A DNA stretch of 64,000 bases. Source: Maribacter polysiphoniae (lineage in GTDB: Bacteria; Bacteroidota; Bacteroidia; Flavobacteriales; Flavobacteriaceae). The position numbers and the translations under genes were made by a program. The stretch is taken from contig NZ_QGGQ01000010.1 in assembly GCF_003148665.1 (NCBI RefSeq), positions 124,001 through 188,000 of the forward strand. Direction: 5' to 3'. Below, in pieces: positions 1-64,000 of the stretch; position 1 is the first letter of the stretch; every line of letters starts with the position of its first letter. Under the pieces are notes generated by a model that did no database searches, was not told the DNA's origin, and was given only the letters and a program-made list of their open reading frames with translations.

Positions 1-464
1 ATGATCACGGCGTAGGATTCTATCTTACCCACCACAGCGATGCTATAGTAATTGATTAAGGTGGCTAGAATGATGATGGCACTGGCGTACATATGGAAAT
101 CCATGTTTTTGTCATGTGTTATTTCCAATAAATTTGGGGCGTAAGAGCCAAATGCTGAGGCATATAAAGAAAGCATTATGATGTAACTTACCCATAAAAG
201 ATTGTTCATGCCACCACTAAAGATTGTTTTTCCGAACCCCTGATTGATGAACTTTACCGTTCCGCCCCTATCAGGGTATTTTTTTGAAAGTTTTACATAA
301 CTGTATGAAGTGATCAAAGCTAAAATTCCGGCAAACAAAAAGGCAATTGGTGTTCCTCCTTTAGCTAGGGATACGGCCAGGCCTAGGACGGCAAAAATAC
401 CACCGCCTACCATGCCTCCAATTCCAATGGAAATGGCATCCCTTAAGCTTATTTTTTTAGTCAT
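1..464 (-). CDS. APC-family amino-acid permease, N-terminal part (cut by window edge)
   Basis: My own reverse-strand translation gives about 154 codons running off the left edge. The protein starts MTKKISLRDAISIGIGGMVG and continues GGGIFAVLGLAV, which is the classic first helix of APC-superfamily amino-acid permeases with the unwound GGxxGxGIF substrate-binding segment. At least four hydrophobic helices follow before the edge. The role would be inner-membrane uptake or exchange of amino acids; substrate cannot be told. Start: the ATG at 464 places the conserved helix right at the N terminus as in the family, but the frame stays open to another ATG at 587 (a basic extension beginning MWLYQRKR), so a longer cytoplasmic tail is possible. 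No clear ribosome-binding site favours either. It shares direction with the HAD gene upstream of it but is separated by over 100 bases. Confidence 0.8.
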   Translation of the reverse strand, partial: MTKKISLRDAISIGIGGMVGGGIFAVLGLAVSLAKGGTPIAFLFAGILALITSYSYVKLSKKYPDRGGTVKFINQGFGKTIFSGGMNNLLWVSYIIMLSLYASAFGSYAPNLLEITHDKNMDFHMYASAIIILATLINYYSIAVVGKIESYAVI

Positions 465-701
465 CGGTGGTTGTTTTTTGAAAGCAGGGTAATCTGAATT
501 ATGCGTACGGGCATATTTCAGTTCAAATTTATCGATTTGTTTTTTGATTTGTTTTTTATGGGCTCTTTTTCTTTGATAAAGCCACATCGATTTGGGATTT
601 GGTCCTCTCCTTTTAGTGGGGGTAGAGGAGCAAAGAAGGGATGGGAAGCTGCTCTATTACGTTGTTTTAGGTAATTGTAGGTGTAGGGACAAATCCTACT
701 G

Positions 702-1421
702 CTATTTATAAGTTATGAGTATGTCCGCTACTTGCTTTAAATCGGGCGCTACAATTTCTGTCATAGGGGCCAACGGATATAATTGTTGCCCCGGTCTACT
801 GACAAATGCGGCACGCCATCCGGCCCAAAGTGCTCCGGCAACATCCCATCCATGGGCGGCAATCAGCATGCACTCATCAAGGTTTACACCCATTTTATGG
901 GCTCCCCAAGCATAAGTATCGGTAAACGGTTTGAATTTGCCAACATCCTCTATACTTAAACACGCATCAAAATAATCCGTTAGGCCAGCATTTAGAAATT
1001 GATTTTTGACCCCTTCATTGGATGAATTTGTAAACGAAACCAACGTATACCCGTGCTTTTTCAAAAGAGATAAGGCGGACGTAACCTCAGGATGTGGAGG
1101 GAGTGAGCGTAAGGATGCAAGAACAATATTTCTGGCTTCTTCCTGGGAAATCGTGATACCATTATTGGCAGCTACCATTTGTAATGTGGCAGCCCCTATA
1201 TGTCCAAAATGTTGGTATTGCCCACTGGCTGAAGTCACTAAGGAATACTGCAACATTGTCGTAAACCACAGAGAGAGCATTTCTTCTTTTCCACCCAATG
1301 CATTGCCCAATTGCTTTTTCATATTGGTCAAATCCAATAACGTTTCATTGACATCGAAGAATAAAACCTTTGGGCGTTTTCTTACTCGTGAATCGGTTTT
1401 GTTTTCCTGTGGGTGTTTCAT
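702..1421 (-). CDS. HAD-family hydrolase, haloacid dehalogenase type II-like
   Basis: A 239-residue cytoplasmic HAD hydrolase. Motif I is FFDVNETLLDL with the nucleophile Asp at residue 23; motif II is SFTNSSNEG, motif III Lys lies in GKFKPFTDTY, and motif IV is MLIAAHGWDVAGA. The length and the cap between motif I and II match the (S)-2-haloacid dehalogenase (type II) group, which hydrolyses 2-haloalkanoates through an aspartyl-ester intermediate. Many proteins of this group in Bacteroidota have no tested substrate, so dehalogenation is only the family assignment. It stands alone, divergent from the MFS exporter, with 325 bases between them. No signal peptide is seen. Confidence 0.8.
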   Translation of the reverse strand: MKHPQENKTDSRVRKRPKVLFFDVNETLLDLTNMKKQLGNALGGKEEMLSLWFTTMLQYSLVTSASGQYQHFGHIGAATLQMVAANNGITISQEEARNIVLASLRSLPPHPEVTSALSLLKKHGYTLVSFTNSSNEGVKNQFLNAGLTDYFDACLSIEDVGKFKPFTDTYAWGAHKMGVNLDECMLIAAHGWDVAGALWAGWRAAFVSRPGQQLYPLAPMTEIVAPDLKQVADILITYK

Positions 1422-1746
1422 TATGGCTCTATTTTCAAAAAAGTATGTGCTATTGTTCCGATAACCGTCCTCTTCTACTCGAATTTCCTATAAAAATTTC
1501 GGGAGGGTATTTGATTGATAAAGGTAGGGTTTTCCATGTTTTAAATAGGATATAGGTAAAACAAAGGAGCTAGTGAATCAATTTTTTGACATAAAATACT
1601 GGGGTAAAATTCCATAAAAATTGGATAAGCGTGTATAGTGATCGGTAGATTTCCAAAGGTAATTTTGCATTGTCAACATTAATAATTCGAATAAGGTAAG
1701 GGTAGTGTTCCCGAAATTGGATGTTGAAGAATAAAAATTGGAAATT
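1422..1746. other. Divergent spacer between HAD and MFS genes
   Basis: This 325-base AT-rich stretch separates two divergently transcribed genes, so it must hold both promoters. I see no convincing coding sequence, long inverted repeat or clear TTG/TAnnTTTG pair. The short open frames on either strand have unnatural composition. Confidence 0.5.
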
Positions 1747-2949
1747 ATGGAAAAGAATTTAACAAACAAAAAAGCCTTGATTGCCCTTGCTATAGGTGGT
1801 TTTGGCATTGGATTGACAGAATTCGTGATTATGGGTATTTTACCTGATGTAGCGAAGGGCCTGGATATTAGTATTTCAGAAGCTGGACATTTTATCGCGG
1901 CTTATGCGTTGGGCGTAGTGGTGGGAGCACCGCTTTTGACTTCTTTCGCTGCCAAGATGGATTCCCGAAAGATTTTACTCCTTTTAATGGGGTGGTTTAC
2001 GTTGAGTAATACCTTATCCGGTTTTTCGGAAAATTACATCACTTTATTGTTCTTTCGGTTTTTATCAGGATTACCCCATGGTGCTTTCTTCGGAATAGGG
2101 GCGGTGGTTGCAGGTAAATTGGCCAAAACCGGTAAATCTGCCCAGGCCATTGCCGTTATGTTTTGCGGTTTAACCCTCGCCAATGTTATCGGTGTACCTG
2201 TAGGAACCTATATAGGGCATGAATATGATTGGAGCATGTCATTCTATATGGTAGGTCTTGTAGGGTTATTGGCCGTATGTAGTGTATTTTTATGGATGCC
2301 CAAATTGGTGTCCGAACCAAAGGAACCTTCCATTGATCATGAAAAAGTGATCAAAAACGGGGAACTTTGGGCCTTGATCGCGTTGACTACGATTGGTACC
2401 GGTGGATTCTTTGCCTGGTATAGCTATATTGCCCCGTTTATAACGGACGTTGCCGGTTGGCCCGAATATATGGTGGGACATGCAATGATTTTGGCCGGAC
2501 TGGGAATGGTCGTAGGTAATTTTCTTGGAGCTAAAATGGCGGAGTGGTTTTCTCCCCTTAAGGCTGTAAGTATTAGCCTAAGTATGATGGTAGTTTTATT
2601 ACTGTTCAATTCGGTGTTCGCTTTTAACCCGTATGTGGTTTTGGTGATGACGTTTTTAATAGGGATGGCATCCTTTACGGTAGCGACACCCATACAAATG
2701 GCAATAATCAATACATCAAAAGGGAATGAAATGCTGGGGTCATCCTTGAACCAGAGTGCTTTTAATATGGGGAACGCTTCTGGGGCGTACTTCGCAGGAA
2801 TTCCCATCGCCCTCGGTTATGGCGTGGTCTATGCCGGTGTGGTAGGGGCTGTTTTAGCCGGTCTAGGGGTAATAATGGCTTTAGGGATAATTTTCTTTAG
2901 ACGCTATAAGGCCGTTAAGTATAGAAAAATGGCCATCAATAGGTTTTAA
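1747..2949 (+). CDS. MFS transporter, DHA1/AraJ-like
   Basis: A 400-residue major facilitator protein with about 12 predicted hydrophobic helices. The start region ALIALAIGGFGIGLTEFVIMG followed by LPDVAKGLDIS is typical of the AraJ/YdhP/PbuE group (drug or sugar efflux, H+ antiporters), and the second helix carries the signature GVVVGAPLLTSF-AAKMDSRKILL, the MFS motif A loop. Location: inner membrane. Start choice: an in-frame TTG lies at 1738, but ATG at 1747 gives MEKNLTNKKAL, the usual short basic head. The gene is followed by a bidirectional terminator shared with the convergent leuB. Substrate unknown; efflux of sugars or small toxic compounds is the family norm. Confidence 0.88.
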   Translation: MEKNLTNKKALIALAIGGFGIGLTEFVIMGILPDVAKGLDISISEAGHFIAAYALGVVVGAPLLTSFAAKMDSRKILLLLMGWFTLSNTLSGFSENYITLLFFRFLSGLPHGAFFGIGAVVAGKLAKTGKSAQAIAVMFCGLTLANVIGVPVGTYIGHEYDWSMSFYMVGLVGLLAVCSVFLWMPKLVSEPKEPSIDHEKVIKNGELWALIALTTIGTGGFFAWYSYIAPFITDVAGWPEYMVGHAMILAGLGMVVGNFLGAKMAEWFSPLKAVSISLSMMVVLLLFNSVFAFNPYVVLVMTFLIGMASFTVATPIQMAIINTSKGNEMLGSSLNQSAFNMGNASGAYFAGIPIALGYGVVYAGVVGAVLAGLGVIMALGIIFFRRYKAVKYRKMAINRF

Positions 2950-2989
2950 AACGCATATGAAAAGGGGAATTGGTTTCCTTGATTAAAAT

Positions 2990-3017
2990 GAAGCCCAATG
3001 TGAAAACATTGGGCTTC
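2990..3017. terminator. Bidirectional intrinsic terminator (MFS / leuB)
   Basis: Perfect 11-base inverted repeat GAAGCCCAATG / CATTGGGCTTC with a 6-base loop, flanked by an A-run on the left and a T-rich tract (ctatttttg) on the right. It sits exactly between two convergent genes, the MFS gene ending at 2949 and leuB ending at 3047, so it can end transcription from both sides. Confidence 0.85.
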
Positions 3018-3046
3018 TCTATTTTTGGGATTCAATTGTACTTAAA

Positions 3047-4102
3047 TTATAAATTGGCCGCCAACCAATCTCCAACTTCACTGGTCTTATAGGCTTTTCC
3101 TCCATCGGCTAGATCTTCAGTAACCACACCTTCGGCCAATGATTTATTGACTACATCACGGATAGCTTGTGCTTCAGCGGTTAAATCCATATCCTCAAAA
3201 AGCATGGCAGCCGATAATACCGTGGCCAACGGATTTGCAATATCCTTTCCGGCAGCTTGCGGATAAGAACCGTGAATGGGCTCATATAATGACACTTTGC
3301 TTCCTACAGAGGAAGAAGGCATTAATCCCATAGAACCTGCAATCACTGAGGCTTCATCGGTTAAAATATCACCGAATAGGTTGGCTGTGATCATCACGTC
3401 ATAGGCACTGGGCCATTGTACCAAACGCATGGCAACCGCATCAACGAATTCATAAGTCACTTCAACCTCAGGATAGTCCTTTTCCATCGCCTGTACGGTT
3501 TCCCTCCATAAACGGGAAGATTCCAAAACATTGGCTTTATCAACGCAACAAAGTTTTTTGGAGCGTTTCATGGCCATCTCAAAACCTTTTTTCGCCAATC
3601 GTTGTATTTCAAAACGTTGATAGGTCATGGTGTCATAAGCAGTGTCCCCATTATCTTTTCGTCCACGTTCCCCAAAGTAGATACCTCCGGTCAATTCCCT
3701 TAGGATAATTAAATCGGTTCCTTCGATACGTTCCCTTTTCAAAGGGGATTTATCAATAAGGGAAGGGAAGGTGAAAGTAGGACGGACGTTTGCGAACAAT
3801 CCTAATTTTTGTCTCATCTTCAATAGACCTTGTTCCGGACGGACTTTTGCCGAGGGATCGTTGTCGAATCGAGGATGACCTATGGCGCCAAACAATACCG
3901 CATCGGCATTGGCACATATTTCATGGGTTTCATCGGGATAAGGTTCACCAACGGCTTCAATGGCAGCAGCTCCGGTAAGGGCTGGTTTCCAATTGATTTC
4001 ATGATTGAATTTCTGTGCTATCGCATTGGACACTTTTACGGCTTGGTCTATTACCTCAGGACCAATTCCGTCTCCTGCTAGAAGGGCTATGTTTAATTTC
4101 AT
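3047..4102 (-). CDS. leuB: 3-isopropylmalate dehydrogenase
   Basis: A 351-residue NAD-dependent 3-isopropylmalate dehydrogenase, which oxidises and decarboxylates 3-isopropylmalate to 4-methyl-2-oxopentanoate in leucine synthesis; the same enzyme can serve 3-methylmalate in the citramalate route to isoleucine. The start LNIALLAGDGIGPEVIDQA is the diagnostic N terminus, REL(TGG)IYFGERG marks the substrate loop, and ITANLFGDILTDEAS with GSMGLMPSSSVG is the metal and NAD binding region. Length matches the family. It is the last gene of the minus-strand leu operon, 263 bases after the leuA/cimA gene, the gap being partly filled by a decayed four-helix-bundle gene. A strong terminator follows. Confidence 0.97.
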   Translation of the reverse strand: MKLNIALLAGDGIGPEVIDQAVKVSNAIAQKFNHEINWKPALTGAAAIEAVGEPYPDETHEICANADAVLFGAIGHPRFDNDPSAKVRPEQGLLKMRQKLGLFANVRPTFTFPSLIDKSPLKRERIEGTDLIILRELTGGIYFGERGRKDNGDTAYDTMTYQRFEIQRLAKKGFEMAMKRSKKLCCVDKANVLESSRLWRETVQAMEKDYPEVEVTYEFVDAVAMRLVQWPSAYDVMITANLFGDILTDEASVIAGSMGLMPSSSVGSKVSLYEPIHGSYPQAAGKDIANPLATVLSAAMLFEDMDLTAEAQAIRDVVNKSLAEGVVTEDLADGGKAYKTSEVGDWLAANL

Positions 4103-4149
4103 TTTTTTACTTTAAAGAAGGCCATACGTTTGTCGTATTGCGCTTTGTT

Positions 4150-4301
4150 TCACTTAATAATTGGTTTATTTAAACTTCTTCTGATTTTATCAACGTTATC
4201 GTTAAGTTCTAAAATTAATTCTATATAATTTAAATCCTTTGCAAGGACCGAAAAATATTCCAACTCGTTTGCAGAACTTTGTACTTTCTATAATCGCCCA
4301 T
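4150..4301 (-). pseudogene. Remnant of a four-helix-bundle (23S-IVS/Avd-like) gene, internally deleted
   Basis: Reading the minus strand, ATG at 4301 gives MGDYRKYKV, matching the head of the related gene at 6915 (MRDYKKYT). A few codons on, in another frame, comes QSSANELEYFSVLAKDLNYI ending at a stop at 4150, which matches the tail of the same family (cf. TELEYFLILIRDLKYI near 6680). About 195 bases of the middle are missing and the frames no longer agree. I infer that a complete copy once sat between leuA/cimA and leuB and has decayed by internal deletion. The family is the TIGR02436-type four-helix-bundle proteins found in 23S rRNA intervening sequences. Confidence 0.65.
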
Positions 4302-4365
4302 ACCATCGTACACATGTATTGAACAAGCAAGGTTCGAATTGGGTTTAGCGATATGCGTAAAGCGA

Positions 4366-5883
4366 TTAAATAATATTCAACATTTTTTCGGTCGCCTTAA
4401 TGGCCGATACGGTTTGATCGGAATCCAGACCACGGGTTATGAATTCCGTACCATTATTATCCCATGAGATGACGGTTTCACAAAGGGCATCCGAATTACT
4501 ACCGGGAGGTATACGTACCGCATAATCCGTTAATTTCGGAAAATCCCGTTTCTTTACCTTATAGATTTTTCGCAAGGCATTCATAAAGGCGTCGTATTGT
4601 CCGTCACCCTGGGCATTGGCTTCATGCAATTCCCCATCTATCTCCACAGCAACCGTTGTTGATGGTTTTAGTCCCTTCGAGTGGGTGAGCACATATGATT
4701 TTACAAATACCTTTTGATGATAATCACCACTGTTCAATACGTCGGAAATGATATAGGGTAGGTCATCTTTGGTAACCCGTTCTTTTTTGTCACCCAGTTC
4801 AATGATACGTTGGGTGACTTTTTTAAGTTCCTCATCATTCAGCGTAAGGCCCAACTCCTGTAAATTCTTTTGGATATTCGCTTTACCGGATGTTTTACCC
4901 AAGGCATATTTGCGTTTTCGTCCGAACCTTTCGGGTAGAAGGTCATTAAAATATAGATTCTTTTTGCTATCACCATCCGCATGGATGCCTGCGGTTTGGG
5001 TAAATACATTGTCGCCAACAATCGGTTTGTTCGCGGGAATACCGAACCCCGTAAAGGCAGACACCAATTTACTCACTTTATACAAGGAGGACTCATTTAC
5101 CGAAATATGGACCTCGGGCAGAAAGTCATTGATGACGGCAACAACACTGGCCATAGGAGCATTACCTGCACGTTCGCCCATTCCGTTTACAGTCAGATGT
5201 ATGCCGTGGCAACCGGCTTTTACGGCTTCCATCACATTCGAAACCCCAAGGTCATAGTCATTATGTCCGTGAAAATCAAAATGGGAATCAGGATAGCGTT
5301 GTACGATTTCAGAAATATATCCAGAGGTTTCCGTATGGGTCAATACCCCCAAGGTATCAGGGAGCAGAATACGTTCAACAGGTTGTTGGGTCAAAAAATC
5401 CAGGTATTGAAATACGTACTCCTTGGAATTTCGCATACCGTTACTCCAATCTTCCAAGTACACGTTGGTTTTGATACCGCGTTTTTGTGACTGTTCGAGA
5501 ATTTTCGAAATATCCCCAAAATGTTCCTCCGGTGTTTTTTTTAGTTGATGGGTAAGGTGGTTCAAGGAACCCTTTGTCAATAGGTTTTGAACACGGGCAC
5601 CAGCTTTTTCCATCCATTCCAACGAAACCCCACCATCTACAAAGGTCAATATTTCAACCCTGTCAAGATATTCTTTTTCGGCTGCCCAACTCGTGATTTC
5701 CTGAACGGCTTTAAGTTCCCCTTCGGAAACCCGGGCCGATGCAATCTCAATGCGATCGACTTTAAGCTCCTCTAGGAGTAATTTGGCCAAAGTCAGTTTT
5801 TCGGATACCGAAAAGGACACCCCAGATGTCTGTTCCCCATCACGAAGTGTGGTGTCCATTATTTCAATCCGCCGTTTGTTCAT
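4366..5883 (-). CDS. cimA: 2-isopropylmalate synthase family enzyme, probably (R)-citramalate synthase (LeuA/CimA type)
   Basis: A 505-residue acyl-transferring aldolase of the LeuA/CimA/homocitrate synthase family. MDTTLRDGEQTSG near residue 9 holds the Arg-Asp catalytic pair, FHGHNDYDLGVSN the metal-binding HxH, and FTQTAGIHADGD the linker motif; residues about 390-505 form the regulatory (LeuA dimer) domain with GDGQYDAFMNAL. From memory, the sequence resembles the Leptospira pyruvate-specific citramalate synthase along its whole length, including the hydrophobic-pocket positions (EIL-FVDG, LLTKGSL, NVYLEDWSNG). So it may condense pyruvate with acetyl-CoA (isoleucine route) rather than 2-oxoisovalerate (leucine route); LeuCD and LeuB downstream chemistry serves both. 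Automated annotation would often call it leuA. It sits 30 bases after leuD in the same operon. Confidence 0.85.
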   Translation of the reverse strand: MNKRRIEIMDTTLRDGEQTSGVSFSVSEKLTLAKLLLEELKVDRIEIASARVSEGELKAVQEITSWAAEKEYLDRVEILTFVDGGVSLEWMEKAGARVQNLLTKGSLNHLTHQLKKTPEEHFGDISKILEQSQKRGIKTNVYLEDWSNGMRNSKEYVFQYLDFLTQQPVERILLPDTLGVLTHTETSGYISEIVQRYPDSHFDFHGHNDYDLGVSNVMEAVKAGCHGIHLTVNGMGERAGNAPMASVVAVINDFLPEVHISVNESSLYKVSKLVSAFTGFGIPANKPIVGDNVFTQTAGIHADGDSKKNLYFNDLLPERFGRKRKYALGKTSGKANIQKNLQELGLTLNDEELKKVTQRIIELGDKKERVTKDDLPYIISDVLNSGDYHQKVFVKSYVLTHSKGLKPSTTVAVEIDGELHEANAQGDGQYDAFMNALRKIYKVKKRDFPKLTDYAVRIPPGSNSDALCETVISWDNNGTEFITRGLDSDQTVSAIKATEKMLNII

Positions 5884-5913
5884 TTATAGGGAACTTGTCG
5901 ATTATTATTACGT

Positions 5914-6510
5914 TTATAAAGGGGTATCTTGAGCGTATTCGCTGATCTTTTCCTTAATGTTCAATAGGAAATCGATATCATCGAAACCGTTCAGCATATT
6001 CGCTTTTTTATAGTCATTGATATCAAAACTTTCCTTTTCACCTGTCGCAAGGATGGTGATGGATTGATCAGGAAGGTTTATTTCCAATTCAGTTTTAGGG
6101 TCTGCCTCAATGGCCGTAAAGATCTTATGCAGGAATTCCGAAGTCACCTGAACGGGTAATACCCCGATATTCAAACAGTTGTTTCTAAAGATATCCGCAA
6201 AGAAACTTGAAACCACACAACGGAAACCATAATCATAAACGGCCCATGCCGCATGTTCCCGGGAAGAACCCGAACCGAAGTTTTTGCCACCAACCAAAAT
6301 CTTACCACCGTAGATGGGATTGTTGAGCACGAAATCCTTTTTAGGGGTATTGTCTGGGTTATAGCGCCAGTCCCTAAATAGGTTGTCGCCAAAACCTTTT
6401 CGTTCGGTAGCCTTCAAAAAACGGGCTGGAATTATTTGATCGGTATCCACATTCTCAATGGGAAGCGGTACCGCTGAAGATGTTACTATATTGAATTTAT
6501 CGTATGCCAT
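5914..6510 (-). CDS. leuD: 3-isopropylmalate dehydratase small subunit
   Basis: A 198-residue small (swivelling) subunit of isopropylmalate isomerase, which with LeuC converts 2- to 3-isopropylmalate. PIENVDTDQIIPARFLK near residue 18 and GKNFGSGSSREHAAWA near residue 76 are the family signatures; the latter helps bind the substrate carboxylates. Length agrees with bacterial LeuD (about 190-200). It is second in the structural order of the operon, separated from leuC by about 440 bases that contain a frameshifted four-helix-bundle gene and short inverted repeats, and followed after 30 bases by the leuA/cimA gene. Confidence 0.97.
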   Translation of the reverse strand: MAYDKFNIVTSSAVPLPIENVDTDQIIPARFLKATERKGFGDNLFRDWRYNPDNTPKKDFVLNNPIYGGKILVGGKNFGSGSSREHAAWAVYDYGFRCVVSSFFADIFRNNCLNIGVLPVQVTSEFLHKIFTAIEADPKTELEINLPDQSITILATGEKESFDINDYKKANMLNGFDDIDFLLNIKEKISEYAQDTPL

Positions 6511-6539
6511 TTTTTTCGCTTTTGCTCAAAACGCCTTGC

Positions 6540-6938
6540 GCTAATCGCCACTCGCTTTTCGCTGTTGATTATATTTTATTTATTAAACTTGCTAAGCTCT
6601 TACCTAGTTTATTTACTTTGTTATTTAGTGATTCAAAGGTTTGATTGTCAATATATTTTAAATCCCTGATTAAAATCAAAAAATATTCTAATTCTGTTGT
6701 TGATCCTCTAGCTATTATTAAAAAATGTTGAACTCTTTATCTGTTTCCCTACCGCATCCCTCAGCAATATTTGAAGGAATGGAATATGAAGCTCTTTTTA
6801 TTTGACTTATAATCTCATACCTCTCTTCTTTGGGTAAATCTTTTGATAATTTATAAATATCAAGTGTTATCTCATGTCCAAGTTGCCAGATAGTATATTT
6901 TTTATAGTCCCTCATTTTCTAAGCCATAAGCGATTAGC
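6540..6938. repeat. Inverted-repeat-bounded insert carrying the four-helix-bundle gene
   Basis: The leuC-leuD spacer holds GCTAATCGC at 6540-6548 and its exact reverse complement GCGATTAGC at 6930-6938, embedded in longer imperfect GCG/TTCGC-rich tracts on both sides. The frameshifted four-helix-bundle gene lies between them. The leuA-leuB spacer has a related tract (AAAGCG at 4359-4364, CGCTTT at 4141-4146) around its own remnant. This layout resembles the stem-bounded intervening sequences of 23S rRNA, here inside a protein-coding operon; that comparison is inference. Confidence 0.5.
6569..6915 (-). pseudogene. Four-helix-bundle protein (23S-IVS/Avd-like), frameshifted
   Basis: The intact 5' part (6915 to 6718) encodes MRDYKKYTIWQLGHEITLD, then KLSKDLPKEERY, RASYSIPSNIAEGCGR, all hallmarks of the TIGR02436 four-helix-bundle family. 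It stops early after KEFNIF at a run of six T (plus strand A at 6720-6725). Adding one T joins it to IIARGSTTELEYF and LKYI...SLASLINKI, ending at 6569, which gives the family's usual 115-residue length and its conserved FLxIARGSxxELE helix. So either a one-base deletion in a homopolymer has broken the gene, or there is slippage, or a sequence error. Its function is unknown; relatives occur in rRNA intervening sequences and as the Avd accessory protein of diversity-generating retroelements. It lies co-directionally inside the leu operon. Confidence 0.7.
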
Positions 6939-6951
6939 TTAAAGCGAATAG

Positions 6952-8358
6952 CTATACTTCCATCAACTCCCTAGGATCGGTTACTTTACCTGTAACGGCA
7001 GCGGCAGCGGCTACTAGCGGACTTGCCAATAATGTTCTTGATCCGGGACCTTGACGGCCTTCAAAATTTCGGTTCGATGTACTTACTGCATATTTACCGG
7101 CAGGAACCTTATCATCGTTCATGGCCAAACAGGCAGAACAACCGGGTTCACGCAATTCAAAACCAGCTTCATTTAGAATAGCGAGCAAGCCTTCATTCTT
7201 TATAGCTGCTTCCACTTGATGCGATCCAGGAACCAACCATGCAGTTACATTAGCTGCTTTTTTCCTTCCTTTAACAATGGATGTAAAGGCCCTAAAATCC
7301 TCAATCCTTCCATTGGTACAACTTCCAAGGAAAACAAAATCGATGGGTTTGCCCATCATACTGTCGCCTTCATTGAAATTCATATATTGAAGTGATTTTT
7401 GGTAGGTTGCGGCTCCTCCTTCAACGGCATTGGCATTAGGAATATCATTTGAAATTCCGATACCCATTCCCGGATTGGTTCCGAAAGTAATCATAGGTTC
7501 AATGTTCGAAGCATCAAAAGTGATTTCCTTATCGAATTGTGCACCTTCGTCGGTGTACAAGGTTTCCCAATAGGTCATAGCCTTATCCAAAGCAGCACCT
7601 TTAGGAGAGAATTCACGTCCTTTTACATATTCAAAGGTTTTCTCATCCGGAGCGATCATACCGCCACGAGCCCCCATTTCAATACTGAGGTTACAAACGG
7701 TCATTCGACCTTCCATCGTCATATCACGAAAAACCTGTCCTGCATATTCCACAAAATAACCTGTGGCACCCGAGGTTGTCAACTGAGAAATAATATACAA
7801 GGCAACATCCTTAGGGGTTACCCCTCTGTTTAACGAACCCTCTACATTGATTCGCATACTCTTGGGCTTCGCCTGCATAATGCATTGTGTGGCCAAAACC
7901 ATTTCAACCTCGGAAGTACCAATACCAAATGCAATGGCACCGAAAGCACCATGCGTGGAAGTATGGGAGTCACCACATACGATTGTGGCTCCAGGTTGTG
8001 TAATGCCGTATTCAGGACCTACTACGTGTACAATCCCGTTTTTCTCATGACCCAATCCCCAATAGGAGATACCGTAAGCTGCAGAATTTTCTTCCAAGGC
8101 TTTCAACTGATTGGCGGAAAGTGGGTCTTCAACAGGTAAATGTTGGTTGATGGTAGGGGTATTGTGATCCGCAGTGGCAAACGTTTTTTCTGGATGCAAA
8201 ACTTTGATGCCCCTGTTTTTTAATCCTAAAAATGCCACGGGACTCGTAACTTCATGGACTAGGTGACGGTCAATGAACAATACATCCGGACCATTTTCAA
8301 TATGTTCTACCACATGGGAATCCCATACTTTATCAAATAGTGTCTTTTTTGAACTCAT
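6952..8358 (-). CDS. leuC: 3-isopropylmalate dehydratase large subunit
   Basis: A 468-residue aconitase-family large subunit of isopropylmalate isomerase. [16 protein letters not shown] supplies the first iron-sulfur cysteine and [14 protein letters not shown] the other two, giving a [4Fe-4S] site; [14 protein letters not shown] and [10 protein letters not shown] are the substrate-binding signatures. Length is standard for LeuC. It is the first gene of the minus-strand operon leuC-leuD-leuA/cimA-leuB. A candidate -7 box lies about 22 bases upstream of the start. No leucine-rich leader peptide or attenuator was recognised. Confidence 0.97.
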
Positions 8359-8943
8359 AATGCTATTTCTTCTAAGCTTACAAAGCTATCAAAAGTAGAC
8401 TTTCAAGGAAATTATTAGTGCTGTAAATTACGATGTTCAACAAGGTCTTAATCAGGGCATGGAGACTTATGTGTATGCATAAATCCCTTTTTTACATATA
8501 CTTTACAGGATGATGAATAGCTTTTGTAGTTGCAATAATCAAAAGAATTTTTGCGTATTGGTGATATTTGGAATTTTGAGGGGAACAATGGGATTCTTCG
8601 ATCAACTGAAAGTAGGAATTGTTTTTGGATAGGCCACAGTGCTATGATCTCTAAAAGGAGTTTTTTTTGATTCAAGGCGTTTGCCAAACTATTTTAGAAA
8701 ATATGTTCTATCGATGATTTTTTGTTCAGGTTACCGCTAAATCCAAATAGGACCATAATTAATGGCATACATTCAGGAATTTCTTGATCTTTTAAGTGGG
8801 CATTTCGCGAAATGAATCCCTCAAGCGGTTTTCAAATTAATATGGGCTGTATTGAATAATTAAAAAAATAACATCAAATTCCTTTATTGATATTGGGGGT
8901 TCCTTAATTTAGCTTCTTTTTAATAATATCGAGTTTAGCTTTC
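8359..8943. other. Divergent spacer between leuC and the LytS-type kinase
   Basis: 585 bases between divergent operons. Besides a possible leuC -7 box (8381-8388, minus) I see no gene: the short open frames on both strands have low-complexity or unnatural composition and no recognisable domain. No T-box, riboswitch or leader peptide was recognised by eye. Confidence 0.5.
8381..8388 (-). promoter_or_regulatory. Candidate leuC -7 box
   Basis: On the minus strand TAGCTTTG fits the Bacteroidota -7 consensus TAnnTTTG and lies 22 bases before the leuC ATG. The matching -33 element is weak: CTTG (8404-8407) is only 15 bases away, so this is a tentative call. Confidence 0.3.
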
Positions 8944-10797
8944 ATGATTTTAAACCTCAAAGGCCTTTGGCAACTGGGTATTGCCTTTTCCATTACACTA
9001 TTATTTTACACCTGTTCACGACAAGATACAATTCGACCGGATATAGAAAGAAGACTGGCTGAACTGGATAGCCTATCCCAAACACAACCGAAACAATCAC
9101 TTTTGGAGTTGGATAGTGTATTGCAAAACAATAAACACCTAACCACCTTGGAACGGGCCATGGTATTGTTTAATAAAGGAGAGGCCTTATACTTGAACGA
9201 CCAATACCAGGAAGCGCTTAACACCCACTTGAAGTGTTATGATTTGTTTGTTGAATTAAATGATAAATACAATGAAGGTCGTTGTTTGATTACCCTGAGT
9301 GGGGCATCGCTGCACATGGGGGATTTGGAAACCTCCCAGGTTTATGCCTTAAAAGCATTGCATTTAGCCCAACTGATAGGTGATGCCCGAATTGAGGGAA
9401 AAGCCTACAATCAGCTATTTAAACTACATTTCAAGTTAAAGGATTACGATAAGGCATTGTCTTACATTAAGGCAACGGATAGTTTATATGCCAAAGGGAC
9501 AGACACGACTTCGATTATTGCCATAAAAAGCAATATTGCCAGCGTTTATTTGAAACTTAAAGAATACAATAAGGCCTTGGCAAGTTATTCGGAAGCCATG
9601 TCGCTAAGTCAATCCAAGGGAAATCCCAAAACATTGGTTGCGGTCCTTAACAATATAGGATACACGTATATTGAAGCAGGGGATTACGAGAGTGCGGAAA
9701 AATTTTTAAGAGGTGCTGTTGCTTTAAATAAAAATATACAGGCCATAAACGGGGCGCCATATAAAGGCCTGGGCAATCTATTTTTATTGATGGCCAAAAA
9801 TGATTCTGCAGAAGTTAATTACAACAAGGCATTGGATATCTATAAATCGAATAAAAACGCAAAGGAAGAAATTGAAATAAGGGATAAACTGGTTTCCATA
9901 GCTATTATGTTCGGGGATTACATAAAGGCTTTGAATCACCAAATAGTTAGGGATAGTTTACAAATGCATGTCAATAGTTTGGAAAAAGACAGACTTTTAA
10001 ATTTTGCAAATGTCAATTATGAGGTGAAACAAAAACAAACGGAAATAAACCACCAAAAAGAAATCAATTCGAGGAATCATTGGCTTTTTATCAGTATCGT
10101 TTTGTTATTTGTACTCTTATCCATAGTAATGGTGTTTTATGTGTATAACACCAAATTACGGGCAGCCAATAAGGCCTCGAAATTAGAGCAAAGTTTATTG
10201 CGGGCCCAAATGAATCCACATTTTATATTCAATACACTTGCCGCTATCCAGAATATCACCTTAGAAGGAAACCCGATAAAGTCATCAAATCATATTTCGA
10301 AATTCTCCAAACTGATTAGACAAAATTTCGATTATGTAAGAAAAGAATCCATCACGTTGGATAAAGAAATCGCAATGATTTCCAATTATATAGAAACGCA
10401 ACAACTACGCTTTAACAATGCCTTTACCTATTCCATTGAAATTGGGGAGGCCATAGACGTTTCCCAAATAAAGGTACCTCCAATGCTATTGCAACCTTTT
10501 GTTGAGAATGCTATAGAATATGGTCTAAAAGAGAAAAAGGAAGGCGGAAGGATTCTTCTTAAAATAGAAAAAGATGCCCAAGGATTGTTATTTATGATCT
10601 CGGATAATGGTATTGGAAGGTCCGTAAAGGCCAAGCAAGAAAAAATAACGGAGGAACTGCACGCAACATCTATTATTAGGGAACGTTTGAAAATGAGAAA
10701 AAAGGGGGAGGAAAAATCCTTTATTATTGAAGATCTCTTTGATGAAAACAATAAACCTACTGGCACAAAAGTGTTTTTTAAATTAAAAATCAAATGA
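8944..10797 (+). CDS. TPR-containing LytS-type sensor histidine kinase
   Basis: A 617-residue membrane sensor. A hydrophobic N terminus with a possible lipobox (LLFYTCS) is followed by about 300 residues of tetratricopeptide-like helical pairs (recurrent EALNTHLKCY, DYDKALSYI, EYNKALASY), then one transmembrane helix near residues 378-402 (WLFISIVLLFVLLSIVMVF). The cytoplasmic part is a His_kinase (LytS) domain with RAQMNPHFIFNTLAAIQNI, the phospho-accepting His near residue 424, and an ATPase domain with PFVENAIEYGLK and ISDNGIGRS. It would sense an envelope signal through the TPR region and phosphorylate the next gene's product, which overlaps it by four bases (ATGA). The signal is unknown. 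Confidence 0.92.
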   Translation: MILNLKGLWQLGIAFSITLLFYTCSRQDTIRPDIERRLAELDSLSQTQPKQSLLELDSVLQNNKHLTTLERAMVLFNKGEALYLNDQYQEALNTHLKCYDLFVELNDKYNEGRCLITLSGASLHMGDLETSQVYALKALHLAQLIGDARIEGKAYNQLFKLHFKLKDYDKALSYIKATDSLYAKGTDTTSIIAIKSNIASVYLKLKEYNKALASYSEAMSLSQSKGNPKTLVAVLNNIGYTYIEAGDYESAEKFLRGAVALNKNIQAINGAPYKGLGNLFLLMAKNDSAEVNYNKALDIYKSNKNAKEEIEIRDKLVSIAIMFGDYIKALNHQIVRDSLQMHVNSLEKDRLLNFANVNYEVKQKQTEINHQKEINSRNHWLFISIVLLFVLLSIVMVFYVYNTKLRAANKASKLEQSLLRAQMNPHFIFNTLAAIQNITLEGNPIKSSNHISKFSKLIRQNFDYVRKESITLDKEIAMISNYIETQQLRFNNAFTYSIEIGEAIDVSQIKVPPMLLQPFVENAIEYGLKEKKEGGRILLKIEKDAQGLLFMISDNGIGRSVKAKQEKITEELHATSIIRERLKMRKKGEEKSFIIEDLFDENNKPTGTKVFFKLKIK

Positions 10798-11531
10798 TAA
10801 AAGCGGTTATTATAGAAGATGAGTTCAATGCTATGAATACATTGGACAAGCTTATTAGATATACCCAAAAGGATATTGAGGTAATTGCTAAAATCGATAA
10901 TGTTGTTGAAGCCATAGCTTTTTTAAAAAAGCATACACCTGATCTTATTTTTTTGGATATTGATCTTATTGGAGGAAATGCATTTCAAATTTTAGAGGCT
11001 TTGGACAGTATAGCCTTTAAGATAATTTTCACCACCGCCTACGATGAGTTTGCCATTAAGGCCATAAAGTTCGACACTATTGATTACTTGCTAAAACCAA
11101 TAGATTCGGAGGAACTGACAGCATGTATGGACCGCTTTAAGGAGGTTTTTAAGAAAGAGCAGGTCTATAAAAATGCCTTGGATAAGGTTAATGAGATCAA
11201 TGACAAGGAAATTCAAAAAACGTTATTGATCAAAACGGCAGATGCACAGTATTTCCTTGGGATAAAGGAAATCATACGCTGCCAGTCCGATGGTAGTTAT
11301 ACGATTTTCCATACCGCGGACAGAAAAATAATGAGCGCCCGTAACCTGAAATACTATGAGAACATTTTAAGTGAGCATACCTTTGTTAGGGTACATCAAT
11401 CCCATCTGGTAAATGTGAAATATATAAAGACCATTAACGCCAATAATACCGTTTGCTTAACGAACAACGAAAAAATACCCGTGGCTACGCGCAAAAAATC
11501 TTATCTAAAGCAGCTTTTGGAAACCTTTTAA
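10794..11531 (+). CDS. LytTR-family response regulator
   Basis: A 245-residue response regulator. The receiver domain (residues 1-120) has VIIEDEFNA acidic residues, the phospho-Asp in PDLIFLDIDL (about residue 54), the Thr in FTTAYDEFA and the Lys in LLKPID. Residues about 140-245 form a LytTR DNA-binding domain with IIRCQSDGSYTIFH and FVRVHQSHLVNV. It overlaps the kinase gene by four bases, so the two form a cognate pair. LytTR proteins bind direct repeats upstream of targets; the cluster that begins 108 bases downstream is the obvious candidate target but no site was proved. Confidence 0.95.
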   Translation: MIKAVIIEDEFNAMNTLDKLIRYTQKDIEVIAKIDNVVEAIAFLKKHTPDLIFLDIDLIGGNAFQILEALDSIAFKIIFTTAYDEFAIKAIKFDTIDYLLKPIDSEELTACMDRFKEVFKKEQVYKNALDKVNEINDKEIQKTLLIKTADAQYFLGIKEIIRCQSDGSYTIFHTADRKIMSARNLKYYENILSEHTFVRVHQSHLVNVKYIKTINANNTVCLTNNEKIPVATRKKSYLKQLLETF

Positions 11532-11570
11532 GTGCAAATACAAAACAAAAAACGGCAAATATAAAACGGA

Positions 11571-11602
11571 TTTAAAATAGCGCTTTCCCAATCTTAGTTT
11601 TG
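11571..11602 (+). promoter_or_regulatory. Candidate promoter of the 11.6-15.8 kb cluster
   Basis: TAGTTTTG at 11595-11602 matches the Bacteroidota -7 consensus TAnnTTTG and lies 36 bases before the ATG at 11639. A weak -33 element, TTTA at 11571-11574, is 20 bases upstream. It lies just after the response-regulator stop codon, suggesting the downstream cluster can be transcribed separately from the two-component genes. Confidence 0.4.
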
Positions 11603-11638
11603 AGGCAAATAAACAAATAACCCTTAAAATAAAAGATC

Positions 11639-12049
11639 ATGGGACTAAAAGAAAACCGATTTACCAAAACTTTCCAAGAAGAACAATTTCCAGAACTAAA
11701 AGCTCAAATAATCGAAGCTGCAGGTTTTGATGTGGCATTCAATATTGAATGGGACACTTTATTTGAAAATCGTTTTTTACATCTGTATAACGATTCATAT
11801 CCGAAAATTTACTTTTTTCCACTTATTGAGGCTTTTAAGTCCATTGCTTCCGATGATATGGGTAAGGAAGCTTTGGCAGAAAGTTTAAAGGCAATACGTA
11901 TCACAAACACCAAAGACCATCACAACCCCAAAAATGCATATTCTTTTGCCGACGGTATCTTGACCGTGGATCATAGTCCCATCCTAAATGCCGATAAGGT
12001 GGAGGACAGGACAAAAACCCTAATAGACCTGTTGGAAAACAATTTATAG
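11639..12049 (+). CDS. Uncharacterised protein, stand-alone copy of a duplicated domain
   Basis: A 136-residue soluble protein without signal peptide or membrane helix. It is a clear paralogue of residues 1-135 of the protein encoded at 13183: both begin MGLKE(N/K)R and share FENRFxHLYND-YPKIYF, PLxEAFKxI, a DHSPxxNADK motif and a C-terminal DRTxxxxxLLE helix. I do not recognise a named family. The domain has many conserved aromatic and acidic positions spread over its length, suggesting a compact fold. It opens a same-strand cluster ending with an M48 protease. Confidence 0.8.
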   Translation: MGLKENRFTKTFQEEQFPELKAQIIEAAGFDVAFNIEWDTLFENRFLHLYNDSYPKIYFFPLIEAFKSIASDDMGKEALAESLKAIRITNTKDHHNPKNAYSFADGILTVDHSPILNADKVEDRTKTLIDLLENNL

Positions 12050-12091
12050 AAGTTTCTATAACCTATTAGTTAACAGGTAATTGCCATTGAT

Positions 12092-12370
12092 TTGTATAGA
12101 TCTGCCATCCATATCTTTTTAATCGGATTCTTTTTGTCGCTCGTAGGCTGTGAGGTTTCCCAGAGTGAGGCAAAAAAGGACCTTATGGAGTATCTGAAGA
12201 TGCATCATGAAAACGAATATGAGATCCTGACTTTTAAAAGGAATTTTAATACAGCCAACATGAACCCTGATTTATTTTGGGTAGAAATTGGGCTTGTGGA
12301 AAATCCGAAGGTTATCATAAGTTTTGAATGGGACGCAAAAGAAAAGGCCTTGTATATATCGGCATATTAG
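12092..12370 (+). CDS. Small putative lipoprotein
   Basis: A 92-residue protein with a signal peptide ending in a lipobox (FFLSLVGC), the Cys at about residue 20, followed by a soluble part with alternating charged and aromatic residues (NEYEILTFKRNF, PDLFWVEIGL, VIISFEWD). The predicted start is TTG at 12092, since no in-frame ATG lies upstream of the signal helix. No family recognised. It lies 42 bases after the previous gene and 109 before the next, on the same strand, so it probably belongs to the cluster as an envelope component. Confidence 0.6.
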   Translation: MYRSAIHIFLIGFFLSLVGCEVSQSEAKKDLMEYLKMHHENEYEILTFKRNFNTANMNPDLFWVEIGLVENPKVIISFEWDAKEKALYISAY

Positions 12371-12479
12371 ATATGGAAGCCTTAGCGCGAAATCCTAGCA
12401 AGGGTAAACCCCATTTTTTGCCACACAAAATAACCAAGAGGTCAGAAGCAATCAATAGCATTCATAACACCGGAATATC

Positions 12480-13136
12480 ATGGAAAAAACAGCGTATTAT
12501 AAAGCGTTTGTGGCACAAACGCCTGAGGATATCGTTCAATCCGTTTTTAAAAATGGGGAAGACGTTTTAGTAGCGATTTCATTGAATAACGGAGCCTATT
12601 TGGAAGGTGTGATTATTGATGTAAAACAAGAAGACAACCATCATAAAATGGTTTGCATGCTTTCGCAGGATGAACAAATATCTTTTTTTCCGGCACATGC
12701 CATAACCCTTATTACGGTTAAGCAACCGAAAAAGATGTTGGTGGAATTGTCTAAGGGGAACATTAGTAGACCAATGCCAACCAATGATGAAAACCTTTCT
12801 GTTTTACAACTTAAACGATGGTTGCATACGGAGAAAGTTCAATTGGGAAACCAAATAAAGGAGCTTAAAATAGATACGATCCCTCTTGATGCCTTTAACA
12901 ACAGGCTAAACCTTCAAGATGTAATCAAGGCCTTGGTCATAGCAAAAGGGGAGATTACAAAGGATGGGTTAGGGGAGGAAGCATGGCAGGGGGTTGAAAC
13001 CATTGTTATAAAACAAGCAGATAGACTGTTTCTGCAAATTGAAGGAAAAACCTTGACGATGTCCATAGCCGTGGATAAAGCTTTGCCAAAATCACTATCC
13101 AAAATATTGGAAGAGAAACTACTGGAAATAGTATAA
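12480..13136 (+). CDS. Uncharacterised protein with possible Sm-like N-terminal barrel
   Basis: A 218-residue soluble protein with ATG preceded by an AT-rich spacer. Residues about 15-80 read as a run of beta strands (DVLVAISLNNGAYLEGVIID, then KMVCMLS and FFPAHAITLITV) that look like a small Sm/SH3-type barrel; the C-terminal half (about 105-218) is mixed helix and strand (VIKALVIAKGEITKDG; ETIVIKQADRLFLQIEG). The barrel reading is inference from pattern only. No family name can be given. Position within the cluster, between a lipoprotein and the DUF6882-like gene (46 bases), implies joint transcription. Confidence 0.75.
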   Translation: MEKTAYYKAFVAQTPEDIVQSVFKNGEDVLVAISLNNGAYLEGVIIDVKQEDNHHKMVCMLSQDEQISFFPAHAITLITVKQPKKMLVELSKGNISRPMPTNDENLSVLQLKRWLHTEKVQLGNQIKELKIDTIPLDAFNNRLNLQDVIKALVIAKGEITKDGLGEEAWQGVETIVIKQADRLFLQIEGKTLTMSIAVDKALPKSLSKILEEKLLEIV

Positions 13137-13182
13137 CAGAGTAAATCATTTTAAAGAAATAACAAAGACATAAAATAATAGT

Positions 13183-14349
13183 ATGGGACTAAAAGAAAAG
13201 AGAATTATCAAAGCATTTCAAAACGATTTGTTTCCAGCGTTGGAAACACAGATCAATGAAGCGGCAGGGTACGCTGTGCCTTTGGATATTTTATGGGATA
13301 CATTAATGGAAAACCGTTTTTCCCATTTATATAATGATACGTATCCAAAAATATATTTTCTACCCTTGGTAGAGGCTTTTAAAGCCATTTGTGCGGACGA
13401 AATGGGGGCTGGACTTTTAAAGGCCGGATTAAAGAAAGTAATTATCGTAAATGAAAACAACGAACACAACTTGCAGCGTGCCATTACTTTTGAGGATGGA
13501 GTCTTGAAAATAGACCATAGTCCAGTCATAAATGCTGATAAGATAGCGGATAGGACAGCCCGGATCACCGCCTTATTGGAAGAAAAATTAGGGGATTTTG
13601 CGGAAGGGACATCAGAAACCCCAACATCGGAATCGAAAGACAAAAAGGGAGAAACAGTAGAATCCCAGGAATCTGCCAAAATGGACATTCAAGAATTGTA
13701 TAACCAATCATTTTTGATCTCTATGGAAAAACAGGAGATCTTCAGCGAAATGGTGGAAGGTTTAGGTTGGAGTTGCGATATGCTTGAAGGTAAATTGACC
13801 TATGGGGAGGATAAGGTTTTCGACATACAGATCATAGGGTCTTATTCCATAAATGAAAAAAGCTGGTTGTGGGCCTGGGCGAATACACAAAGTGGTATTC
13901 CGGAAAAGTTTTTACAAACGGCTTTGGCCATGAAATCCATCGGGGAGGCCTATCAGATAGAGGATTTATTGACTCCCAAGAAAGAAATGGATTCCGATCC
14001 TGGAACTTATTTCTCGACCGTAGCTTCGGCCATGTTAAAGGAAAGTTGTTATGTGCCCTTAACGTACAAAGGTTTGGTTGTTTATGTAACGGTCAATTCA
14101 AAAGAGGCGGACAGTAAAGCACGTACGGCACCAGCATTGATCTGCTCCCATTTTACCAATGTAGCCGCAAATTATACATTCCCACACAAGTACACGCTGT
14201 TCTATTATCTAAAGGCCAAAGGATATGAAGTTGAACTTCCTGGCAACAACATTGTTGCCAAAAAAGGGGATGATCGGATACTAGGCATTTTCGACTTAAA
14301 AGGGAATCTCATGAAAATTTCAAATTCAAAAATAACCGTTCAAGCGTAA
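13183..14349 (+). CDS. Two-domain protein: duplicated unknown domain plus DUF6882-like domain
   Basis: A 388-residue soluble protein. Residues 1-135 repeat the domain of the protein at 11639. A Thr/Ser/Glu-rich linker (about 138-165, TSETPTSESKDKKGETVES) leads to a C-terminal domain (about 170-388) with SWLWAWANTQSGIPEKFLQ and TYFSTVASAML, a pattern I associate with DUF6882. Function unknown for both domains. No signal peptide. The gene starts 46 bases after its neighbour and ends 6 bases before the M48 protease gene, the tightest spacing in the cluster, so the two products are likely made together and may interact. Confidence 0.8.
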   Translation: MGLKEKRIIKAFQNDLFPALETQINEAAGYAVPLDILWDTLMENRFSHLYNDTYPKIYFLPLVEAFKAICADEMGAGLLKAGLKKVIIVNENNEHNLQRAITFEDGVLKIDHSPVINADKIADRTARITALLEEKLGDFAEGTSETPTSESKDKKGETVESQESAKMDIQELYNQSFLISMEKQEIFSEMVEGLGWSCDMLEGKLTYGEDKVFDIQIIGSYSINEKSWLWAWANTQSGIPEKFLQTALAMKSIGEAYQIEDLLTPKKEMDSDPGTYFSTVASAMLKESCYVPLTYKGLVVYVTVNSKEADSKARTAPALICSHFTNVAANYTFPHKYTLFYYLKAKGYEVELPGNNIVAKKGDDRILGIFDLKGNLMKISNSKITVQA

Positions 14350-14355
14350 TACATT

Positions 14356-15849
14356 ATGTCATACACATCACAAACAATTTCAGACTTGGAAAAGGAACAT
14401 CAAGAAGCTCTAAAAGCGGCTCAGGATAAGATGTTAACCGATTTAAACGATGCCCAGACATCCGGGAATTACGAAAAAATTGAGGAAGCCAGTATTGTAT
14501 TCCAGAATATAGCAACGGAATTAGCCAATGAATACACCAAACGTATTGAAGAAATCAATGCGATGAACCATAAGGTGGTAGCCGATAATGCGCCAGGGAT
14601 CTACACCGATAAGAGGACCAATATAGATTTAAACCTTTTGGTGTACGATGGTGATAGGGATTATGTTCTTGAATTCCAAAAGGACGAATTGATCCAAAAT
14701 ACCTTAGAAAAGGTAAATGAAAACAATGGCAAGTTCAAGTCTAGAAAACATTTGTTGAAATCAAGTTTAAGGTTAACGAAAACCTTGGCACCAATGCTTC
14801 ATGAAATAGGGGAGCATTGCAAAAATACCTTAAAGCTTAAAGCCGATATTGAGTTTTTTGTTTACCAAAACGATATGTTCAATGCGTCTTGCTATCCACC
14901 GGATGAGAACAAATTATATATTATTTTATCTTCCGGTATTTTGGAACGTTTCTCTAAGGAAGAATTGACTTTTGTTGTTGGCCATGAAATCGGACACGTA
15001 CTTTTTGAGCATTTTGATTATCCTGTACGACAAATTCTGGATGAAGGTGAAACCTGCTTGGCACCGATCCATGCCATGAAATTATATGCTTGGAACAGAA
15101 ATGCCGAGATCAGTGCGGATAGGGCGGGATTGTTATGTTGTCAAAATTTTGAAGCGGTAGGACGTACGTTCTTTAAATTATCTTCGGGAGTAACAACGGA
15201 TTCCTTGGATTTTCAACTGAATGCGTACATAGAACAATTTGTGGATTTGGAAGAAGTACTGAACGATGCCAATCACGATCCGTCCGACTGGTATAGCAGT
15301 CACCCATTTAGTCCCTTACGTATCAAGGCCTTAGAGCTTTTCAATAAAAGTGAAACCTATGCGGCTTTTAATAAAAGCATCACAGGTGAAATTACCGAGG
15401 AAGCCATGGAACTTGAGATTAAACGCATTATGTCGTTGATGGAACCGGAAAATCTGGAAGATAATAGCGAACATTCCGAAAAAATACAGCGTTTAATGTT
15501 TTTAGGGGGCTATTTGATCTCAAAGGCTGACGGTGTGGTTGATGAGGCAGAGATACAGGCATTGAGCAGTATTGTTTCTCCCAAGGTTTTTGCCAATTGT
15601 ATGATGACCATAAAGGGACTTACGGAACAGGAAATGATCAACGAAGTACAACAATTGACACAAGATCTTGATATTGTCTTATCGGTGATGCAAAAGCTGA
15701 ATATACTAAGGGATCTATCGATTATATCCTACGCCGATGGCCATATAGATGATCGTGAAGTACATGTGTTGTATAATTTAGCCATTTTACTGCGTATACA
15801 TACCGATTTTATCGATCGTGTCATCAATGATGCGCAAGAGGTAAATTAG
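14356..15849 (+). CDS. M48-family zinc metalloprotease with TerB-like C-terminal domain
   Basis: A 497-residue protein. Residues 1-80 are Glu/Lys-rich and likely coiled coil; residues about 120-330 form an M48-type peptidase with VVGHEIGHVLFEHF (zinc HExxH near residue 210) and the third ligand Glu in NAEISADRAG about 40 residues on. Residues about 375-497 contain two paired segments, GGYLISKADGVVDEAEIQAL and ISYADGHIDDREVHVLYNL, the acidic repeat pattern of TerB-like domains. Unlike HtpX-type M48 enzymes there is no transmembrane helix, so it is probably cytoplasmic. TerB domains bind divalent metal and occur in tellurite-resistance and stress systems; substrate here is unknown. A strong terminator follows. 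Confidence 0.88.
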   Translation: MSYTSQTISDLEKEHQEALKAAQDKMLTDLNDAQTSGNYEKIEEASIVFQNIATELANEYTKRIEEINAMNHKVVADNAPGIYTDKRTNIDLNLLVYDGDRDYVLEFQKDELIQNTLEKVNENNGKFKSRKHLLKSSLRLTKTLAPMLHEIGEHCKNTLKLKADIEFFVYQNDMFNASCYPPDENKLYIILSSGILERFSKEELTFVVGHEIGHVLFEHFDYPVRQILDEGETCLAPIHAMKLYAWNRNAEISADRAGLLCCQNFEAVGRTFFKLSSGVTTDSLDFQLNAYIEQFVDLEEVLNDANHDPSDWYSSHPFSPLRIKALELFNKSETYAAFNKSITGEITEEAMELEIKRIMSLMEPENLEDNSEHSEKIQRLMFLGGYLISKADGVVDEAEIQALSSIVSPKVFANCMMTIKGLTEQEMINEVQQLTQDLDIVLSVMQKLNILRDLSIISYADGHIDDREVHVLYNLAILLRIHTDFIDRVINDAQEVN

Positions 15850-15915
15850 GGGTCCGATCTGTATGCTTTAAACCAAAGCTGGACTATAAACAGAAATAAA
15901 CAGGGTAACCATTTA

Positions 15916-15948
15916 AAAGGTAGTGATTTCATGTCACTACCTTTTTTT
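15916..15948. terminator. Intrinsic terminator after the M48 cluster
   Basis: Perfect 11-base arms AAAGGTAGTGA / TCACTACCTTT with a 7-base loop, followed by seven T. It lies 67 bases after the M48 gene stop and before the convergent TPM gene; the A-rich left flank allows use in both directions. Confidence 0.9.
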
Positions 15949-16001
15949 ATTCTTTTGAGGATTATTTGATAAGGTGTATATGCGCCACGAAATTAAACAA
16001 A

Positions 16002-17078
16002 CTACCAACTACCGCTGGAACCACCACCACCAGAGCTTCCCCCACCTCCTGAAAAACTACTGCTTGAACTACTACTGAACCCACTACCATAACTACTTCC
16101 CGAGGAACTATGGGTTGACGAACCAGCACTGTGAAAACCGGTACTTAGATTTTTATTGATAAACCGTTTATCGCTCTTAACCCATGATAATTTATAAGAA
16201 TCGCCATGTGTATATATGCTGTACATAGCAATAAGTACCGGAATAAGGACCAATAAAATACCCAGAAGACCATATAACCACATCAGATCATCGGCTAAAA
16301 AAGTAAGTTGGTCCGGATAGAATTCGAAATCAATGGCAACAATTCCAATAAGGGGCATAAAAAAAAAGACCAATCCGAATAGCATCGGATAGAGAGCGGC
16401 AAATAAGGCAAAAGGAAAGTAGAGCAGGCTGACCTTGCCAATAAGAATCCCCCTAAAGGAAGCAATCAAACTTCGATAGGACCGAAAAATCACATAGGCA
16501 CCAACAGAAAGGAATACCGATAAAAAAAGCGTTACAAAGATTTTGACAAAAATAGAGGAGCCTTCATTTTGAGCTTCTTCCTTAAATTCCTTGGCTGCTT
16601 CGGGATTTCTTAAAATATTGATGATCTGTTCTGTGGCGAGGTCTATCCCCTCATAATATTGCTCTTTTTTAAATTGGGGTATAATTATTTGCCTTATGAT
16701 CCGTGAGGCTATGGCATCGGTAATGTAGGGTTCCAAACCATACCCAACTTCAATCCGTACTTCCCGGTCTAATTGGGAAACGAGAATCAAAAGACCATTG
16801 TCCTTGCCTTTTTGACCAAGTTCATTTGCCCCAAAGGTTTTATACGCATAGTTTTCTATGGTCTCTTGGTGTAGTTTTTTGATGGTGAGTACTGCAATTT
16901 GGTTAGAGGTTTCCTGTTCAAAATCGGTTAGCTTCTCCGAGAGGATTTGCAATTCGGATGCATTGAAAATACCGGCACTGTCCGTTACAATACGATTGAG
17001 TATTGGATATTCCTCTTGTGCCATGCAAAAACTTACCAAAAGGAATAGCAGTCCAGTAAGAAGGTTTTTGATTTTCAT
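16002..17078 (-). CDS. TPM-domain (YgcG/Psb32-like) membrane protein with Ser/Gly-rich tail
   Basis: A 358-residue envelope protein. Signal peptide (about 1-20, cleaved after FCMA), then a TPM domain (about 28-150) with RIVTDSAGIFNASELQILSE and LLILVSQLDREVRIEVGYGL, three or more membrane helices (about 175-200, 210-250 and 265-290), and a tail of Ser and Gly only over the last 40 residues (GGGGSSGGGGSSGSW). This is the normal build of YgcG-like proteins, whose TPM domain in plants and some bacteria has phosphatase or repair roles; the bacterial role is unsettled. It is monocistronic here and convergent with the M48 cluster. Confidence 0.88.
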   Translation of the reverse strand: MKIKNLLTGLLFLLVSFCMAQEEYPILNRIVTDSAGIFNASELQILSEKLTDFEQETSNQIAVLTIKKLHQETIENYAYKTFGANELGQKGKDNGLLILVSQLDREVRIEVGYGLEPYITDAIASRIIRQIIIPQFKKEQYYEGIDLATEQIINILRNPEAAKEFKEEAQNEGSSIFVKIFVTLFLSVFLSVGAYVIFRSYRSLIASFRGILIGKVSLLYFPFALFAALYPMLFGLVFFFMPLIGIVAIDFEFYPDQLTFLADDLMWLYGLLGILLVLIPVLIAMYSIYTHGDSYKLSWVKSDKRFINKNLSTGFHSAGSSTHSSSGSSYGSGFSSSSSSSFSGGGGSSGGGGSSGSW

Positions 17079-17489
17079 TGTGGTCAGTTTTTGCTTAGGT
17101 ATTCAATGGCAACCTTTGATCGGTGCCTAGTAATAGGGTGGGGGCAACCCATCACGTACGAATTCTTAAACGATTCGTTTTTTGTTCTATTGTTTATGGA
17201 AAGGGTAATCACTAGAAAAGGAAAAGATATTGTGTTGATGTTTTTAAGCACCCATGTGTCGTTCGGATTAAAAAGGGGGTGGATAGTGTGACTTGGTAAA
17301 GCTAAAGGGGAAATAGAACCAGGTTAAGGGTGAATTGGGTATCACCTTAAATCCTTGATTTTCACCCAAGCCCTTAAGAATTTATTGAAATCCCATGCTT
17401 TTGAATGATAAATCCATGTTTATTCTTTAGAATACTGCTATTTTTATTGTGTATTTTTAACTGTAAATTAATCACATTCCTAAATAATT
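17079..17489. other. Divergent spacer between TPM gene and Unit A
   Basis: 411 bases without a believable gene. The right half carries the regulatory element described at 17393-17446. An open frame near 17091-17291 (plus) shows no family signature and unnatural composition. Confidence 0.55.
17393..17446 (+). promoter_or_regulatory. Shared regulator site plus -7 box, copy 1 (Unit A)
   Basis: Direct repeat CCATG (17393-17397) and CCATG (17414-17418), 21 bases apart start to start, with the conserved inner string CTTTTGAATGA; exactly 20 bases after the second repeat lies TATTTTTA (17439-17446), a -7-like box. The same layout, same spacings, occurs before the SDR/uxuA operon and before susC. It lies 44-97 bases before the ATG at 17490. 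A two-turn direct repeat suits an AraC-type DNA-binding domain such as that of the hybrid regulator at 46301. Confidence 0.75.
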
Positions 17490-18857
17490 ATGAAAAAAAG
17501 TAGTTTGAAGAAAGCATTATTGCTTCTTACCGTTATTGGTTTCTTAAGTTGTGCCCAAAAAGAAAAAGATAATACTCCATGGTCAACTATTTTCGATGGT
17601 AAAACCTTGGACGGTTGGTCTAGAATTGGTGGGGAGGCAACCTATAAAGTAGAAGATGGTGCTATTGTAGGATCAACAGTTCGAAATACGCCAAACACAT
17701 TCTTAAGATCGGATAAACTTTATGGCGATTTTATCTTGGAATTGGATTATAAGGTAGATCCTTCCATGAATTCAGGAATTCAGATTCGTTCCAATAGTTT
17801 TCCTTACTATAGGGATGGAAGGGTTCACGGGTATCAAATAGAGATAGACCCCTCTGAACGCGCATGGAGTGCAGGAATTTATGATGAGGCACGAAGAGGT
17901 TGGTTGTGTCCCTTGACCGATAACCCCGAAGCACAAAAAGCCTTTAAACAAAACGAATGGAACCATTACCGTATTGAGGCCATTGGTGATACCATTAAAA
18001 CCTGGATCAACGGGGTACCGGCAGCCCACCTTATTGATGATAAAACAGCCACTGGGTTTATTGGCCTGCAAGTACACAGTATCAAGGAAAACCAAAAAGA
18101 AGGTACACATATCATGTGGAAAAATATTAACATCCTAACTGATAGCCTTGGAAAATACGCTAGAAAAACAACACTTAAACCTGTTATCACCAAAAACCAA
18201 TTGACCATTGATGAAAAGAAACAAGGATGGGATTTGCTTTGGGATGGTAAGACTACCGAAGGATGGCGTGGTGCCAAATTAGAGGAGTTTCCAAGCCAAG
18301 GATGGGAGATAAAGGATGGTGAGCTTACGGTATTGGCATCTGGAGGTGAAGAGTCCGCTGCCGGAGGTGATATTGTAACCAAAGAGTTGTACGGGGATTT
18401 TGAACTGAAGGTAGATTTCAAATTGACTCCAGCAGCAAATAGTGGTATAAAATATTATGTGGATACTGAGATAAACAAAGGACCGGGATCTTCTATCGGA
18501 CTTGAGTACCAAATATTGGATGACGCATTACATCCTGATGCCAAATTGGGTAACCATGAAGGAAGTAGGACAGTCTCTTCCCTTTATGATTTGATCAAAG
18601 CGGATTCCAACAAGCATATGAATCCAATCGGAGAATGGAACTCTGCACATATCATTTCAAAAGGTAATCATGTAGAGCATTGGTTGAATGGAATGAAAGT
18701 CTTGGAATACGAAAGAAACAGTGATGATTTCAAAAAACTGGTTTCTGAAAGTAAGTATGCAAAGTGGCCCAATTTCGGCGAACTTGAAAAAGGACAGATC
18801 TTATTGCAAGATCATGGGGATAGAGTGTCTTTCAAAAACATTAAAATTAAATCTTAA
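17490..18857 (+). CDS. Tandem DUF1080 (3-keto-disaccharide hydrolase-like) lipoprotein
   Basis: A 455-residue lipoprotein: signal peptide with lipobox VIGFLSC (Cys at about 21), then two DUF1080 beta-sandwich domains in a row, about 33-215 and 235-454. Each opens with the family signature (FDGKTLDGWSRIGG; WDGKTTEGWRGA) and carries MNSGIQIRS / ANSGIKYYV and EWNHYRI / EWNSAHI-type motifs. DUF1080 proteins cleave 3-keto-glycosides made by partner oxidoreductases, or act as accessory glycan-binding domains. The next gene is a Tat-exported Gfo/Idh/MocA oxidoreductase, which fits a periplasmic oxidise-then-cleave pair. First gene of Unit A, behind the shared regulatory site. Confidence 0.88.
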   Translation: MKKSSLKKALLLLTVIGFLSCAQKEKDNTPWSTIFDGKTLDGWSRIGGEATYKVEDGAIVGSTVRNTPNTFLRSDKLYGDFILELDYKVDPSMNSGIQIRSNSFPYYRDGRVHGYQIEIDPSERAWSAGIYDEARRGWLCPLTDNPEAQKAFKQNEWNHYRIEAIGDTIKTWINGVPAAHLIDDKTATGFIGLQVHSIKENQKEGTHIMWKNINILTDSLGKYARKTTLKPVITKNQLTIDEKKQGWDLLWDGKTTEGWRGAKLEEFPSQGWEIKDGELTVLASGGEESAAGGDIVTKELYGDFELKVDFKLTPAANSGIKYYVDTEINKGPGSSIGLEYQILDDALHPDAKLGNHEGSRTVSSLYDLIKADSNKHMNPIGEWNSAHIISKGNHVEHWLNGMKVLEYERNSDDFKKLVSESKYAKWPNFGELEKGQILLQDHGDRVSFKNIKIKS

Positions 18858-18872
18858 TAAAAGTTGGGTAAC

Positions 18873-20216
18873 ATGTCGAACAGAAGAAGTTTTATAAAAA
18901 AAGCAGTTACAGGAACAGCAGGTGTGGCATTAGGAGGTAGTCTGAACGCCATGAGTGCACAGAGCTATTCCAAGATCATCGGGGCGAATGACCGTATCCA
19001 TGTTGCGATACAAGGTTTAGGTCGTAGGTACCAGGCTTATTTAGGGGGAATAGTTAAGAAAGAAAGCAATGTGGAGTTGCGCTATTTGTGCGATGTCATG
19101 AAAAGTCAACGTGAAAAAGCCGCAGAAGTGGTTTCCAAAGCCTTTCCGAATACCCCGGTTTTAGAAAATGATATTCGCAAGATTATCGATGATAAACATA
19201 TTGATGCCATTTTTATGGCTACCCCGGACCATTGGCATGCACCTGGGGCTTGTATGGCAATGCAGGCAGGAAAGCATGTGTATTTGGAAAAACCATGTAG
19301 CCATAATCCTAGGGAAGGGGAGTTGCTCGTGGCCTATCAAAAGAAATACAATAAGGTGGTACAAATGGGTAACCAACAACGATCTTCCGCCCAATCCCAA
19401 GAAATCATGAAGGATATTCACGGGGGAATTATCGGGGACGTGTATCATGCTACCGCATTTTACACCAGTAAAAGAGGACCAGTACCCCATCAAAAAGAAA
19501 CAGCACCACCAGAAGGGCTGGATTGGGAACTTTTCCAAGGACCTGCACCAAGACGGCCCTATACCGATGATACGTGGAATTATAATTGGCATTGGTACGG
19601 ATGGGATTATGGTACCGCGGAGATGGGGAATAATGCCACGCATGAATTGGACATAGCAAGATGGGCATTACAAGTAGAATATCCAGAACGTGTGGAAGTC
19701 AATTCAGGAAAATTCCAATATAAAGACGATGGCTGGGAAATGTACGATACCATGGAGGCTACGTTTAAGTTCGCTGATAATAAGATCATCAAATGGGACG
19801 GACAAAGTAGAAATGGGTATTCCAAATATGGTGCAGGTAGGGGTACCATCATCTACGGTTCCAAAGGTTGTGTGTTTATTGATCGCGATGGTTATAAATT
19901 GTACGGTTTAAAAGGGGAGCTTATCCGTGAAAATCTATCTCCAGGAATTGAATCAGGTAACGCACTCGGTGGCGGAGGAAGACTCTCCACAGCACATACC
20001 CTAAACTTTTTTGATGCCATACGTGGAAAAGCTGCTTTAACTTCACCTATTGATGAAGGGGTGGTAAGTCAATTGCTCACCCATTATGCGAACATAGCAT
20101 CGCGTATCGATGATGCCTTTGAGGTTGATGAGACAACAGGGCGAATATTCAATCGGGAAGCCATGAAGTTATGGTCGAGAACGTATGAACCGGGTTGGGA
20201 AATTAAACCTGTTTAA
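18873..20216 (+). CDS. Tat-exported Gfo/Idh/MocA-family oxidoreductase
   Basis: About 447 residues. The N terminus SNRRSFIKKAVTGTAGVAL is a twin-arginine signal, so the protein is exported folded, with its NAD(P) already bound. The Rossmann part has VAIQGLGRRYQAYLGG and FMATPDHWHAPGACMAMQAG with KHVYLEKPCSHNPREG, the family's Lys-Pro signature; the C-terminal domain follows. Members of this exported group oxidise sugar hydroxyls, often at C3. Start: TTG at 18864 is in frame, but ATG at 18873 gives the compact Tat signal. It is 15 bases after the DUF1080 gene and about 20 before GH78, so the three are one unit. Confidence 0.9.
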   Translation: MSNRRSFIKKAVTGTAGVALGGSLNAMSAQSYSKIIGANDRIHVAIQGLGRRYQAYLGGIVKKESNVELRYLCDVMKSQREKAAEVVSKAFPNTPVLENDIRKIIDDKHIDAIFMATPDHWHAPGACMAMQAGKHVYLEKPCSHNPREGELLVAYQKKYNKVVQMGNQQRSSAQSQEIMKDIHGGIIGDVYHATAFYTSKRGPVPHQKETAPPEGLDWELFQGPAPRRPYTDDTWNYNWHWYGWDYGTAEMGNNATHELDIARWALQVEYPERVEVNSGKFQYKDDGWEMYDTMEATFKFADNKIIKWDGQSRNGYSKYGAGRGTIIYGSKGCVFIDRDGYKLYGLKGELIRENLSPGIESGNALGGGGRLSTAHTLNFFDAIRGKAALTSPIDEGVVSQLLTHYANIASRIDDAFEVDETTGRIFNREAMKLWSRTYEPGWEIKPV

Positions 20217-20235
20217 GGGTTTGTTATAGCATTGT

Positions 20236-22503
20236 ATGGGTAATTTAAGGTTGTTCAGGGCCAGAACTATGAATTTTGGTCCTGAAATGGGCCGTATCTT
20301 GGGTTTTTTGGCGGTACGGAAATTATATTTTCTGAGTTTTGTCATCACTTTTCTGGTGTTGGCATGTAAGGGAAAGAAGGTTGATGAAATAGTTTATGGG
20401 GAAGAACCCATAGACTTAACGGTGGAATACATTCGGAATACCAACAAGGTATTGATCATTGACGTCAATCCTGAATTTGGTTGGACAGTTCCCCATTCGG
20501 CGATTTCGCAAAAGGCCTATCAATTATTGGTGGCTTCATCAGAAGACCAATTACGAAATGACATAGGCGATGTATGGGATTCTGGAAAAGTGTCGGATAA
20601 GCAGTCATCGAATGTTGAATATCAGGGCACTCCTTTGATTGCAGGCCAAACATATTATTGGAAAGTTAAAATCTGGGATGCTACAGATATGCCATCTGCG
20701 TTTTCTGGAATACAGTCCTTTAGAATAGGTAAACAGGAAAAAGGGATTACCAGCGCAAATAGCCTTCAAATAGATCGTATTAGACCGATTACCTTAAAGG
20801 CAACGGATAATAATTCATATCGAATCGATTTTGGAAAAGCAGCTTTCGCTACCCTTCAACTTAAATACCGGGCCATAAAGAAGGATACCTTGGTCGTTCG
20901 TATAGGAGAACAATTGGTCAATGGTATGATCAATAGGGATCCTCAAGGAACCATCCGTTATCAAGAGGTACGATTACCGGTGAACCCCCGGGAGAACACT
21001 TATATCTTATCCATTCAGCCCGATAAGCGGAACACAAAGGTAGGGGCAATTGCACTTCCCAATTCGGTTCCGGTTTTAATGCCTTTTAGGTATGCGGAAA
21101 TAGAACATGCAACAGCCCCGATTTTCGAAAATGATGTGGTGCAATTAGCGTATCATGGGTATTGGGAAGATGAGGAAAGTCGTTTTCAGAGTTCCGATAC
21201 CATTCTTGATCAGGTTTGGGATTTATGTAAATATTCCATTAAGGCAACCACCTTCGCAGGGGTATATATAGATGGGGATAGGGAACGTATCCCGTATGAG
21301 GCCGATGCCTACCTCAATCAATTGAGTCATTATTCGTTGGATAGGGAGTATGCCATGGCCAGGCGCACGATAGCGTATTTTATGGAACATCCTACCTGGC
21401 CGACGGAATGGCAATTGCATGTAGCACTTATGTTTCATGCGGATTATATGTATACGGGTAATACCGAGCTTATCGAAAGGTATTATGAGGATTTAAAACA
21501 TAAGACCTTGGCAGAACTGCGTAGGGCAGACGGACTCATTTCCTCTAATAATGCATCACCCGAATTTATGGTGAAATTGGGGTTCAAGGATCCTAAGGCC
21601 AAATTGAAGGATATTGTGGATTGGCCACCGGCACAAAAGGACACTGGTTGGAAATTGGCCACCCCGGAAGGGGAGCGCGATGGCTTTGTCTTTACCCCCA
21701 TAAATACGGTCGTCAATTGTATGTATTACAGGAATTTGGAAATCATGGCCGAGTTCGCCGGAGTTTTGGATAAAGCGGATGATGTAAAATTTTATAATGA
21801 TTTGGCCAAAAAGGTAAAGACCTCGATCAATACAGTATTGTTTGATGCGACCAAGGGTATTTATGTAGACGGGGAAGGTACGGCCCATGCTTCCTTGCAT
21901 TCGAATATGATGGCAATGGCGTTTCATATAGTACCCGAAACGGCAAAACAATCCGTATCGGAATTTATAAAGAGTAGGGGTATGGCCTGTAGTGTCTATG
22001 GGTCACAATATTTATTGGAAGCCTTATACAATGCCGGTGAGGGACAATATGCGTTGGATTTAATGACATCAACGGCAAATAGAAGCTGGTATAATATGAT
22101 CCGTATTGGGTCTACGATGACGCTCGAGGCTTGGGATATGAAATATAAACCCAATTCCGATTGGAACCACGCATGGGGAGCTGTGCCCGCCAACATGGTT
22201 TCCAGAGGATTGTGGGGCATCAATCCGAAGGTTCCGGGTTACGACATCGCTACCATAAAACCACAATTGGGTTCCTTAAAAGAAACGTCCATTATTGTGC
22301 CGACCATTAAGGGACAAATCAAGGCAGATTATATTCTCCTGGACAATACAAGGAAATACACTATTGAAATCCCCGGAAATATGAAGGCCGAATTTGATGT
22401 TGGGCAATACCCCAATGCAAAGATCATGCTTAATGGCATTAAAACGGATAATGGGATACTTCATTTGCAGCCCGGGAAGAATACTATTTTGATTAGGCGT
22501 TGA
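20236..22503 (+). CDS. GH78 alpha-L-rhamnosidase (lipoprotein)
   Basis: A 755-residue GH78 enzyme that would release alpha-linked L-rhamnose. The signal peptide ends LVLAC; ATG at 20287 would give a more normal leader than 20236, so the start is uncertain. An N-terminal Fn3-like domain (YWKVKIWDATDMPSAFSG) precedes the jelly-roll and the alpha/alpha barrel. The catalytic signature reads DGDRERIPYEADAYLNQL (near residue 345), a variant of the usual DCPQRE..GWTGDA region with the Glu and the last Asp kept; the second catalytic Glu is in STMTLEAWD (about 628). Some relatives act on Rha-GlcA linkages. It ends only 9 bases from the convergent symporter gene. Confidence 0.88.
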   Translation: MGNLRLFRARTMNFGPEMGRILGFLAVRKLYFLSFVITFLVLACKGKKVDEIVYGEEPIDLTVEYIRNTNKVLIIDVNPEFGWTVPHSAISQKAYQLLVASSEDQLRNDIGDVWDSGKVSDKQSSNVEYQGTPLIAGQTYYWKVKIWDATDMPSAFSGIQSFRIGKQEKGITSANSLQIDRIRPITLKATDNNSYRIDFGKAAFATLQLKYRAIKKDTLVVRIGEQLVNGMINRDPQGTIRYQEVRLPVNPRENTYILSIQPDKRNTKVGAIALPNSVPVLMPFRYAEIEHATAPIFENDVVQLAYHGYWEDEESRFQSSDTILDQVWDLCKYSIKATTFAGVYIDGDRERIPYEADAYLNQLSHYSLDREYAMARRTIAYFMEHPTWPTEWQLHVALMFHADYMYTGNTELIERYYEDLKHKTLAELRRADGLISSNNASPEFMVKLGFKDPKAKLKDIVDWPPAQKDTGWKLATPEGERDGFVFTPINTVVNCMYYRNLEIMAEFAGVLDKADDVKFYNDLAKKVKTSINTVLFDATKGIYVDGEGTAHASLHSNMMAMAFHIVPETAKQSVSEFIKSRGMACSVYGSQYLLEALYNAGEGQYALDLMTSTANRSWYNMIRIGSTMTLEAWDMKYKPNSDWNHAWGAVPANMVSRGLWGINPKVPGYDIATIKPQLGSLKETSIIVPTIKGQIKADYILLDNTRKYTIEIPGNMKAEFDVGQYPNAKIMLNGIKTDNGILHLQPGKNTILIRR

Positions 22504-22512
22504 TATGCTTTC

Positions 22513-24084
22513 TTACGAAAGTAATATGTAGATAAGAATGGTTAAAAATACCAAGATCGAACCAGCGATATTAACGGCGGACCATGATTTTTCATGAGTT
22601 GTTTTTTCTTTGTAAACTTCCACCTTTTCAGTTGTACTGTATCTGGAAACCAGGAACATAATGATAAAGTTCAACACAAATTCAATGCCCCATAAATGGA
22701 CAAAATGTATGTTGATTTCCAAAACGAAGGTGGTCAGTATATAAAATGTAAATCCGAAAAACAATCCGGCTTTTGCCCCTTTGGTGTTGATTTGCTTAAA
22801 AAATATGCCCGCAATGATGATGGATGAAATGGGAATAAAGAAAATACCGTTCAATTCCTGTAGCAGCATATACAAGCCATCAGGTGCATAGGCCACAAAA
22901 GGGGCTACGATAATGGCTATGGCAGCTAAAATAACCGAAGATAATTTCCCGTACTTCACCAGTTTGGCATCCGAGGCATCCTTGTCGATTATTTTTTTGT
23001 AAATGTCCAGACAAAATATGGTACTGGCTGAGTTTAAGACACTGTTGAAGGTACTTAGGACCGCACCTAAAATGATGGCAGCAAAAAAACCATACAAATA
23101 GGTGGGTAAAACCTTCTTTACGAGTAGAGGATAGATTAAATCGGGGGTTTCATAATATTGGTCCTGAAAATAATAGAAGGCAATAAGGCCTGGGAGTACA
23201 ATGATTATGGGTACGAATAATTTCAATACCCCAGTGTAGATCAAACCTTTTTGCGCCTCAACAAGATTTTTGGCGCCAAAAGCCCGCTGTATGATGGACT
23301 GGTTCATACCCCAGAAATATAACTGATTGATCATCAACCCAGTGAACAATACGGAAAAAGGCAATACAGAGTCCGGTTTACCTATAATGTCGAATTTGGC
23401 CGGGGCAAAATTGTAGACGGTACTCAATCCATTGAAGATATCCCCATTTCCAATTTGATAGAGCGCTATGGCAGGAATGAGTAAACCTCCCAACATCAAA
23501 CCCACACCGTTCAGCGAATCGGAATAAGCAATGGCCTTTAATCCACCAAATACGGCATAAAACGCACCGATGACACCAATGGTGAGTACGGTATACACTA
23601 AGGATGCTTCATTTGAAATACCGAACATGTGTGAGAAGTCAAAGACACTTTCAATATTGATGGCCCCAGAATACAAAACAATGGGTAATAAGGTAATCAC
23701 AAAGGATGACATGAGTAAAAATGCCACTATGGAACGAATGGCGCCATCAAAACGTTTCTCCAAAAATTCGGGAATGGTCGTTAGTCCCATTTTCAGGAAC
23801 TTGGGAATAAAGAATATGGCGGCAATTACCAAGGCAATCGCCGAAGTTACCTCCCATGCGATGACAATGATACCGTTCTCGTAGGAACTGCCATTCATTC
23901 CGATCAAATGCTCGGTAGAAATGTTGGTAAGTATCATGGAGCCCGCAATAATGGGTCCCGTAAGACTCTTTCCTGCCAGGAAATAACCTTCCGATGTAGT
24001 AAACTTATCTTTTCGAAGCTTATAGCTCGTGTAAAATATAACAAGTAGCGTAAAGCCGAAAAAACCCAAATAAGTATATAACAT
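22513..24084 (-). CDS. Sodium/solute symporter (SSS family)
   Basis: A 523-residue polytopic inner-membrane transporter of the SSS/SLC5 family with about 13-14 helices. The head SEGYFLAGKSLTGPIIAGSM and TNISTEHLIGMNGSSYENG are typical of the family, and STFNSVLNSASTIFCLDIYK near residue 350 is the sodium-binding signature of helix 8. It would bring in the product of the locus with Na+; its place as last gene of the SDR-uxuA-miox operon, 27 bases after the inositol oxygenase gene, suggests myo-inositol or a uronate as cargo. SSS members include inositol, sialic acid and sugar-acid carriers, so the exact substrate is open. Confidence 0.9.
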   Translation of the reverse strand: MLYTYLGFFGFTLLVIFYTSYKLRKDKFTTSEGYFLAGKSLTGPIIAGSMILTNISTEHLIGMNGSSYENGIIVIAWEVTSAIALVIAAIFFIPKFLKMGLTTIPEFLEKRFDGAIRSIVAFLLMSSFVITLLPIVLYSGAINIESVFDFSHMFGISNEASLVYTVLTIGVIGAFYAVFGGLKAIAYSDSLNGVGLMLGGLLIPAIALYQIGNGDIFNGLSTVYNFAPAKFDIIGKPDSVLPFSVLFTGLMINQLYFWGMNQSIIQRAFGAKNLVEAQKGLIYTGVLKLFVPIIIVLPGLIAFYYFQDQYYETPDLIYPLLVKKVLPTYLYGFFAAIILGAVLSTFNSVLNSASTIFCLDIYKKIIDKDASDAKLVKYGKLSSVILAAIAIIVAPFVAYAPDGLYMLLQELNGIFFIPISSIIIAGIFFKQINTKGAKAGLFFGFTFYILTTFVLEINIHFVHLWGIEFVLNFIIMFLVSRYSTTEKVEVYKEKTTHEKSWSAVNIAGSILVFLTILIYILLS

Positions 24085-24111
24085 AGAAAAGGTGGTTTGG
24101 TTGGTTTTTGA

Positions 24112-24984
24112 TTAAAATTTTATGACATCGGGTAAGTATTTTTTTACCAATTCCTCGTAGTAGGGCCTAAGGGCCTTAACATCGGGTTTTACAGGAGCTT
24201 TGGTATATAGGTCGTAGGGATTGAACTTTTTGACCCACTCGAACACCTCGAGGTCCTTTTCATTCATTAAATGGGTATAGGCCCCTTCGCGATGCTGGGC
24301 ATAAAAAGAATGATATCGTATGATGTACAAGGCAGGTTCCGGCAAATAATCCTTTAGGATTTGATACAGGTACTCGTCATGTCCCCAGCTCATTTTCACT
24401 TGGTCCAATCCGCAATTGGGCTCGTATATACCGAATTTAGTATTGAATTTCTCATTGGTGGAATCGGGGTTGTCCGCAAAAAATTCAGGATACACAATGG
24501 TCTCGGAGAATTTGCACCCTACCGGGAAGGTATCGCCCACAACCGCCCATTGCGGTTCGCCGAAAAGACACAAAACCTTGCCGATATCGTGTAAGAACCC
24601 TGTAAGTACAAACCAGTCTGGATGCCCATCGGCCCTAATGGCCTCCGAAGTTTGCAATAAGTGTTGCAATTGGTCCAGGTCAATATCGGGGTCACTATCG
24701 TCAACCAAGGTGTTCAGGAAATCCACCGCTTCCCAAAGCGACATTTCCTTCTTGTCAAATTTTAAAAATTCCTTTTCTTTTTGGCAGACGAAATCATAGG
24801 TTTGGAAGCGATGGTTAACCCTATAAAATTCCCGAACCGTATCTACACGTTCTGAATCCACATAATTTCTAAACTCCTCCTTATCCTTGGTCATATCACT
24901 AGGGTCAGGATAGCGTTCCTTAAGGTTGTCTTCCCAATCGTCCAAATTTTGCATGGGATTGTTTTGGTCTGTTGAATTTTTCAT
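24112..24984 (-). CDS. myo-Inositol oxygenase
   Basis: A 290-residue di-iron oxygenase of the MIOX family (HD-domain fold), converting myo-inositol and O2 to D-glucuronate in the cytoplasm. All six iron ligands of the known mammalian enzyme can be matched: His in ADGHPDW (121), HD in GFLHDIGKV (132-133), His in SWGHDEY (202), His in IRYHSFY (225) and Asp in NPYDLYT (258). Length and the NHRFQTYDFV head agree with eukaryotic MIOX, which is uncommon in bacteria, so its origin by transfer is possible. A TTG at 25002 is in frame, but ATG at 24984 is preferred. It follows uxuA after 18 bases and precedes the symporter, so product glucuronate would enter the uronate pathway beside it. Confidence 0.93.
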   Translation of the reverse strand: MKNSTDQNNPMQNLDDWEDNLKERYPDPSDMTKDKEEFRNYVDSERVDTVREFYRVNHRFQTYDFVCQKEKEFLKFDKKEMSLWEAVDFLNTLVDDSDPDIDLDQLQHLLQTSEAIRADGHPDWFVLTGFLHDIGKVLCLFGEPQWAVVGDTFPVGCKFSETIVYPEFFADNPDSTNEKFNTKFGIYEPNCGLDQVKMSWGHDEYLYQILKDYLPEPALYIIRYHSFYAQHREGAYTHLMNEKDLEVFEWVKKFNPYDLYTKAPVKPDVKALRPYYEELVKKYLPDVIKF

Positions 24985-25002
24985 AAGCCTGAGGTTTTCC
25001 AA

Positions 25003-26190
25003 TTAAAGTGTCAATGATTTTCTAATGCCTAATTCCAAACCACGTATTTCGGCCAAACCGCGTAAACGGCCTATTCCGGAATAACCTGGATTGGTCTTTT
25101 TATGTAAGTCATCGAGCATTTGATGCCCGTGATCAGGACGCATGGGAATACTGATATCTATACGTCCTTCCTTCTTTCTTCGAGTTTGTTCAATAAGAAT
25201 TTCCTTTACAACGGTATACATGTCTACATCCCCTTCCAAATGATTGGCTTCGTAAAAATTACCTTCCTCATCGCGTTGTGTGCTACGCAAGTGAATAAAA
25301 TGTACCCTGTCTGCAAACCTCTTGAAAATATGGACCAGATTGTTTTCAGGAATTACCCCTAAGGAACCTGTACAAAAAGTTATGCCATTGGATAAACTGG
25401 GCACTTGCCCAAATATATATGCATAATCGGATTCTGTACTGACTACACGGGGTAGGCCAAGGATTTGATAAGGGGGGTCATCGGGATGAATACACATGAG
25501 TACCCTGTTTTTTTCAGCAACAGGGATAATTTCCTTTAGGAAAGATACTAAATGCTCTTTTAATTTTGTCCCATTGATACCGGAATACGTGTTAAGGATA
25601 TCCTGGAACTGTTCTAAAGTGTACCCTTCCTCGGCACCGGGCAATCCCGCGATGATGTTATTAATTAATTTGGTTTTTTCCTCAGAGGACAAACCATTGA
25701 TATATGCTTTTGCCTTGGTCTTTTGGTCTTCGGTATAGTTGTTTTCGGCACCTGGTCGTTGTAATAGGTACAGTTCAAAGCCAGCAAATGCAATTACATC
25801 AAAACGTAGGGCCTTTGAGCCATCCTGTACTTCATAGTCCAAGGAAGTCCTTGTCCAATCCAATACGGGCATAAAATTATAACACACGATCTGTATATCA
25901 CAATGCGCAAGGTTTTCAATACTTTTTTTATAGTTTTCAATATAAAGTTTGTAATCCCCCGTTTGGGTTTTAATGTCCTCATGGACCGGAATAGATTCAA
26001 CAACGGACCATGATAATCCGGCATTTTCTATTTCCTTTTTCCGTTTATTGATTTCTTCTAGTGACCATATTTCACCGTTGGGAATATGGTGTAAGGCACT
26101 GACCACTCCCGTGGCACCGGCTTGTTTTATATCTTGTAAGGAAACGGGGTCATTGGGACCGTACCATCTCCAGGTTTGTTGCATTGTCAT
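25003..26190 (-). CDS. uxuA: D-mannonate dehydratase
   Basis: A 395-residue UxuA-type dehydratase turning D-mannonate into 2-keto-3-deoxygluconate. [20 protein letters not shown] is the diagnostic head; [18 protein letters not shown] holds the metal-binding Asp/His, and [19 protein letters not shown] with [11 protein letters not shown] are further family motifs around the Mn2+ site. Length matches E. coli UxuA (394). It follows the SDR fructuronate reductase by 17 bases and precedes inositol oxygenase, making a short pathway: inositol to glucuronate, (isomerase elsewhere), fructuronate to mannonate to KDG. Confidence 0.96.
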
Positions 26191-26207
26191 TTTAAGAGTG
26201 TTATTAA

Positions 26208-27020
26208 TTATACGCCACTAAAAGCACTGAACCCACCATCAATCGGAATAACCACTCCTGTAATGAATTTTGCGGCATCACTACATAAAAAATGAATGGC
26301 ACCGTTTAGTTCGTCGGCCTCCCCAAAACGTTTCATAGGGGTGTTCTTTATAATGGTATTGCCACGTTCCGTATACGACCCATCGTCATTGGTCAATAGT
26401 TTCCGATTTTGGTTTCCGATAAAAAATCCAGGGGCAATGGCATTCACACGTATCTTACCCCCGAATTTCGTGGCCATTTCAACGGCCATCCATCGGGTAA
26501 AATTTTCCATGGCTGCCTTGGAGGCCGAATAACCAACAACACGGGTAATCGCACGCTCTACGGTCATTGAGGAATAATTGACAATGGAGCCTTCTTTTTG
26601 TTGGGCCATAACTTCCCCAAAAACCATGGAGGGTAATACGGTACCATTTAAATTAAGGTCGGTTACTTTCTGAAAATCATCAATGTTCAAATCAAAAATG
26701 GTTTGGTCTGGCCCAATGGTGGCGCCGGGCATATTGCCACCTGCTGCATTCAAAAGAATATCGATCTTACTGAATCGGGAAAGTATTTCATCCCTGTTTT
26801 TTTCCAATGTAGCCTTGTCCAGGACATTGGTGACAAGTCCCATGGCTTCACCACCATTGTCAATAAGGGTATTGACTTTCGCAGCTATGATTTTCTCGTC
26901 CCTATCCAAAATCACGATTTTAACTCCTGCTTCGGCTAAATTGTCTGCGATACATCCTCCTAGGACTCCAGCCCCTCCGGTTATTACCGCTACTTTGTCT
27001 TTAATATTGAATTGACCCAT
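26208..27020 (-). CDS. SDR-family D-mannonate oxidoreductase (fructuronate reductase)
   Basis: A 270-residue short-chain dehydrogenase. [17 protein letters not shown] is the nucleotide-binding turn, LLNAAGGN the NNAG-type motif, SMTVERA and YSASKAA the Ser and Tyr-xxx-Lys catalytic residues. The family and its place directly before uxuA indicate the SDR-type fructuronate reductase that interconverts D-fructuronate and D-mannonate, replacing the classical UxuB of E. coli. It is the first gene of the minus-strand Unit B, 102 bases behind the shared regulatory site. No glucuronate isomerase (uxaC) is visible in the window, so that step must be encoded elsewhere. Confidence 0.88.
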
Positions 27021-27068
27021 AATGGATTTAAGTTTTGATCTTTACGAATTATAAAATTTCCATGTTCA

Positions 27069-27122
27069 CGAATATATGATCTGTTCGTTCTAAGGGAATG
27101 GATATACTACCCAAAAGCATGG
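27069..27122 (-). promoter_or_regulatory. Shared regulator site plus -7 box, copy 2 (Unit B)
   Basis: Read on the minus strand: CCATG (27122-27118), CCATT (27101-27097), 21 bases apart, sharing CCATGCTTTTG with copy 1, then 20 bases and TATATTCG (27076-27069), one mismatch from TAnnTTTG. Spacing is identical to the copies before Unit A and susC, although the strand is opposite, which rules out a simple tandem duplication. Confidence 0.72.
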
Positions 27123-27250
27123 ATATATTTGTCAACGTTCCATTATCATCTGTTGCGTTATTAAGGATAATTAGGGAAAAATATTAAATAATATCCAATA
27201 TTTAAGCAAAACTTTTGCGGTATTTAAATTATGAGATTTGAATGGTCTTT

Positions 27251-27304
27251 CCATGTTTTTGAATGAAAAATCCATCTTGAAAAGGATTGACTGTTCTAAT
27301 TTTA
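27251..27304 (+). promoter_or_regulatory. Shared regulator site plus -7 box, copy 3 (susC, Unit C)
   Basis: CCATG (27251-27255) and CCATC (27272-27276), 21 bases apart, inner string TTTTTGAATGA nearly the same as copy 1, then 20 bases and TAATTTTA (27297-27304). It lies 58-111 bases before the susC ATG. Within the 341-base divergent spacer (27021-27361), copies 2 and 3 face outward to the two operons. Confidence 0.75.
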
Positions 27305-27361
27305 ACAAAACATTAATATCTATTAGGAATAATCACATTTTTTAAACTAAACTCATTTAAA

Positions 27362-30304
27362 ATGGAAAAACTTAAACTATTATTAATTGTCTTGTTCATT
27401 GGCATTTCTTCAAATGCTTTTGCACAAGCAACACCTGTCTCCGGGGTTGTTGTAGATGATCAAGGTATTGCCTTGCCCGGAGCCAATGTTTTGGAAAAGG
27501 GCACCACAAATGGTGTGGTAACCGATTTTGATGGGAATTTCACTATTTCTGTTGAGGATGCCAATGCTACGTTATCCGTATCATATATCGGATTTGAAAC
27601 CAAGGAAATTAAATTGGATGGTTCGCAGAGCTACTCCGTACAATTAGCTACGGCTTCGACTGGTTTGGATGAAGTTGTGGTCATTGGTTATGGAGGTGTA
27701 AAATCAAAAGATTTAACAGGTTCTGTTAAAGTAATTAGCTCCAAAGATTTCAATAAAGGTGTTTCTAATTCACCAGGACAATTACTACAAGGTAAGATGG
27801 CAGGTGTTAATGTAACGACAAGTTCTGGTGAACCTGGAAGTGCAGTGGATATCAATATTCGAGGGGTTAGTTCGGTAGGTAGTTCCAGTAATCCATTGTA
27901 TGTGGTAGATGGTGTTCCTTTGGATGGAGGGTCTTCTAATTCTAGCGGTCTTGAAGGTGTTGGGGGAACTTCAAGGTCGAAAAGCCCTTTAAACTTTATG
28001 AATCCCCAGGATATAGAAAGTATTACTGTTTTAAAAGATGCCTCAGCTACTGCAATTTACGGTACAAGAGCATCCAATGGAGTCGTGCTTATACAGACAA
28101 AAAAAGGAAAAGTAGGCAAGGCAAAGGTAACCTTTAGTACATCAACAGGGTTTTCTTCAGTCGCTAGGGATGTTGATGTACTAAGTGCTAGTGAATATAA
28201 AGAACAAACTGCGCGTTTGGCACCATTAGTAGGTAGAGATGCCAATGATTATGTTGATGCTTCGAATGCCAACACAAATTGGCAAGATGAGATTTATCAA
28301 ACAGCCTTAATGAACAATTACAATTTAGGGATTTCTGGCGGAGCTGGTACAACTACATATAATGTATCATTGGGTTATCTTGATCAAGAAGGTGTAGTGA
28401 AAACAACGGAGCATGAAAAAGTAACGGGAAGATTCAATGTAGGTACGTCTGTATTGGATGATCGATTGAAATTCCAGGCTAACCTGACGGTAGCAAATCT
28501 TACAGATGAAAGTCAAGCTTTGGGAAATTTAATTACTGGGTCACTTAGAGCCAATCCAACAGGTGCTGTTTATGGCCCTGATGGTGAAGTTACTACACTG
28601 GCAGGTGCAACGGACAACCCTGTGGCACTTTTTGACTTATATCGTGATAGAGCCGAAAGCAAAAAGATTTTAGCCAACTTTACTACTACGTATACTATTG
28701 TTGAAGGCTTGGATTATAAGTTGAACTTGGCTTACGAAAATGCAGATACTGATCGTATGATACGGGTTTATAATAATGCAGAGGATGGAGGGTCTTATGA
28801 TACCGATCAGATTGTTAAGAATTCGAATGAGGATTCAAACGTGTTGATAGAGAATTTCCTTACTTATTCTAAAAGCTATGATAAATGGAATTTTGATGCG
28901 CTTGCAGGGCATTCGTATCAGACTTTCAACAATACAAGTTTAAGGATTAAAGGGGAGGATTTTTCTACCTATGAAATAGACCCTATTTATAATTTAGGGA
29001 TTGTGGATGGGACTACTACAATACAATCAGGTGATTCTGAAAGAAAATTACAATCGTTCTATGGAAGGCTTAATGCTAATTTCTTAGATAGATATCTCGT
29101 AACCGCATCGTTTAGGGCAGACGGATCTTCAGTATTTGGTGAGAACAATAAATATGGTTATTTCCCTGCAGTCGGATTAGGATGGAAAATAAATGAGGAA
29201 GCGTTTCTTGCAGATTCTGATGTGTTTTCCAATTTGAAATTAAGACTAGGTTGGGGGCAAACAGGTAACCAAGCAGTTCCTGTAAGGGTTACGCAAGCCT
29301 CATTTGAGACTAGCGTCGATAATAGTTATACATTTAATGGAACAACGGTAGTTAATGGTGTTACTTCAACACGAACACCTAACCCGGATTTAAAATGGGA
29401 AGTTACTGAACAATACAATATAGGGCTGGATTGGACTATATTGAATGGTAAAGTTAGCGGTACGTTTGACTATTTTAATAAAAGCACTACCGATTTATTT
29501 TTACAAGTTTCTTCACCGGTTCCTTCCTTGACCAATAGTATTTATGTAAACTCAGACGCAGAAATCATTAATAAAGGTTATGAATTTGCGTTAAATGTAA
29601 ATGCTATTAGAACAGATGATTTTTCACTTGATTTTTCAGGTAATATATCATTCTTGGATAATAACATTAAAGGACTTTCGACAGATGTGTATGTTGGAAA
29701 TATTTCTGGTCCCGGAACATCAGGAGAGACCAGTAGTATTTTTACCAATGGTCAATCTGCAGGTTCATTTTATTTACCTAGATTTCAAGGGTACGATAGC
29801 GATGGTGTAGAAATACTCTCAGAAGAATCAGAAATAGTAGGAGATGCATTGCCAAATACCATTTATGGATTTAATATTAATGCATCATATAAAGCCTTTG
29901 ATTTAGCATTGAATTTTAATGGAGTAGGTGGAGTGGATATTTTTAATAATACGGCAAGGGCTTATTCCAGTGCAGCTTCTTTGGGGCAAAATGGGAATAA
30001 TATTTTTAGGGAATACCTTGATGTTGAAGAAAGCCCCCTTGCTGCACCTGCTTCTTCATCTAAATACATTGAAGATGGGTCGTTTTTTAGATTGAACAAC
30101 GCCACATTGGGTTGGAATGTCAAAAGCAAGAGTTTTCTCGACAGTCTAAGATTATATCTTACAGGACAAAACCTTTTTGTGATAACGGACTATTCAGGAT
30201 ATGATCCTGAGGTTAATACAGGCGGAGGTAATGTATATGGTGTTGACTTTGGCGGTTATCCTCGTCCTAGAACTATCATTTTAGGACTTGACCTTTCTTT
30301 CTAA
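27362..30304 (+). CDS. SusC/RagA-family TonB-dependent outer-membrane transporter
   Basis: A 980-residue SusC-like protein. Signal peptide to about residue 22 (SSNAFAQ), a carboxypeptidase-like CarbD domain about 25-100 (VSGVVVDDQGIALPGANV), the SusC-type junction DEVVVIGYG near 105, the plug (about 110-230, with NIRGVSSVGSSSNPLYVVDG and LKDASATAIYGTRASNGVV), then the 22-strand beta barrel ending in a terminal aromatic (LGLDLSF). It imports oligosaccharides captured by the SusD partner, using TonB energy. First gene of Unit C behind the shared regulatory site, 21 bases ahead of susD. The length is on the short side of SusC (about 1000), which is normal for this subgroup. Confidence 0.96.
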   Translation: MEKLKLLLIVLFIGISSNAFAQATPVSGVVVDDQGIALPGANVLEKGTTNGVVTDFDGNFTISVEDANATLSVSYIGFETKEIKLDGSQSYSVQLATASTGLDEVVVIGYGGVKSKDLTGSVKVISSKDFNKGVSNSPGQLLQGKMAGVNVTTSSGEPGSAVDINIRGVSSVGSSSNPLYVVDGVPLDGGSSNSSGLEGVGGTSRSKSPLNFMNPQDIESITVLKDASATAIYGTRASNGVVLIQTKKGKVGKAKVTFSTSTGFSSVARDVDVLSASEYKEQTARLAPLVGRDANDYVDASNANTNWQDEIYQTALMNNYNLGISGGAGTTTYNVSLGYLDQEGVVKTTEHEKVTGRFNVGTSVLDDRLKFQANLTVANLTDESQALGNLITGSLRANPTGAVYGPDGEVTTLAGATDNPVALFDLYRDRAESKKILANFTTTYTIVEGLDYKLNLAYENADTDRMIRVYNNAEDGGSYDTDQIVKNSNEDSNVLIENFLTYSKSYDKWNFDALAGHSYQTFNNTSLRIKGEDFSTYEIDPIYNLGIVDGTTTIQSGDSERKLQSFYGRLNANFLDRYLVTASFRADGSSVFGENNKYGYFPAVGLGWKINEEAFLADSDVFSNLKLRLGWGQTGNQAVPVRVTQASFETSVDNSYTFNGTTVVNGVTSTRTPNPDLKWEVTEQYNIGLDWTILNGKVSGTFDYFNKSTTDLFLQVSSPVPSLTNSIYVNSDAEIINKGYEFALNVNAIRTDDFSLDFSGNISFLDNNIKGLSTDVYVGNISGPGTSGETSSIFTNGQSAGSFYLPRFQGYDSDGVEILSEESEIVGDALPNTIYGFNINASYKAFDLALNFNGVGGVDIFNNTARAYSSAASLGQNGNNIFREYLDVEESPLAAPASSSKYIEDGSFFRLNNATLGWNVKSKSFLDSLRLYLTGQNLFVITDYSGYDPEVNTGGGNVYGVDFGGYPRPRTIILGLDLSF

Positions 30305-30325
30305 TAAAAAATATAATATAATATT

Positions 30326-31957
30326 ATGAAAAAACAATCTATTATTTTTAGCATCATATTGGCTGTCTTATTCGGATTTCAGTCATGTGATATCGAAGAG
30401 AACATTATCGATGAGGCTCTTGGGGAAGATTTGTTGACGAATGCGGATCCGCTAGACCTTTTGGCTCCTGCCTATAACAATATGAGGAAGGTTTATGGAC
30501 ACAGATGGTTTTTTGCCCTACAAACCTTTTCAGCAGATGAAGGTATGTTACCCACTAGGGGTACCGATTGGTTTGATGGTGGCGCTTTTCAGGAATTGCA
30601 TGAACACGAGTGCACACCTACACATCGCTATACTACTGAAACATGGGATCATATCATGACAGGGATGGGATACTCTTCCCAGGCAATTTCTTACTTGGAT
30701 GAAGGTTCACAAGAGCGTGCAGAGGCCGTAGGTTTATTATCACTCTATATGTGGGTATGTTTGGATGCATATGGTCAGGTACCATATCGTGGAATTACCG
30801 ATATTAATTTTAATGAAGATCCTCAAATCCTGACAGGATCTGATGCAGTAAGTACTATCATCGCCAACTTGGAATCTGTTGTGTCGGACCTTCCCACTGG
30901 GAAAAATACGGTACGTTTTACTCAAGATGCCGCAAAATCACTTATGGCACGGGTATATTTGAATAAGGCAGTTTACGAGGACCGATATGCTACGAACTTT
31001 TCTTTCTCCAATGAAGATATGCAGAAAGTAATAGATCTTACCACAGAGGTTATCGAAAGTGGAACACATTCTCTGGAAACAGATGATTATTTCAGTATGT
31101 TCGATCCGGACAATGAAAACCACCCCGAGATTATATGGGCAATAAAAAATGAATTGACATCTATACGGATTGGTGGAAGAAGTGTTTCAAGAAATACTAC
31201 TAATGGGTTGTCTAGAGGCCTTATTTATTTCGCGAACGATGGCACTACCAATTTAACAGGTTCTGATGCAGGATGCACCTTGCCTGGGTTTTTAGATACA
31301 TGGGATGCAGCAAATGACCCTAGGTATTACAAGGAAAATTACCCTAATGAGGAAGGTACTATACCATTTTCCGAGTATAAAATGAACCGAGGTTTTCTTG
31401 AAGGACAGTTATATGGCATTAAGAACGATGCAGGTACACCTATTTTTAATGAAGACGGAACTATTGATATTGTTGCGGTAAAGCTTTGGAATAAAGATGA
31501 AACTTTTGCCAATCATACTAGGGAAGTGAGTTTGATTGCAGAAAACCAATCTGTAGGGGTAAGGGTTTCCAAATGGAGCATAGATGATATAGGGACAAAT
31601 AGAGATGACACTGGTGTTGATATCGCTGTATTTAGGTTGGCTGATTTATATTTAATGCGGGCAGAAGCTAAATTAAGATTAGGATCAGGTGATGCTTTAG
31701 CTGATGTAAATACAGTTAGGGTTGCACGTGGTGGAGATGGTTTTGCAATAGCCGGTGCTACTCTTGATGACGTGTATAATGAACGGGGCTTTGAATTCTA
31801 TTGGGAATACCATAGAAGAACAGACCAAATTCGATTTGGGACATTTGAAGATACTTGGACGGATAAGACCAATTCAGACAAGAATATGAGAATATACCCA
31901 ATACCTGCAGGACCAATTGCAGAAACACCTGGATTAGAACAAAACCCTGGATATTAA
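30326..31957 (+). CDS. SusD/RagB-family glycan-binding lipoprotein
   Basis: A 543-residue surface lipoprotein with lipobox FGFQSC (Cys at about residue 21) and the helical TPR-rich SusD fold: VWLDAYGQVPYRG-type segment (ccLDAYGQVPYR), AAKSLMARVYLNKAVY, and a C-terminal DLYLMRAEAKLRLG with NERGFEFYWEYHRRTDQIRFG. SusD proteins form the lid over SusC and bind the target glycan. It follows susC by 21 bases and is followed by a strong hairpin that may lower expression of the enzyme genes behind it. Confidence 0.96.
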   Translation: MKKQSIIFSIILAVLFGFQSCDIEENIIDEALGEDLLTNADPLDLLAPAYNNMRKVYGHRWFFALQTFSADEGMLPTRGTDWFDGGAFQELHEHECTPTHRYTTETWDHIMTGMGYSSQAISYLDEGSQERAEAVGLLSLYMWVCLDAYGQVPYRGITDINFNEDPQILTGSDAVSTIIANLESVVSDLPTGKNTVRFTQDAAKSLMARVYLNKAVYEDRYATNFSFSNEDMQKVIDLTTEVIESGTHSLETDDYFSMFDPDNENHPEIIWAIKNELTSIRIGGRSVSRNTTNGLSRGLIYFANDGTTNLTGSDAGCTLPGFLDTWDAANDPRYYKENYPNEEGTIPFSEYKMNRGFLEGQLYGIKNDAGTPIFNEDGTIDIVAVKLWNKDETFANHTREVSLIAENQSVGVRVSKWSIDDIGTNRDDTGVDIAVFRLADLYLMRAEAKLRLGSGDALADVNTVRVARGGDGFAIAGATLDDVYNERGFEFYWEYHRRTDQIRFGTFEDTWTDKTNSDKNMRIYPIPAGPIAETPGLEQNPGY

Positions 31958-31986
31958 GTTGAGTTGTTAGTTTGAGTTAGTTTACA

Positions 31987-32030
31987 AATACAGGCAGGTA
32001 TGAAAACCTGCCTGTATTCTATTGCTTTTT
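31987..32030 (+). terminator. Hairpin/attenuator after susD
   Basis: Perfect 13-base arms AATACAGGCAGGT (31987-31999) and ACCTGCCTGTATT (32006-32018) with a 6-base loop, followed a few bases on by a T-run (ctttttta). It lies 30 bases after the susD stop and 46 before the next start, so it may partly stop transcription and set the susCD to enzyme ratio. Confidence 0.8.
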
Positions 32031-32075
32031 TATTACTAAAAAGCGTTGAATTACCAGTCAAATCTTGAGACCGTT

Positions 32076-34142
32076 ATGCTAAGACACCTTAATGTAATTA
32101 GAATGGTTTGCTTGTTTTTTATGAGTATGGCCATTACCCTATCATGCAAAGATGATACGACGAATAGATCATCCCTATACTTAATTTCGGGTAAACATGC
32201 AGATGACGTTGAATTATCGACAATTGAAGATTTAAAAAACGATTTAGGCAAGGTTTTGCACGCCGATATACGGATTGTATCAGAAGGGGAAACAGTGCCT
32301 ACCAATGCCACCGTTTTTATTTTAGGCACACCAAACTCCAACACATTGATCACTACAATGGTCAAAGAAGGCAAACTGGACCTTACGAAGGATAATCCCG
32401 GTCCACGTGGCGGAATCTGGAGTAAGATTGATTTAGAGAATAATGTGCAGGCCATAGTTATAGGGGGGTCAGACACACAAGGGCTGCAGTATGCCATATA
32501 TGATTACAGCAAAGAAATACTGGGTGTGGATGCACTGGAATATTGGACAGGTAAGATGCCACAACCCAAAACTTCAAAAGCTTTGTTCAATTTTGAGCCG
32601 AAAACGATAGTTCCTCCACAGATACCCATTCTAGGGTATTTTGAAAACGATGTTGACGAATTGGCCAATTATCGCGGAAAATTATTGGAGTACGATTGGG
32701 AAAGTTATACCGAAATGATCAACTCTCTGGTAAGACTGCGTTATAATGCCATACAACTGTTTGACATGCTGGGTCGTCCGGAGTTCTTCATACGTCCCGA
32801 ATACAAAAAATTGAGTCCTGATTATACCATTCGTGAGACCTATATCGATAGCCTTATTGATTATGCCCAAAGCAAGGGAATGATGGTACAGATCGATGTG
32901 AGCATGGGCTATAAAATCAAGCCGTTGGATCAAAACAAAGCCGATTGTTGGAAAAACCACAAACAGGATTGGATCGATACATGGACCTATTATTTTGAGG
33001 AAACCCCGTTCAAGAAAGCCGACATCATCTCACTACGCCCAAGAAACCAGGTGTGGGACTGGGAATATAAAAGTTCTTGTGGGGAAGATAAAATTGAGGT
33101 CTTCAATGAGGTTTATCAAGTCCTTGGCGATTTGATCGATCAATACAACCCAAAAATAAAAAAGGTAATGGTCTGCTATGCCGATGGTATGGAAATGTTC
33201 AATCAGAATTTATACCCACCCAAAGATTGGTTGGTAGCCTGGTCCGATGATGGTTTTTCGGGATTCAAACATCTTCCCAAAAGTACCAAAGGATATGGTT
33301 TTGGTACCTATATGCACGCAGGGTTTTGGTTGAATCATACAGTACATGATCCTTATCCCAAGAAAATAGATACCATAATGAAAAATATGGTAAATGATTA
33401 TCAGGCCGATAAATATTGCTTGGTCAATGGACAACAGTTTAGACCGTTTTTACTCAATATAGAGGCATTTTCAGAAATGTCAAAGGATGTCAATGCCTTT
33501 GATGGTGAACAATTCTATAAAGATTGGACGCAACGTTACTTTACGCCATCAGTGGCGGAAATTGCCGTAAAATCCATGAAAAAGTTACACGAGGCCCAAT
33601 TAGATCGCTGGGGGTATGTGGAGCATCTATGGGAAATACGGGAAACGGTTTCCTATTTGAGCAATGCACCTATCCGTAGACCGGGAAAAACCCCTGTACC
33701 CTATGACTATGCTGCTGTTGAATCGGATTACGAACATGTTGAAAAACGCCTGAAACTTGCGGAAGAAGCCCTCGGATTGGCCCTTGAAGGGGAAAAGACA
33801 GTAAATAAGGGAGATACGTTTTATTATGATTATATCGTACTACCTATTCACCTATACCACGATTTATTGAATTTTGAACATACGTTGCACCAAATGGCCC
33901 AATTGAAGAAAACCTTTGAGAAAACGAATGATTCGGGAGCTTTGGATAAAGCTTTGGAAAAATTGGTTATTGCCAATGAACAATTGGAAACCATACATAG
34001 GAGAAGCTTGGAAGGTGATCGTAACGAAAAATGGAAAAATTGGTATAACCCAGAAATACGAAGACCAAACAATGGTTTTCCCTCAAAACAAATGTTAGAC
34101 GATATTAAAACAAATTTGGCCCTTTTAAAAAACAGTAAATGA
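32076..34142 (+). CDS. Divergent GH115-like lipoprotein (candidate new alpha-glucuronidase-type enzyme)
   Basis: About 688 residues with a lipoprotein signal (MAITLSC). The N-terminal domain (about 30-170) ends AIVIGGSDTQGLQYAIYDYS, like the GH115 protein at 41426 (ALVIVGSDRRATAYGLLEIS). The barrel region also parallels it: RLRYNAIQLFDM versus RLRANTIWPAM, DWLVAWSDDGFSGFKHL versus DITLVWTDDNYGYIRQL, and GFGTYMHAGFW versus GAGVYYHTSYW. Yet overall identity looks low and it lacks the long C-terminal domains (688 against about 985 residues). I infer a member of the GH67/GH115-type superfamily with another specificity. The TTG at 32046 is in frame; ATG at 32076 gives a normal leader. It overlaps the GH92 gene by four bases. 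Confidence 0.65.
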   Translation: MLRHLNVIRMVCLFFMSMAITLSCKDDTTNRSSLYLISGKHADDVELSTIEDLKNDLGKVLHADIRIVSEGETVPTNATVFILGTPNSNTLITTMVKEGKLDLTKDNPGPRGGIWSKIDLENNVQAIVIGGSDTQGLQYAIYDYSKEILGVDALEYWTGKMPQPKTSKALFNFEPKTIVPPQIPILGYFENDVDELANYRGKLLEYDWESYTEMINSLVRLRYNAIQLFDMLGRPEFFIRPEYKKLSPDYTIRETYIDSLIDYAQSKGMMVQIDVSMGYKIKPLDQNKADCWKNHKQDWIDTWTYYFEETPFKKADIISLRPRNQVWDWEYKSSCGEDKIEVFNEVYQVLGDLIDQYNPKIKKVMVCYADGMEMFNQNLYPPKDWLVAWSDDGFSGFKHLPKSTKGYGFGTYMHAGFWLNHTVHDPYPKKIDTIMKNMVNDYQADKYCLVNGQQFRPFLLNIEAFSEMSKDVNAFDGEQFYKDWTQRYFTPSVAEIAVKSMKKLHEAQLDRWGYVEHLWEIRETVSYLSNAPIRRPGKTPVPYDYAAVESDYEHVEKRLKLAEEALGLALEGEKTVNKGDTFYYDYIVLPIHLYHDLLNFEHTLHQMAQLKKTFEKTNDSGALDKALEKLVIANEQLETIHRRSLEGDRNEKWKNWYNPEIRRPNNGFPSKQMLDDIKTNLALLKNSK

Positions 34143-36454
34143 AACGATTCCATACAGTCCAAAGCATAGTCATTCTTGCGATTCTAATCTCTTTAAGTTC
34201 GTGTCGCCAAAAAACGTCTGCTGTTGTAGCAAAAGAGCATATATCCGATAAAGTATATCCTATTTTGGATACTGAAAATTCCAGGTGGTTCTTTTTTTCA
34301 TCCGCAAGCCGTCCTTTTGGGATGGTGAATTTAAGTCCGGATACGGAAATAGACGGGGCATGGGGAAGCGGTTATCGATATGCTGTTGATACAGTAAAGG
34401 GTTTTAGCCATATCCATGCTTGGCAGATTTCCGGATTGTCGGTAATGCCCGTGACCCTAGATAAGTCGAATGAAAATACTATTTATACTGATTTTTATTC
34501 CAAGTTCAGTCATGAAAAAGAGTCCGTTCACCCCGGTTATCATTATTTGGAATTGGAGCGATATGGGATTATTACGGAATTGACAAGTACCAAACGTGTT
34601 GGTTTTCATAAATATTCATTTCCGAAAGATAAGAAGGCAGGTATTTTATTTAATCTGAATACGGTTTTAGGTCCTTGTGATAATATTGAAGGTGTATTGG
34701 AAAAATCAGGGGATAAGGAATTGTCAGGAAAGCTTATAGCAGTTGCCACACATCGACGACCAAAGCCATTGACCATATACTTTAAAATTGAATTGAATAC
34801 CCCTATTGAATCTGTTGCCCGTGATCCCGAAACAGGGAATTATCTATTGAAGTTAACACCTACGGAAGATTCGGTATTGATGAAGGCAGGTATATCGTAC
34901 ACTTCGATTGAAAATGCAACCAAGAACATAAGGGAAGAGTTACCCAATTGGGATTTCAACACCGTGGTCGAGGATTCCCGAAATGAATGGGATGGCTTAT
35001 TGGGAAGGATTAAAGTTGAAGGGGGAACTGAAAAAGAACAGCGTAGGTTTTACACCGACCTTTGGCATGGCTTGCAGGGCAGAAGGATTATTAGTGATGT
35101 CAATGGTGCCTATCCCGATAATACCGGTGAAACATTTCGTGTTGGACAAATACCGCTCGATGAAAAGGGCAAACCCAAATTCAACCACTATAATTCCGAT
35201 TCATTTTGGGGGGCACAATGGACAATCAATACCCTTTGGGGCTTGGTTTACCCAGAAATAAAGGAAGATTTTGTGTATTCCCTTTTACAATATGGAAAAG
35301 ATGGGGGATTAATCCCTAGAGGCCCATCTGGGGGTAATTATACCTATGTAATGACCGGCGCATCAAGTACTCCATTTATCGTAAGCGCCATACAACAAGG
35401 TATCATCACCGATGATTTAGAGGATATTTATCAAGCCCTTAAAAAAAACCATATGCTAGGTGGTATCATGGGAAAGGCGGGTTATGAGCACAAGACCGAT
35501 TTGGGTGGTGGATTAAAATATTATATCAATAAGGGGTATGTACCCTATCCAATACCTGAAGGTAACTTCGGGGGGCATCAAGATGGTGCCAGTCTTACTA
35601 TGGAGTATGCCTATCAAGATTGGACATTGGCGCAATTGGCTAAGAAGCTTGGGCATCAGGATGATTATGATTCTTTTGTAAAAAGATCTAAAAACTATGG
35701 GAATGTCTTTGATTCATCCAAAGGCTGGATGAGACCCAAGGATGTGGACGGAAAATGGTATGACGATTTTGACCCATATCAGGTTGAACATGGTTTTATT
35801 GAATCGAACGGGGCACAATCCACTTGGTTTGTACCACATGATTTAAATGGGTTGGCGAAAATCATGGGAGGGAATGACATGGCCGTTGAAAAATTGAATG
35901 ATCAGTTTAAAATCGCGGAAGAATTGAATTTCACGGCAGGTACGTCACATGCTCAGGAAAATCATCCCGAATATGGTCGCATCCCGATCAATTACGGTAA
36001 TCAACCTTCGATTCAAACAGCTTTCATTTTTAATGAATTAGGTCGTCCGGATTTAACGCAATTTTGGTCAAGGAAAGTAGTGGCCAAAGCTTTTTCGGGT
36101 TTATCGCCATCAACAGGGTATAATGGTGATGAAGATCAAGGATTAATGGGGAGCTTGGCCGTTTTGATGAAAATTGGGTTGTTTCAAATGAATGGGGGAA
36201 CTGAAGCCAATCCTGAATACCAAATTGGAAGTCCCATTTTTGATGAAATTACCATCAAACTGAATCCCAAATATTATTCAGACAAAAACCTTACCATACA
36301 GACGATGGATAATGCACCAAACAACACCCAGGTCAAGCAAGTGAGGTTTAATGACCAACCTATTGAAAACTATAGAATAAGGCATAGCGAGATTGTTAAG
36401 GGAGGAACACTGATTTTGGAAATGTCCAGTAGGGGAATGACAAACAAAGATTAA
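34139..36454 (+). CDS. GH92-family exo-alpha-mannosidase-like lipoprotein
   Basis: A 771-residue protein with lipobox ISLSSC. The N-terminal sandwich starts YPILDTENSRWFFFSSASRPFGMVNLSPDT, a GH92 head (F..A..PFGMV..SPD), and the barrel carries GGTEKEQRRFYTDLWHGLQ, HHYNSDSFWGAQWTIN-like and, near residue 660, GYNGDEDQGLMGSLAVLMKIG, the counterpart of the GH92 PGNDDxGxMSxW region with the catalytic-base acids. GH92 enzymes are Ca2+-dependent inverting alpha-mannosidases. Several canonical positions are altered (for example NYGNQPSIQT in place of NYAGQPWKTQ), so specificity may differ from known members. ATGA overlap with the previous gene and 3 bases to the next. Confidence 0.85.
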   Translation: MKRFHTVQSIVILAILISLSSCRQKTSAVVAKEHISDKVYPILDTENSRWFFFSSASRPFGMVNLSPDTEIDGAWGSGYRYAVDTVKGFSHIHAWQISGLSVMPVTLDKSNENTIYTDFYSKFSHEKESVHPGYHYLELERYGIITELTSTKRVGFHKYSFPKDKKAGILFNLNTVLGPCDNIEGVLEKSGDKELSGKLIAVATHRRPKPLTIYFKIELNTPIESVARDPETGNYLLKLTPTEDSVLMKAGISYTSIENATKNIREELPNWDFNTVVEDSRNEWDGLLGRIKVEGGTEKEQRRFYTDLWHGLQGRRIISDVNGAYPDNTGETFRVGQIPLDEKGKPKFNHYNSDSFWGAQWTINTLWGLVYPEIKEDFVYSLLQYGKDGGLIPRGPSGGNYTYVMTGASSTPFIVSAIQQGIITDDLEDIYQALKKNHMLGGIMGKAGYEHKTDLGGGLKYYINKGYVPYPIPEGNFGGHQDGASLTMEYAYQDWTLAQLAKKLGHQDDYDSFVKRSKNYGNVFDSSKGWMRPKDVDGKWYDDFDPYQVEHGFIESNGAQSTWFVPHDLNGLAKIMGGNDMAVEKLNDQFKIAEELNFTAGTSHAQENHPEYGRIPINYGNQPSIQTAFIFNELGRPDLTQFWSRKVVAKAFSGLSPSTGYNGDEDQGLMGSLAVLMKIGLFQMNGGTEANPEYQIGSPIFDEITIKLNPKYYSDKNLTIQTMDNAPNNTQVKQVRFNDQPIENYRIRHSEIVKGGTLILEMSSRGMTNKD

Positions 36455-36457
36455 ATT

Positions 36458-37762
36458 ATGAGGGTAAAGATAAAAATCACTATTGGTTTATTTTTAGCTG
36501 TTTGCCTCACGACGTACGCCCAACTTAAAAACAAACCGGATTTAGAAGAAGAATTTATGGATATGGGCTTTGGTGTATTTGTTCATTGGAGCATGGATTC
36601 GCAAATGGGAAGCGTCATCAGTCATTCCTTGGTTGGTGCCTCGGAAGATTATGTGAAAAAATATTACAATGAACTACCGAAAACATTCTATCCGGATAAA
36701 TTCGATGCGGATGAATGGGCTCGTTTATTTAAGATCACTGGTGCGGAATACGTGGTTTTCACTACCAAACACCATAATGGGTTTTGTATGTGGGATACTA
36801 AAACTACGGAGTTCAACATCATGAATACCCCTTATGGCAAGGATATAACAGGCATACTTTTTAAGGCATTGCGTAAACAGGGCCTAAAGGTAGGTGTGTA
36901 TTTTTCACCTGAGGATTTTTCATTTTTGAACAAGCAAGGAACACTTATTTCCCGTAAACGGGAAAAAAGCCAAATTACCGATAATGCTGAATTATTGGCA
37001 TATGATAAAGAGCAGGTCAAAGAATTGGTTTCAAATTATGGACCAATAGATGTACTCTTTTTTGATGCCTTTAAAACAGGGCCTCTAGTTCAATATGTGC
37101 ATTCCTTAGATCCCAATATTGTAGTAACAAGGGGGGAAATGAAAACGCCAGAACAAACGATACCGGACGGACCCATGCCCGGTCCATGGGAAACCTGTAT
37201 GACCATGGGCACCCAATGGCAATATAAACCGACCAATGAATCGTATAAGGGTGGAGGGGAATTGATTGGGAAATTAATAGAGATTAGGGCTAAGGGGGGT
37301 AACTTCCTTATGAATGTAGGGCCTAAGCCCAATGGGGAGATACCGATTGAACAAGAAGAACGTTTACGGGAAATAGCGTTGTGGATGTTTGTAAATGAGG
37401 AAGCCATAAAAGGCGTTCGTCCTATGGAAAAAACGATAAAGGATGGTTATGCCTGGTTTACCCAAAAGAAAGATGAAAATGCGGTTTATGTATTTATTAC
37501 GGGGCGGAAGGATTGGTTTAAAGGAAGACGGCGCAGTTTTTTGCTTAAAAATTTAAAGGCTACCGATTCCACAACCATTTCAGTATTGGGACAGAATGAC
37601 AAAGTGGTTGAATATTGGCCAGAAAACATTCCAGAATCGCGATATATACAACATGAAGCGCTTTTGGAAATTTCAATAGCTCGGGCCCAAAGACTCTACA
37701 ATGATAAAGTATGGCCAAATCCGATAGTGGTTAAATTAACGAATGTTGCCATTATTGAATAA
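36458..37762 (+). CDS. GH29 alpha-L-fucosidase
   Basis: A 434-residue secreted enzyme: signal peptide to about residue 21 (LTTYAQ), then the GH29 barrel with MGFGVFVHWSMDS, TGAEYVVFTTKHHNGFCMWD and SNYGPIDVLFFDAF, whose Asp (about residue 203) is the retaining nucleophile. GGNFLMNVGPKPNGEIP closes the barrel, followed by a C-terminal sandwich. It removes alpha-linked L-fucose, or in some subgroups alpha-L-galactose. No obvious acid/base assignment can be made by eye. Tightly packed in Unit C, 3 bases after GH92 and 26 before GH3. Confidence 0.92.
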   Translation: MRVKIKITIGLFLAVCLTTYAQLKNKPDLEEEFMDMGFGVFVHWSMDSQMGSVISHSLVGASEDYVKKYYNELPKTFYPDKFDADEWARLFKITGAEYVVFTTKHHNGFCMWDTKTTEFNIMNTPYGKDITGILFKALRKQGLKVGVYFSPEDFSFLNKQGTLISRKREKSQITDNAELLAYDKEQVKELVSNYGPIDVLFFDAFKTGPLVQYVHSLDPNIVVTRGEMKTPEQTIPDGPMPGPWETCMTMGTQWQYKPTNESYKGGGELIGKLIEIRAKGGNFLMNVGPKPNGEIPIEQEERLREIALWMFVNEEAIKGVRPMEKTIKDGYAWFTQKKDENAVYVFITGRKDWFKGRRRSFLLKNLKATDSTTISVLGQNDKVVEYWPENIPESRYIQHEALLEISIARAQRLYNDKVWPNPIVVKLTNVAIIE

Positions 37763-37788
37763 TAAGAACGAAATCAAAATATAAGTAA

Positions 37789-40344
37789 ATGATGATGAGA
37801 TGCTTATGTGTTTTTATGATAGGGATATTACCATTATTTGGATTTTCCCAAACGGGATATTCCTTTAATAATCCTGAACTTCCCATTGAAGAGCGGGTTC
37901 AGGATTTAGTGGATCGATTAACCGTAGAAGAAAAAGTATCCCTATTGATATCCACAGCGAAAGCGATTCCTAGATTGGATATCGAAAAGTATTATCACGG
38001 TAACGAAGCCTTGCACGGTGTGGTAAAGGGAGGGCGTTTTACGGTATTTCCACAGGCCATAGCGCTTTCAGCCACTTGGAATCCCGATTTGATCTATAAA
38101 GTTTCAACCGCTATTTCCGATGAGGCCAGGGCCAAATGGAACTTCTATAACCAAGGGAAGGACCAAAAGAACGTATACAGTGATTTGTTGACATTTTGGT
38201 CGCCAACGGTCAATATGGCCAGGGATCCCCGTTGGGGACGTACCCCTGAAACTTATGGGGAAGACCCGTATTTAACAAGCCGCATAGGTCTATCCTTTGT
38301 AAAGGGCCTACAGGGCGATGATGATAAATATCTTAAGGTGGTGTCTACACCTAAACATTTTGTGGCCAATAACCAAGAGGAGAATCGATTTTCGTACAAC
38401 GCCAAGGTCTCTGAGAGGGCACTTCGTGAATATTACTTCCCGGCTTACAAAACCCTTATTGAAGAGGGGAATGCACAATCTATAATGAGTGCCTACAATG
38501 CCATTAATGGGGTTCCCAGTACGGCGAATAAATGGCTGTTGAATACGGTATTAAGGGATGAATGGGGGTTTAAGGGGTATGTGGTCAGTGATTGTGGGGC
38601 TCCTACATATATCGAAAAATCGCATCATTTTGTAACCGATAAGGAGCAGGCTGCAAAAGCAGCTTTAGAAGCAGGATTGGATTTGGAGTGCGGAGATGAT
38701 ATCTATGCAAAACATTTACTGCCTGCATACAAAGCAGGTCTTGTATCAATAGAAAGTATCGATAAGGCAGTTTCCAGGGTTTTAAGGGCACGCTTTAAAT
38801 TGGGGGTCTTCGATCCCGAAACAAATAATCCCTATACTAAAATATCGCTGGAGGTAATCGGCTCAAAAGAACATCAGGACCTTGCCTTGGAAACTTCAAG
38901 ACAGTCCATTGTATTGCTTAAAAATGAACGAAACACCTTGCCGTTGAATAGCAATGCGATGACGAAATTGGCTGTGGTAGGTTTTAATGCCAATCAGGTG
39001 GTGTTTGGCGATTATAGTGGATTACCAGTCATTTCACCCATTTCACCCCTTCAAGGTATAATCGATAAGGTAGGGGATAAGGTCGAGGTAAACTATGTCA
39101 AATGGAAAACTGCGGCCCGTAATTTGAATCCCATAGAAGCGGAAAACCTACGAAACGATTTCAATGATGAACCAGGTTTGTTTGCCGAATATTTTGATGA
39201 TAAATTTTTGGAAGGTACGCCCAAGACCCGTGTGGATAAAGAAGTGAATTTTGATCCCGTAAACCAACCTCCCGATCCCTATACCAGCTACAGGCATAAA
39301 TCAATTCGATGGACAGGCCATATAACCCCCAATGCTTCCGGGGCCTATAAAATAGGTATTAATTCAGACGATGGCATTCGTTTATGGTTGAATAATGAGT
39401 TGGTTGTGGATGAATGGCATAATCGGGGTGCTACGACAGATCAAGTGCCTATTTACATGGAAGCCGGTAAAAAATATGCCATAAAATTGGAGTATTTTGA
39501 CAATGGGGGTGATGCCATTTGCCAATTACTTTGGGAAGTACCCGGAAGTACCGATGATTTGTATAAAGAGGATAGGGAGGCGGCCAAGAACAGCGATTAC
39601 GTTATAGCCGTTATGGGAATAAACAAAACCATAGAAAAGGAAGGAAAGGATAGAACGTCATTACAACTTCCGGAGGACCAAGTCAACTATTTAAAGGAAA
39701 TGTATGCCATTAACAAGAATATGATCGTTGTTTTGGTGGCGGGCAGTTCTTTGGCCATCAATTGGATGGATGCGAATATCCCCGCCATTGTAGATGCATG
39801 GTATCCCGGTGAAGCTGGCGGAACCGCCATTGCCGATGTTTTGTTCGGAGACTACAACCCAGCTGGGCGATTACCGTTTACATTTTATAAAACCGTGACC
39901 GATCTTCCCTCAATGGACGATTACGAAATTACCAATGGCAGAACCTATATGTACTTTAAGGGTAAAGTACTGTATCCTTTTGGGTATGGGTTAAGTTATA
40001 CGGAATTTGAGTATAGTGGCATGAAAATCGAAAAGGAAAACGATGGTTTGATGCTTACTGCCACTGTAAAAAACACGGGGGATTTCGATGGTGACGAAGT
40101 AGTACAATTGTACTATAGGATCAAGGAATCATCCGTTATACGGCCTTTGAAAAAACTCATAGGTTTTAAAAGGGTATCCTTAACTAAAGGGGAATCGAAA
40201 ACCATACAGTTCAAGGTATCCAAAAAAGACTTGCGTTTTTGGAATGAACATAACAAGGAATGGACGTTTGAAAAGGGTAAGTATGCCTTTATGCTGGGAG
40301 CCTCTTCGCAGGATATTAGAATTCAAAAAACTAAAAAATTATAG
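37789..40344 (+). CDS. GH3 beta-glycosidase with inserted PA14 domain
   Basis: An 851-residue secreted enzyme. The GH3 barrel starts after the signal peptide with LPIEERVQDLVDRLTVEEKV; KHFVANNQEENR binds substrate, and the nucleophile Asp is in GYVVSDCGAP (about residue 268). The alpha/beta-sandwich domain is split by a PA14 domain (about 464-600: GLFAEYFDDKFLEG, SDDGIRLWLNNELVVDEWH), as in many plant-cell-wall and algal GH3 enzymes, and a Fn3-like domain closes the protein. Activity could be beta-glucosidase, beta-xylosidase or beta-galactosidase-like; the PA14 insertion usually shapes the +1 site for short oligosaccharides. Confidence 0.93.
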   Translation: MMMRCLCVFMIGILPLFGFSQTGYSFNNPELPIEERVQDLVDRLTVEEKVSLLISTAKAIPRLDIEKYYHGNEALHGVVKGGRFTVFPQAIALSATWNPDLIYKVSTAISDEARAKWNFYNQGKDQKNVYSDLLTFWSPTVNMARDPRWGRTPETYGEDPYLTSRIGLSFVKGLQGDDDKYLKVVSTPKHFVANNQEENRFSYNAKVSERALREYYFPAYKTLIEEGNAQSIMSAYNAINGVPSTANKWLLNTVLRDEWGFKGYVVSDCGAPTYIEKSHHFVTDKEQAAKAALEAGLDLECGDDIYAKHLLPAYKAGLVSIESIDKAVSRVLRARFKLGVFDPETNNPYTKISLEVIGSKEHQDLALETSRQSIVLLKNERNTLPLNSNAMTKLAVVGFNANQVVFGDYSGLPVISPISPLQGIIDKVGDKVEVNYVKWKTAARNLNPIEAENLRNDFNDEPGLFAEYFDDKFLEGTPKTRVDKEVNFDPVNQPPDPYTSYRHKSIRWTGHITPNASGAYKIGINSDDGIRLWLNNELVVDEWHNRGATTDQVPIYMEAGKKYAIKLEYFDNGGDAICQLLWEVPGSTDDLYKEDREAAKNSDYVIAVMGINKTIEKEGKDRTSLQLPEDQVNYLKEMYAINKNMIVVLVAGSSLAINWMDANIPAIVDAWYPGEAGGTAIADVLFGDYNPAGRLPFTFYKTVTDLPSMDDYEITNGRTYMYFKGKVLYPFGYGLSYTEFEYSGMKIEKENDGLMLTATVKNTGDFDGDEVVQLYYRIKESSVIRPLKKLIGFKRVSLTKGESKTIQFKVSKKDLRFWNEHNKEWTFEKGKYAFMLGASSQDIRIQKTKKL

Positions 40345-40359
40345 TCATAAACCAGCAAC

Positions 40360-41424
40360 ATGAGAAATATTTATATCTGCTGTTTTATCATAGTCCTCTT
40401 CATTTCTTGTGCCACCAAAGAGTCTGAAATTCAGCTGAATGAAGTCCAAGTGATAGGAAGTCATAATTCATACAAAATCCCAATTGACCCTTCTTTGTGG
40501 GACTATCTATATGAAATGGATTCCGCCAAGGCCATGTCATTGCAATATGGCCATATCCCTTTGACTGAACAATTGGATCTAGGTTTGCGCAATTTGGAAC
40601 TGGATGTCTTTTACGACCCTAAAGGTGGACATTTTATAAACCCTAAAGGTTTGGCGATTGAAAAATCAAAGGGACAAGAACCCTTAACCTTCGATGCAGA
40701 AAATAAACTGGGGCAACCCGGGTTGAAAATGTTCCATATTCAGGATGTTGACTTCCGGAGTCATTATCCCTTATTTAAAGAGGGATTGGAAGCCATCAAG
40801 AATTGGTCCGATAGGCATCCCGATCATACGCCTATATTCATTCTGATGAATACAAAGGATCAAAAAGTTGCGGGAACAAAAGACCCTTTGCCCTTTACCA
40901 AAGAAGCCTTGAATACGATTGATGTAACGATCAAATCCGTTTTTGGGGATGATAAATTAATATCACCCGATAAGGTCCGTGGGGATTTCGATACTTTGGA
41001 GGAAGCCATATTAACCAAGGGTTGGCCTAATCTTAGTGAGGTTAAAGGTCGTTTTTTGTTTGTACTGGATGAAAAAGAAGCGAAAATAAAAAGGTATTTG
41101 GAAGGGCACCCAAGCTTAAAGAACCGCGTGCTTTTTGTGAATAGTAAGGAAGGGAATCCAGTGGCAGCCTTTCGAATTATCAATAACCCAATCAAGGATT
41201 TTGACTACATTCAAGAACTCGTAGCCAAAGGATATATGGTGCGTACTAGGGCAGATGCAGCGACCAAGGAAGCGCGTAACAATGATTATTCGAAATTCGA
41301 AAAGGCTAAGGCTTCAGGTGCCCAGGTTATCTCAACCGATTATTATATCCCTTCGCAATTGTTCAAATCGGATTACAAAGTCATTTTTAAGGATGGTACT
41401 TATGAAAGAATTAAAACCCAATAG
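40360..41424 (+). CDS. Ca2+-dependent phosphoinositide phospholipase C-type lipoprotein
   Basis: A 354-residue lipoprotein (lipobox VLFISC, Cys at residue 17). VIGSHNSYKIPI holds the first catalytic His (35) with Asn 36, GLRNLELDVFYDPKGGH the Ca2+-binding Glu 80 and Asp 82, and LKMFHIQDVDFRS the second His (126); these are the marks of the bacterial Ca2+-dependent PI-PLC family (PF16670-like). It would cut the phosphodiester between inositol and a lipid or other group. In a glycan locus this is unusual and, with inositol oxygenase in the same regulon, points to an inositol-phosphate substrate. It lies 15 bases after GH3 and its stop is followed at once by the GH115 start. Confidence 0.85.
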   Translation: MRNIYICCFIIVLFISCATKESEIQLNEVQVIGSHNSYKIPIDPSLWDYLYEMDSAKAMSLQYGHIPLTEQLDLGLRNLELDVFYDPKGGHFINPKGLAIEKSKGQEPLTFDAENKLGQPGLKMFHIQDVDFRSHYPLFKEGLEAIKNWSDRHPDHTPIFILMNTKDQKVAGTKDPLPFTKEALNTIDVTIKSVFGDDKLISPDKVRGDFDTLEEAILTKGWPNLSEVKGRFLFVLDEKEAKIKRYLEGHPSLKNRVLFVNSKEGNPVAAFRIINNPIKDFDYIQELVAKGYMVRTRADAATKEARNNDYSKFEKAKASGAQVISTDYYIPSQLFKSDYKVIFKDGTYERIKTQ

Positions 41425-41425
41425 G

Positions 41426-44383
41426 ATGTTTTTAAAAACCTTTTCAATGAAAAACACATGGGTACTGTTGCTGTTGTGTGTTCAAGTGAATGCTCAAAGT
41501 GTGTTCGATTTTCCTATCGTATCAGGGTCCACCCAAACCTCTGTGCATATTGATAAGAATGATGCGGAGGTTGTGCAGATTGCCGCACAAATGTTGATTG
41601 ACGACATTCATAACGTGACCGATAAGAAAATCCAGTTGGGGGGCACATCCAAATTTCGGATTATCGCAGGTACTTTAGGTCAAAGCAAGGCCATTGATGG
41701 TTTGGTGAAACAAAAGAAAATCGATGTCTCGGTCATCGCAGGGAAATGGGAGACCTATCACATCCAAGTTTTGGAAAACCCATCAAAGGATATTGAAAAA
41801 GCCCTAGTAATTGTAGGGTCCGATAGAAGGGCCACGGCGTACGGCCTACTTGAAATATCCCGAAAAATAGGGGTTTCCCCATGGGAGTGGTGGGCAGATT
41901 CAGCCCCGGTCAAGAAAGAAAACGTGGTGCTTTCCATAGAAAACAAGACCTATGGATCCCCCTCGGTGAAGTATAGAGGACTATTTCTCAATGATGAGGA
42001 TTGGGGATTACAACGTTGGGCAGCTTTGAACTTTGAGCCGGAAACAGGGGATATTGGGCCAAAGACCTATGCCAAGGTTTTTGAGTTGTTATTGCGGTTA
42101 AGGGCAAATACGATTTGGCCTGCCATGCATAAATGCACCAAAGCCTTTTATCATTATCCTAAAAACAAGGAAGTTGCCGATGCTTATGCCATAGTTGTTG
42201 GTAGTTCACATGCCGAACCCATGTTATGCAATATCAATGCGGAGTGGAATCACGAAAGTATGGGTGAATATCGATATGACACGAATGCGACCTCCATAAA
42301 GGACTTATTCCGGAAAAGAGCGAAGGAAACCCAAAACTACGAAGGTATTTATACCGTTGGAATGCGTGGCGAACACGATTCCCCCATGATCGTAGGGGAG
42401 GATAATACCGGGGCCCAAGTAGATTTATTGGAACAGGTCATTACCGACCAACGTGAAATTTTGAACCGTTATTCTAAAAAGGGGGTGTCAAAGCCCCAAG
42501 CCTTTGTACCGTACAAAGAGGTATTGCATTATTACCAAAGTGGCTTGGAACTGCCCGAGGATATTACCTTGGTTTGGACCGATGACAATTATGGGTATAT
42601 ACGCCAGTTGAGCAATCCCCAAGAGCAGACCCGCTCTGGTGGCGCCGGGGTGTACTACCATACATCGTATTGGGGGAGGCCACACGATTATCTGTGGTTG
42701 AACTCCACCAACCCAGTTTTGATGTGGGAAGAGATGTCAAAGGCGTATGGATTCAAATCGAGGGACTTATGGATTTTGAATTGTGGGGATATAAAACCCC
42801 ATGAATACAATATTGAACTGTTTTTGGATATGGCCTGGAACATGGGAGATTTTGAAAAAAACAATGCTGTGGAAGTGCACCATCAGCAATGGGCCACAAG
42901 GGAATTCGGAAAGGAAAACGCCGCTGCCATTACCAAGATCATGAATGATTATTATAAGTTGGCATTTCAACGAAGACCGGAATTTATGGGGTGGAGTCAA
43001 GTAGAACCGGTAACGAAAGCTGGTAAAACCGAACTAACCCAATTTCACTATGGCGATGAAGTCATGGGTAGGATTAAGGCTTACGAGGCGTTATTGATTA
43101 AAGTAAAGGGCTTACAACCTAGGATTTCAAAAGCACAGCAAGACGCTTTTTATGAATTGGTCTATTATCCTGTGGCCGGAGCTTCCCTCTTAAACCAAAA
43201 ATGGTTATATGCCTATAAAAATCAATTTGTTGCGGACCAAGGAAGGAAAAGTACTTCCTATTTTGCCGACAAATCCAAAGAAGCATTTCAAACAATACAA
43301 GAGGAGACCGAGTATTACAACACTACGTTAAAGGGTGGTAAATGGAATCATATCATGACCATGGCGCCTAGACATTTGCCTGTGTTTTCACAACCCTCGG
43401 TTTCTGCAGTACCCGAATCCGAAAGTGCATCATTGGGATTGGCGTTGGAAAGTTATCAGATGGAGGTCAATAATGAGGTCATTAACAGTTATGCCGATGT
43501 ACTCCCCGTTTTTAACGCTTATACCAAAAACACATATTTTATAGATGTGTTTCTTAAGGGAAAGGGTACTATTTCTTGGGAAGCCAAACCGATGGCAGAT
43601 TGGATACGGATATCAAAAACATCAGGAAACCTCGATGAAGACTACCCGGAAAATCGACTTTGGGTCAGCATTGATTGGGATCGGGTGCCCAAGGGGGAGA
43701 ACAAAAAAGAAGCTCCGTTAGGGCATGACTACCAATTGATCCCGCCAAGTTATAAGGTGAACTCCGCCATTGGTTTTGAAGCCAATGGGGAAAAAACGAC
43801 AATTGGTGTATCGGTATTCAACCCTAAATTCAAAGCGTTGGAGAATTATAAAGGCTTTGTAGAGGATAAGGGCTTCGTCTCAATGAATGCTGAAAACTTT
43901 ACACGAAGGAAAAAAGGATCAGAGGCTGTTTGGGAAACCCTGGAAGGTATTGGGTATACCAATAAGATCTGTTTAGCCTTACCTAGAACGGCGGCATCCC
44001 GTGAAAACCTATCCGATATCATAGCCAACAGTCCGTCTTTGGAATATGATTTTTATACCTTTAATTTTGGGGAGGTGGATGTAAATGTGCAAGCGATTCC
44101 CACACATGCCTTTTATGGGGGAAGCGGGGTAAGGTGTGCCCTTGCCATTGATGATGCAGAACCTGTATTGGTCGATTTTCAAACTTTGGGTCGAAGTGAT
44201 GAATGGAAACAGAATGTATTGAAGAATGCTTCGGTAAAATCCACCAAACAAATTGTTGACAAAGCCGGAAAACATACCTTGAAAATCTGGATGGTAGATC
44301 CAGGGGTGATGCTAGATCAGGTTTTGATCGATCTTGGGGGATGGAAAGACTCATATGCATTTCCGCCAGAAACAAAAATGTAG
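41426..44383 (+). CDS. GH115 alpha-glucuronidase
   Basis: About 985 residues. Start at 41426 (1 base after the previous stop), or ATG at 41447, which gives a clean leader MKNTWVLLLLCVQVNAQ; the in-frame TTG/ATG codons further upstream lie within the phospholipase gene. GH115 features: N-terminal domain ending VGSDRRATAYGLLEISRKIG-VSPWEWWAD, barrel motifs RGLFLNDEDWGLQRWA, LRLRANTIWPAMH, HAEPMLCN, GMRGEHDSPM and WTDDNYGYIRQL, then C-terminal sandwich domains. Known GH115 enzymes remove alpha-1,2-linked (4-O-methyl-)glucuronate, also from internal residues of glucuronoxylan, or from arabinogalactans. Glucuronate released here could join the uronate pathway of Unit B. Confidence 0.93.
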   Translation: MFLKTFSMKNTWVLLLLCVQVNAQSVFDFPIVSGSTQTSVHIDKNDAEVVQIAAQMLIDDIHNVTDKKIQLGGTSKFRIIAGTLGQSKAIDGLVKQKKIDVSVIAGKWETYHIQVLENPSKDIEKALVIVGSDRRATAYGLLEISRKIGVSPWEWWADSAPVKKENVVLSIENKTYGSPSVKYRGLFLNDEDWGLQRWAALNFEPETGDIGPKTYAKVFELLLRLRANTIWPAMHKCTKAFYHYPKNKEVADAYAIVVGSSHAEPMLCNINAEWNHESMGEYRYDTNATSIKDLFRKRAKETQNYEGIYTVGMRGEHDSPMIVGEDNTGAQVDLLEQVITDQREILNRYSKKGVSKPQAFVPYKEVLHYYQSGLELPEDITLVWTDDNYGYIRQLSNPQEQTRSGGAGVYYHTSYWGRPHDYLWLNSTNPVLMWEEMSKAYGFKSRDLWILNCGDIKPHEYNIELFLDMAWNMGDFEKNNAVEVHHQQWATREFGKENAAAITKIMNDYYKLAFQRRPEFMGWSQVEPVTKAGKTELTQFHYGDEVMGRIKAYEALLIKVKGLQPRISKAQQDAFYELVYYPVAGASLLNQKWLYAYKNQFVADQGRKSTSYFADKSKEAFQTIQEETEYYNTTLKGGKWNHIMTMAPRHLPVFSQPSVSAVPESESASLGLALESYQMEVNNEVINSYADVLPVFNAYTKNTYFIDVFLKGKGTISWEAKPMADWIRISKTSGNLDEDYPENRLWVSIDWDRVPKGENKKEAPLGHDYQLIPPSYKVNSAIGFEANGEKTTIGVSVFNPKFKALENYKGFVEDKGFVSMNAENFTRRKKGSEAVWETLEGIGYTNKICLALPRTAASRENLSDIIANSPSLEYDFYTFNFGEVDVNVQAIPTHAFYGGSGVRCALAIDDAEPVLVDFQTLGRSDEWKQNVLKNASVKSTKQIVDKAGKHTLKIWMVDPGVMLDQVLIDLGGWKDSYAFPPETKM

Positions 44384-44397
44384 TCTAAGATGAACAT

Positions 44398-46242
44398 ATG
44401 ATTTTACGCAAGGTAATTTTTGTATTTTTTATTATTTCTTTTTTAGGGTGTAAAGAAGAGCAAAAGTCTTCTGTAAAGGAACTGCAGGTCGCCTTTATGT
44501 CAGATGTGCATTTGCAGGACATTTATGGGTCATTCAAAGACAATGACTATAAAGGTATATTAAATCCACAAACAGGGAAATATACCTTGGCTAGAACCAT
44601 GCAATCACAATTGCAATCTACCCGATTATTCAATGAAAACTATTTTGCTTTCTTGGCTGCTTTGGATGACGTAGTAAAAAGAGGGGTAAAACTAGTGGTT
44701 TTACCGGGTGATTTCAGTGATGATGGTCAAGCTTTCAATATTCGAGGGTTAAGACATGTTTTAGACAACTATACCAAAAATTATGGCATTCGTTTTATCC
44801 TGACGACTGGCAATCATGATCCTGTACGTCCTTTTCGAATGGCTGCGGGGAAAACGGATTTTTTAGGTAAAAATGGCCATTCACAAGCTATTTTTAGTGA
44901 AAAAGGGATGTTTTTACCCAAAAATCATGACGATTTGCCCGTTATTATAACCCAGGATATTGCCAAATTAGGATATGTCGGTATATTGGATGAATTGCAG
45001 GATTTCGGTTTTTTCCCAAAACCAAATGACAGGTATTGGGAATCCCCATTTTCTTCCTATGGCTATGAAAATTATGATTTCAATGAAGCCAAAAAGCAAG
45101 CAACGTTTGAGAACAGAAAATATAGGTCCAATAAAAATGAACCGGATATACCTGATGTCAGTTATTTGGTAGAACCTATTGAAGATGTATGGTTTTTGGC
45201 CATAGATGCCAACATTTATGTACCTAAGCCAGAAGCGGATGCAGACACTGTGGACCCTAAACTTTTTAGTAGTGCGAGCATTGGGTATAATAATTTACTC
45301 TTGCATAAGGCACATTTAATGGATTGGATAAAATCGGTCACCACTAGGGCAGAGGAATTAGGAAAGACCTTGATTGTTTTTAGCCATTATCCCATGTTGG
45401 ATTTTTATGATGGGGCAGGTCCCGATATCGAAGCCTTATTTGGGACAAATAAAATGCAAATGCATCGGATGCCTAGTGAAGAGATTTCCCAAATGTTGAT
45501 AGAAGCCGGGGTAAAAGTACATTTTGGGGGGCATATGCATATGAACGATACCGGACAAAGGTATTTGGAATCAGGAAGCTTGATCAATATACAGATACCC
45601 TCCATGGCTGCCTATGTGCCAGGATATAAATTATTGACGTTAAAAGACAATGATGTTTTTGAAATAGAGACGGTGGTCATCGATAATGTTCCTGATTTTG
45701 ATAGTTTGTTTCCTTTGTATGAAAAGGAATATGGTTATTTGGAACAGGTTAAGGATAGTGCTATTTGGGACAAGGGCATATTGGAAGCCAAAACCTATAA
45801 GGAATTTACAACGTGGCATTTAAATGAATTGGTACGTCTTCGCTTTTTAAAAGAAGATTGGCCCGAAAATTTGAAATTCTTACTTATACGATCTTCGGGA
45901 GAGGACTTACTACGGCTAGCATTTGACCAAGAAGAAGAATATAATGCATTCTACAAACGATTGCAGGAAAAAAATACGGAAATGGCACCATTGGATAGCT
46001 GGACAGGCTTGCATATGATACATGATTTTTATAAAATCAGAAATGCAGATGAATTGGCATTTTCCGATATCGACCAAAAAAGACTGGAAGGGTATAAAGT
46101 CGTATGTCAACAATTGAGGAAATCCAATTATAAGAATTTACGGCTATGGGCCAGTATTTTTATGAAAGTTTGTAATGGGGAACCTTCGGATCATTTTAAG
46201 ATCGATTTGAAGACCGGTAAGATAGAGCGAGTTGTTCCATAA
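44398..46242 (+). CDS. Calcineurin-like metallophosphoesterase lipoprotein
   Basis: A 614-residue lipoprotein (lipobox ISFLGC). All five metallophosphoesterase motifs are present: MSDVHL (D36, H38), VLPGDFSDDG, TTGNHDP, FSHYP and HFGGHMHMND. The C-terminal third (about 430-614) is alpha-helical without recognised domain. It is exported, so it probably removes phosphate from an extracytoplasmic substrate; as last gene of Unit C, 14 bases after GH115 and two genes from a PI-phospholipase C, inositol phosphate or a phosphorylated glycan is a plausible target. That is inference; the family also includes nucleotidases and phosphodiesterases. Confidence 0.88.
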   Translation: MILRKVIFVFFIISFLGCKEEQKSSVKELQVAFMSDVHLQDIYGSFKDNDYKGILNPQTGKYTLARTMQSQLQSTRLFNENYFAFLAALDDVVKRGVKLVVLPGDFSDDGQAFNIRGLRHVLDNYTKNYGIRFILTTGNHDPVRPFRMAAGKTDFLGKNGHSQAIFSEKGMFLPKNHDDLPVIITQDIAKLGYVGILDELQDFGFFPKPNDRYWESPFSSYGYENYDFNEAKKQATFENRKYRSNKNEPDIPDVSYLVEPIEDVWFLAIDANIYVPKPEADADTVDPKLFSSASIGYNNLLLHKAHLMDWIKSVTTRAEELGKTLIVFSHYPMLDFYDGAGPDIEALFGTNKMQMHRMPSEEISQMLIEAGVKVHFGGHMHMNDTGQRYLESGSLINIQIPSMAAYVPGYKLLTLKDNDVFEIETVVIDNVPDFDSLFPLYEKEYGYLEQVKDSAIWDKGILEAKTYKEFTTWHLNELVRLRFLKEDWPENLKFLLIRSSGEDLLRLAFDQEEEYNAFYKRLQEKNTEMAPLDSWTGLHMIHDFYKIRNADELAFSDIDQKRLEGYKVVCQQLRKSNYKNLRLWASIFMKVCNGEPSDHFKIDLKTGKIERVVP

Positions 46243-46271
46243 CATTCGTACCTTGCCACTTCTCGAATGTT
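46241..46271. repeat. Inverted repeat between phosphoesterase and regulator genes
   Basis: AACATTCG (46241-46248) and CGAATGTT (46264-46271), 8-base perfect arms with a 15-base spacer, in the 58-base gap before the hybrid regulator. No T-run follows, so it is not a typical terminator; it could be an operator for the regulator gene or a weak RNA stem. Confidence 0.4.
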
Positions 46272-46300
46272 GTTGCCTTATGTAAGGGTTAAATTCAATT

Positions 46301-49300
46301 ATGTTTAGATATATATTCTTATTCCTTTTGATTGGCATGCAAGTCCATCTTTGTGCTCAGGATATTAAGTTCGAGCACTATAATGATAAGGATGGTCTTT
46401 CCCATAACTCAATACGGCATATTGTTCAGGATGATAAAGGATTCTTATGGCTGGGTACCTTTTCGGGATTGAACAGGTTCGATGGTTATCAGTTTAAATC
46501 ATTTAAGAGTTCAAAAGGGGAGACCAACACCATATACAATGATGATATTACGGTATTGTTGTACGATAAGCCTTCCAATAATCTATGGATTGGAACAAGA
46601 AAGGGATTAACCCGCTATAGAACGGAGACAGATACATTTACCACTTATTTGCCTGACGAAAACAATCCCAACAGTTTACCCGATGAAGAAATACGTTCAG
46701 TGTATGTCGATCGATTCGACAGGGTTTGGGTTGGGACAAAGAGCAAAGGGGTATACCTGTTTTATCCAGAGGAGGAGCGTTTTACAAAAATCAATATCGA
46801 GGGGTTCACCTATATAAAGGAAATCTTCGAGGATAAAAAAGGTCAGATTTGGGTGGGGAGCTATGAAACAGGTTCGGTAGCTAGAATAGTGCTTGATGAA
46901 CGGGGGGATATCGAAAAGATAAAACGGTATACCCTAAAAATCCCAAATTCAGAAAAGGTCAACCCCTATTTGAACTTTATTTATGAGGATCATAAATCCG
47001 ACATTTTTGCAGGAACACGGGAAGGACTTTATAAATTGGATACCGTATCGGACAACTTTGAGAATCTTTATATAGAAAATGATATTGTAAGGGATAAACT
47101 TGGACCCTACTTTTTGTCTGTGGCAAGGGCCCCCGATGATAAATATTGGGTAGGTACCTTGGGTGGACTTCTGGTATGTGATAGGTTGGAGGATATAAAA
47201 ACAGGAAATTATGAATGGCATTATTCGATATTGTCCGATGACACATCCTTAACCGATAACTTAATCGCCGCATTGTACTTTGACGCTTCAGGTGTATTAT
47301 GGATTGGTACCGAAGAGGGGCTGGATAAATATGATCCTTTCGAAAATCAATTCAAATTAAACAAGGGTATTTCTTCTTTAATCGATAATCAGGCACCCAG
47401 GATCAGAGGGTTTTCAAAGACCTATGACAATAAGGTGGTCGTCGCAACACGTCATAACGGACTATTTATTCTTAAGGAGGATGAAGTATCCCCCCTGTTT
47501 AATGACAATAGTGATATAGCCAGTATATTTTCATATGATGGTAAAAAATTCTACTGTGGCCTATGGAATGGAAAAGTCCTGGTTTATGACTATGTAAAGC
47601 AAATATCCCGGATTATTGATGTGGGCTTTCAGAATTCCCCGATTTTTGATTTTGGAAAATACAAGGAAAATGGCCTCATAGCAACTTCTTTTGGAGAAGG
47701 GGCGGTCTGTTTGGATACCAAAACCATGGAGGTAAGGGAAGACATTGGTACGTTGCTATCGGGGTATCAAATCAATAAAGTGGTAGCGGACACCAATAAT
47801 GATTTCTGGTTTGCCACAGAAGGGGGAATAGCAAAATTCGACAATGATTTAAGGTTGATAAAAATGTATGAACAGGGGGTAGGTTCTGAATTTGGATTGC
47901 CCCATAACAATGTAAGTGATATCACCATTGATTTTTCAGGGAATGTTTTGGCCGCCACACGTATGGGGTTAGCCGTTTATGAGCCTCAAGAAGATGATTT
48001 TAAGGCGATAAAAGAACCCAAGGGGCTTCAGGGTAAATGGATTACCGAAATGGCATTGGATTTAAATGGCTATCTCTGGTTGAACATGAACAATAGTATC
48101 GCCAAATACGACGTGCCCAATAAAACCGCACAAATTTACCAAGTAAAAAGTGGTAATCGCTTGGATGTCTTTAGTTCTAGTGGTTTTTATAGTTTTGACA
48201 ATTCCAAAATATATTTGGGGGCCAAAAATGGGATCATTCAATTTTCACCTTTACAGATAGAAGGGAATAATTGGTCACCTGCTCCTTTGATTACCGAATT
48301 TAAGGTACAGAACAAAGAATTATTGCCGGGAATGGAGATCAATGGGCAAATACCTTTTGACAAGGACCTGAACTATGGCAGAAATCTTGAACTTGACTTC
48401 GCCAACCGTAATTTCTCCATTGAATTTTCCACACCATCCTTTACCAATCAGAGACTGAACAAGTATCAATACATGCTTGAGGGTTTTGATGACGATTGGA
48501 TAGAAACCGATAGTGATTCCAGAACAGTCCAGTATACGAACCTATATGCCAATGATTATGTTTTTAAGATCAAATCGAGTAATAGTGACGGGATTTGGAG
48601 TGCTACATCTTCCTACCATATAAAGATTTTACCTCCATTTTGGTTGAGTTATAAGGGTATTTTGATCATTCTCATCATAATGGCCTTGTTACTTTATTTA
48701 TCTAGAAGACAACTTAAGATACGCCTTAAATTGAAACAGGAACTTCTTCTGGAAAAGGTGAAAAGGGAGCGGGACGAAAAACTGAACAATGAAAAACTCC
48801 GGTTTTTCACGAATATATCACATGAACTGCGGACCCCTTTGACCCTTATTCTAGGACCTGTAAAACAGCTTCTGGAACAAGAGGGTTTAGGTTCATACAG
48901 TAAAAGTAGGGTAGATTTGATTCATCAGAATGCCAATAGATTATTGCGTTTGGTGAATCAGATCCTGGACTTTAGAAGGGCAGAGACAGGTGAGTTGAAA
49001 TTAAAGGTTTCCAACACCAACATACTGAACACGACAAAGGATATTTTCAATTCTTTCCACGAATTGGCACAGTCCAAGAACATCAACTTTAATTTAACCA
49101 TTGAGGATGTTCCGGAAGAGTGCCTTATAGACGTAGACAAATACAGTAAGATATTGTACAATCTATTGTCGAATGCCATGAAATTCACCAACGTGAATGG
49201 GAATATCGATTTGTACCTGGGCGTGACACAGGAGGAACATAGGCAATTGATATTAGAGGTCAGCGATGATGGAATAGGGATTCCCAAGGAAAGTAGGGAG

Positions 49301-50347
49301 AAGATCTTTGTAAGATTCTACCAGGCCAAAAACAGTAAGGAGAATACAACGGGTACGGGAATAGGATTGTCTTTGGTAAAAGCGTTGGTTGAAATACATA
49401 AAGGAAATATCGATGTGGTTAGTTCACCTGGAGCGGGTAGTATTTTCACCGTTAAGTTGCCCATTTATGGGGAAGCCTATGCAAAGGAAGAAAAATTCAA
49501 TACGATTCCTGTTAGGATAGAGGATAATAAGGTACAACCCATTATCACAGGTGTAAGTGATCCCAATACTGTGAAGCCGGTTAAGACCAATACGGATATT
49601 AAGCAGAAAATCGTAATTATAGATGACAATGCCGAACTCAGAAAATATATTGTAGAGTATTTGTCGAGTTTTTATAAGGTGTATGAAGCGGAAAATGGAA
49701 AAGAAGGCTTGGAACTTTGTAAAAAGGTAAAACCAGTATTGTGCGTGGCAGACGTCATGATGCCCGTTATGGATGGTTTTGAGTTTGTTGAAGTGTTGAA
49801 ATCCGATGAAAACATAAGCCATATCGCCGTTGTGCTCCTTACCGCATTGGCCGAAAGTGAAAATAGGATCAAAGGGTATAAAATTGGAGTGGACGGGTAT
49901 TTGGTGAAACCGTTTGACCCTGCCTTGCTTAAAACCCGTATCGATAATATTATTAAGATCCATTTCGATTTAAAACAGAAATTTTCAGGAGATGTTGAAA
50001 GTGATGTCATTAGTTTGGCCCATTCACAAATCGATATTGACTTAATTTCAAAAATCAAGGAAATCGTAGAGGAGAACATAGGTAATCCAGAATTGACATC
50101 GAACATGTTGTGTACCGAAATGGCAATGAGCTCCTCTAAATTGTATCGTAAAATAACACAACTGACCGATATGTCCCCCAATGAATTCATTCGGACCATT
50201 CGCTTGAAGAAATCGGCCACCTTCCTTAAAACCAAAAATTATAATGTCTCCGAAGTAGCCCATATGGTTGGTTTTAACGACCCCCTGTATTTTAGCAGGT
50301 GTTTTAAAAAGCAATTTGGCCATTCCCCTAGCCAATTGATCAAGTAG
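46301..50347 (+). CDS. Hybrid two-component system regulator (HTCS)
   Basis: A 1348-residue one-protein signalling chain: signal peptide, periplasmic two-component propeller repeats (e.g. GLSHNSIRHIVQDDKGFLWL, LWIGTRKGLTRY, DRVWVGTKSKGVYLF) to about residue 690, a Y_Y_Y domain (about 690-770), one transmembrane helix (about 778-800), HisKA with FTNISHELRTPL (His about 842), HATPase with DDGIGIPKES and GTGIGLSLVKAL, a receiver domain with IIDDNAELRKY and Asp in CVADVMMPVMDG (about 1151), and a C-terminal AraC-type HTH (SEVAHMVGFNDPLYFSRCFKKQFGHSPSQ). HTCS proteins bind oligosaccharide products in the periplasm and activate their locus. Its DNA-binding domain is the best candidate to bind the CCATG direct repeats before Units A, B and C. 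Confidence 0.95.
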   Translation: MFRYIFLFLLIGMQVHLCAQDIKFEHYNDKDGLSHNSIRHIVQDDKGFLWLGTFSGLNRFDGYQFKSFKSSKGETNTIYNDDITVLLYDKPSNNLWIGTRKGLTRYRTETDTFTTYLPDENNPNSLPDEEIRSVYVDRFDRVWVGTKSKGVYLFYPEEERFTKINIEGFTYIKEIFEDKKGQIWVGSYETGSVARIVLDERGDIEKIKRYTLKIPNSEKVNPYLNFIYEDHKSDIFAGTREGLYKLDTVSDNFENLYIENDIVRDKLGPYFLSVARAPDDKYWVGTLGGLLVCDRLEDIKTGNYEWHYSILSDDTSLTDNLIAALYFDASGVLWIGTEEGLDKYDPFENQFKLNKGISSLIDNQAPRIRGFSKTYDNKVVVATRHNGLFILKEDEVSPLFNDNSDIASIFSYDGKKFYCGLWNGKVLVYDYVKQISRIIDVGFQNSPIFDFGKYKENGLIATSFGEGAVCLDTKTMEVREDIGTLLSGYQINKVVADTNNDFWFATEGGIAKFDNDLRLIKMYEQGVGSEFGLPHNNVSDITIDFSGNVLAATRMGLAVYEPQEDDFKAIKEPKGLQGKWITEMALDLNGYLWLNMNNSIAKYDVPNKTAQIYQVKSGNRLDVFSSSGFYSFDNSKIYLGAKNGIIQFSPLQIEGNNWSPAPLITEFKVQNKELLPGMEINGQIPFDKDLNYGRNLELDFANRNFSIEFSTPSFTNQRLNKYQYMLEGFDDDWIETDSDSRTVQYTNLYANDYVFKIKSSNSDGIWSATSSYHIKILPPFWLSYKGILIILIIMALLLYLSRRQLKIRLKLKQELLLEKVKRERDEKLNNEKLRFFTNISHELRTPLTLILGPVKQLLEQEGLGSYSKSRVDLIHQNANRLLRLVNQILDFRRAETGELKLKVSNTNILNTTKDIFNSFHELAQSKNINFNLTIEDVPEECLIDVDKYSKILYNLLSNAMKFTNVNGNIDLYLGVTQEEHRQLILEVSDDGIGIPKESREKIFVRFYQAKNSKENTTGTGIGLSLVKALVEIHKGNIDVVSSPGAGSIFTVKLPIYGEAYAKEEKFNTIPVRIEDNKVQPIITGVSDPNTVKPVKTNTDIKQKIVIIDDNAELRKYIVEYLSSFYKVYEAENGKEGLELCKKVKPVLCVADVMMPVMDGFEFVEVLKSDENISHIAVVLLTALAESENRIKGYKIGVDGYLVKPFDPALLKTRIDNIIKIHFDLKQKFSGDVESDVISLAHSQIDIDLISKIKEIVEENIGNPELTSNMLCTEMAMSSSKLYRKITQLTDMSPNEFIRTIRLKKSATFLKTKNYNVSEVAHMVGFNDPLYFSRCFKKQFGHSPSQLIK

Positions 50348-50391
50348 TTTATTTGAAAGGAAAGCCAGTTAAAAGGGATTGGAATAGCCGG

Positions 50392-51120
50392 TCAAAATTT
50401 GGAGAATTGATATCCTTTTTCCTTTAAAGTGGCAATAAGTGTATCCAATTGGAAATAGAATTTATCTTTCCTCTTTGGACTCGTACCAGGATGGATCAGT
50501 AAGTGAAATCCATTCATACCCTTTAAGGATTCATAATCATAGATGCTTTTTAAAATAGCCTTACTGGAAGTATAGTTAGGCATGTCTGGAGTGGTATAGT
50601 CGGCATTGGAACGGGTACCGTAAGAAAAATTGATGGTCGTTTGGTTTAATCCGGAAGCGATTTCCACGACTTTTTTATTATGCCATTCATAGGGAGGCAT
50701 AAAATACTTGGGATGAATCCCAAGCTGCTTCAATGCCAATAGGTTCTGAAGGATATCGTTCTTGATTTTTTCCGTGGAATGTAGCAGACTGTCCCTATTC
50801 GTCCAGTCACAGTATAAAAGATGCTTATCGGAATGGGCACCGACAAAGTGTCCTTGCTTGGCAATGGTTTTCACTAAACGCTTATGACTTCGTACAAAAT
50901 CGCCGGTCAGAAAAAACGAACCTTCTACCTTATGTTTTTTCAGTATACGAAGCACATGATCAAAACCTTCGTCATAATCGTGGCCCGTAAAACAGAGTTT
51001 AATACTTTTATGTAGCGTATCCGACCTAACAACGGCCCCTTCCTTATCCACTATATTTTGGGCAGAAAGCGATAGGTTGATCAATAAGCATAAAATACAT
51101 AACGCTGCCCTAGTCATCAC
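50392..51120 (-). CDS. Polysaccharide deacetylase-like protein (CE4 fold) with altered metal motif
   Basis: A 242-residue secreted protein: signal peptide to about residue 20 (LSLSAQ), then a NodB-like barrel with SFFLTGDFVR, the zinc motif HSDKHLLY, FMPPYEW and a late HLLIHPGT (leucine-histidine motif). The usual catalytic TFDDG at the first strand is replaced by CFTGHDYDEG, a substitution also seen in a Bacteroidota subgroup, so the base and metal Asp may be taken by the Asp in GHDYDEG or activity may differ. It would act on acetylated sugars in the periplasm. The gene overlaps the GH9 gene by 11 bases, so the two are co-translated. It is convergent with the HTCS gene. Confidence 0.8.
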   Translation of the reverse strand: MMTRAALCILCLLINLSLSAQNIVDKEGAVVRSDTLHKSIKLCFTGHDYDEGFDHVLRILKKHKVEGSFFLTGDFVRSHKRLVKTIAKQGHFVGAHSDKHLLYCDWTNRDSLLHSTEKIKNDILQNLLALKQLGIHPKYFMPPYEWHNKKVVEIASGLNQTTINFSYGTRSNADYTTPDMPNYTSSKAILKSIYDYESLKGMNGFHLLIHPGTSPKRKDKFYFQLDTLIATLKEKGYQFSKF

Positions 51121-52888
51121 TTAATCTTGTTAAAATAAGGAGTAATTCCGCCGACCCATCCAACGTAGGCTCATTGGTGCTATAATCGGCCCAGTCATCC
51201 ATATACTTAATGTGTTTGGGCTGCAAATGCGCATACTCGTCAGGTTCGGATAACGTTATTCCCAACATCTTGGTATGTATGGTAGACCAAAGCGGGCCAT
51301 CAACAAGGCTTCCTTTGATGGATTTTTTATAGATCCTCCAAAATGGCATATGCACATCCACCGGTGTGTCTGAGTTCTCTGGAATTTCCGTGATCATACT
51401 CGAACTCCAAGGGTTTAGGCCCAGTAGCCAATTGATATGGTTTTGCATAAGGGGACGATATGCTGTTGATCCGGTCATCTCTTCATACAGCATGGCTTGT
51501 GTAGCGACCGCTGCAGCCAAATTATTGGAACACCAAATAAATAGATGGCCAATGCCATAGGGATTCTCCCTCGATCGTTTTTTTACCTGTTCTAAATTGT
51601 GCTTGTAATAGGCACTCATTTCTTTTTTGTCTTTGGAAGAACCAACTTGCCACAAGGCATAATGTCCCATGTTTATAAAAGGGTACATTTCATAATGGCT
51701 GGCAGTATCCCGCTCCATCCATGACCAGTTGCCAATGATTTTGGCGTAACCTCGGGCATCTCTTAGAAATTCTTTCTTTTTGGTGATTTTGTACAGGCAA
51801 GCCGCTGCCCACTCCATATCATCGGCCCAGGTGTTTTCTTCATAACGATAGGGGGCGCCAAAACTATTGCCTTGCTGATATCCTTCTTGTGATTTCCCCA
51901 TCCAATATAGTTCTTGTGCGGCCTTCAGACAGGTTTGGGCAAATACCTTATACTCTTCAAAATTAATAAAGACCTGATACCCTAACGCAAGAGTGGCAGA
52001 CGAACGACCCGCCAGATTGGCTATTCCCGTTGCCTTGCTTTTATATTTTGAAAGGCCTTGGGGTTTTCCTGTCGCAAAATAGACAGGACGAAAACTATTG
52101 GGACCCCATCCATAATCAGCGTTTTCTTCATGGGGAAGTTTAAATCCACGGTGGTCCCTATCGTCAGCAACTTGATGGTAGAGTTCATCTGGACTCGGGT
52201 GAAGTTTCAAGATCCATTCGAGTCCCCACTTTGCTTCGTCCAAGACATCGGGCAGGTTATTCGCACCTTTTAATCCCCTGGCATCAACCACATCCTTAAA
52301 ACTATGGGGTTTCATTTGATAGGCCATGAGCAATCGGGCAGTGGTATTGCTCCCCGTAATAAGATATTTCAATTGGTCACCGGCATCATGCCATCCGCCC
52401 GTTGCATCAATCCGGGTTGAATCCGGTCTTTTACCAAAAAAACTTAATCCATCTTTTTGATGGCAGAAAGCTTTGGTATATGGATTAAATCCACAACGTT
52501 GCGTACGTATGAAACCAATGACATCCTCCTGCCAATTAGGATAGGACCCGACCGTAAAAACCGGACTTACAATATTATTTTCCCCTAATTCAAAGTAATA
52601 TTTCCCTTGCTCTTTAAAACTGGAAAAATCGGCTTTGTAATAATAGGGGAAGGGAGGCCAAGGGTTTTCACTTGGTATGCATTGGTATTCCTTTAATGTC
52701 ATTCCTTTTTCATTCTTTAATTTCAAAACGGGATTGTCAATGGCCTCCTTACTTAGAATGAGTACTTCTTTAGGCATATCAGTCGGGTAGCCTCCCAGAT
52801 TTACCCTAATCTCTACGGGGGACTGGGCACGTAACAGCGAGGTACAGCTATAAAAAAACAAAAGGGTCAAGATTAGGCTGTTCTTCAT
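51110..52888 (-). CDS. GH9-family glycoside hydrolase (cellulase-like)
   Basis: A 592-residue secreted enzyme. Signal peptide to about residue 21, a CelD-type N-terminal Ig-like domain (about 22-110: VEIRVNLGGYPTDMPKEVLIL), then the GH9 barrel with TGGWHDAGDQLKY (catalytic base Asp region near 165-172) and, at the C terminus, DYSTNEPTLDGSAELL with the proton-donor Glu. Known GH9 members are endo- or exo-beta-1,4-glucanases and exo-beta-glucosaminidase-type enzymes; those next to a deacetylase can act on chitosan-like or mixed glucans. It is first in a two-gene unit with the CE4-like gene, not behind a CCATG-type site. Confidence 0.9.
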   Translation of the reverse strand: MKNSLILTLLFFYSCTSLLRAQSPVEIRVNLGGYPTDMPKEVLILSKEAIDNPVLKLKNEKGMTLKEYQCIPSENPWPPFPYYYKADFSSFKEQGKYYFELGENNIVSPVFTVGSYPNWQEDVIGFIRTQRCGFNPYTKAFCHQKDGLSFFGKRPDSTRIDATGGWHDAGDQLKYLITGSNTTARLLMAYQMKPHSFKDVVDARGLKGANNLPDVLDEAKWGLEWILKLHPSPDELYHQVADDRDHRGFKLPHEENADYGWGPNSFRPVYFATGKPQGLSKYKSKATGIANLAGRSSATLALGYQVFINFEEYKVFAQTCLKAAQELYWMGKSQEGYQQGNSFGAPYRYEENTWADDMEWAAACLYKITKKKEFLRDARGYAKIIGNWSWMERDTASHYEMYPFINMGHYALWQVGSSKDKKEMSAYYKHNLEQVKKRSRENPYGIGHLFIWCSNNLAAAVATQAMLYEEMTGSTAYRPLMQNHINWLLGLNPWSSSMITEIPENSDTPVDVHMPFWRIYKKSIKGSLVDGPLWSTIHTKMLGITLSEPDEYAHLQPKHIKYMDDWADYSTNEPTLDGSAELLLILTRLSDD

Positions 52889-53079
52889 AAAATGCGCTTT
52901 ATTGGGTTTGTATATGTCTAACTTTGAATTGGCATGGTTAGGGCCAACAGGTTCTTTGTTGATAAATAATGGAACAGTGATGACTGCTTCATCAGTTGCA
53001 ATTAAAATTAATCAAAAAGAAAGGATTTTTTATGGATGAACTATATTCAATCTTCTTTTTGCCAGTATTCGTGCCGAGA

Positions 53080-53799
53080 TCAAGAATCCCTTTTCCTTAA
53101 CGTATATTGATATGGATTTCGTCCGGGAGAATCCTTATTCAGTAGAGAAAGACGTTCTAGTAGCCCTGTAGCGATAATTTTCTTTTGAAACCTGCTACGG
53201 TCTACTTTTTCCTCAAGAATGGTTTGGTGAAGTTGATGTAGCTGGGGCATGGTAAATTGTTCAGGTAATAGATTGTAGGTAATCTGTTCGTATTTGACAT
53301 CCTCCTTTAACCGGTTTCTGGCGGAGTTGACAATCGACTTGTGGTCTAACCACATATCGGGCAAGTCATCAAAATCGAACCATTCAAAAGCCTCATCGAA
53401 TTCCCCAAGTACCGGTTGGGTGTTATCAATGTCTACCAGGGAGTAAAAAGTCAATGTTATGAACCTGTTGTTTATCCAGTAATCTTCCCCCCATGGTATT
53501 CCCTTATCTTCAAAAAACTGTTTAAAATCTTTGTCAAATTTACGATCCTTGTCTCCGAATATGGCTAGGAATTTCATATAGGGTTCTTCCAGACCGGTAC
53601 GGAATTTTAAGATCCTTTTCACAGCAACATCCAAGGACTCATCAATCTTAATATGGCCACCGGGCAAGATCCATTTATCCCCAATTTTAAGTAACAGGCA
53701 CTTGAGTTTATGCTCATGATATCCAATTATTACCAAATCGATAGACAAATTGGGTAAGAAATAATCCGATCCATGTTTAATGATATCATGTACATTCAT
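53080..53799 (-). CDS. NrtR/AraR-like transcription regulator with degenerate Nudix domain
   Basis: A 239-residue protein. Residues about 15-140 form a Nudix fold (IDLVIIGYHEHKLKCLLLK, WILPGGHIKIDES), but the Nudix box reads GGHIKIDESLDVAVKRILKF, followed by RTGL: the REx2EE catalytic glutamates are lost. Residues about 150-239 form a winged HTH (YNLLPEQFTMPQLHQLHQTI, RSRFQKKIIATGLLERL). That is the build of NrtR-family regulators, such as the arabinose regulator AraR of Bacteroides, whose Nudix part binds a sugar or ADP-ribose ligand. Start: ATG at 53799 (MNVHDIIKHGSD) fits better than the upstream frame from 53832, which would run into the operator. Divergent from GH3, 80 bases apart. Confidence 0.85.
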   Translation of the reverse strand: MNVHDIIKHGSDYFLPNLSIDLVIIGYHEHKLKCLLLKIGDKWILPGGHIKIDESLDVAVKRILKFRTGLEEPYMKFLAIFGDKDRKFDKDFKQFFEDKGIPWGEDYWINNRFITLTFYSLVDIDNTQPVLGEFDEAFEWFDFDDLPDMWLDHKSIVNSARNRLKEDVKYEQITYNLLPEQFTMPQLHQLHQTILEEKVDRSRFQKKIIATGLLERLSLLNKDSPGRNPYQYTLRKRDS

Positions 53800-53824
53800 T
53801 TTACAAAAATAACATTTGGGACGC

Positions 53825-53853
53825 TTTGTCACAAAATAAAATAATTATATTTG
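53825..53853 (+). promoter_or_regulatory. Promoter of the GH3 gene at 53880
   Basis: TTTG at 53825-53828 and TATATTTG at 53846-53853 match the Bacteroidota -33 and -7 elements (TTTG and TAnnTTTG) with a 17-base spacer. The start codon is 27 bases downstream of the -7 box. Confidence 0.7.
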
Positions 53854-53872
53854 TGTCGTATTGTCACAAATA
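53848..53872. promoter_or_regulatory. Palindromic operator overlapping the GH3 promoter
   Basis: TATTTGTG (53848-53855) and CACAAATA (53865-53872) are perfect 8-base inverted arms around a 9-base centre, a 25-base palindrome that covers the -7 box. A second TTTGTCACAAAATA at 53825-53838 repeats the TTGTCACAAA word at 53861-53870. Its place between the NrtR-like regulator and GH3 suggests repression of both by that regulator. Confidence 0.65.
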
Positions 53873-53879
53873 AAAACAC

Positions 53880-56303
53880 ATGAAAAAGTTTTTGAAAAGA
53901 TTTTTGATCATAGTATCATCCCTAGTCGTTCTTATAGCCATTATCGCATTTATCGGTTGGTCCTATATAAAATCAAGTTTTTTGACTTTTGAAAAGGATT
54001 ATGCCGAAAATCGAACGATCAAGGAACTAACCATTGAGGGGTATACCTTTTTAGATCGTAATGGAAATGACCAACTGGATGATTATGAAGATGATCGTAA
54101 GTCAAGTGATGTGCGGGTGGCCGATTTGCTCTCGCAAATGACCATGGAAGAAAAGATACATTTGCTCAAAGGCTCGGGAATGGCTTCCGGTGTTGGAATG
54201 AATGAACCCGGACAGGGAATACCCGGCGCCGTGGGTACCATTGTGCCTACACCAAGATTGGGGATTCCGACGGTATATTTATCAGATGGTCCGGCCGGAC
54301 TCCGAATCCAGCCAACACGGGAAGGGGAGGATAGAACGTATTATTGCACGGCTTTCCCCATTGCCACCTTGCTCGCTTCTACATGGAATGAAACCCTTGT
54401 CGAAGAGGTTGGGAATGCCATGGGTAACGAGGCATTGGAATATGGCATAGATGTGATATTGGGCCCTGGCGCAAATATCCATCGTAATCCACTGTGTGGA
54501 CGTAATTTCGAGTATTATTCCGAAGATCCGGTATTGACAGGGAATATTGGTGCAGCCATGGTCAACGGAATAGAAAGGAACGGGATCGGTACTTCCTTAA
54601 AACATTATGTAGCCAACAATCAGGAAACGGAACGCAATTTGAACAACGTGATCATTTCCGAAAGGGCCTTGCGCGAAATCTATTTAAAGGGCTTTGAGAT
54701 TGTTGTGAAAAAATCGCAACCATGGACGATTATGTCTTCTTACAATAAAGTCAATGGTACCTACACTTCGGAGAGTGAATATTTACTCACTGATGTGCTA
54801 AGGAACGACTGGGGATTCGAAGGACTGGTGATGACCGATTGGTTTGGGGGAAGGAATGCGGCCGCCCAGATCAGTGCAGGGAACGACCTTTTGGAACCGG
54901 GAACCAAAAAGCAGTGGGATGCATTACTGGAAGCGCATGAAAAGGGAGAATTGACCGAAGAAACAATTGACAGATCCGTCAGTAGGATTCTAAGGTTGGT
55001 CCTAAAAACCAAAAAGATGGGGAATCTAGCGTACGGAAACAATCCTAACCTTGAGGCACATGCCAAAACTACGCGCCAATCGGCCTCTGAAGGTATGGTG
55101 TTACTAAAGAACAACAATTCGTTACCGTTGCTAGACACTAAGAATATTGCCCTTTTAGGAATTACCTCCTATAATTTCATTGCGGGTGGTACAGGCTCGG
55201 GGGATGTAAACGAGGCTTATACGATTTCCCTTGAGCAAGGTTTGATGAATGCCGGTTTTGAAATCAATGAAACGGCCAAGCGCGTATATAAGTCCCACAG
55301 GGAGGCCAACCAGGAGGCGTTTCAACAGGCGGAAGGGATAGATGCCATGTTTAATCCGTATGCACCAATTGAAATGGCATTTACGGCAGAACAACTAAAA
55401 GAAATAGTGGAAAGTTCAGACGTCGGGATTTTAACCATAGGTAGAAATGCCGGTGAAGGAGGAGATAGGGTAGAAGAGGATGACTTTTTATTGAAACAAT
55501 CAGAAAAAGAAATGATTTCCAATACGGCCAAAGCTTTTCAGGCTGCCGGTAAAAAACTTATCGTTGTTCTTAATATTGGGGGTGTCATCGAAACAGCCTC
55601 TTGGAAAGATATACCCGATGCTATTTTGCTTGCCTGGCAAGGCGGTCAGGAAGGCGGGAATTCCGTTGCGGATATTTTAAGTGGAAAAGTGAATCCTAGT
55701 GGGAAATTACCGATGACATTCCCAATAAATTTGGATGACCATGCGTCAAATGCCAATTTCCCCCAAGAAGGGGGACACCTTTCCTATACCGATTTGATTT
55801 CGGGGCTATTATTTGGGAAGGAGGATCGACCGGAAGCAGAAAAGGTCCAAAATAGGGACTATACGAAGTATGACGAGGGTATTTATGTAGGTTATAGGCA
55901 TTTTGACCAAGCCAACTTAGAGGTTTCCTATCCTTTTGGATATGGTCTTTCCTATACCGATTTTGAATTTTCAGAGGTAGAGGTTAGCGTTGAGGATAAC
56001 ATGATCACTGCGGTTGTGCGTGTTCAAAATACCGGTCAGGTTGCAGGCAAGGAAGTCGTTCAGGTGTATACCGAAAAACTGAAATCAACCATTGATCGTC
56101 CCATCCAGGAATTGAAGGCATTTGCCAAAACCGGGCTTTTAGAGCCAGGGGCTTTTGAACACCTAACCCTGAAGATCCCTGTTTCCGAGTTGCGTTATTG
56201 GGATGGGAAAAGTGGGGACTGGGCACTTGAAAAAGGGGGCTATATGGTACGAATCGGCACCTCATCTAGGGATATCCGACAAATGGCAGAAATAGTATTG
56301 TAA
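53880..56303 (+). CDS. GH3 beta-glycosidase, membrane-anchored
   Basis: An 807-residue enzyme with an N-terminal hydrophobic anchor (about 8-30: FLIIVSSLVVLIAIIAFIGW) lacking a clear cleavage site, so it is probably tethered to the inner membrane facing the periplasm. An acidic LDRNGNDQLDDYEDDR segment near residue 60 looks like an EF-hand/dockerin-type Ca2+ loop. GH3 barrel: VADLLSQMTMEEKIHLLKGSG, LSDGPAGLRI, KHYVANNQETERN and the nucleophile Asp in LVMTDWFGG (about 320); the second domain and Fn3 domain follow. No PA14 insertion, unlike the GH3 at 37789. Control is likely by the divergent NrtR-like regulator. Confidence 0.93.
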   Translation: MKKFLKRFLIIVSSLVVLIAIIAFIGWSYIKSSFLTFEKDYAENRTIKELTIEGYTFLDRNGNDQLDDYEDDRKSSDVRVADLLSQMTMEEKIHLLKGSGMASGVGMNEPGQGIPGAVGTIVPTPRLGIPTVYLSDGPAGLRIQPTREGEDRTYYCTAFPIATLLASTWNETLVEEVGNAMGNEALEYGIDVILGPGANIHRNPLCGRNFEYYSEDPVLTGNIGAAMVNGIERNGIGTSLKHYVANNQETERNLNNVIISERALREIYLKGFEIVVKKSQPWTIMSSYNKVNGTYTSESEYLLTDVLRNDWGFEGLVMTDWFGGRNAAAQISAGNDLLEPGTKKQWDALLEAHEKGELTEETIDRSVSRILRLVLKTKKMGNLAYGNNPNLEAHAKTTRQSASEGMVLLKNNNSLPLLDTKNIALLGITSYNFIAGGTGSGDVNEAYTISLEQGLMNAGFEINETAKRVYKSHREANQEAFQQAEGIDAMFNPYAPIEMAFTAEQLKEIVESSDVGILTIGRNAGEGGDRVEEDDFLLKQSEKEMISNTAKAFQAAGKKLIVVLNIGGVIETASWKDIPDAILLAWQGGQEGGNSVADILSGKVNPSGKLPMTFPINLDDHASNANFPQEGGHLSYTDLISGLLFGKEDRPEAEKVQNRDYTKYDEGIYVGYRHFDQANLEVSYPFGYGLSYTDFEFSEVEVSVEDNMITAVVRVQNTGQVAGKEVVQVYTEKLKSTIDRPIQELKAFAKTGLLEPGAFEHLTLKIPVSELRYWDGKSGDWALEKGGYMVRIGTSSRDIRQMAEIVL

Positions 56304-56415
56304 AGTTTGGTCCTTAAATGGACAGGGATGATCCGAACTATTTTCAAGGAAGTGTGGCGGCCTGAGGGGGGACCGACTAAAGTCAGGTCAAAAGCCCACA
56401 AGGGATGATCATTGT

Positions 56416-56784
56416 TTATTTTATCCGTATCGTACCGTTCCTGTACAAATCCAAAGCTTGGTTTAAGATCGATCCAATGGTTTCAATGGGCAAATCGATG
56501 GTAGGGTCAATAGTGAGGATCTTCATTCGAGAACGGTTTCCGGCTTCCAATTTAGGATGGGTTAGATGTTTCCCCTCTACCATAAGGATATACGGGGAAT
56601 CTGTTTTTTTATCGGTCCATAGATAACAGAACATTTTGTTCTTATAGCAAAAGCACGGCATTCCGTATTTACGGGTTTCACTTATATGCCCATCCTGGTT
56701 CAGAATGAACTGGCGTAAAGTAAGTAGACAGCTTTTGTTCGGCTCTTCTTTGTTTAAATAATAACTGTCGATTTCCCGTATCAT
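56416..56784 (-). CDS. DUF1801 (YdhG-like) domain protein
   Basis: A 122-residue cytoplasmic protein. The head IREIDSYYLNKEEPNKSCLLTLRQFI and the ETRKYGMPCFCYKNKMFCYL segment match the DUF1801/YdhG fold, structurally related to SCP-like or iron-chaperone-like small domains; function unknown. Start: TTG at 56790 is possible but ATG at 56784 is favoured. It is 9 bases after the GyrI-like gene on the same strand, so the pair is an operon. Confidence 0.8.
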   Translation of the reverse strand: MIREIDSYYLNKEEPNKSCLLTLRQFILNQDGHISETRKYGMPCFCYKNKMFCYLWTDKKTDSPYILMVEGKHLTHPKLEAGNRSRMKILTIDPTIDLPIETIGSILNQALDLYRNGTIRIK

Positions 56785-56793
56785 TTTCAAGAA

Positions 56794-57252
56794 CTATTTT
56801 AGGCCGACAAATATATCAATTTCCGCAGCGGTAGGATCATGGGCCTTTTCCCCATATACCTCAAAATCCGCGGTATAACTTCTATCCAAATCCATTTTCC
56901 ATATTTCTGACCATTGGTTTACGATTAGACCATTGGTTAAGTCCCCTTTCGCCTTGGTCTTACAATAGGAGCCGCCCTCAATTGATCTACCTATCATTCC
57001 CATTGGGATTACATCCAATCCTTCAACCTGGCACCCAAGGATTACCGTATACGGTTTGGTGTGGTCACTTTCATAGTCTGTGTAGATACAGTAAATCGTA
57101 TGATCCACTTTGTGCGGAATAGTATTCAAAAGTCCTTCAGCCATAAACTTGCCCCATAATGCAGCGATTTCTTTGATGGCTTGCCCTTTTTCGTTTGTTG
57201 TGCGAATCGAAATCCCGATAATATCGAAAGGCCCCATGTGTACTATTTGCAT
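56794..57252 (-). CDS. GyrI-like/AraC effector-binding domain protein
   Basis: A 152-residue stand-alone GyrI-like (SOUL-superfamily) domain: VHMGPFDIIGISIRTTNEKG, the ALWGKFMAEGL helix, YCIYTDYESD and YTVILGCQVEGLD, with GGSYCKTKAKGD and EVYGEKAHDPTAAEIDIFVGL at the end. Such proteins bind hydrophobic small molecules or act as effector domains without DNA-binding part. It starts the small unit with the DUF1801 gene. Confidence 0.85.
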   Translation of the reverse strand: MQIVHMGPFDIIGISIRTTNEKGQAIKEIAALWGKFMAEGLLNTIPHKVDHTIYCIYTDYESDHTKPYTVILGCQVEGLDVIPMGMIGRSIEGGSYCKTKAKGDLTNGLIVNQWSEIWKMDLDRSYTADFEVYGEKAHDPTAAEIDIFVGLK

Positions 57253-57388
57253 CGTCTCTTATTTTTTGGTTTCATGCAAATTTATACCCACCTGATGACA
57301 AATGATGTCAGGGGTGCTTTTTAAAGAATTCATCGTATTCAGGGCTGAACTGGACTTCGGCGGGATACACCATGGGTATGATGAAACA

Positions 57389-57997
57389 TTAGGCAGGCAG
57401 CGCATTTTTTCCGTTAACGGGCATAGGCCTGTAGGCATAGTATTGCAAGACTTCTTCCAAAGCCATTTTCAACGCCTTATTTACAGGTAATATGATATTT
57501 CCCAAGTGGAAATCTATTTGATTCAATTGCATGTAATATTCGGTAAAGACAGGTATACTTAAGTCTTTTGTAATCGCGTCGGCCGTTTTGTTGTAATTCT
57601 CAGGTTGACCCTCCTTGATGATCTTACAGGTGGCCAATCTTAATTTCCCATATTTATCCGTATTGGCTGCGAACCCAAACAACCTACAAATCAATCCACG
57701 GTATTTATAATCGCTGCATCGACCTTGTCCAATAATGGATAAGGGTTTGTAGATCATACATGTTAAATCGGTTGATTTGTTCAACAAAAGGAGCGTTTTT
57801 TCGGCTTCCCCGTTTAAAAATAGATGAAAGGCCCAAGGCAAGAATTCGAGAGGCGAAGCTTCTACATCGGGATATGTACAACATTTTCCACAACCGGTAA
57901 TACAACCAATTCCTGATGTTTGTTGAAATTTGGTGCTTTCTTTTTCCAATTGAAGAAATAGGTTTTCCACCAATTGCACCCTTCGTTCTATCGACAT
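57389..57997 (-). CDS. YkgJ-family cysteine-cluster protein
   Basis: A 202-residue cytoplasmic protein with CITGCGKCCTYPDVEASPLE, then CSDYKYRGLICRLFGF and a further Cys in LATCKII, the cysteine pattern of the YkgJ (PF03692) family, thought to bind zinc or an iron-sulfur cluster. Role unknown. It is on its own, 136 bases from the GyrI-like gene and with a 362-base gap on its upstream side. Confidence 0.88.
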   Translation of the reverse strand: MSIERRVQLVENLFLQLEKESTKFQQTSGIGCITGCGKCCTYPDVEASPLEFLPWAFHLFLNGEAEKTLLLLNKSTDLTCMIYKPLSIIGQGRCSDYKYRGLICRLFGFAANTDKYGKLRLATCKIIKEGQPENYNKTADAITKDLSIPVFTEYYMQLNQIDFHLGNIILPVNKALKMALEEVLQYYAYRPMPVNGKNALPA

Positions 57998-58359
57998 TAT
58001 TTTTTCCCGAAGGTAGCCTTAATAAGCTTGCGTGGGACATTTTATTTCTTAAAAGAACAAGGGTGGGTTTAAGATAAAATATCACGTTTATTTAAAGAAC
58101 AGGACTAAGGCTTTTCATAGGAGGTTGTGTTGACATTAGTACTTTTTACGTTCATCTTCTCTTTCCCAAACCCCGTATTCAACTGTATGATTCCAAAACA
58201 TCTTCGTATACTTATCTGGAGCCATTTCAAAGCATGGGAAATTAGCTTCCCATTTCTGATTTGACACTGAAAAACACTCTTAAAGCGGCTTATATGAAGT
58301 AGTTTTTTTGGATTAAAGGCTTGTGCAACGGTTACAATTGTTAGGGACTGGCTTTTCAG
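57998..58359. other. Gap with one possible decayed ORF
   Basis: On the minus strand 58279-58136 stays open for 47 codons, reading KWEANFPCFEMAPDKYTKMF then WNHTVEYGVWEREDERKKY before a stop. The composition looks protein-like and has no start codon after the preceding stop, so it may be the 3' end of a lost gene. I cannot name the family. The rest of the gap shows nothing. Confidence 0.3.
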
Positions 58360-58716
58360 CTAGTAGTCTTGAATCAATACCTCCGTTGGAATATGCAACG
58401 TCGTATTAAGTTTTCTTATCATATCTAAAGTAAGCTTACGTTTTTTGCTTAAAATTTCGCTTACCCTGCTTTTAAATCCCATGACCTCTGCCAAGTCCTT
58501 TTGTTTCATTCCCATTTGTTCCATACGGAATTTGATTGCCTCTATTGGATCCGGCATTCCGATTGGAAAGTTTTCATTTTCATATCGGTCAATTAAAATC
58601 GATAGGATTTCGAGTTCGTCGCCTTTTTTGCTACCTTTTTTGGCATCGAAAATCAGTTCGAGTCGCTCAAGTGCGTTCTGATAGTCTTTTTCGTTTCTAA
58701 TAGGTGCTATTTTCAT
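58360..58716 (-). CDS. higA: HigA-type antitoxin (XRE-family HTH)
   Basis: A 118-residue protein beginning MKIAPIRNEKDYQNALERLE, the normal head of HigA antitoxins, with an XRE helix-turn-helix at about 65-110 (MEQMGMKQKDLAEVMGFKSR, VSEILSKKRKLTLDMIRKL). It neutralises the HigB product and represses the operon. ATG at 58716 lies 1 base after the toxin stop; an ATG at 58734 inside the toxin gene is also in frame. Order toxin first, antitoxin second, is the HigBA arrangement. Confidence 0.9.
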   Translation of the reverse strand: MKIAPIRNEKDYQNALERLELIFDAKKGSKKGDELEILSILIDRYENENFPIGMPDPIEAIKFRMEQMGMKQKDLAEVMGFKSRVSEILSKKRKLTLDMIRKLNTTLHIPTEVLIQDY

Positions 58717-58717
58717 T

Positions 58718-59011
58718 TTAAATTTCGTTTGCATTTATTTTATCATACTCTGTGTGAGTTCCCACAAAGCGAATCCAACAGATTTGGTACTCGAAATTGA
58801 ATTTTACGATTAAACGGTATCGATTACCTTTTATATTAAAAATAATTTGATTGTCCTTCTGTATGCTTGCGCTCGGATATTCAATTTTCAGCTCGTTCAA
58901 GTTTGTAAATTCCGATTTTTCAGTTTCCCTGAACCATGCGGTCAATTGTTGTTCACTATCGGCATGCTTTGTCCAAAACTCTCTTAAAGTCCGTTTTTCA
59001 ATTACTCTCAA
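58718..59011 (-). CDS. higB: HigB-type toxin (RelE-superfamily mRNA interferase)
   Basis: A 97-residue HigB toxin that cuts mRNA on the ribosome. RVIEKRTLREFWTKHADSE is the family head, followed by LTAWFRETEK, IIFNIKGNRYRLIVKFNFE and ICWIRFVGTHTEYDKINA with the catalytic-region His/Tyr near the end. The start is TTG: homologues begin exactly at this residue and no in-frame ATG exists upstream. First gene of the pair, behind a perfect palindrome 24 bases upstream. Confidence 0.9.
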   Translation of the reverse strand: MRVIEKRTLREFWTKHADSEQQLTAWFRETEKSEFTNLNELKIEYPSASIQKDNQIIFNIKGNRYRLIVKFNFEYQICWIRFVGTHTEYDKINANEI

Positions 59012-59034
59012 ATCATATTATTTAAAGTAAACAT

Positions 59035-59069
59035 ATCAATAAAGTTACCAATATGGTAACTTTATTGAT
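59035..59069. promoter_or_regulatory. Palindromic operator of higBA
   Basis: ATCAATAAAGTTACC and GGTAACTTTATTGAT, 15-base perfect arms around AATAT, directly upstream of higB on the minus strand. This is the expected place for HigA autorepression. A T-run follows on the plus strand, but no plus-strand gene ends here, so a terminator role is less likely. Confidence 0.75.
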
Positions 59070-59626
59070 TTTTTCAGTTTGTGCCTAACAATTATATAGT
59101 TATGGGTAACTCTAATTTTATCAATACGACTAATCTACGGGGTCTTTAACACTTTTATAAGTGTTTTTCGCCATTTCTGTATAAATTTCGGTAGTTTTTC
59201 GGTCCATGATAAGTAGTGGTCGGATGCCATGGTCTTTCAATGTTGTTTCCACTACCAGGGATAATCGATTCGTATAGTTTTTATATCTTTCTGCTCATTA
59301 ATAGGTTCAGGACCAACAGTGTCTGCGATATAGTCCGCCCCCATATTAGAGCTCAAAATATCACATAATAAACGGATGTATCCAAGCCAAACACCATTGT
59401 TTTTCGCTTATCATAGGAATTGGCTTTCCCTTAATCCCCCTTTGGGTCAAAGAACAAAATCAGGAATGATTTATCCATATGCATTGGGTCTTTGCATACT
59501 TATTTCAGGATGGATCACTTCTAAAAAATTAGCAATCTAAAACTTTATGTCTATTTTTAACAGGTGCGATATAGACCGTGTTCTGGTTTTCACCGCATAT
59601 TTGAATAATAAACCACCAACTATTTT
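59070..59626. other. Gene-decay zone upstream of the cytochrome gene
   Basis: No intact gene. On the minus strand, 59207-59130 reads MDRKTTEIYTEMAKNTYKSV then KDPVD and stop, which resembles the C-terminal tail of Bacteroidota tyrosine recombinases (KTTEIYTHV...NPLD). A second open piece, 59407-59252, reads GVWLGYIRLLCDILSSNMG, ADYIADTVGPEPINEQ and ends RIDYPW; I do not recognise it. The pieces overlap in different frames and neither has a start, so this looks like worn-down gene remnants. The promoter of the gene at 59627 must lie in the last 150 bases but no clear box was found. Confidence 0.35.
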
Positions 59627-62233
59627 ATGAAAGGAGTTACGCTATTATTACTAAGCTTTACATGTGTTCTGTTTTATTCTTGCCATCTGGATTCGGACAA
59701 TGAATCACCTATCACTGAAAAAGTCACTATCGATGCTATTACTCTCCCAAAAGGCTTTGTCATTTCCAAATTGTATGAGCCTACCGATAAGGAACAAGGC
59801 TCTTGGGTAAGTATTACCAAAGATGATAAGGGAAATTTTTATACATCCGATCAATACGGAAGCATCTATAAATCCAGACTAACGAAATCCGAAGGAAAAG
59901 ATGTGCTTGAGGTGCAGAAATTGGATTTGAATATTGGGTTGGCCCAAGGGTTGTTATACCACAATAATGAATTGTTTGCCTTGGTAAATTCAAATGATGA
60001 AAAGATTCAAAGTGGATTGTATAAAATCATTGATTCCAACGGAGATGGTACTTTGGATAGGGTGAAGACGTTAAAGACCGTAAACGGGAATGGTGAGCAC
60101 GGACCACACAATATTGTATTGGCACCGGATGGGCAATCAATGTATATGGTTTTTGGAAATCACACGGATATTCCCAGTGATGTCCGTGGTCGTGTTCCTG
60201 AAGTATGGGATGAGGATAATTTATTGCCCGTAATAAAAGATCCAAGTGGACATGCCAATTCAAGAAAGGCACCAGGTGGTTGGGTAGCCCAAACAGATTT
60301 TGAAGGTAAAGACTGGACGCTCATAACCGTTGGGACCAGAAACACCTATGATATTGCCTTTAATCGTGATAATGAATTGTTTGGCTTTGATTCTGATATG
60401 GAATATGATTTAGGAATGCCGTGGTACAGACCCATCCGTTTAAATCATATGACGAGTGGCGCCGATTTTGGATGGAGGACAGGAACAGGGAAATTCAGGG
60501 ATTATTATCCGGATAACCTTTCAAGTATTGCCCATTTAGGGCAAGGATCACCAACAGGTGTTTTAGATGGACGGGGATTGAAATTCCCGGCATATTATCA
60601 AAAGGGATTGTACTTGTTTGATTGGAGTTATGGAACGATGTATCACGCCAGGCTAACCCCTAAAGGTAGTTCGTTTGAGGCAGAGGTAACACAGTTTCTT
60701 TCGGGTGTTCCTTTACCGCTTACGAATGGTGTCGTAGGTGATGATGGGGCCTTATACTTCCTGACAGGAGGAAGACGCTTGGAATCTGGACTATACCGCG
60801 TAGCCTATGAAGGTGAATTACCATCCGAGGTATTGGAATTAAAAGAGCGTTCCGAAGGGAAAAAACAACGAGACCTAAGAAAACAATTGGAAGTGTTGCA
60901 TGTGAGTCCATCAGCAGACCAAATTCCGTTTATCGTACAGCATTTGGGGCATACAGATCGAGCAATCCGTTTTTCGTCGAGAGTGGCTTTAGAGCATTTG
61001 GATTACGCACATTGGAAAGATGAAATTAAGAAAGATAATCCTTCGGAAGTTTCTGTTGGTTTGGCCTTGGCCATTGCACGTCATGGCGATGATGCCGCTC
61101 GGGTCGAAGCCTTGAAAACCTTAATGGGAATTGAATGGCAAAGTTTGGAGGAATCTAAAAAACTGGATTTTATTAGAGGGGTCGATTTGCTTTTGACGAG
61201 AATGGATGGAAGCTTGCCCAACGCCGTACAGGAAAAAATCAAGGAGCTATTTTTACCCGCCTATTTGGCAAGTTCCGAGGCAGTGAATATGGAATTGTGC
61301 AAGATTCTAAGTTATTTACAAGTTGAAGAGATTGTTGCGTTGACATTGCATGAGATGGAGACGAATACTTCTACTGAAGGTATGGAAGCGATGTACATAT
61401 CCGGTGATATTTCCAATAGAAGTGAACAATATGGAAAGGATGTTGAGAATATGTTGGCAAATATGCCAAATCAACGGAATATTAGTTATGCCATGAGTCT
61501 GAGTTACCTTCAAAAGGGTTGGTCAACGTCTGCAAGGGAGCGTTATTTTAAATGGTTTGGCGATGCGTTGCAAAAAGCTGGAGGTAAACAGTATCTGAAT
61601 TTTATCAGGGCCATTCAAAAAGAGGCTTTGGCCAATGTTCCAGAGAACGAACAAGAATACCTTTCTGAAATCACTGAGATAGCGGCGGCACGCAGGGCAG
61701 ATTATATGGAGGATGTAAAACAACCGGAAGGTCCTGGTGTTAATTGGACGGTGGAGTTGTTAATGTCCGCTTATGAAAAGAATTACAAAAACGCCGATTT
61801 TGAGAACGGGAAGAATATGTTTAAAGCTTCATTGTGTATTTCATGCCATAGTATGAATGGGGAAGGAGGTAGTAGTGGACCTGAATTGACTAAAATTGGT
61901 TCTAGATTTACAGTAGGGGCAATCGGGGAAGCCATTGTTAATCCATCAGGGACCATTGGGGACCGATATCAATATTCAGATTATCATATGAAGGACGGTT
62001 CTGTGATCACTGGGATTGAAATTGACGAAGATGATGATACGATTGAAGTGAGTATAAGCGCTTTCACTTCTAATGTTACCACAAAAGTGAGAAAGGATAG
62101 ACTTGAAAGTGTTGAATTATCCAAAATATCGCCAATGCCGGCAGGCTTGGTCAATAGATTGAACGAACAGGAAATTACAGATTTGATAGCCTATATGTTG
62201 TCAGGCGGAAACCGAAATAATATAAAGAAATGA
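59627..62233 (+). CDS. Propeller-HEAT-cytochrome c lipoprotein (membrane-bound dehydrogenase type)
   Basis: An 868-residue lipoprotein (lipobox VLFYSC). Residues about 35-400 form a glucose/sorbosone dehydrogenase-like beta propeller (GLAQGLLYHNNELFALVNS, GPHNIVLAPDGQSMYMVFGN, YDIAFNRDNELFGFDSDMEY), about 400-690 helical HEAT-like repeats, and about 720-868 a cytochrome c domain with one haem site CISCHS (Cys 737/740, His 741). This is the PVC-type fused haem-binding family, common in saccharide-use loci with DUF1080 proteins, as here: the next gene overlaps by four bases. It probably passes electrons from a sugar or sugar-like donor in the periplasm to the respiratory chain; donor unknown. 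Confidence 0.88.
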   Translation: MKGVTLLLLSFTCVLFYSCHLDSDNESPITEKVTIDAITLPKGFVISKLYEPTDKEQGSWVSITKDDKGNFYTSDQYGSIYKSRLTKSEGKDVLEVQKLDLNIGLAQGLLYHNNELFALVNSNDEKIQSGLYKIIDSNGDGTLDRVKTLKTVNGNGEHGPHNIVLAPDGQSMYMVFGNHTDIPSDVRGRVPEVWDEDNLLPVIKDPSGHANSRKAPGGWVAQTDFEGKDWTLITVGTRNTYDIAFNRDNELFGFDSDMEYDLGMPWYRPIRLNHMTSGADFGWRTGTGKFRDYYPDNLSSIAHLGQGSPTGVLDGRGLKFPAYYQKGLYLFDWSYGTMYHARLTPKGSSFEAEVTQFLSGVPLPLTNGVVGDDGALYFLTGGRRLESGLYRVAYEGELPSEVLELKERSEGKKQRDLRKQLEVLHVSPSADQIPFIVQHLGHTDRAIRFSSRVALEHLDYAHWKDEIKKDNPSEVSVGLALAIARHGDDAARVEALKTLMGIEWQSLEESKKLDFIRGVDLLLTRMDGSLPNAVQEKIKELFLPAYLASSEAVNMELCKILSYLQVEEIVALTLHEMETNTSTEGMEAMYISGDISNRSEQYGKDVENMLANMPNQRNISYAMSLSYLQKGWSTSARERYFKWFGDALQKAGGKQYLNFIRAIQKEALANVPENEQEYLSEITEIAAARRADYMEDVKQPEGPGVNWTVELLMSAYEKNYKNADFENGKNMFKASLCISCHSMNGEGGSSGPELTKIGSRFTVGAIGEAIVNPSGTIGDRYQYSDYHMKDGSVITGIEIDEDDDTIEVSISAFTSNVTTKVRKDRLESVELSKISPMPAGLVNRLNEQEITDLIAYMLSGGNRNNIKK

Positions 62234-62916
62234 ATTATAAAGTAATTTATACAGTGTTTATGACCATGGTGATGAGTTGCAATTTAGCAGGTCAGAAAGC
62301 AAATGAAACAGAGCAATTGTTCAATGGCAAAGATCTTAGCCATTGGAGGGGTGATAGCCGGGTTTGGTCTGTGGAGGATGGATGTATTAAAGGGGAAACA
62401 ACTGATGAAGTGGTTATTGCGCATAATACTTTTTTGATTCATGATAGGATCGTGTCGGATTTTGAGTTGACATTTAAGTATAAAATCATAGGAGGAAATA
62501 GCGGTGTTCAGTATAGGGCGAGGGTAGTAGACCAAGATAAATTCATCATTGGGGGCTACCAAGCGGATATGGAAGCGGGCATTCAATATTCCGGGATTTT
62601 GTATGAAGAAAAAGGAAGGGGGATTCTAGCACAGCGTGGTGAAAAGGTGGTTGTTTCGAAAGAGGGGAAAAAAACGGTAACACGGTTTAAAACCACGGAA
62701 GAGATTCAGGCAGTTATCAATCAGGAGGATTGGAATGACTACCGCATTGTTGCAAAAGGGAATCATTTGCAACATTATATCAATGATCAATTGACCATTG
62801 ATGTCGTGGATAATGAAACCGGGAAATCAGCCTCTTCGGGGGTGTTGGCCTTGCAGCTCCATGCAGGTCCGTCGATGCAAGTGTTTTACAGGGATTTAGA
62901 ATTGAAAAAGTTATAA
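62230..62916 (+). CDS. Single-domain DUF1080 (3-keto-disaccharide hydrolase-like) protein
   Basis: A 228-residue exported protein with a hydrophobic leader (MTMVMSCNLAG, a possible lipobox Cys) and one DUF1080 domain (about 25-228): LFNGKDLSHWRGDSRVW, FKYKIIGGNSGVQYRAR, GYQADMEAGIQYSGILYEEK and EDWNDYRIVAKGNHLQHYIN. Members cleave 3-keto-glycosides or bind glycans. It overlaps the cytochrome gene by ATGA, so the two are translationally coupled and probably work together, separately from the tandem-domain DUF1080 protein at 17490. Confidence 0.88.
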   Translation: MNYKVIYTVFMTMVMSCNLAGQKANETEQLFNGKDLSHWRGDSRVWSVEDGCIKGETTDEVVIAHNTFLIHDRIVSDFELTFKYKIIGGNSGVQYRARVVDQDKFIIGGYQADMEAGIQYSGILYEEKGRGILAQRGEKVVVSKEGKKTVTRFKTTEEIQAVINQEDWNDYRIVAKGNHLQHYINDQLTIDVVDNETGKSASSGVLALQLHAGPSMQVFYRDLELKKL

Positions 62917-62940
62917 ATCATAATATATATACCTCTCTTT

Positions 62941-62959
62941 AATACGTACTGTTCGTATT
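62941..62959 (+). terminator. Weak hairpin after the DUF1080 gene
   Basis: AATACG / CGTATT, 6-base arms with a 7-base loop, followed by gtttta. It lies 25 bases after the stop at 62916, between convergent genes, but the stem is short. Confidence 0.3.
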
Positions 62960-63067
62960 GTTTTATGGCCTTGGCATATATATTCAAGGTGTTGACCTTT
63001 GTAACGCGAGGGGCTTAACCCAAGGCTCCTAGCCTACATATATCGCGTGTTGTGTTTAGGTGCTAGT

Positions 63068-64000
63068 TTATTCACTGTCTTTTTCATAGGCGAAACTATA
63101 CTCCTTCGAATACGTATGTTCTTTACTTATTATAGAATCGATTTTTTTAACGATTTCAGAATTTTCCTCGGCAACATTATGTTCTTCACCAATATCAGAA
63201 GCTAAATTATAAAGTTCAATAGAAGCTTTGGCATTATTGTTCATATCCAAACGGATCCCTTTCCAGTCTCCAAATCTTACGGCTTGTTTTCCTCCTTGTT
63301 CCAGAAATTCCCAATATAGATAATCATGGCTTTTTTGTTTTTCCCCCAATAATTCCGGCAAGTATGAAATGCCATCAATATTCCCTGGTGTTTTCAATTG
63401 TGCGATTTCACAAACTGTAGGTAAAAAATCCCAAAAAGCCGAAATGTGATTGGAAGTAGTATTTGGTTTTATTTTCCTAGGCCAATATGTTATCATAGGC
63501 ACTCGTATACCACCTTCATACAAATCGCGTTTGTATCCCCTTAAATCGGAATTGCTATTAAAATAATTTGGATCGGCTCCACCTTCCTGGTGGGGGCCAT
63601 TATCCGAGGTAAATATTATTATGGTATTATCCGCAATGCCAAGTTCTTCAACTTTTTTTCTGATTTCACCTACTTGCTGATCCAGTAGGGAAACCATAGC
63701 GGCAAAAGCTGTATGGGGTTCTTTTTGGGAACCATATCCTCCATTTTTATACTCTTCTCCATCATCTTCACCCTTATATTCATTATCGGGTAGTAGTTTC
63801 CCTCTAAATTTAGCCATATACTTTTCCGGTGCAGCAAGTTCCGCATGGGGAATAATCGAAGGGTAGTACATAAAAAAAGTAGTGTCTTTGTTCTTTTCGA
63901 GAAATGCCATGGATTTTTCATGAATAATATCAGGAGCATAAGTTTCCGTTTTGGTTCCGACATTCCCTTTTAATATTTCCTTGGTTTGATTGTGCCAAAG
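63068..64000 (-). CDS. Arylsulfatase-family sulfatase, C-terminal part (cut by window edge)
   Basis: 310 residues in frame to the right edge, beginning LWHNQTKEILKGNVGTK. Sulfatase motifs: YAPDIIHEKSMAFLEKNKD, FFMYYPSIIPHAEL (substrate-side His), VSLLDQQVGEI, IIIFTSDNGPHQEGG (metal-binding Asp-Asn), GYKRDLYEGGIRVPMITYWP and DFLPTVCEIA. The N-terminal active-site CxPSR formylglycine motif lies outside the window, so activity cannot be confirmed. It is a type I sulfatase of the kind used on sulfated algal glycans (S1 family). Convergent with the DUF1080 gene. Confidence 0.92.
   Translation of the reverse strand, partial: LWHNQTKEILKGNVGTKTETYAPDIIHEKSMAFLEKNKDTTFFMYYPSIIPHAELAAPEKYMAKFRGKLLPDNEYKGEDDGEEYKNGGYGSQKEPHTAFAAMVSLLDQQVGEIRKKVEELGIADNTIIIFTSDNGPHQEGGADPNYFNSNSDLRGYKRDLYEGGIRVPMITYWPRKIKPNTTSNHISAFWDFLPTVCEIAQLKTPGNIDGISYLPELLGEKQKSHDYLYWEFLEQGGKQAVRFGDWKGIRLDMNNNAKASIELYNLASDIGEEHNVAEENSEIVKKIDSIISKEHTYSKEYSFAYEKDSE

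Follow-up and report, generated by a model that had tools for sequence, protein, structure and literature searches.

A candidate utilisation locus for glucuronosylated inositol-phosphate glycolipids in Maribacter polysiphoniae

The polysaccharide utilisation loci (PULs) of Bacteroidota, with their SusCD pair, exported hydrolases, hybrid two-component system regulator (HTCS) and one-strand operon, share all of these features with the locus described here, which lies in a 64,000-nucleotide stretch of Maribacter polysiphoniae DNA (the window). Unlike the usual PUL, the locus adds a phospholipase C (PLC), a phosphoesterase and an inositol oxygenase, and its target looks like the head group of a membrane lipid rather than a polysaccharide. 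One phospholipase C, BcGIPC-PLC1 of Botrytis cinerea, is reported in passages of PMC11496612 to release Man-GlcA-inositol-phosphate from plant glycosyl inositol phosphoryl ceramides (GIPCs), which a review title in the reference list of PMC9246714 calls the "major sphingolipids on earth". That enzyme is fungal and was picked among putative sphingomyelinases, whereas the window encodes a PI-PLC-C1 protein, and the same passages of PMC11496612 describe no downstream sugar or inositol catabolic set alongside it. The glucuronidases BtGH115A and BoAgu115A (PDB 5by3, 4c90) belong to the family of the canonical GH115 protein of the locus (GH115c), which has the BoAgu115A residues D206, R328, D332, E375 and H422; GH115c differs in falling into a clade tied to these loci and in a Ser at position 424, the latter shared with BtGH115A. 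Finally, loci in Algoriphagus, Zobellia and others that combine SusCD, PI-PLC and a metallophosphoesterase (MPE), here called plain, share a homologous PLC with the window but have no GH92, GH115 or myo-inositol oxygenase (MIOX) within ±10 kb, and probably serve unglycosylated inositol lipids.

The open PMC papers searched yielded no dedicated bacterial gene set or pathway for GIPC use, and no described locus with the present set of genes, in agreement with the original prediction. We propose that the locus would serve the utilisation of glucuronosylated inositol-phosphate glycolipids, most likely GIPCs, a reading to which the comparative sequence evidence lends a probability of roughly two in three. 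It is a concrete and testable candidate for a bacterial GIPC-use pathway whose enzymes could help map GIPC head groups. MIOX would unite inositol and glucuronate catabolism inside a glycan locus, and the PI-PLC-C1, GH115 and GH92 groups would be tied to a likely substrate.

Gene content and layout

The genes fall into two divergent predicted operons:

22513-24084, minus strand: SSF sodium:solute symporter (PF00474, 196 bits; NF007790, 664 bits, cut-off 401)
24112-25002, minus: MIOX, inositol to D-glucuronate (PF05153, 371 bits)
25003-26190, minus: UxuA mannonate dehydratase (PF03786, 432 bits; TIGR00695, 593 bits)
26208-27020, minus: UxuB-type D-mannonate oxidoreductase, SDR (NF006132, 372 bits, cut-off 281)
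27021-27361, no strand: intergenic region of 341 bp between the divergent operons, from the position of the divergent genes
27362-30304, plus: SusC-like TonB-dependent transporter (PF00593, PF07715, PF13715)
30326-31957, plus: SusD-like surface glycan-binding lipoprotein (PF07980, PF14322; Cys behind a signal-like N-terminus)
32046-34142, plus: GH115d, distant GH115-like lipoprotein (PF15979, 62.9 bits, cut-off 27, profile 10-327 of 335)
34139-36454, plus: GH92 alpha-mannosidase, predicted lipoprotein (PF07971, 442 bits)
36458-37762, plus: GH29 alpha-L-fucosidase, predicted exported (PF01120, 245 bits)
37789-40344, plus: GH3 with PA14 domain (beta-glycosidase), predicted exported (PF00933, PF01915, PF07691, PF14310)
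40360-41424, plus: Ca2+-dependent PI-PLC (PI-PLC-C1), predicted lipoprotein (PF16670, 423 bits, profile 1-327 of 329)
~41426-44383, plus: GH115c, canonical alpha-glucuronidase, predicted exported (PF15979, 440 bits, and C-terminal PF17829, 156 bits)
44398-46242, plus: calcineurin-like MPE, predicted lipoprotein (PF00149, 43 bits)
46301-50347, plus: HTCS (Reg_prop, Y_Y_Y, HisKA, HATPase_c, Response_reg, HTH_18)

As in PULs, SusC and SusD stand in tandem, the CAZymes (GH115 twice, GH92, GH29 and GH3) lie on the same strand and the locus has an HTCS of its own. The GH115c reading frame opens at 41255 with a likely start at 41426, and with that start all genes from SusC to the HTCS lie on one strand at gaps of -4 to 88 bp. 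The genes on the MIOX side form a tight operon divergent from that of SusC, and 27021-27361 is likely a control region. The tight single-strand operon, the divergent MIOX operon and the recurrence of the same set in many genera indicate that the locus is more than a chance assemblage. The symporter is a proposed importer of what we infer to be free myo-inositol or glucuronate; a gene for UxaC is present elsewhere in the genome. Between 46200 and 50500, promoter-like sites in a promoter and terminator scan were no commoner than in shuffled sequence, and a PHROGs scan of 62230-62916 gave no match.

Each component that the original prediction placed within 22513-46242, comprising SusCD, the PI-PLC, the metallophosphoesterase, MIOX, the uronate enzymes, GH92 and GH29, is backed by Pfam or NCBIfam matches. 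Its two GH115-type proteins both match PF15979 but are not alike, one being canonical and the other a distant relative, and its list lacked the GH3-PA14 gene and stopped short of the HTCS, which extends the locus. The GH78 that it counted as a member does not belong there: its gene, at 20236-22503, lies beyond that interval, faces the symporter gene in convergent orientation and is part of a separate cluster. That cluster also holds a 3-keto-disaccharide hydrolase and a Gfo/Idh oxidoreductase; GH78 does occur in one related locus (L073). Two other identities were rejected. A xylan locus would be at odds with the lack of GH10, GH11 and GH30 among the scanned genes of 16002-56303 and with the separate clade of the GH115s, and for an arabinogalactan locus, kept as a weak rival, the scanned genes of 22513-50347 include none of the galactan backbone enzymes such as GH16, GH35 and GH43.

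Recurrence of the gene set

A sample of 397 Flavobacteriaceae genomes contains 30 places with a strong PI-PLC-C1 match, after exclusion of five PLC matches scoring 63 bits or lower; 17 of these places have MIOX no more than 25 kb away, against about 0.4 expected by chance. The probability computed for this assumes independent genomes, an assumption that does not hold here. The MIOX set consists of 64 matches of at least 313 bits. GH92 occurs at the same 17 places and a full GH115 at 12 of them, and the other 13 places have no MIOX, GH92 or full GH115, so that MIOX and GH92 are jointly present or jointly absent at 30/30; the GH92 count draws on 33 places taken from the matches listed, and its absence near the 13 PLCs was confirmed by visual inspection of the full list. 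The five MIOX-linked loci that lack a full GH115 have GH115d in three cases and neither kind in two (G399 and G745). The G399 locus is decayed, and its counted MIOX contains two stop codons. Of 28 PLC stretches drawn from across the phylum, just 1 was of the kind that carries the sugar enzymes (glycan-type), which suggests that the gene set is mainly flavobacterial.

A second sample, the best 80 of 576 confirmed relatives, leans to PLCs like that of the window, as the 397-genome sample does not; it divides into 39 glycan-type and 41 plain loci. Within ±10 kb the 39 glycan-type loci contain an MPE in 36, an HTCS in 36, GH115c in 30, GH92 in 28, MIOX in 17 and GH125 in 8. A GH115 of either kind is found in 34 of them and neither in 5, one of which (L089) is cut by a contig end. 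The plain loci include a homologous MPE in 23/41 and GH92, GH115 or MIOX in 0/41, a contrast that restates the co-occurrence of these three families, which were themselves used for the sorting. On the PLC tree of these best 80 of 576 relatives the two labels change 4 times, compared with 32.8 in shuffles, and at least 2 changes are forced, so the glycan-type PLCs are not a single clade. The original prediction of a glycosylated inositol-phosphate substrate draws support from this comparative evidence, in which PLC, MPE, GH92, GH115 and MIOX appear to travel together.

Candidate enzymes of the inositol-phosphate core

The PLC of the window shares 92% identity with its M. luteus counterpart, and its residues H35, N36, E80, D82 and H126 are unchanged across 6 aligned relatives; we take these, after eukaryotic PI-PLC, to be the two catalytic His and the Ca2+ ligands. 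This lipoprotein is proposed to sever the ceramide and so release an inositol-phosphate glycan. The MPE, whose profile match is weak (PF00149, 43 bits), is a proposed inositol-phosphate phosphatase.

GH115c is the gene straight after the PLC in all 30 named loci that have it (best 80 of 576 relatives). The spacing is 10 bp or less or overlapping by the earliest start codon, a measure by which 25 of the 30 are overlaps that may vanish with a later start. Its residues D190, R314, D318, K364, E365 and H412, present in 31/31 aligned sequences, are the counterparts of BoAgu115A D206, R328, D332, K374, E375 and H422, whose roles are taken from the relevant passages of PMC3879575. At the BoAgu115A 424 position all 31 have Ser where xylan-active GH115s carry Asp, which does not exclude GH115c from the family because BtGH115A (BtAgu115A) likewise has Ser there. 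BtGH115A, which carries a title naming it specific for decorated arabinogalactans, is also the nearest relative among solved structures. In a GH115 tree the proteins of these loci form their own clade, apart from 15 other GH115s of ten PLC-bearing genomes; the tree leaves out a broken GH115 (G395) and a GH115d-like match (G616), and two of its rows (L066 and G640) are identical.

GH115d, aligned with 12 orthologues at 54-92% identity, is probably an alpha-glycosidase of altered specificity, as judged from its sequence and a mediocre structure model (pLDDT 68.9, pTM 0.44). All four of its sequence matches in the PDB are GH115 proteins, and Foldseek places GH115 chains at ranks 1-9, at query TM-scores of only 0.33-0.36, with GH138, GH84 and GH67 below them. 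It keeps D202, R331 and H424; with an uncertain alignment and a low-confidence model at these points, it appears to have Asp at the E375 position and no Asp four residues past R331.

Substrate, alternative readings and variants

A single recurring unit holds enzyme families for lipid-phosphate cleavage, a terminal hexose, alpha-GlcA, phosphate and inositol, although some sister loci are incomplete. The plant GIPC core is given as GlcNAc(a1-4)GlcA(a1-2)Ins-PO4-Cer in passages of PMC6151786, and a Man-GlcA-Ino-P head group is described in passages of PMC11496612; GH92 matches the Man-GlcA form. Passages of PMC11496612 also report ions, probably of GlcA-inositol and GlcA-inositol-phosphate, that accumulate with an Arabidopsis gmt1 mutant. 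The GPI core, as drawn in those passages of PMC6151786, is without GlcA and would offer GH115 none to remove, which favours GIPC over GPI. From the gene families, operon layout, recurrence and GH115 catalytic residues that were observed, we infer the following substrates, cellular sites and order of steps. The PLC lipoprotein would cleave between phosphate and lipid, and SusCD would take up the freed inositol-phosphate glycan. GH29 and GH3 would strip outer fucose and beta-linked sugars and GH92 alpha-mannose, after which GH115c would split alpha-1,2-glucuronate from inositol while GH115d takes another alpha-sugar. The MPE would liberate inositol, the symporter would bring it into the cell and MIOX would convert it to glucuronate, so that glucuronate of both origins could pass through UxaC, whose gene lies outside the locus, and then through UxuB and UxuA. 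The HTCS would detect an intermediate and switch the gene set on.

Several observations count against GIPCs as the substrate: sister loci have a broken set (G491, G508, G021, G025, G540), GH92, GH29 and GH3 are broad families, and GH115c shares its Ser at position 424 with the arabinogalactan-titled BtGH115A. For this marine bacterium, moreover, the open PMC papers searched on algal GIPCs gave no marine source of the GlcA type. Another inositol-phosphate glycan could be the target, such as GPI anchors (Man3-GlcN-Ins-P), fungal mannosyl-inositol phosphoceramides or actinobacterial phosphatidylinositol mannosides, from which the PLC would release the glycan, GH92 and GH125 would take mannose and the phosphatase would free inositol for MIOX. 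Man or GlcN sits on inositol in the fungal and GPI cores described in passages of PMC6151786. PLC, phosphatase and MIOX suit any of these substrates, GH92 is present in 17/17 MIOX-linked loci and GH125 in 8/39 glycan-type loci, GH89 with an acetyltransferase could clear GlcN-Ins too, and the GH115-free loci (5/39; G021, G025, G745) would fit. Yet none of these cores has GlcA, whereas 34/39 glycan-type loci have either GH115 and 30/30 with the full enzyme have it next after the PLC (counts from the best 80 of 576), and we consider this reading unlikely.

We find it more doubtful still that the locus mainly targets an acidic glycan containing GlcA, Man, Fuc and Rha, whether a polysaccharide or the glycan part of a glycoprotein (e.g. 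arabinogalactan protein or algal glucuronomannan), with the PLC and MIOX handling accompanying lipid or GPI anchors. The kinship of GH115c with BtGH115A would suit it, as would G491 and G508, which have sugar enzymes and GH115 without lipid or inositol genes, but to our knowledge no family in the locus counts as a typical backbone-cutting endo-enzyme or lyase. GH115, GH29 and GH78 do occur in arabinogalactan loci of Maribacter sp. MAR_2009_72 described in passages of PMC11036162, the main text of which contains the words inositol and phospholipase 0 times, and such a substrate leaves unexplained why the inheritance of PLC, MPE and MIOX is mostly coupled to that of the sugar enzymes. That same linkage makes it very improbable that the locus joins two adjacent functions, one in which PLC, MPE and MIOX scavenge inositol phospholipids and one served by a GlcA/mannose glycan set unrelated to them. 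The halves do occur separately, as plain SusCD-PLC-MPE loci (41 of the best 80 of 576 are plain) and as loci that have sugar enzymes but no PLC, but the all-or-none pairing of MIOX with GH92 around the PLC at 30/30 places and the position of GH115 directly after it in 30/30 loci (best 80 of 576) argue for one function.

If GIPCs are the substrate, as we prefer, the sister loci suggest how the pathway may vary. Some of them, not including the window, add GH89 adjoining an HGSNAT/NagX-like glucosaminide N-acetyltransferase, a fit to plant GIPCs of the GlcN(Ac)-GlcA-Ins type. Heparan sulphate breakdown in the human lysosome uses HGSNAT and then NAGLU; the related loci share this pairing of acetyltransferase and GH89, and the same GlcN-a1,4-GlcA linkage is expected, whereas here an alpha linkage would join GlcA to inositol, for GH115 to act on. 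The stretch read for G491 and G508 encodes GH92, GH89, the acetyltransferase, a GH115 and a regulator but no PLC, MPE or MIOX; the loci of G021 and G025 contain GH92, MPE, regulator and MIOX without PLC or GH115; G540 lacks the PLC alone. The chances are about even that these represent a modular GIPC-consuming pathway of many Flavobacteriaceae and a few other Bacteroidota, with a common core and exchangeable outer-sugar modules. The core of PLC, GH115, MPE, MIOX and regulator would dismantle the GlcA-inositol-phosphate hub, GH92 and GH125 would serve for mannose, GH89 and the acetyltransferase for glucosamine by acetylating and then cutting as in the human lysosome, and GH29, GH43 and GH27 would deal with decorations. 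In loci without GH115, its place may be taken by a GH28-like enzyme or by members of an uncharacterised protein family. A 598-residue protein of L067 was considered as a lyase in this role but is not put forward, as it matches no Pfam family over cut-off and its model is unusable (pLDDT 39). In two related loci UxaC is encoded near MIOX.

Organization of the locus

The 64 kb window that contains the locus belongs to a 5.13 Mb genome in 30 contigs. Pfam and NCBIfam profiles resolve it into two divergent operons separated by 341 bp.

Gene order of the two operons (Pfam and NCBIfam; window coordinates)
minus strand: SSF symporter, myo-inositol oxygenase (MIOX), UxuA, UxuB
plus strand: SusC; SusD (30326-31957); a distant GH115-like protein (GH115d, 32046-34142); GH92; GH29; GH3-PA14; PI-PLC-C1 phospholipase (PLC, 40360-41424); full-length canonical GH115 (GH115c, 41426-44383); metallophosphoesterase; hybrid two-component regulator

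Intergenic gaps are -4 to 88 bp from SusC to the regulator (with the GH115 start set at 41426) and 0 to 27 bp from SSF to UxuB. The profiles recovered the gene families named in the original prediction, with the exception that GH78 sits outside the locus; GH3 had been overlooked, and the regulator takes the locus to 50347. UxaC, the glucuronate step absent from the locus, is encoded elsewhere in the same genome, and lies close to MIOX in two sampled genomes (G640 and G452). Judging from N-terminal sequences, SusD, GH115d, GH92, PLC and the phosphoesterase appear to carry a lipoprotein-typical cysteine, and GH29, GH3 and GH115c ordinary export signals; no export signal was seen in the N-termini of MIOX, UxuA and UxuB.

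The closest named relative by PLC, among the matches listed, is Maribacter luteus RZ05 (92% identity), and the genes from GH115d through the regulator are 80-96% identical between the two. The window SusD is only 25% identical to the M. luteus SusD adjoining GH115d (L060, 3-1577) while the hydrolases are 92-96% identical. The transporter is thus decoupled from the enzymes, and the SusCD pair seems to have been exchanged. SusD proteins of the window type occur in M. ulvicola (L081), Croceivirga (L087) and Algibacter miyuki (L088) at 77-87% identity.

Other clusters flank the locus. Window positions 16002-22503 encode a TPM-domain protein followed by a 3-keto-disaccharide hydrolase, a Gfo/Idh oxidoreductase and GH78, an arrangement that suggests a 3-keto-glycoside pathway of its own, including a rhamnosidase. 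A separate cluster at 50392-56303 comprises a polysaccharide deacetylase, GH9, a NUDIX/AraR-type regulator and GH3. Near the window end, a 280 aa sulfatase-like frame (63068-63910) aligns only with the latter half of the sulfatase profile; it is a truncated or split gene, or one interrupted by the window boundary.

Recurrence of the gene set around the phospholipase

PI-PLC-C1 is uncommon: it occurs in 29 genomes of a 395-genome Bacteroidota sample and in 32 (31 above cut-off) of a sample of 397 Flavobacteriaceae. For Flavobacteriaceae, 30 strong PLC places, spread over 28 genomes, were set against the positions of MIOX, GH115 and GH92. MIOX lies within 25 kb of PLC at 17 of the 30 and GH92 at the identical 17; 26 of the places are in MIOX-bearing genomes, and about 0.4 would be expected within 25 kb by chance if genomes are treated as independent. 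Full GH115 is found at 12 places and the divergent GH115d at 8, and 13 have none of MIOX, GH92, full GH115 or GH115d. Viewed in reverse, PLC is near 17 of 64 strong MIOX places. Phylum-wide, PLC loci with GH92, GH115 or MIOX (glycan-type; those without are termed plain) are rare, at one of 28 PLC stretches fetched from the Bacteroidota draw (L042).

Named relatives were compared using the best 80 of 576, with loci taken up to ±10 kb; 39 are glycan-type and 41 plain. The 39 glycan-type loci carry the metallophosphoesterase (36), the hybrid regulator (36), GH115c (30), GH92 (28; a second GH92 form in 17, either form in 37), MIOX (17), GH28-like enzymes (16), GH115d (15), GH29 (15), GH3 (11), GH125 (8), GH89 (7) and an acetyltransferase (6), with MIOX and SusCD undercounted because many loci end at 10 kb. 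The 41 plain loci hold SusC (35), SusD (31) and the metallophosphoesterase (23), and none has GH92, GH115 or MIOX within the up to ±10 kb covered. Within the same best 80, the gene right after PLC is GH115c in all 30 loci having it, the order PLC-(GH115c)-metallophosphoesterase-regulator is kept in 33 of 39 glycan-type loci, and neither kind of GH115 was found in five (L067, L089, L093, L128 and L135). The glycan type spans at least 13 named genera, mainly Flavobacteriaceae, plus one member each of Marinifilaceae and Prolixibacteraceae. On a PLC tree built by a quick method the two labels need 4 changes, compared with 32.8 when shuffled, and at least 2 are forced, so that the glycan type is clustered without being one clade.

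GH115 proteins and the candidate substrate

In a GH115 tree, 34 PLC-locus rows (two identical) and 3 rows from sister loci, in which part of the set is absent, form one group (SH-aLRT 99) separate from 15 other GH115s of ten PLC-bearing genomes; three of these ten genomes (G000, G608 and G452) also have a member inside the group. Equivalents of BoAgu115A D206, R328, D332, K374, E375 and H422 are kept in 31 of 31 aligned members. Excerpts of PMC3879575 describe strong activity loss on mutation of D206, R328, D332, E375 and H422, and name K374 only as a contact. GH115d is a distinct family (12 orthologues aligned) that keeps some of these residues and, in a region of uncertain alignment, appears to lack the R-x3-D motif.

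Comparative evidence supports well the original prediction of a glycosylated inositol-phosphate substrate, to which we assign a probability of about 0.84; that it would be a GlcA-bearing inositol-phosphate glycolipid such as GIPC is reasonably likely. An arabinogalactan-like substrate is possible: all 31 aligned members have Ser at the Asp424 position, as does BtAgu115A in excerpts of PMC9063842 (the positions equated by sequence alignment), and GH115c is close to BtGH115A. The roles of GH29 and GH3 are guesses. Among the open PMC papers listed, none described a GIPC utilisation locus. Counting against the GIPC reading, the literature search turned up no marine source of this lipid in its GlcA form, sister loci lack parts of the set, and the SusCD pair varies independently of the hydrolases. 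The nearest precedent is a Botrytis GIPC phospholipase C, picked, according to excerpts of PMC11496612, from putative sphingomyelinases.

Variation among glycan-type loci may reflect the outer sugar of a GIPC-like substrate. GH89 joins PLC and GH115 in six Flavobacterium loci (L065, L068, L071, L075, L079 and L084) and in G608, with a NAGLU match of 494 bits in L079. The protein that follows scores 81 bits against human heparan-alpha-glucosaminide N-acetyltransferase and 160 bits against NagX, short of the curated cut-off of 480; its only Pfam match is DUF5009, below cut-off. An acetyltransferase and NAGLU are the pair with which the lysosome removes GlcN alpha-linked to GlcA. The plant GIPC core is given as GlcNAc(a1-4)GlcA(a1-2)inositol-1-PO4-ceramide in excerpts of PMC6151786, and Man-GlcA-Ino-P from Arabidopsis in those of PMC11496612; locus variants would thus follow the outer sugar, GlcNAc or Man, with the GlcA-inositol enzymes constant. 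No NAGLU was found in the window's own genome, which suggests that its locus belongs with the mannose form.

Sister loci and variant enzymes

Parts of the set are missing elsewhere. In G491 and G508 (L145-L148) the stretch read shows GH92-GH89-acetyltransferase-GH115-regulator loci but no PLC, phosphoesterase or MIOX; these loci could act on soluble head groups or depend on a different phospholipase. GH92, phosphoesterase, regulator and MIOX occur together in G021 (L150) and G025 (L149), with neither PLC nor GH115 in the stretch read. PLC is missing in G540 with the remainder kept, the G399 locus is decayed, and G745 is without GH115. The recurring GH28-like enzymes, beta-helix proteins (for example L066, 5935-7560), are also present where GH115 is missing (L093, L128, L135, G745 and G021) and are a possible second uronidase. 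An exported protein of 598-610 aa (L067, 7133-8929; L075, 297-2129; L150, 12802-14598) matches no Pfam family over cut-off, had no GH115 seen near it in L067 and L150, and is possibly a new lyase or hydrolase. PLC has an extra N-terminal part in L063, L078 and L088 (ORFs of 612-618 aa) and L128 (674 aa), and long PLC frames also occur in G588, G701 and G713; in L088 the extra part is an alpha/beta-hydrolase (BD-FAE-like) domain, making the protein an esterase-phospholipase fusion.
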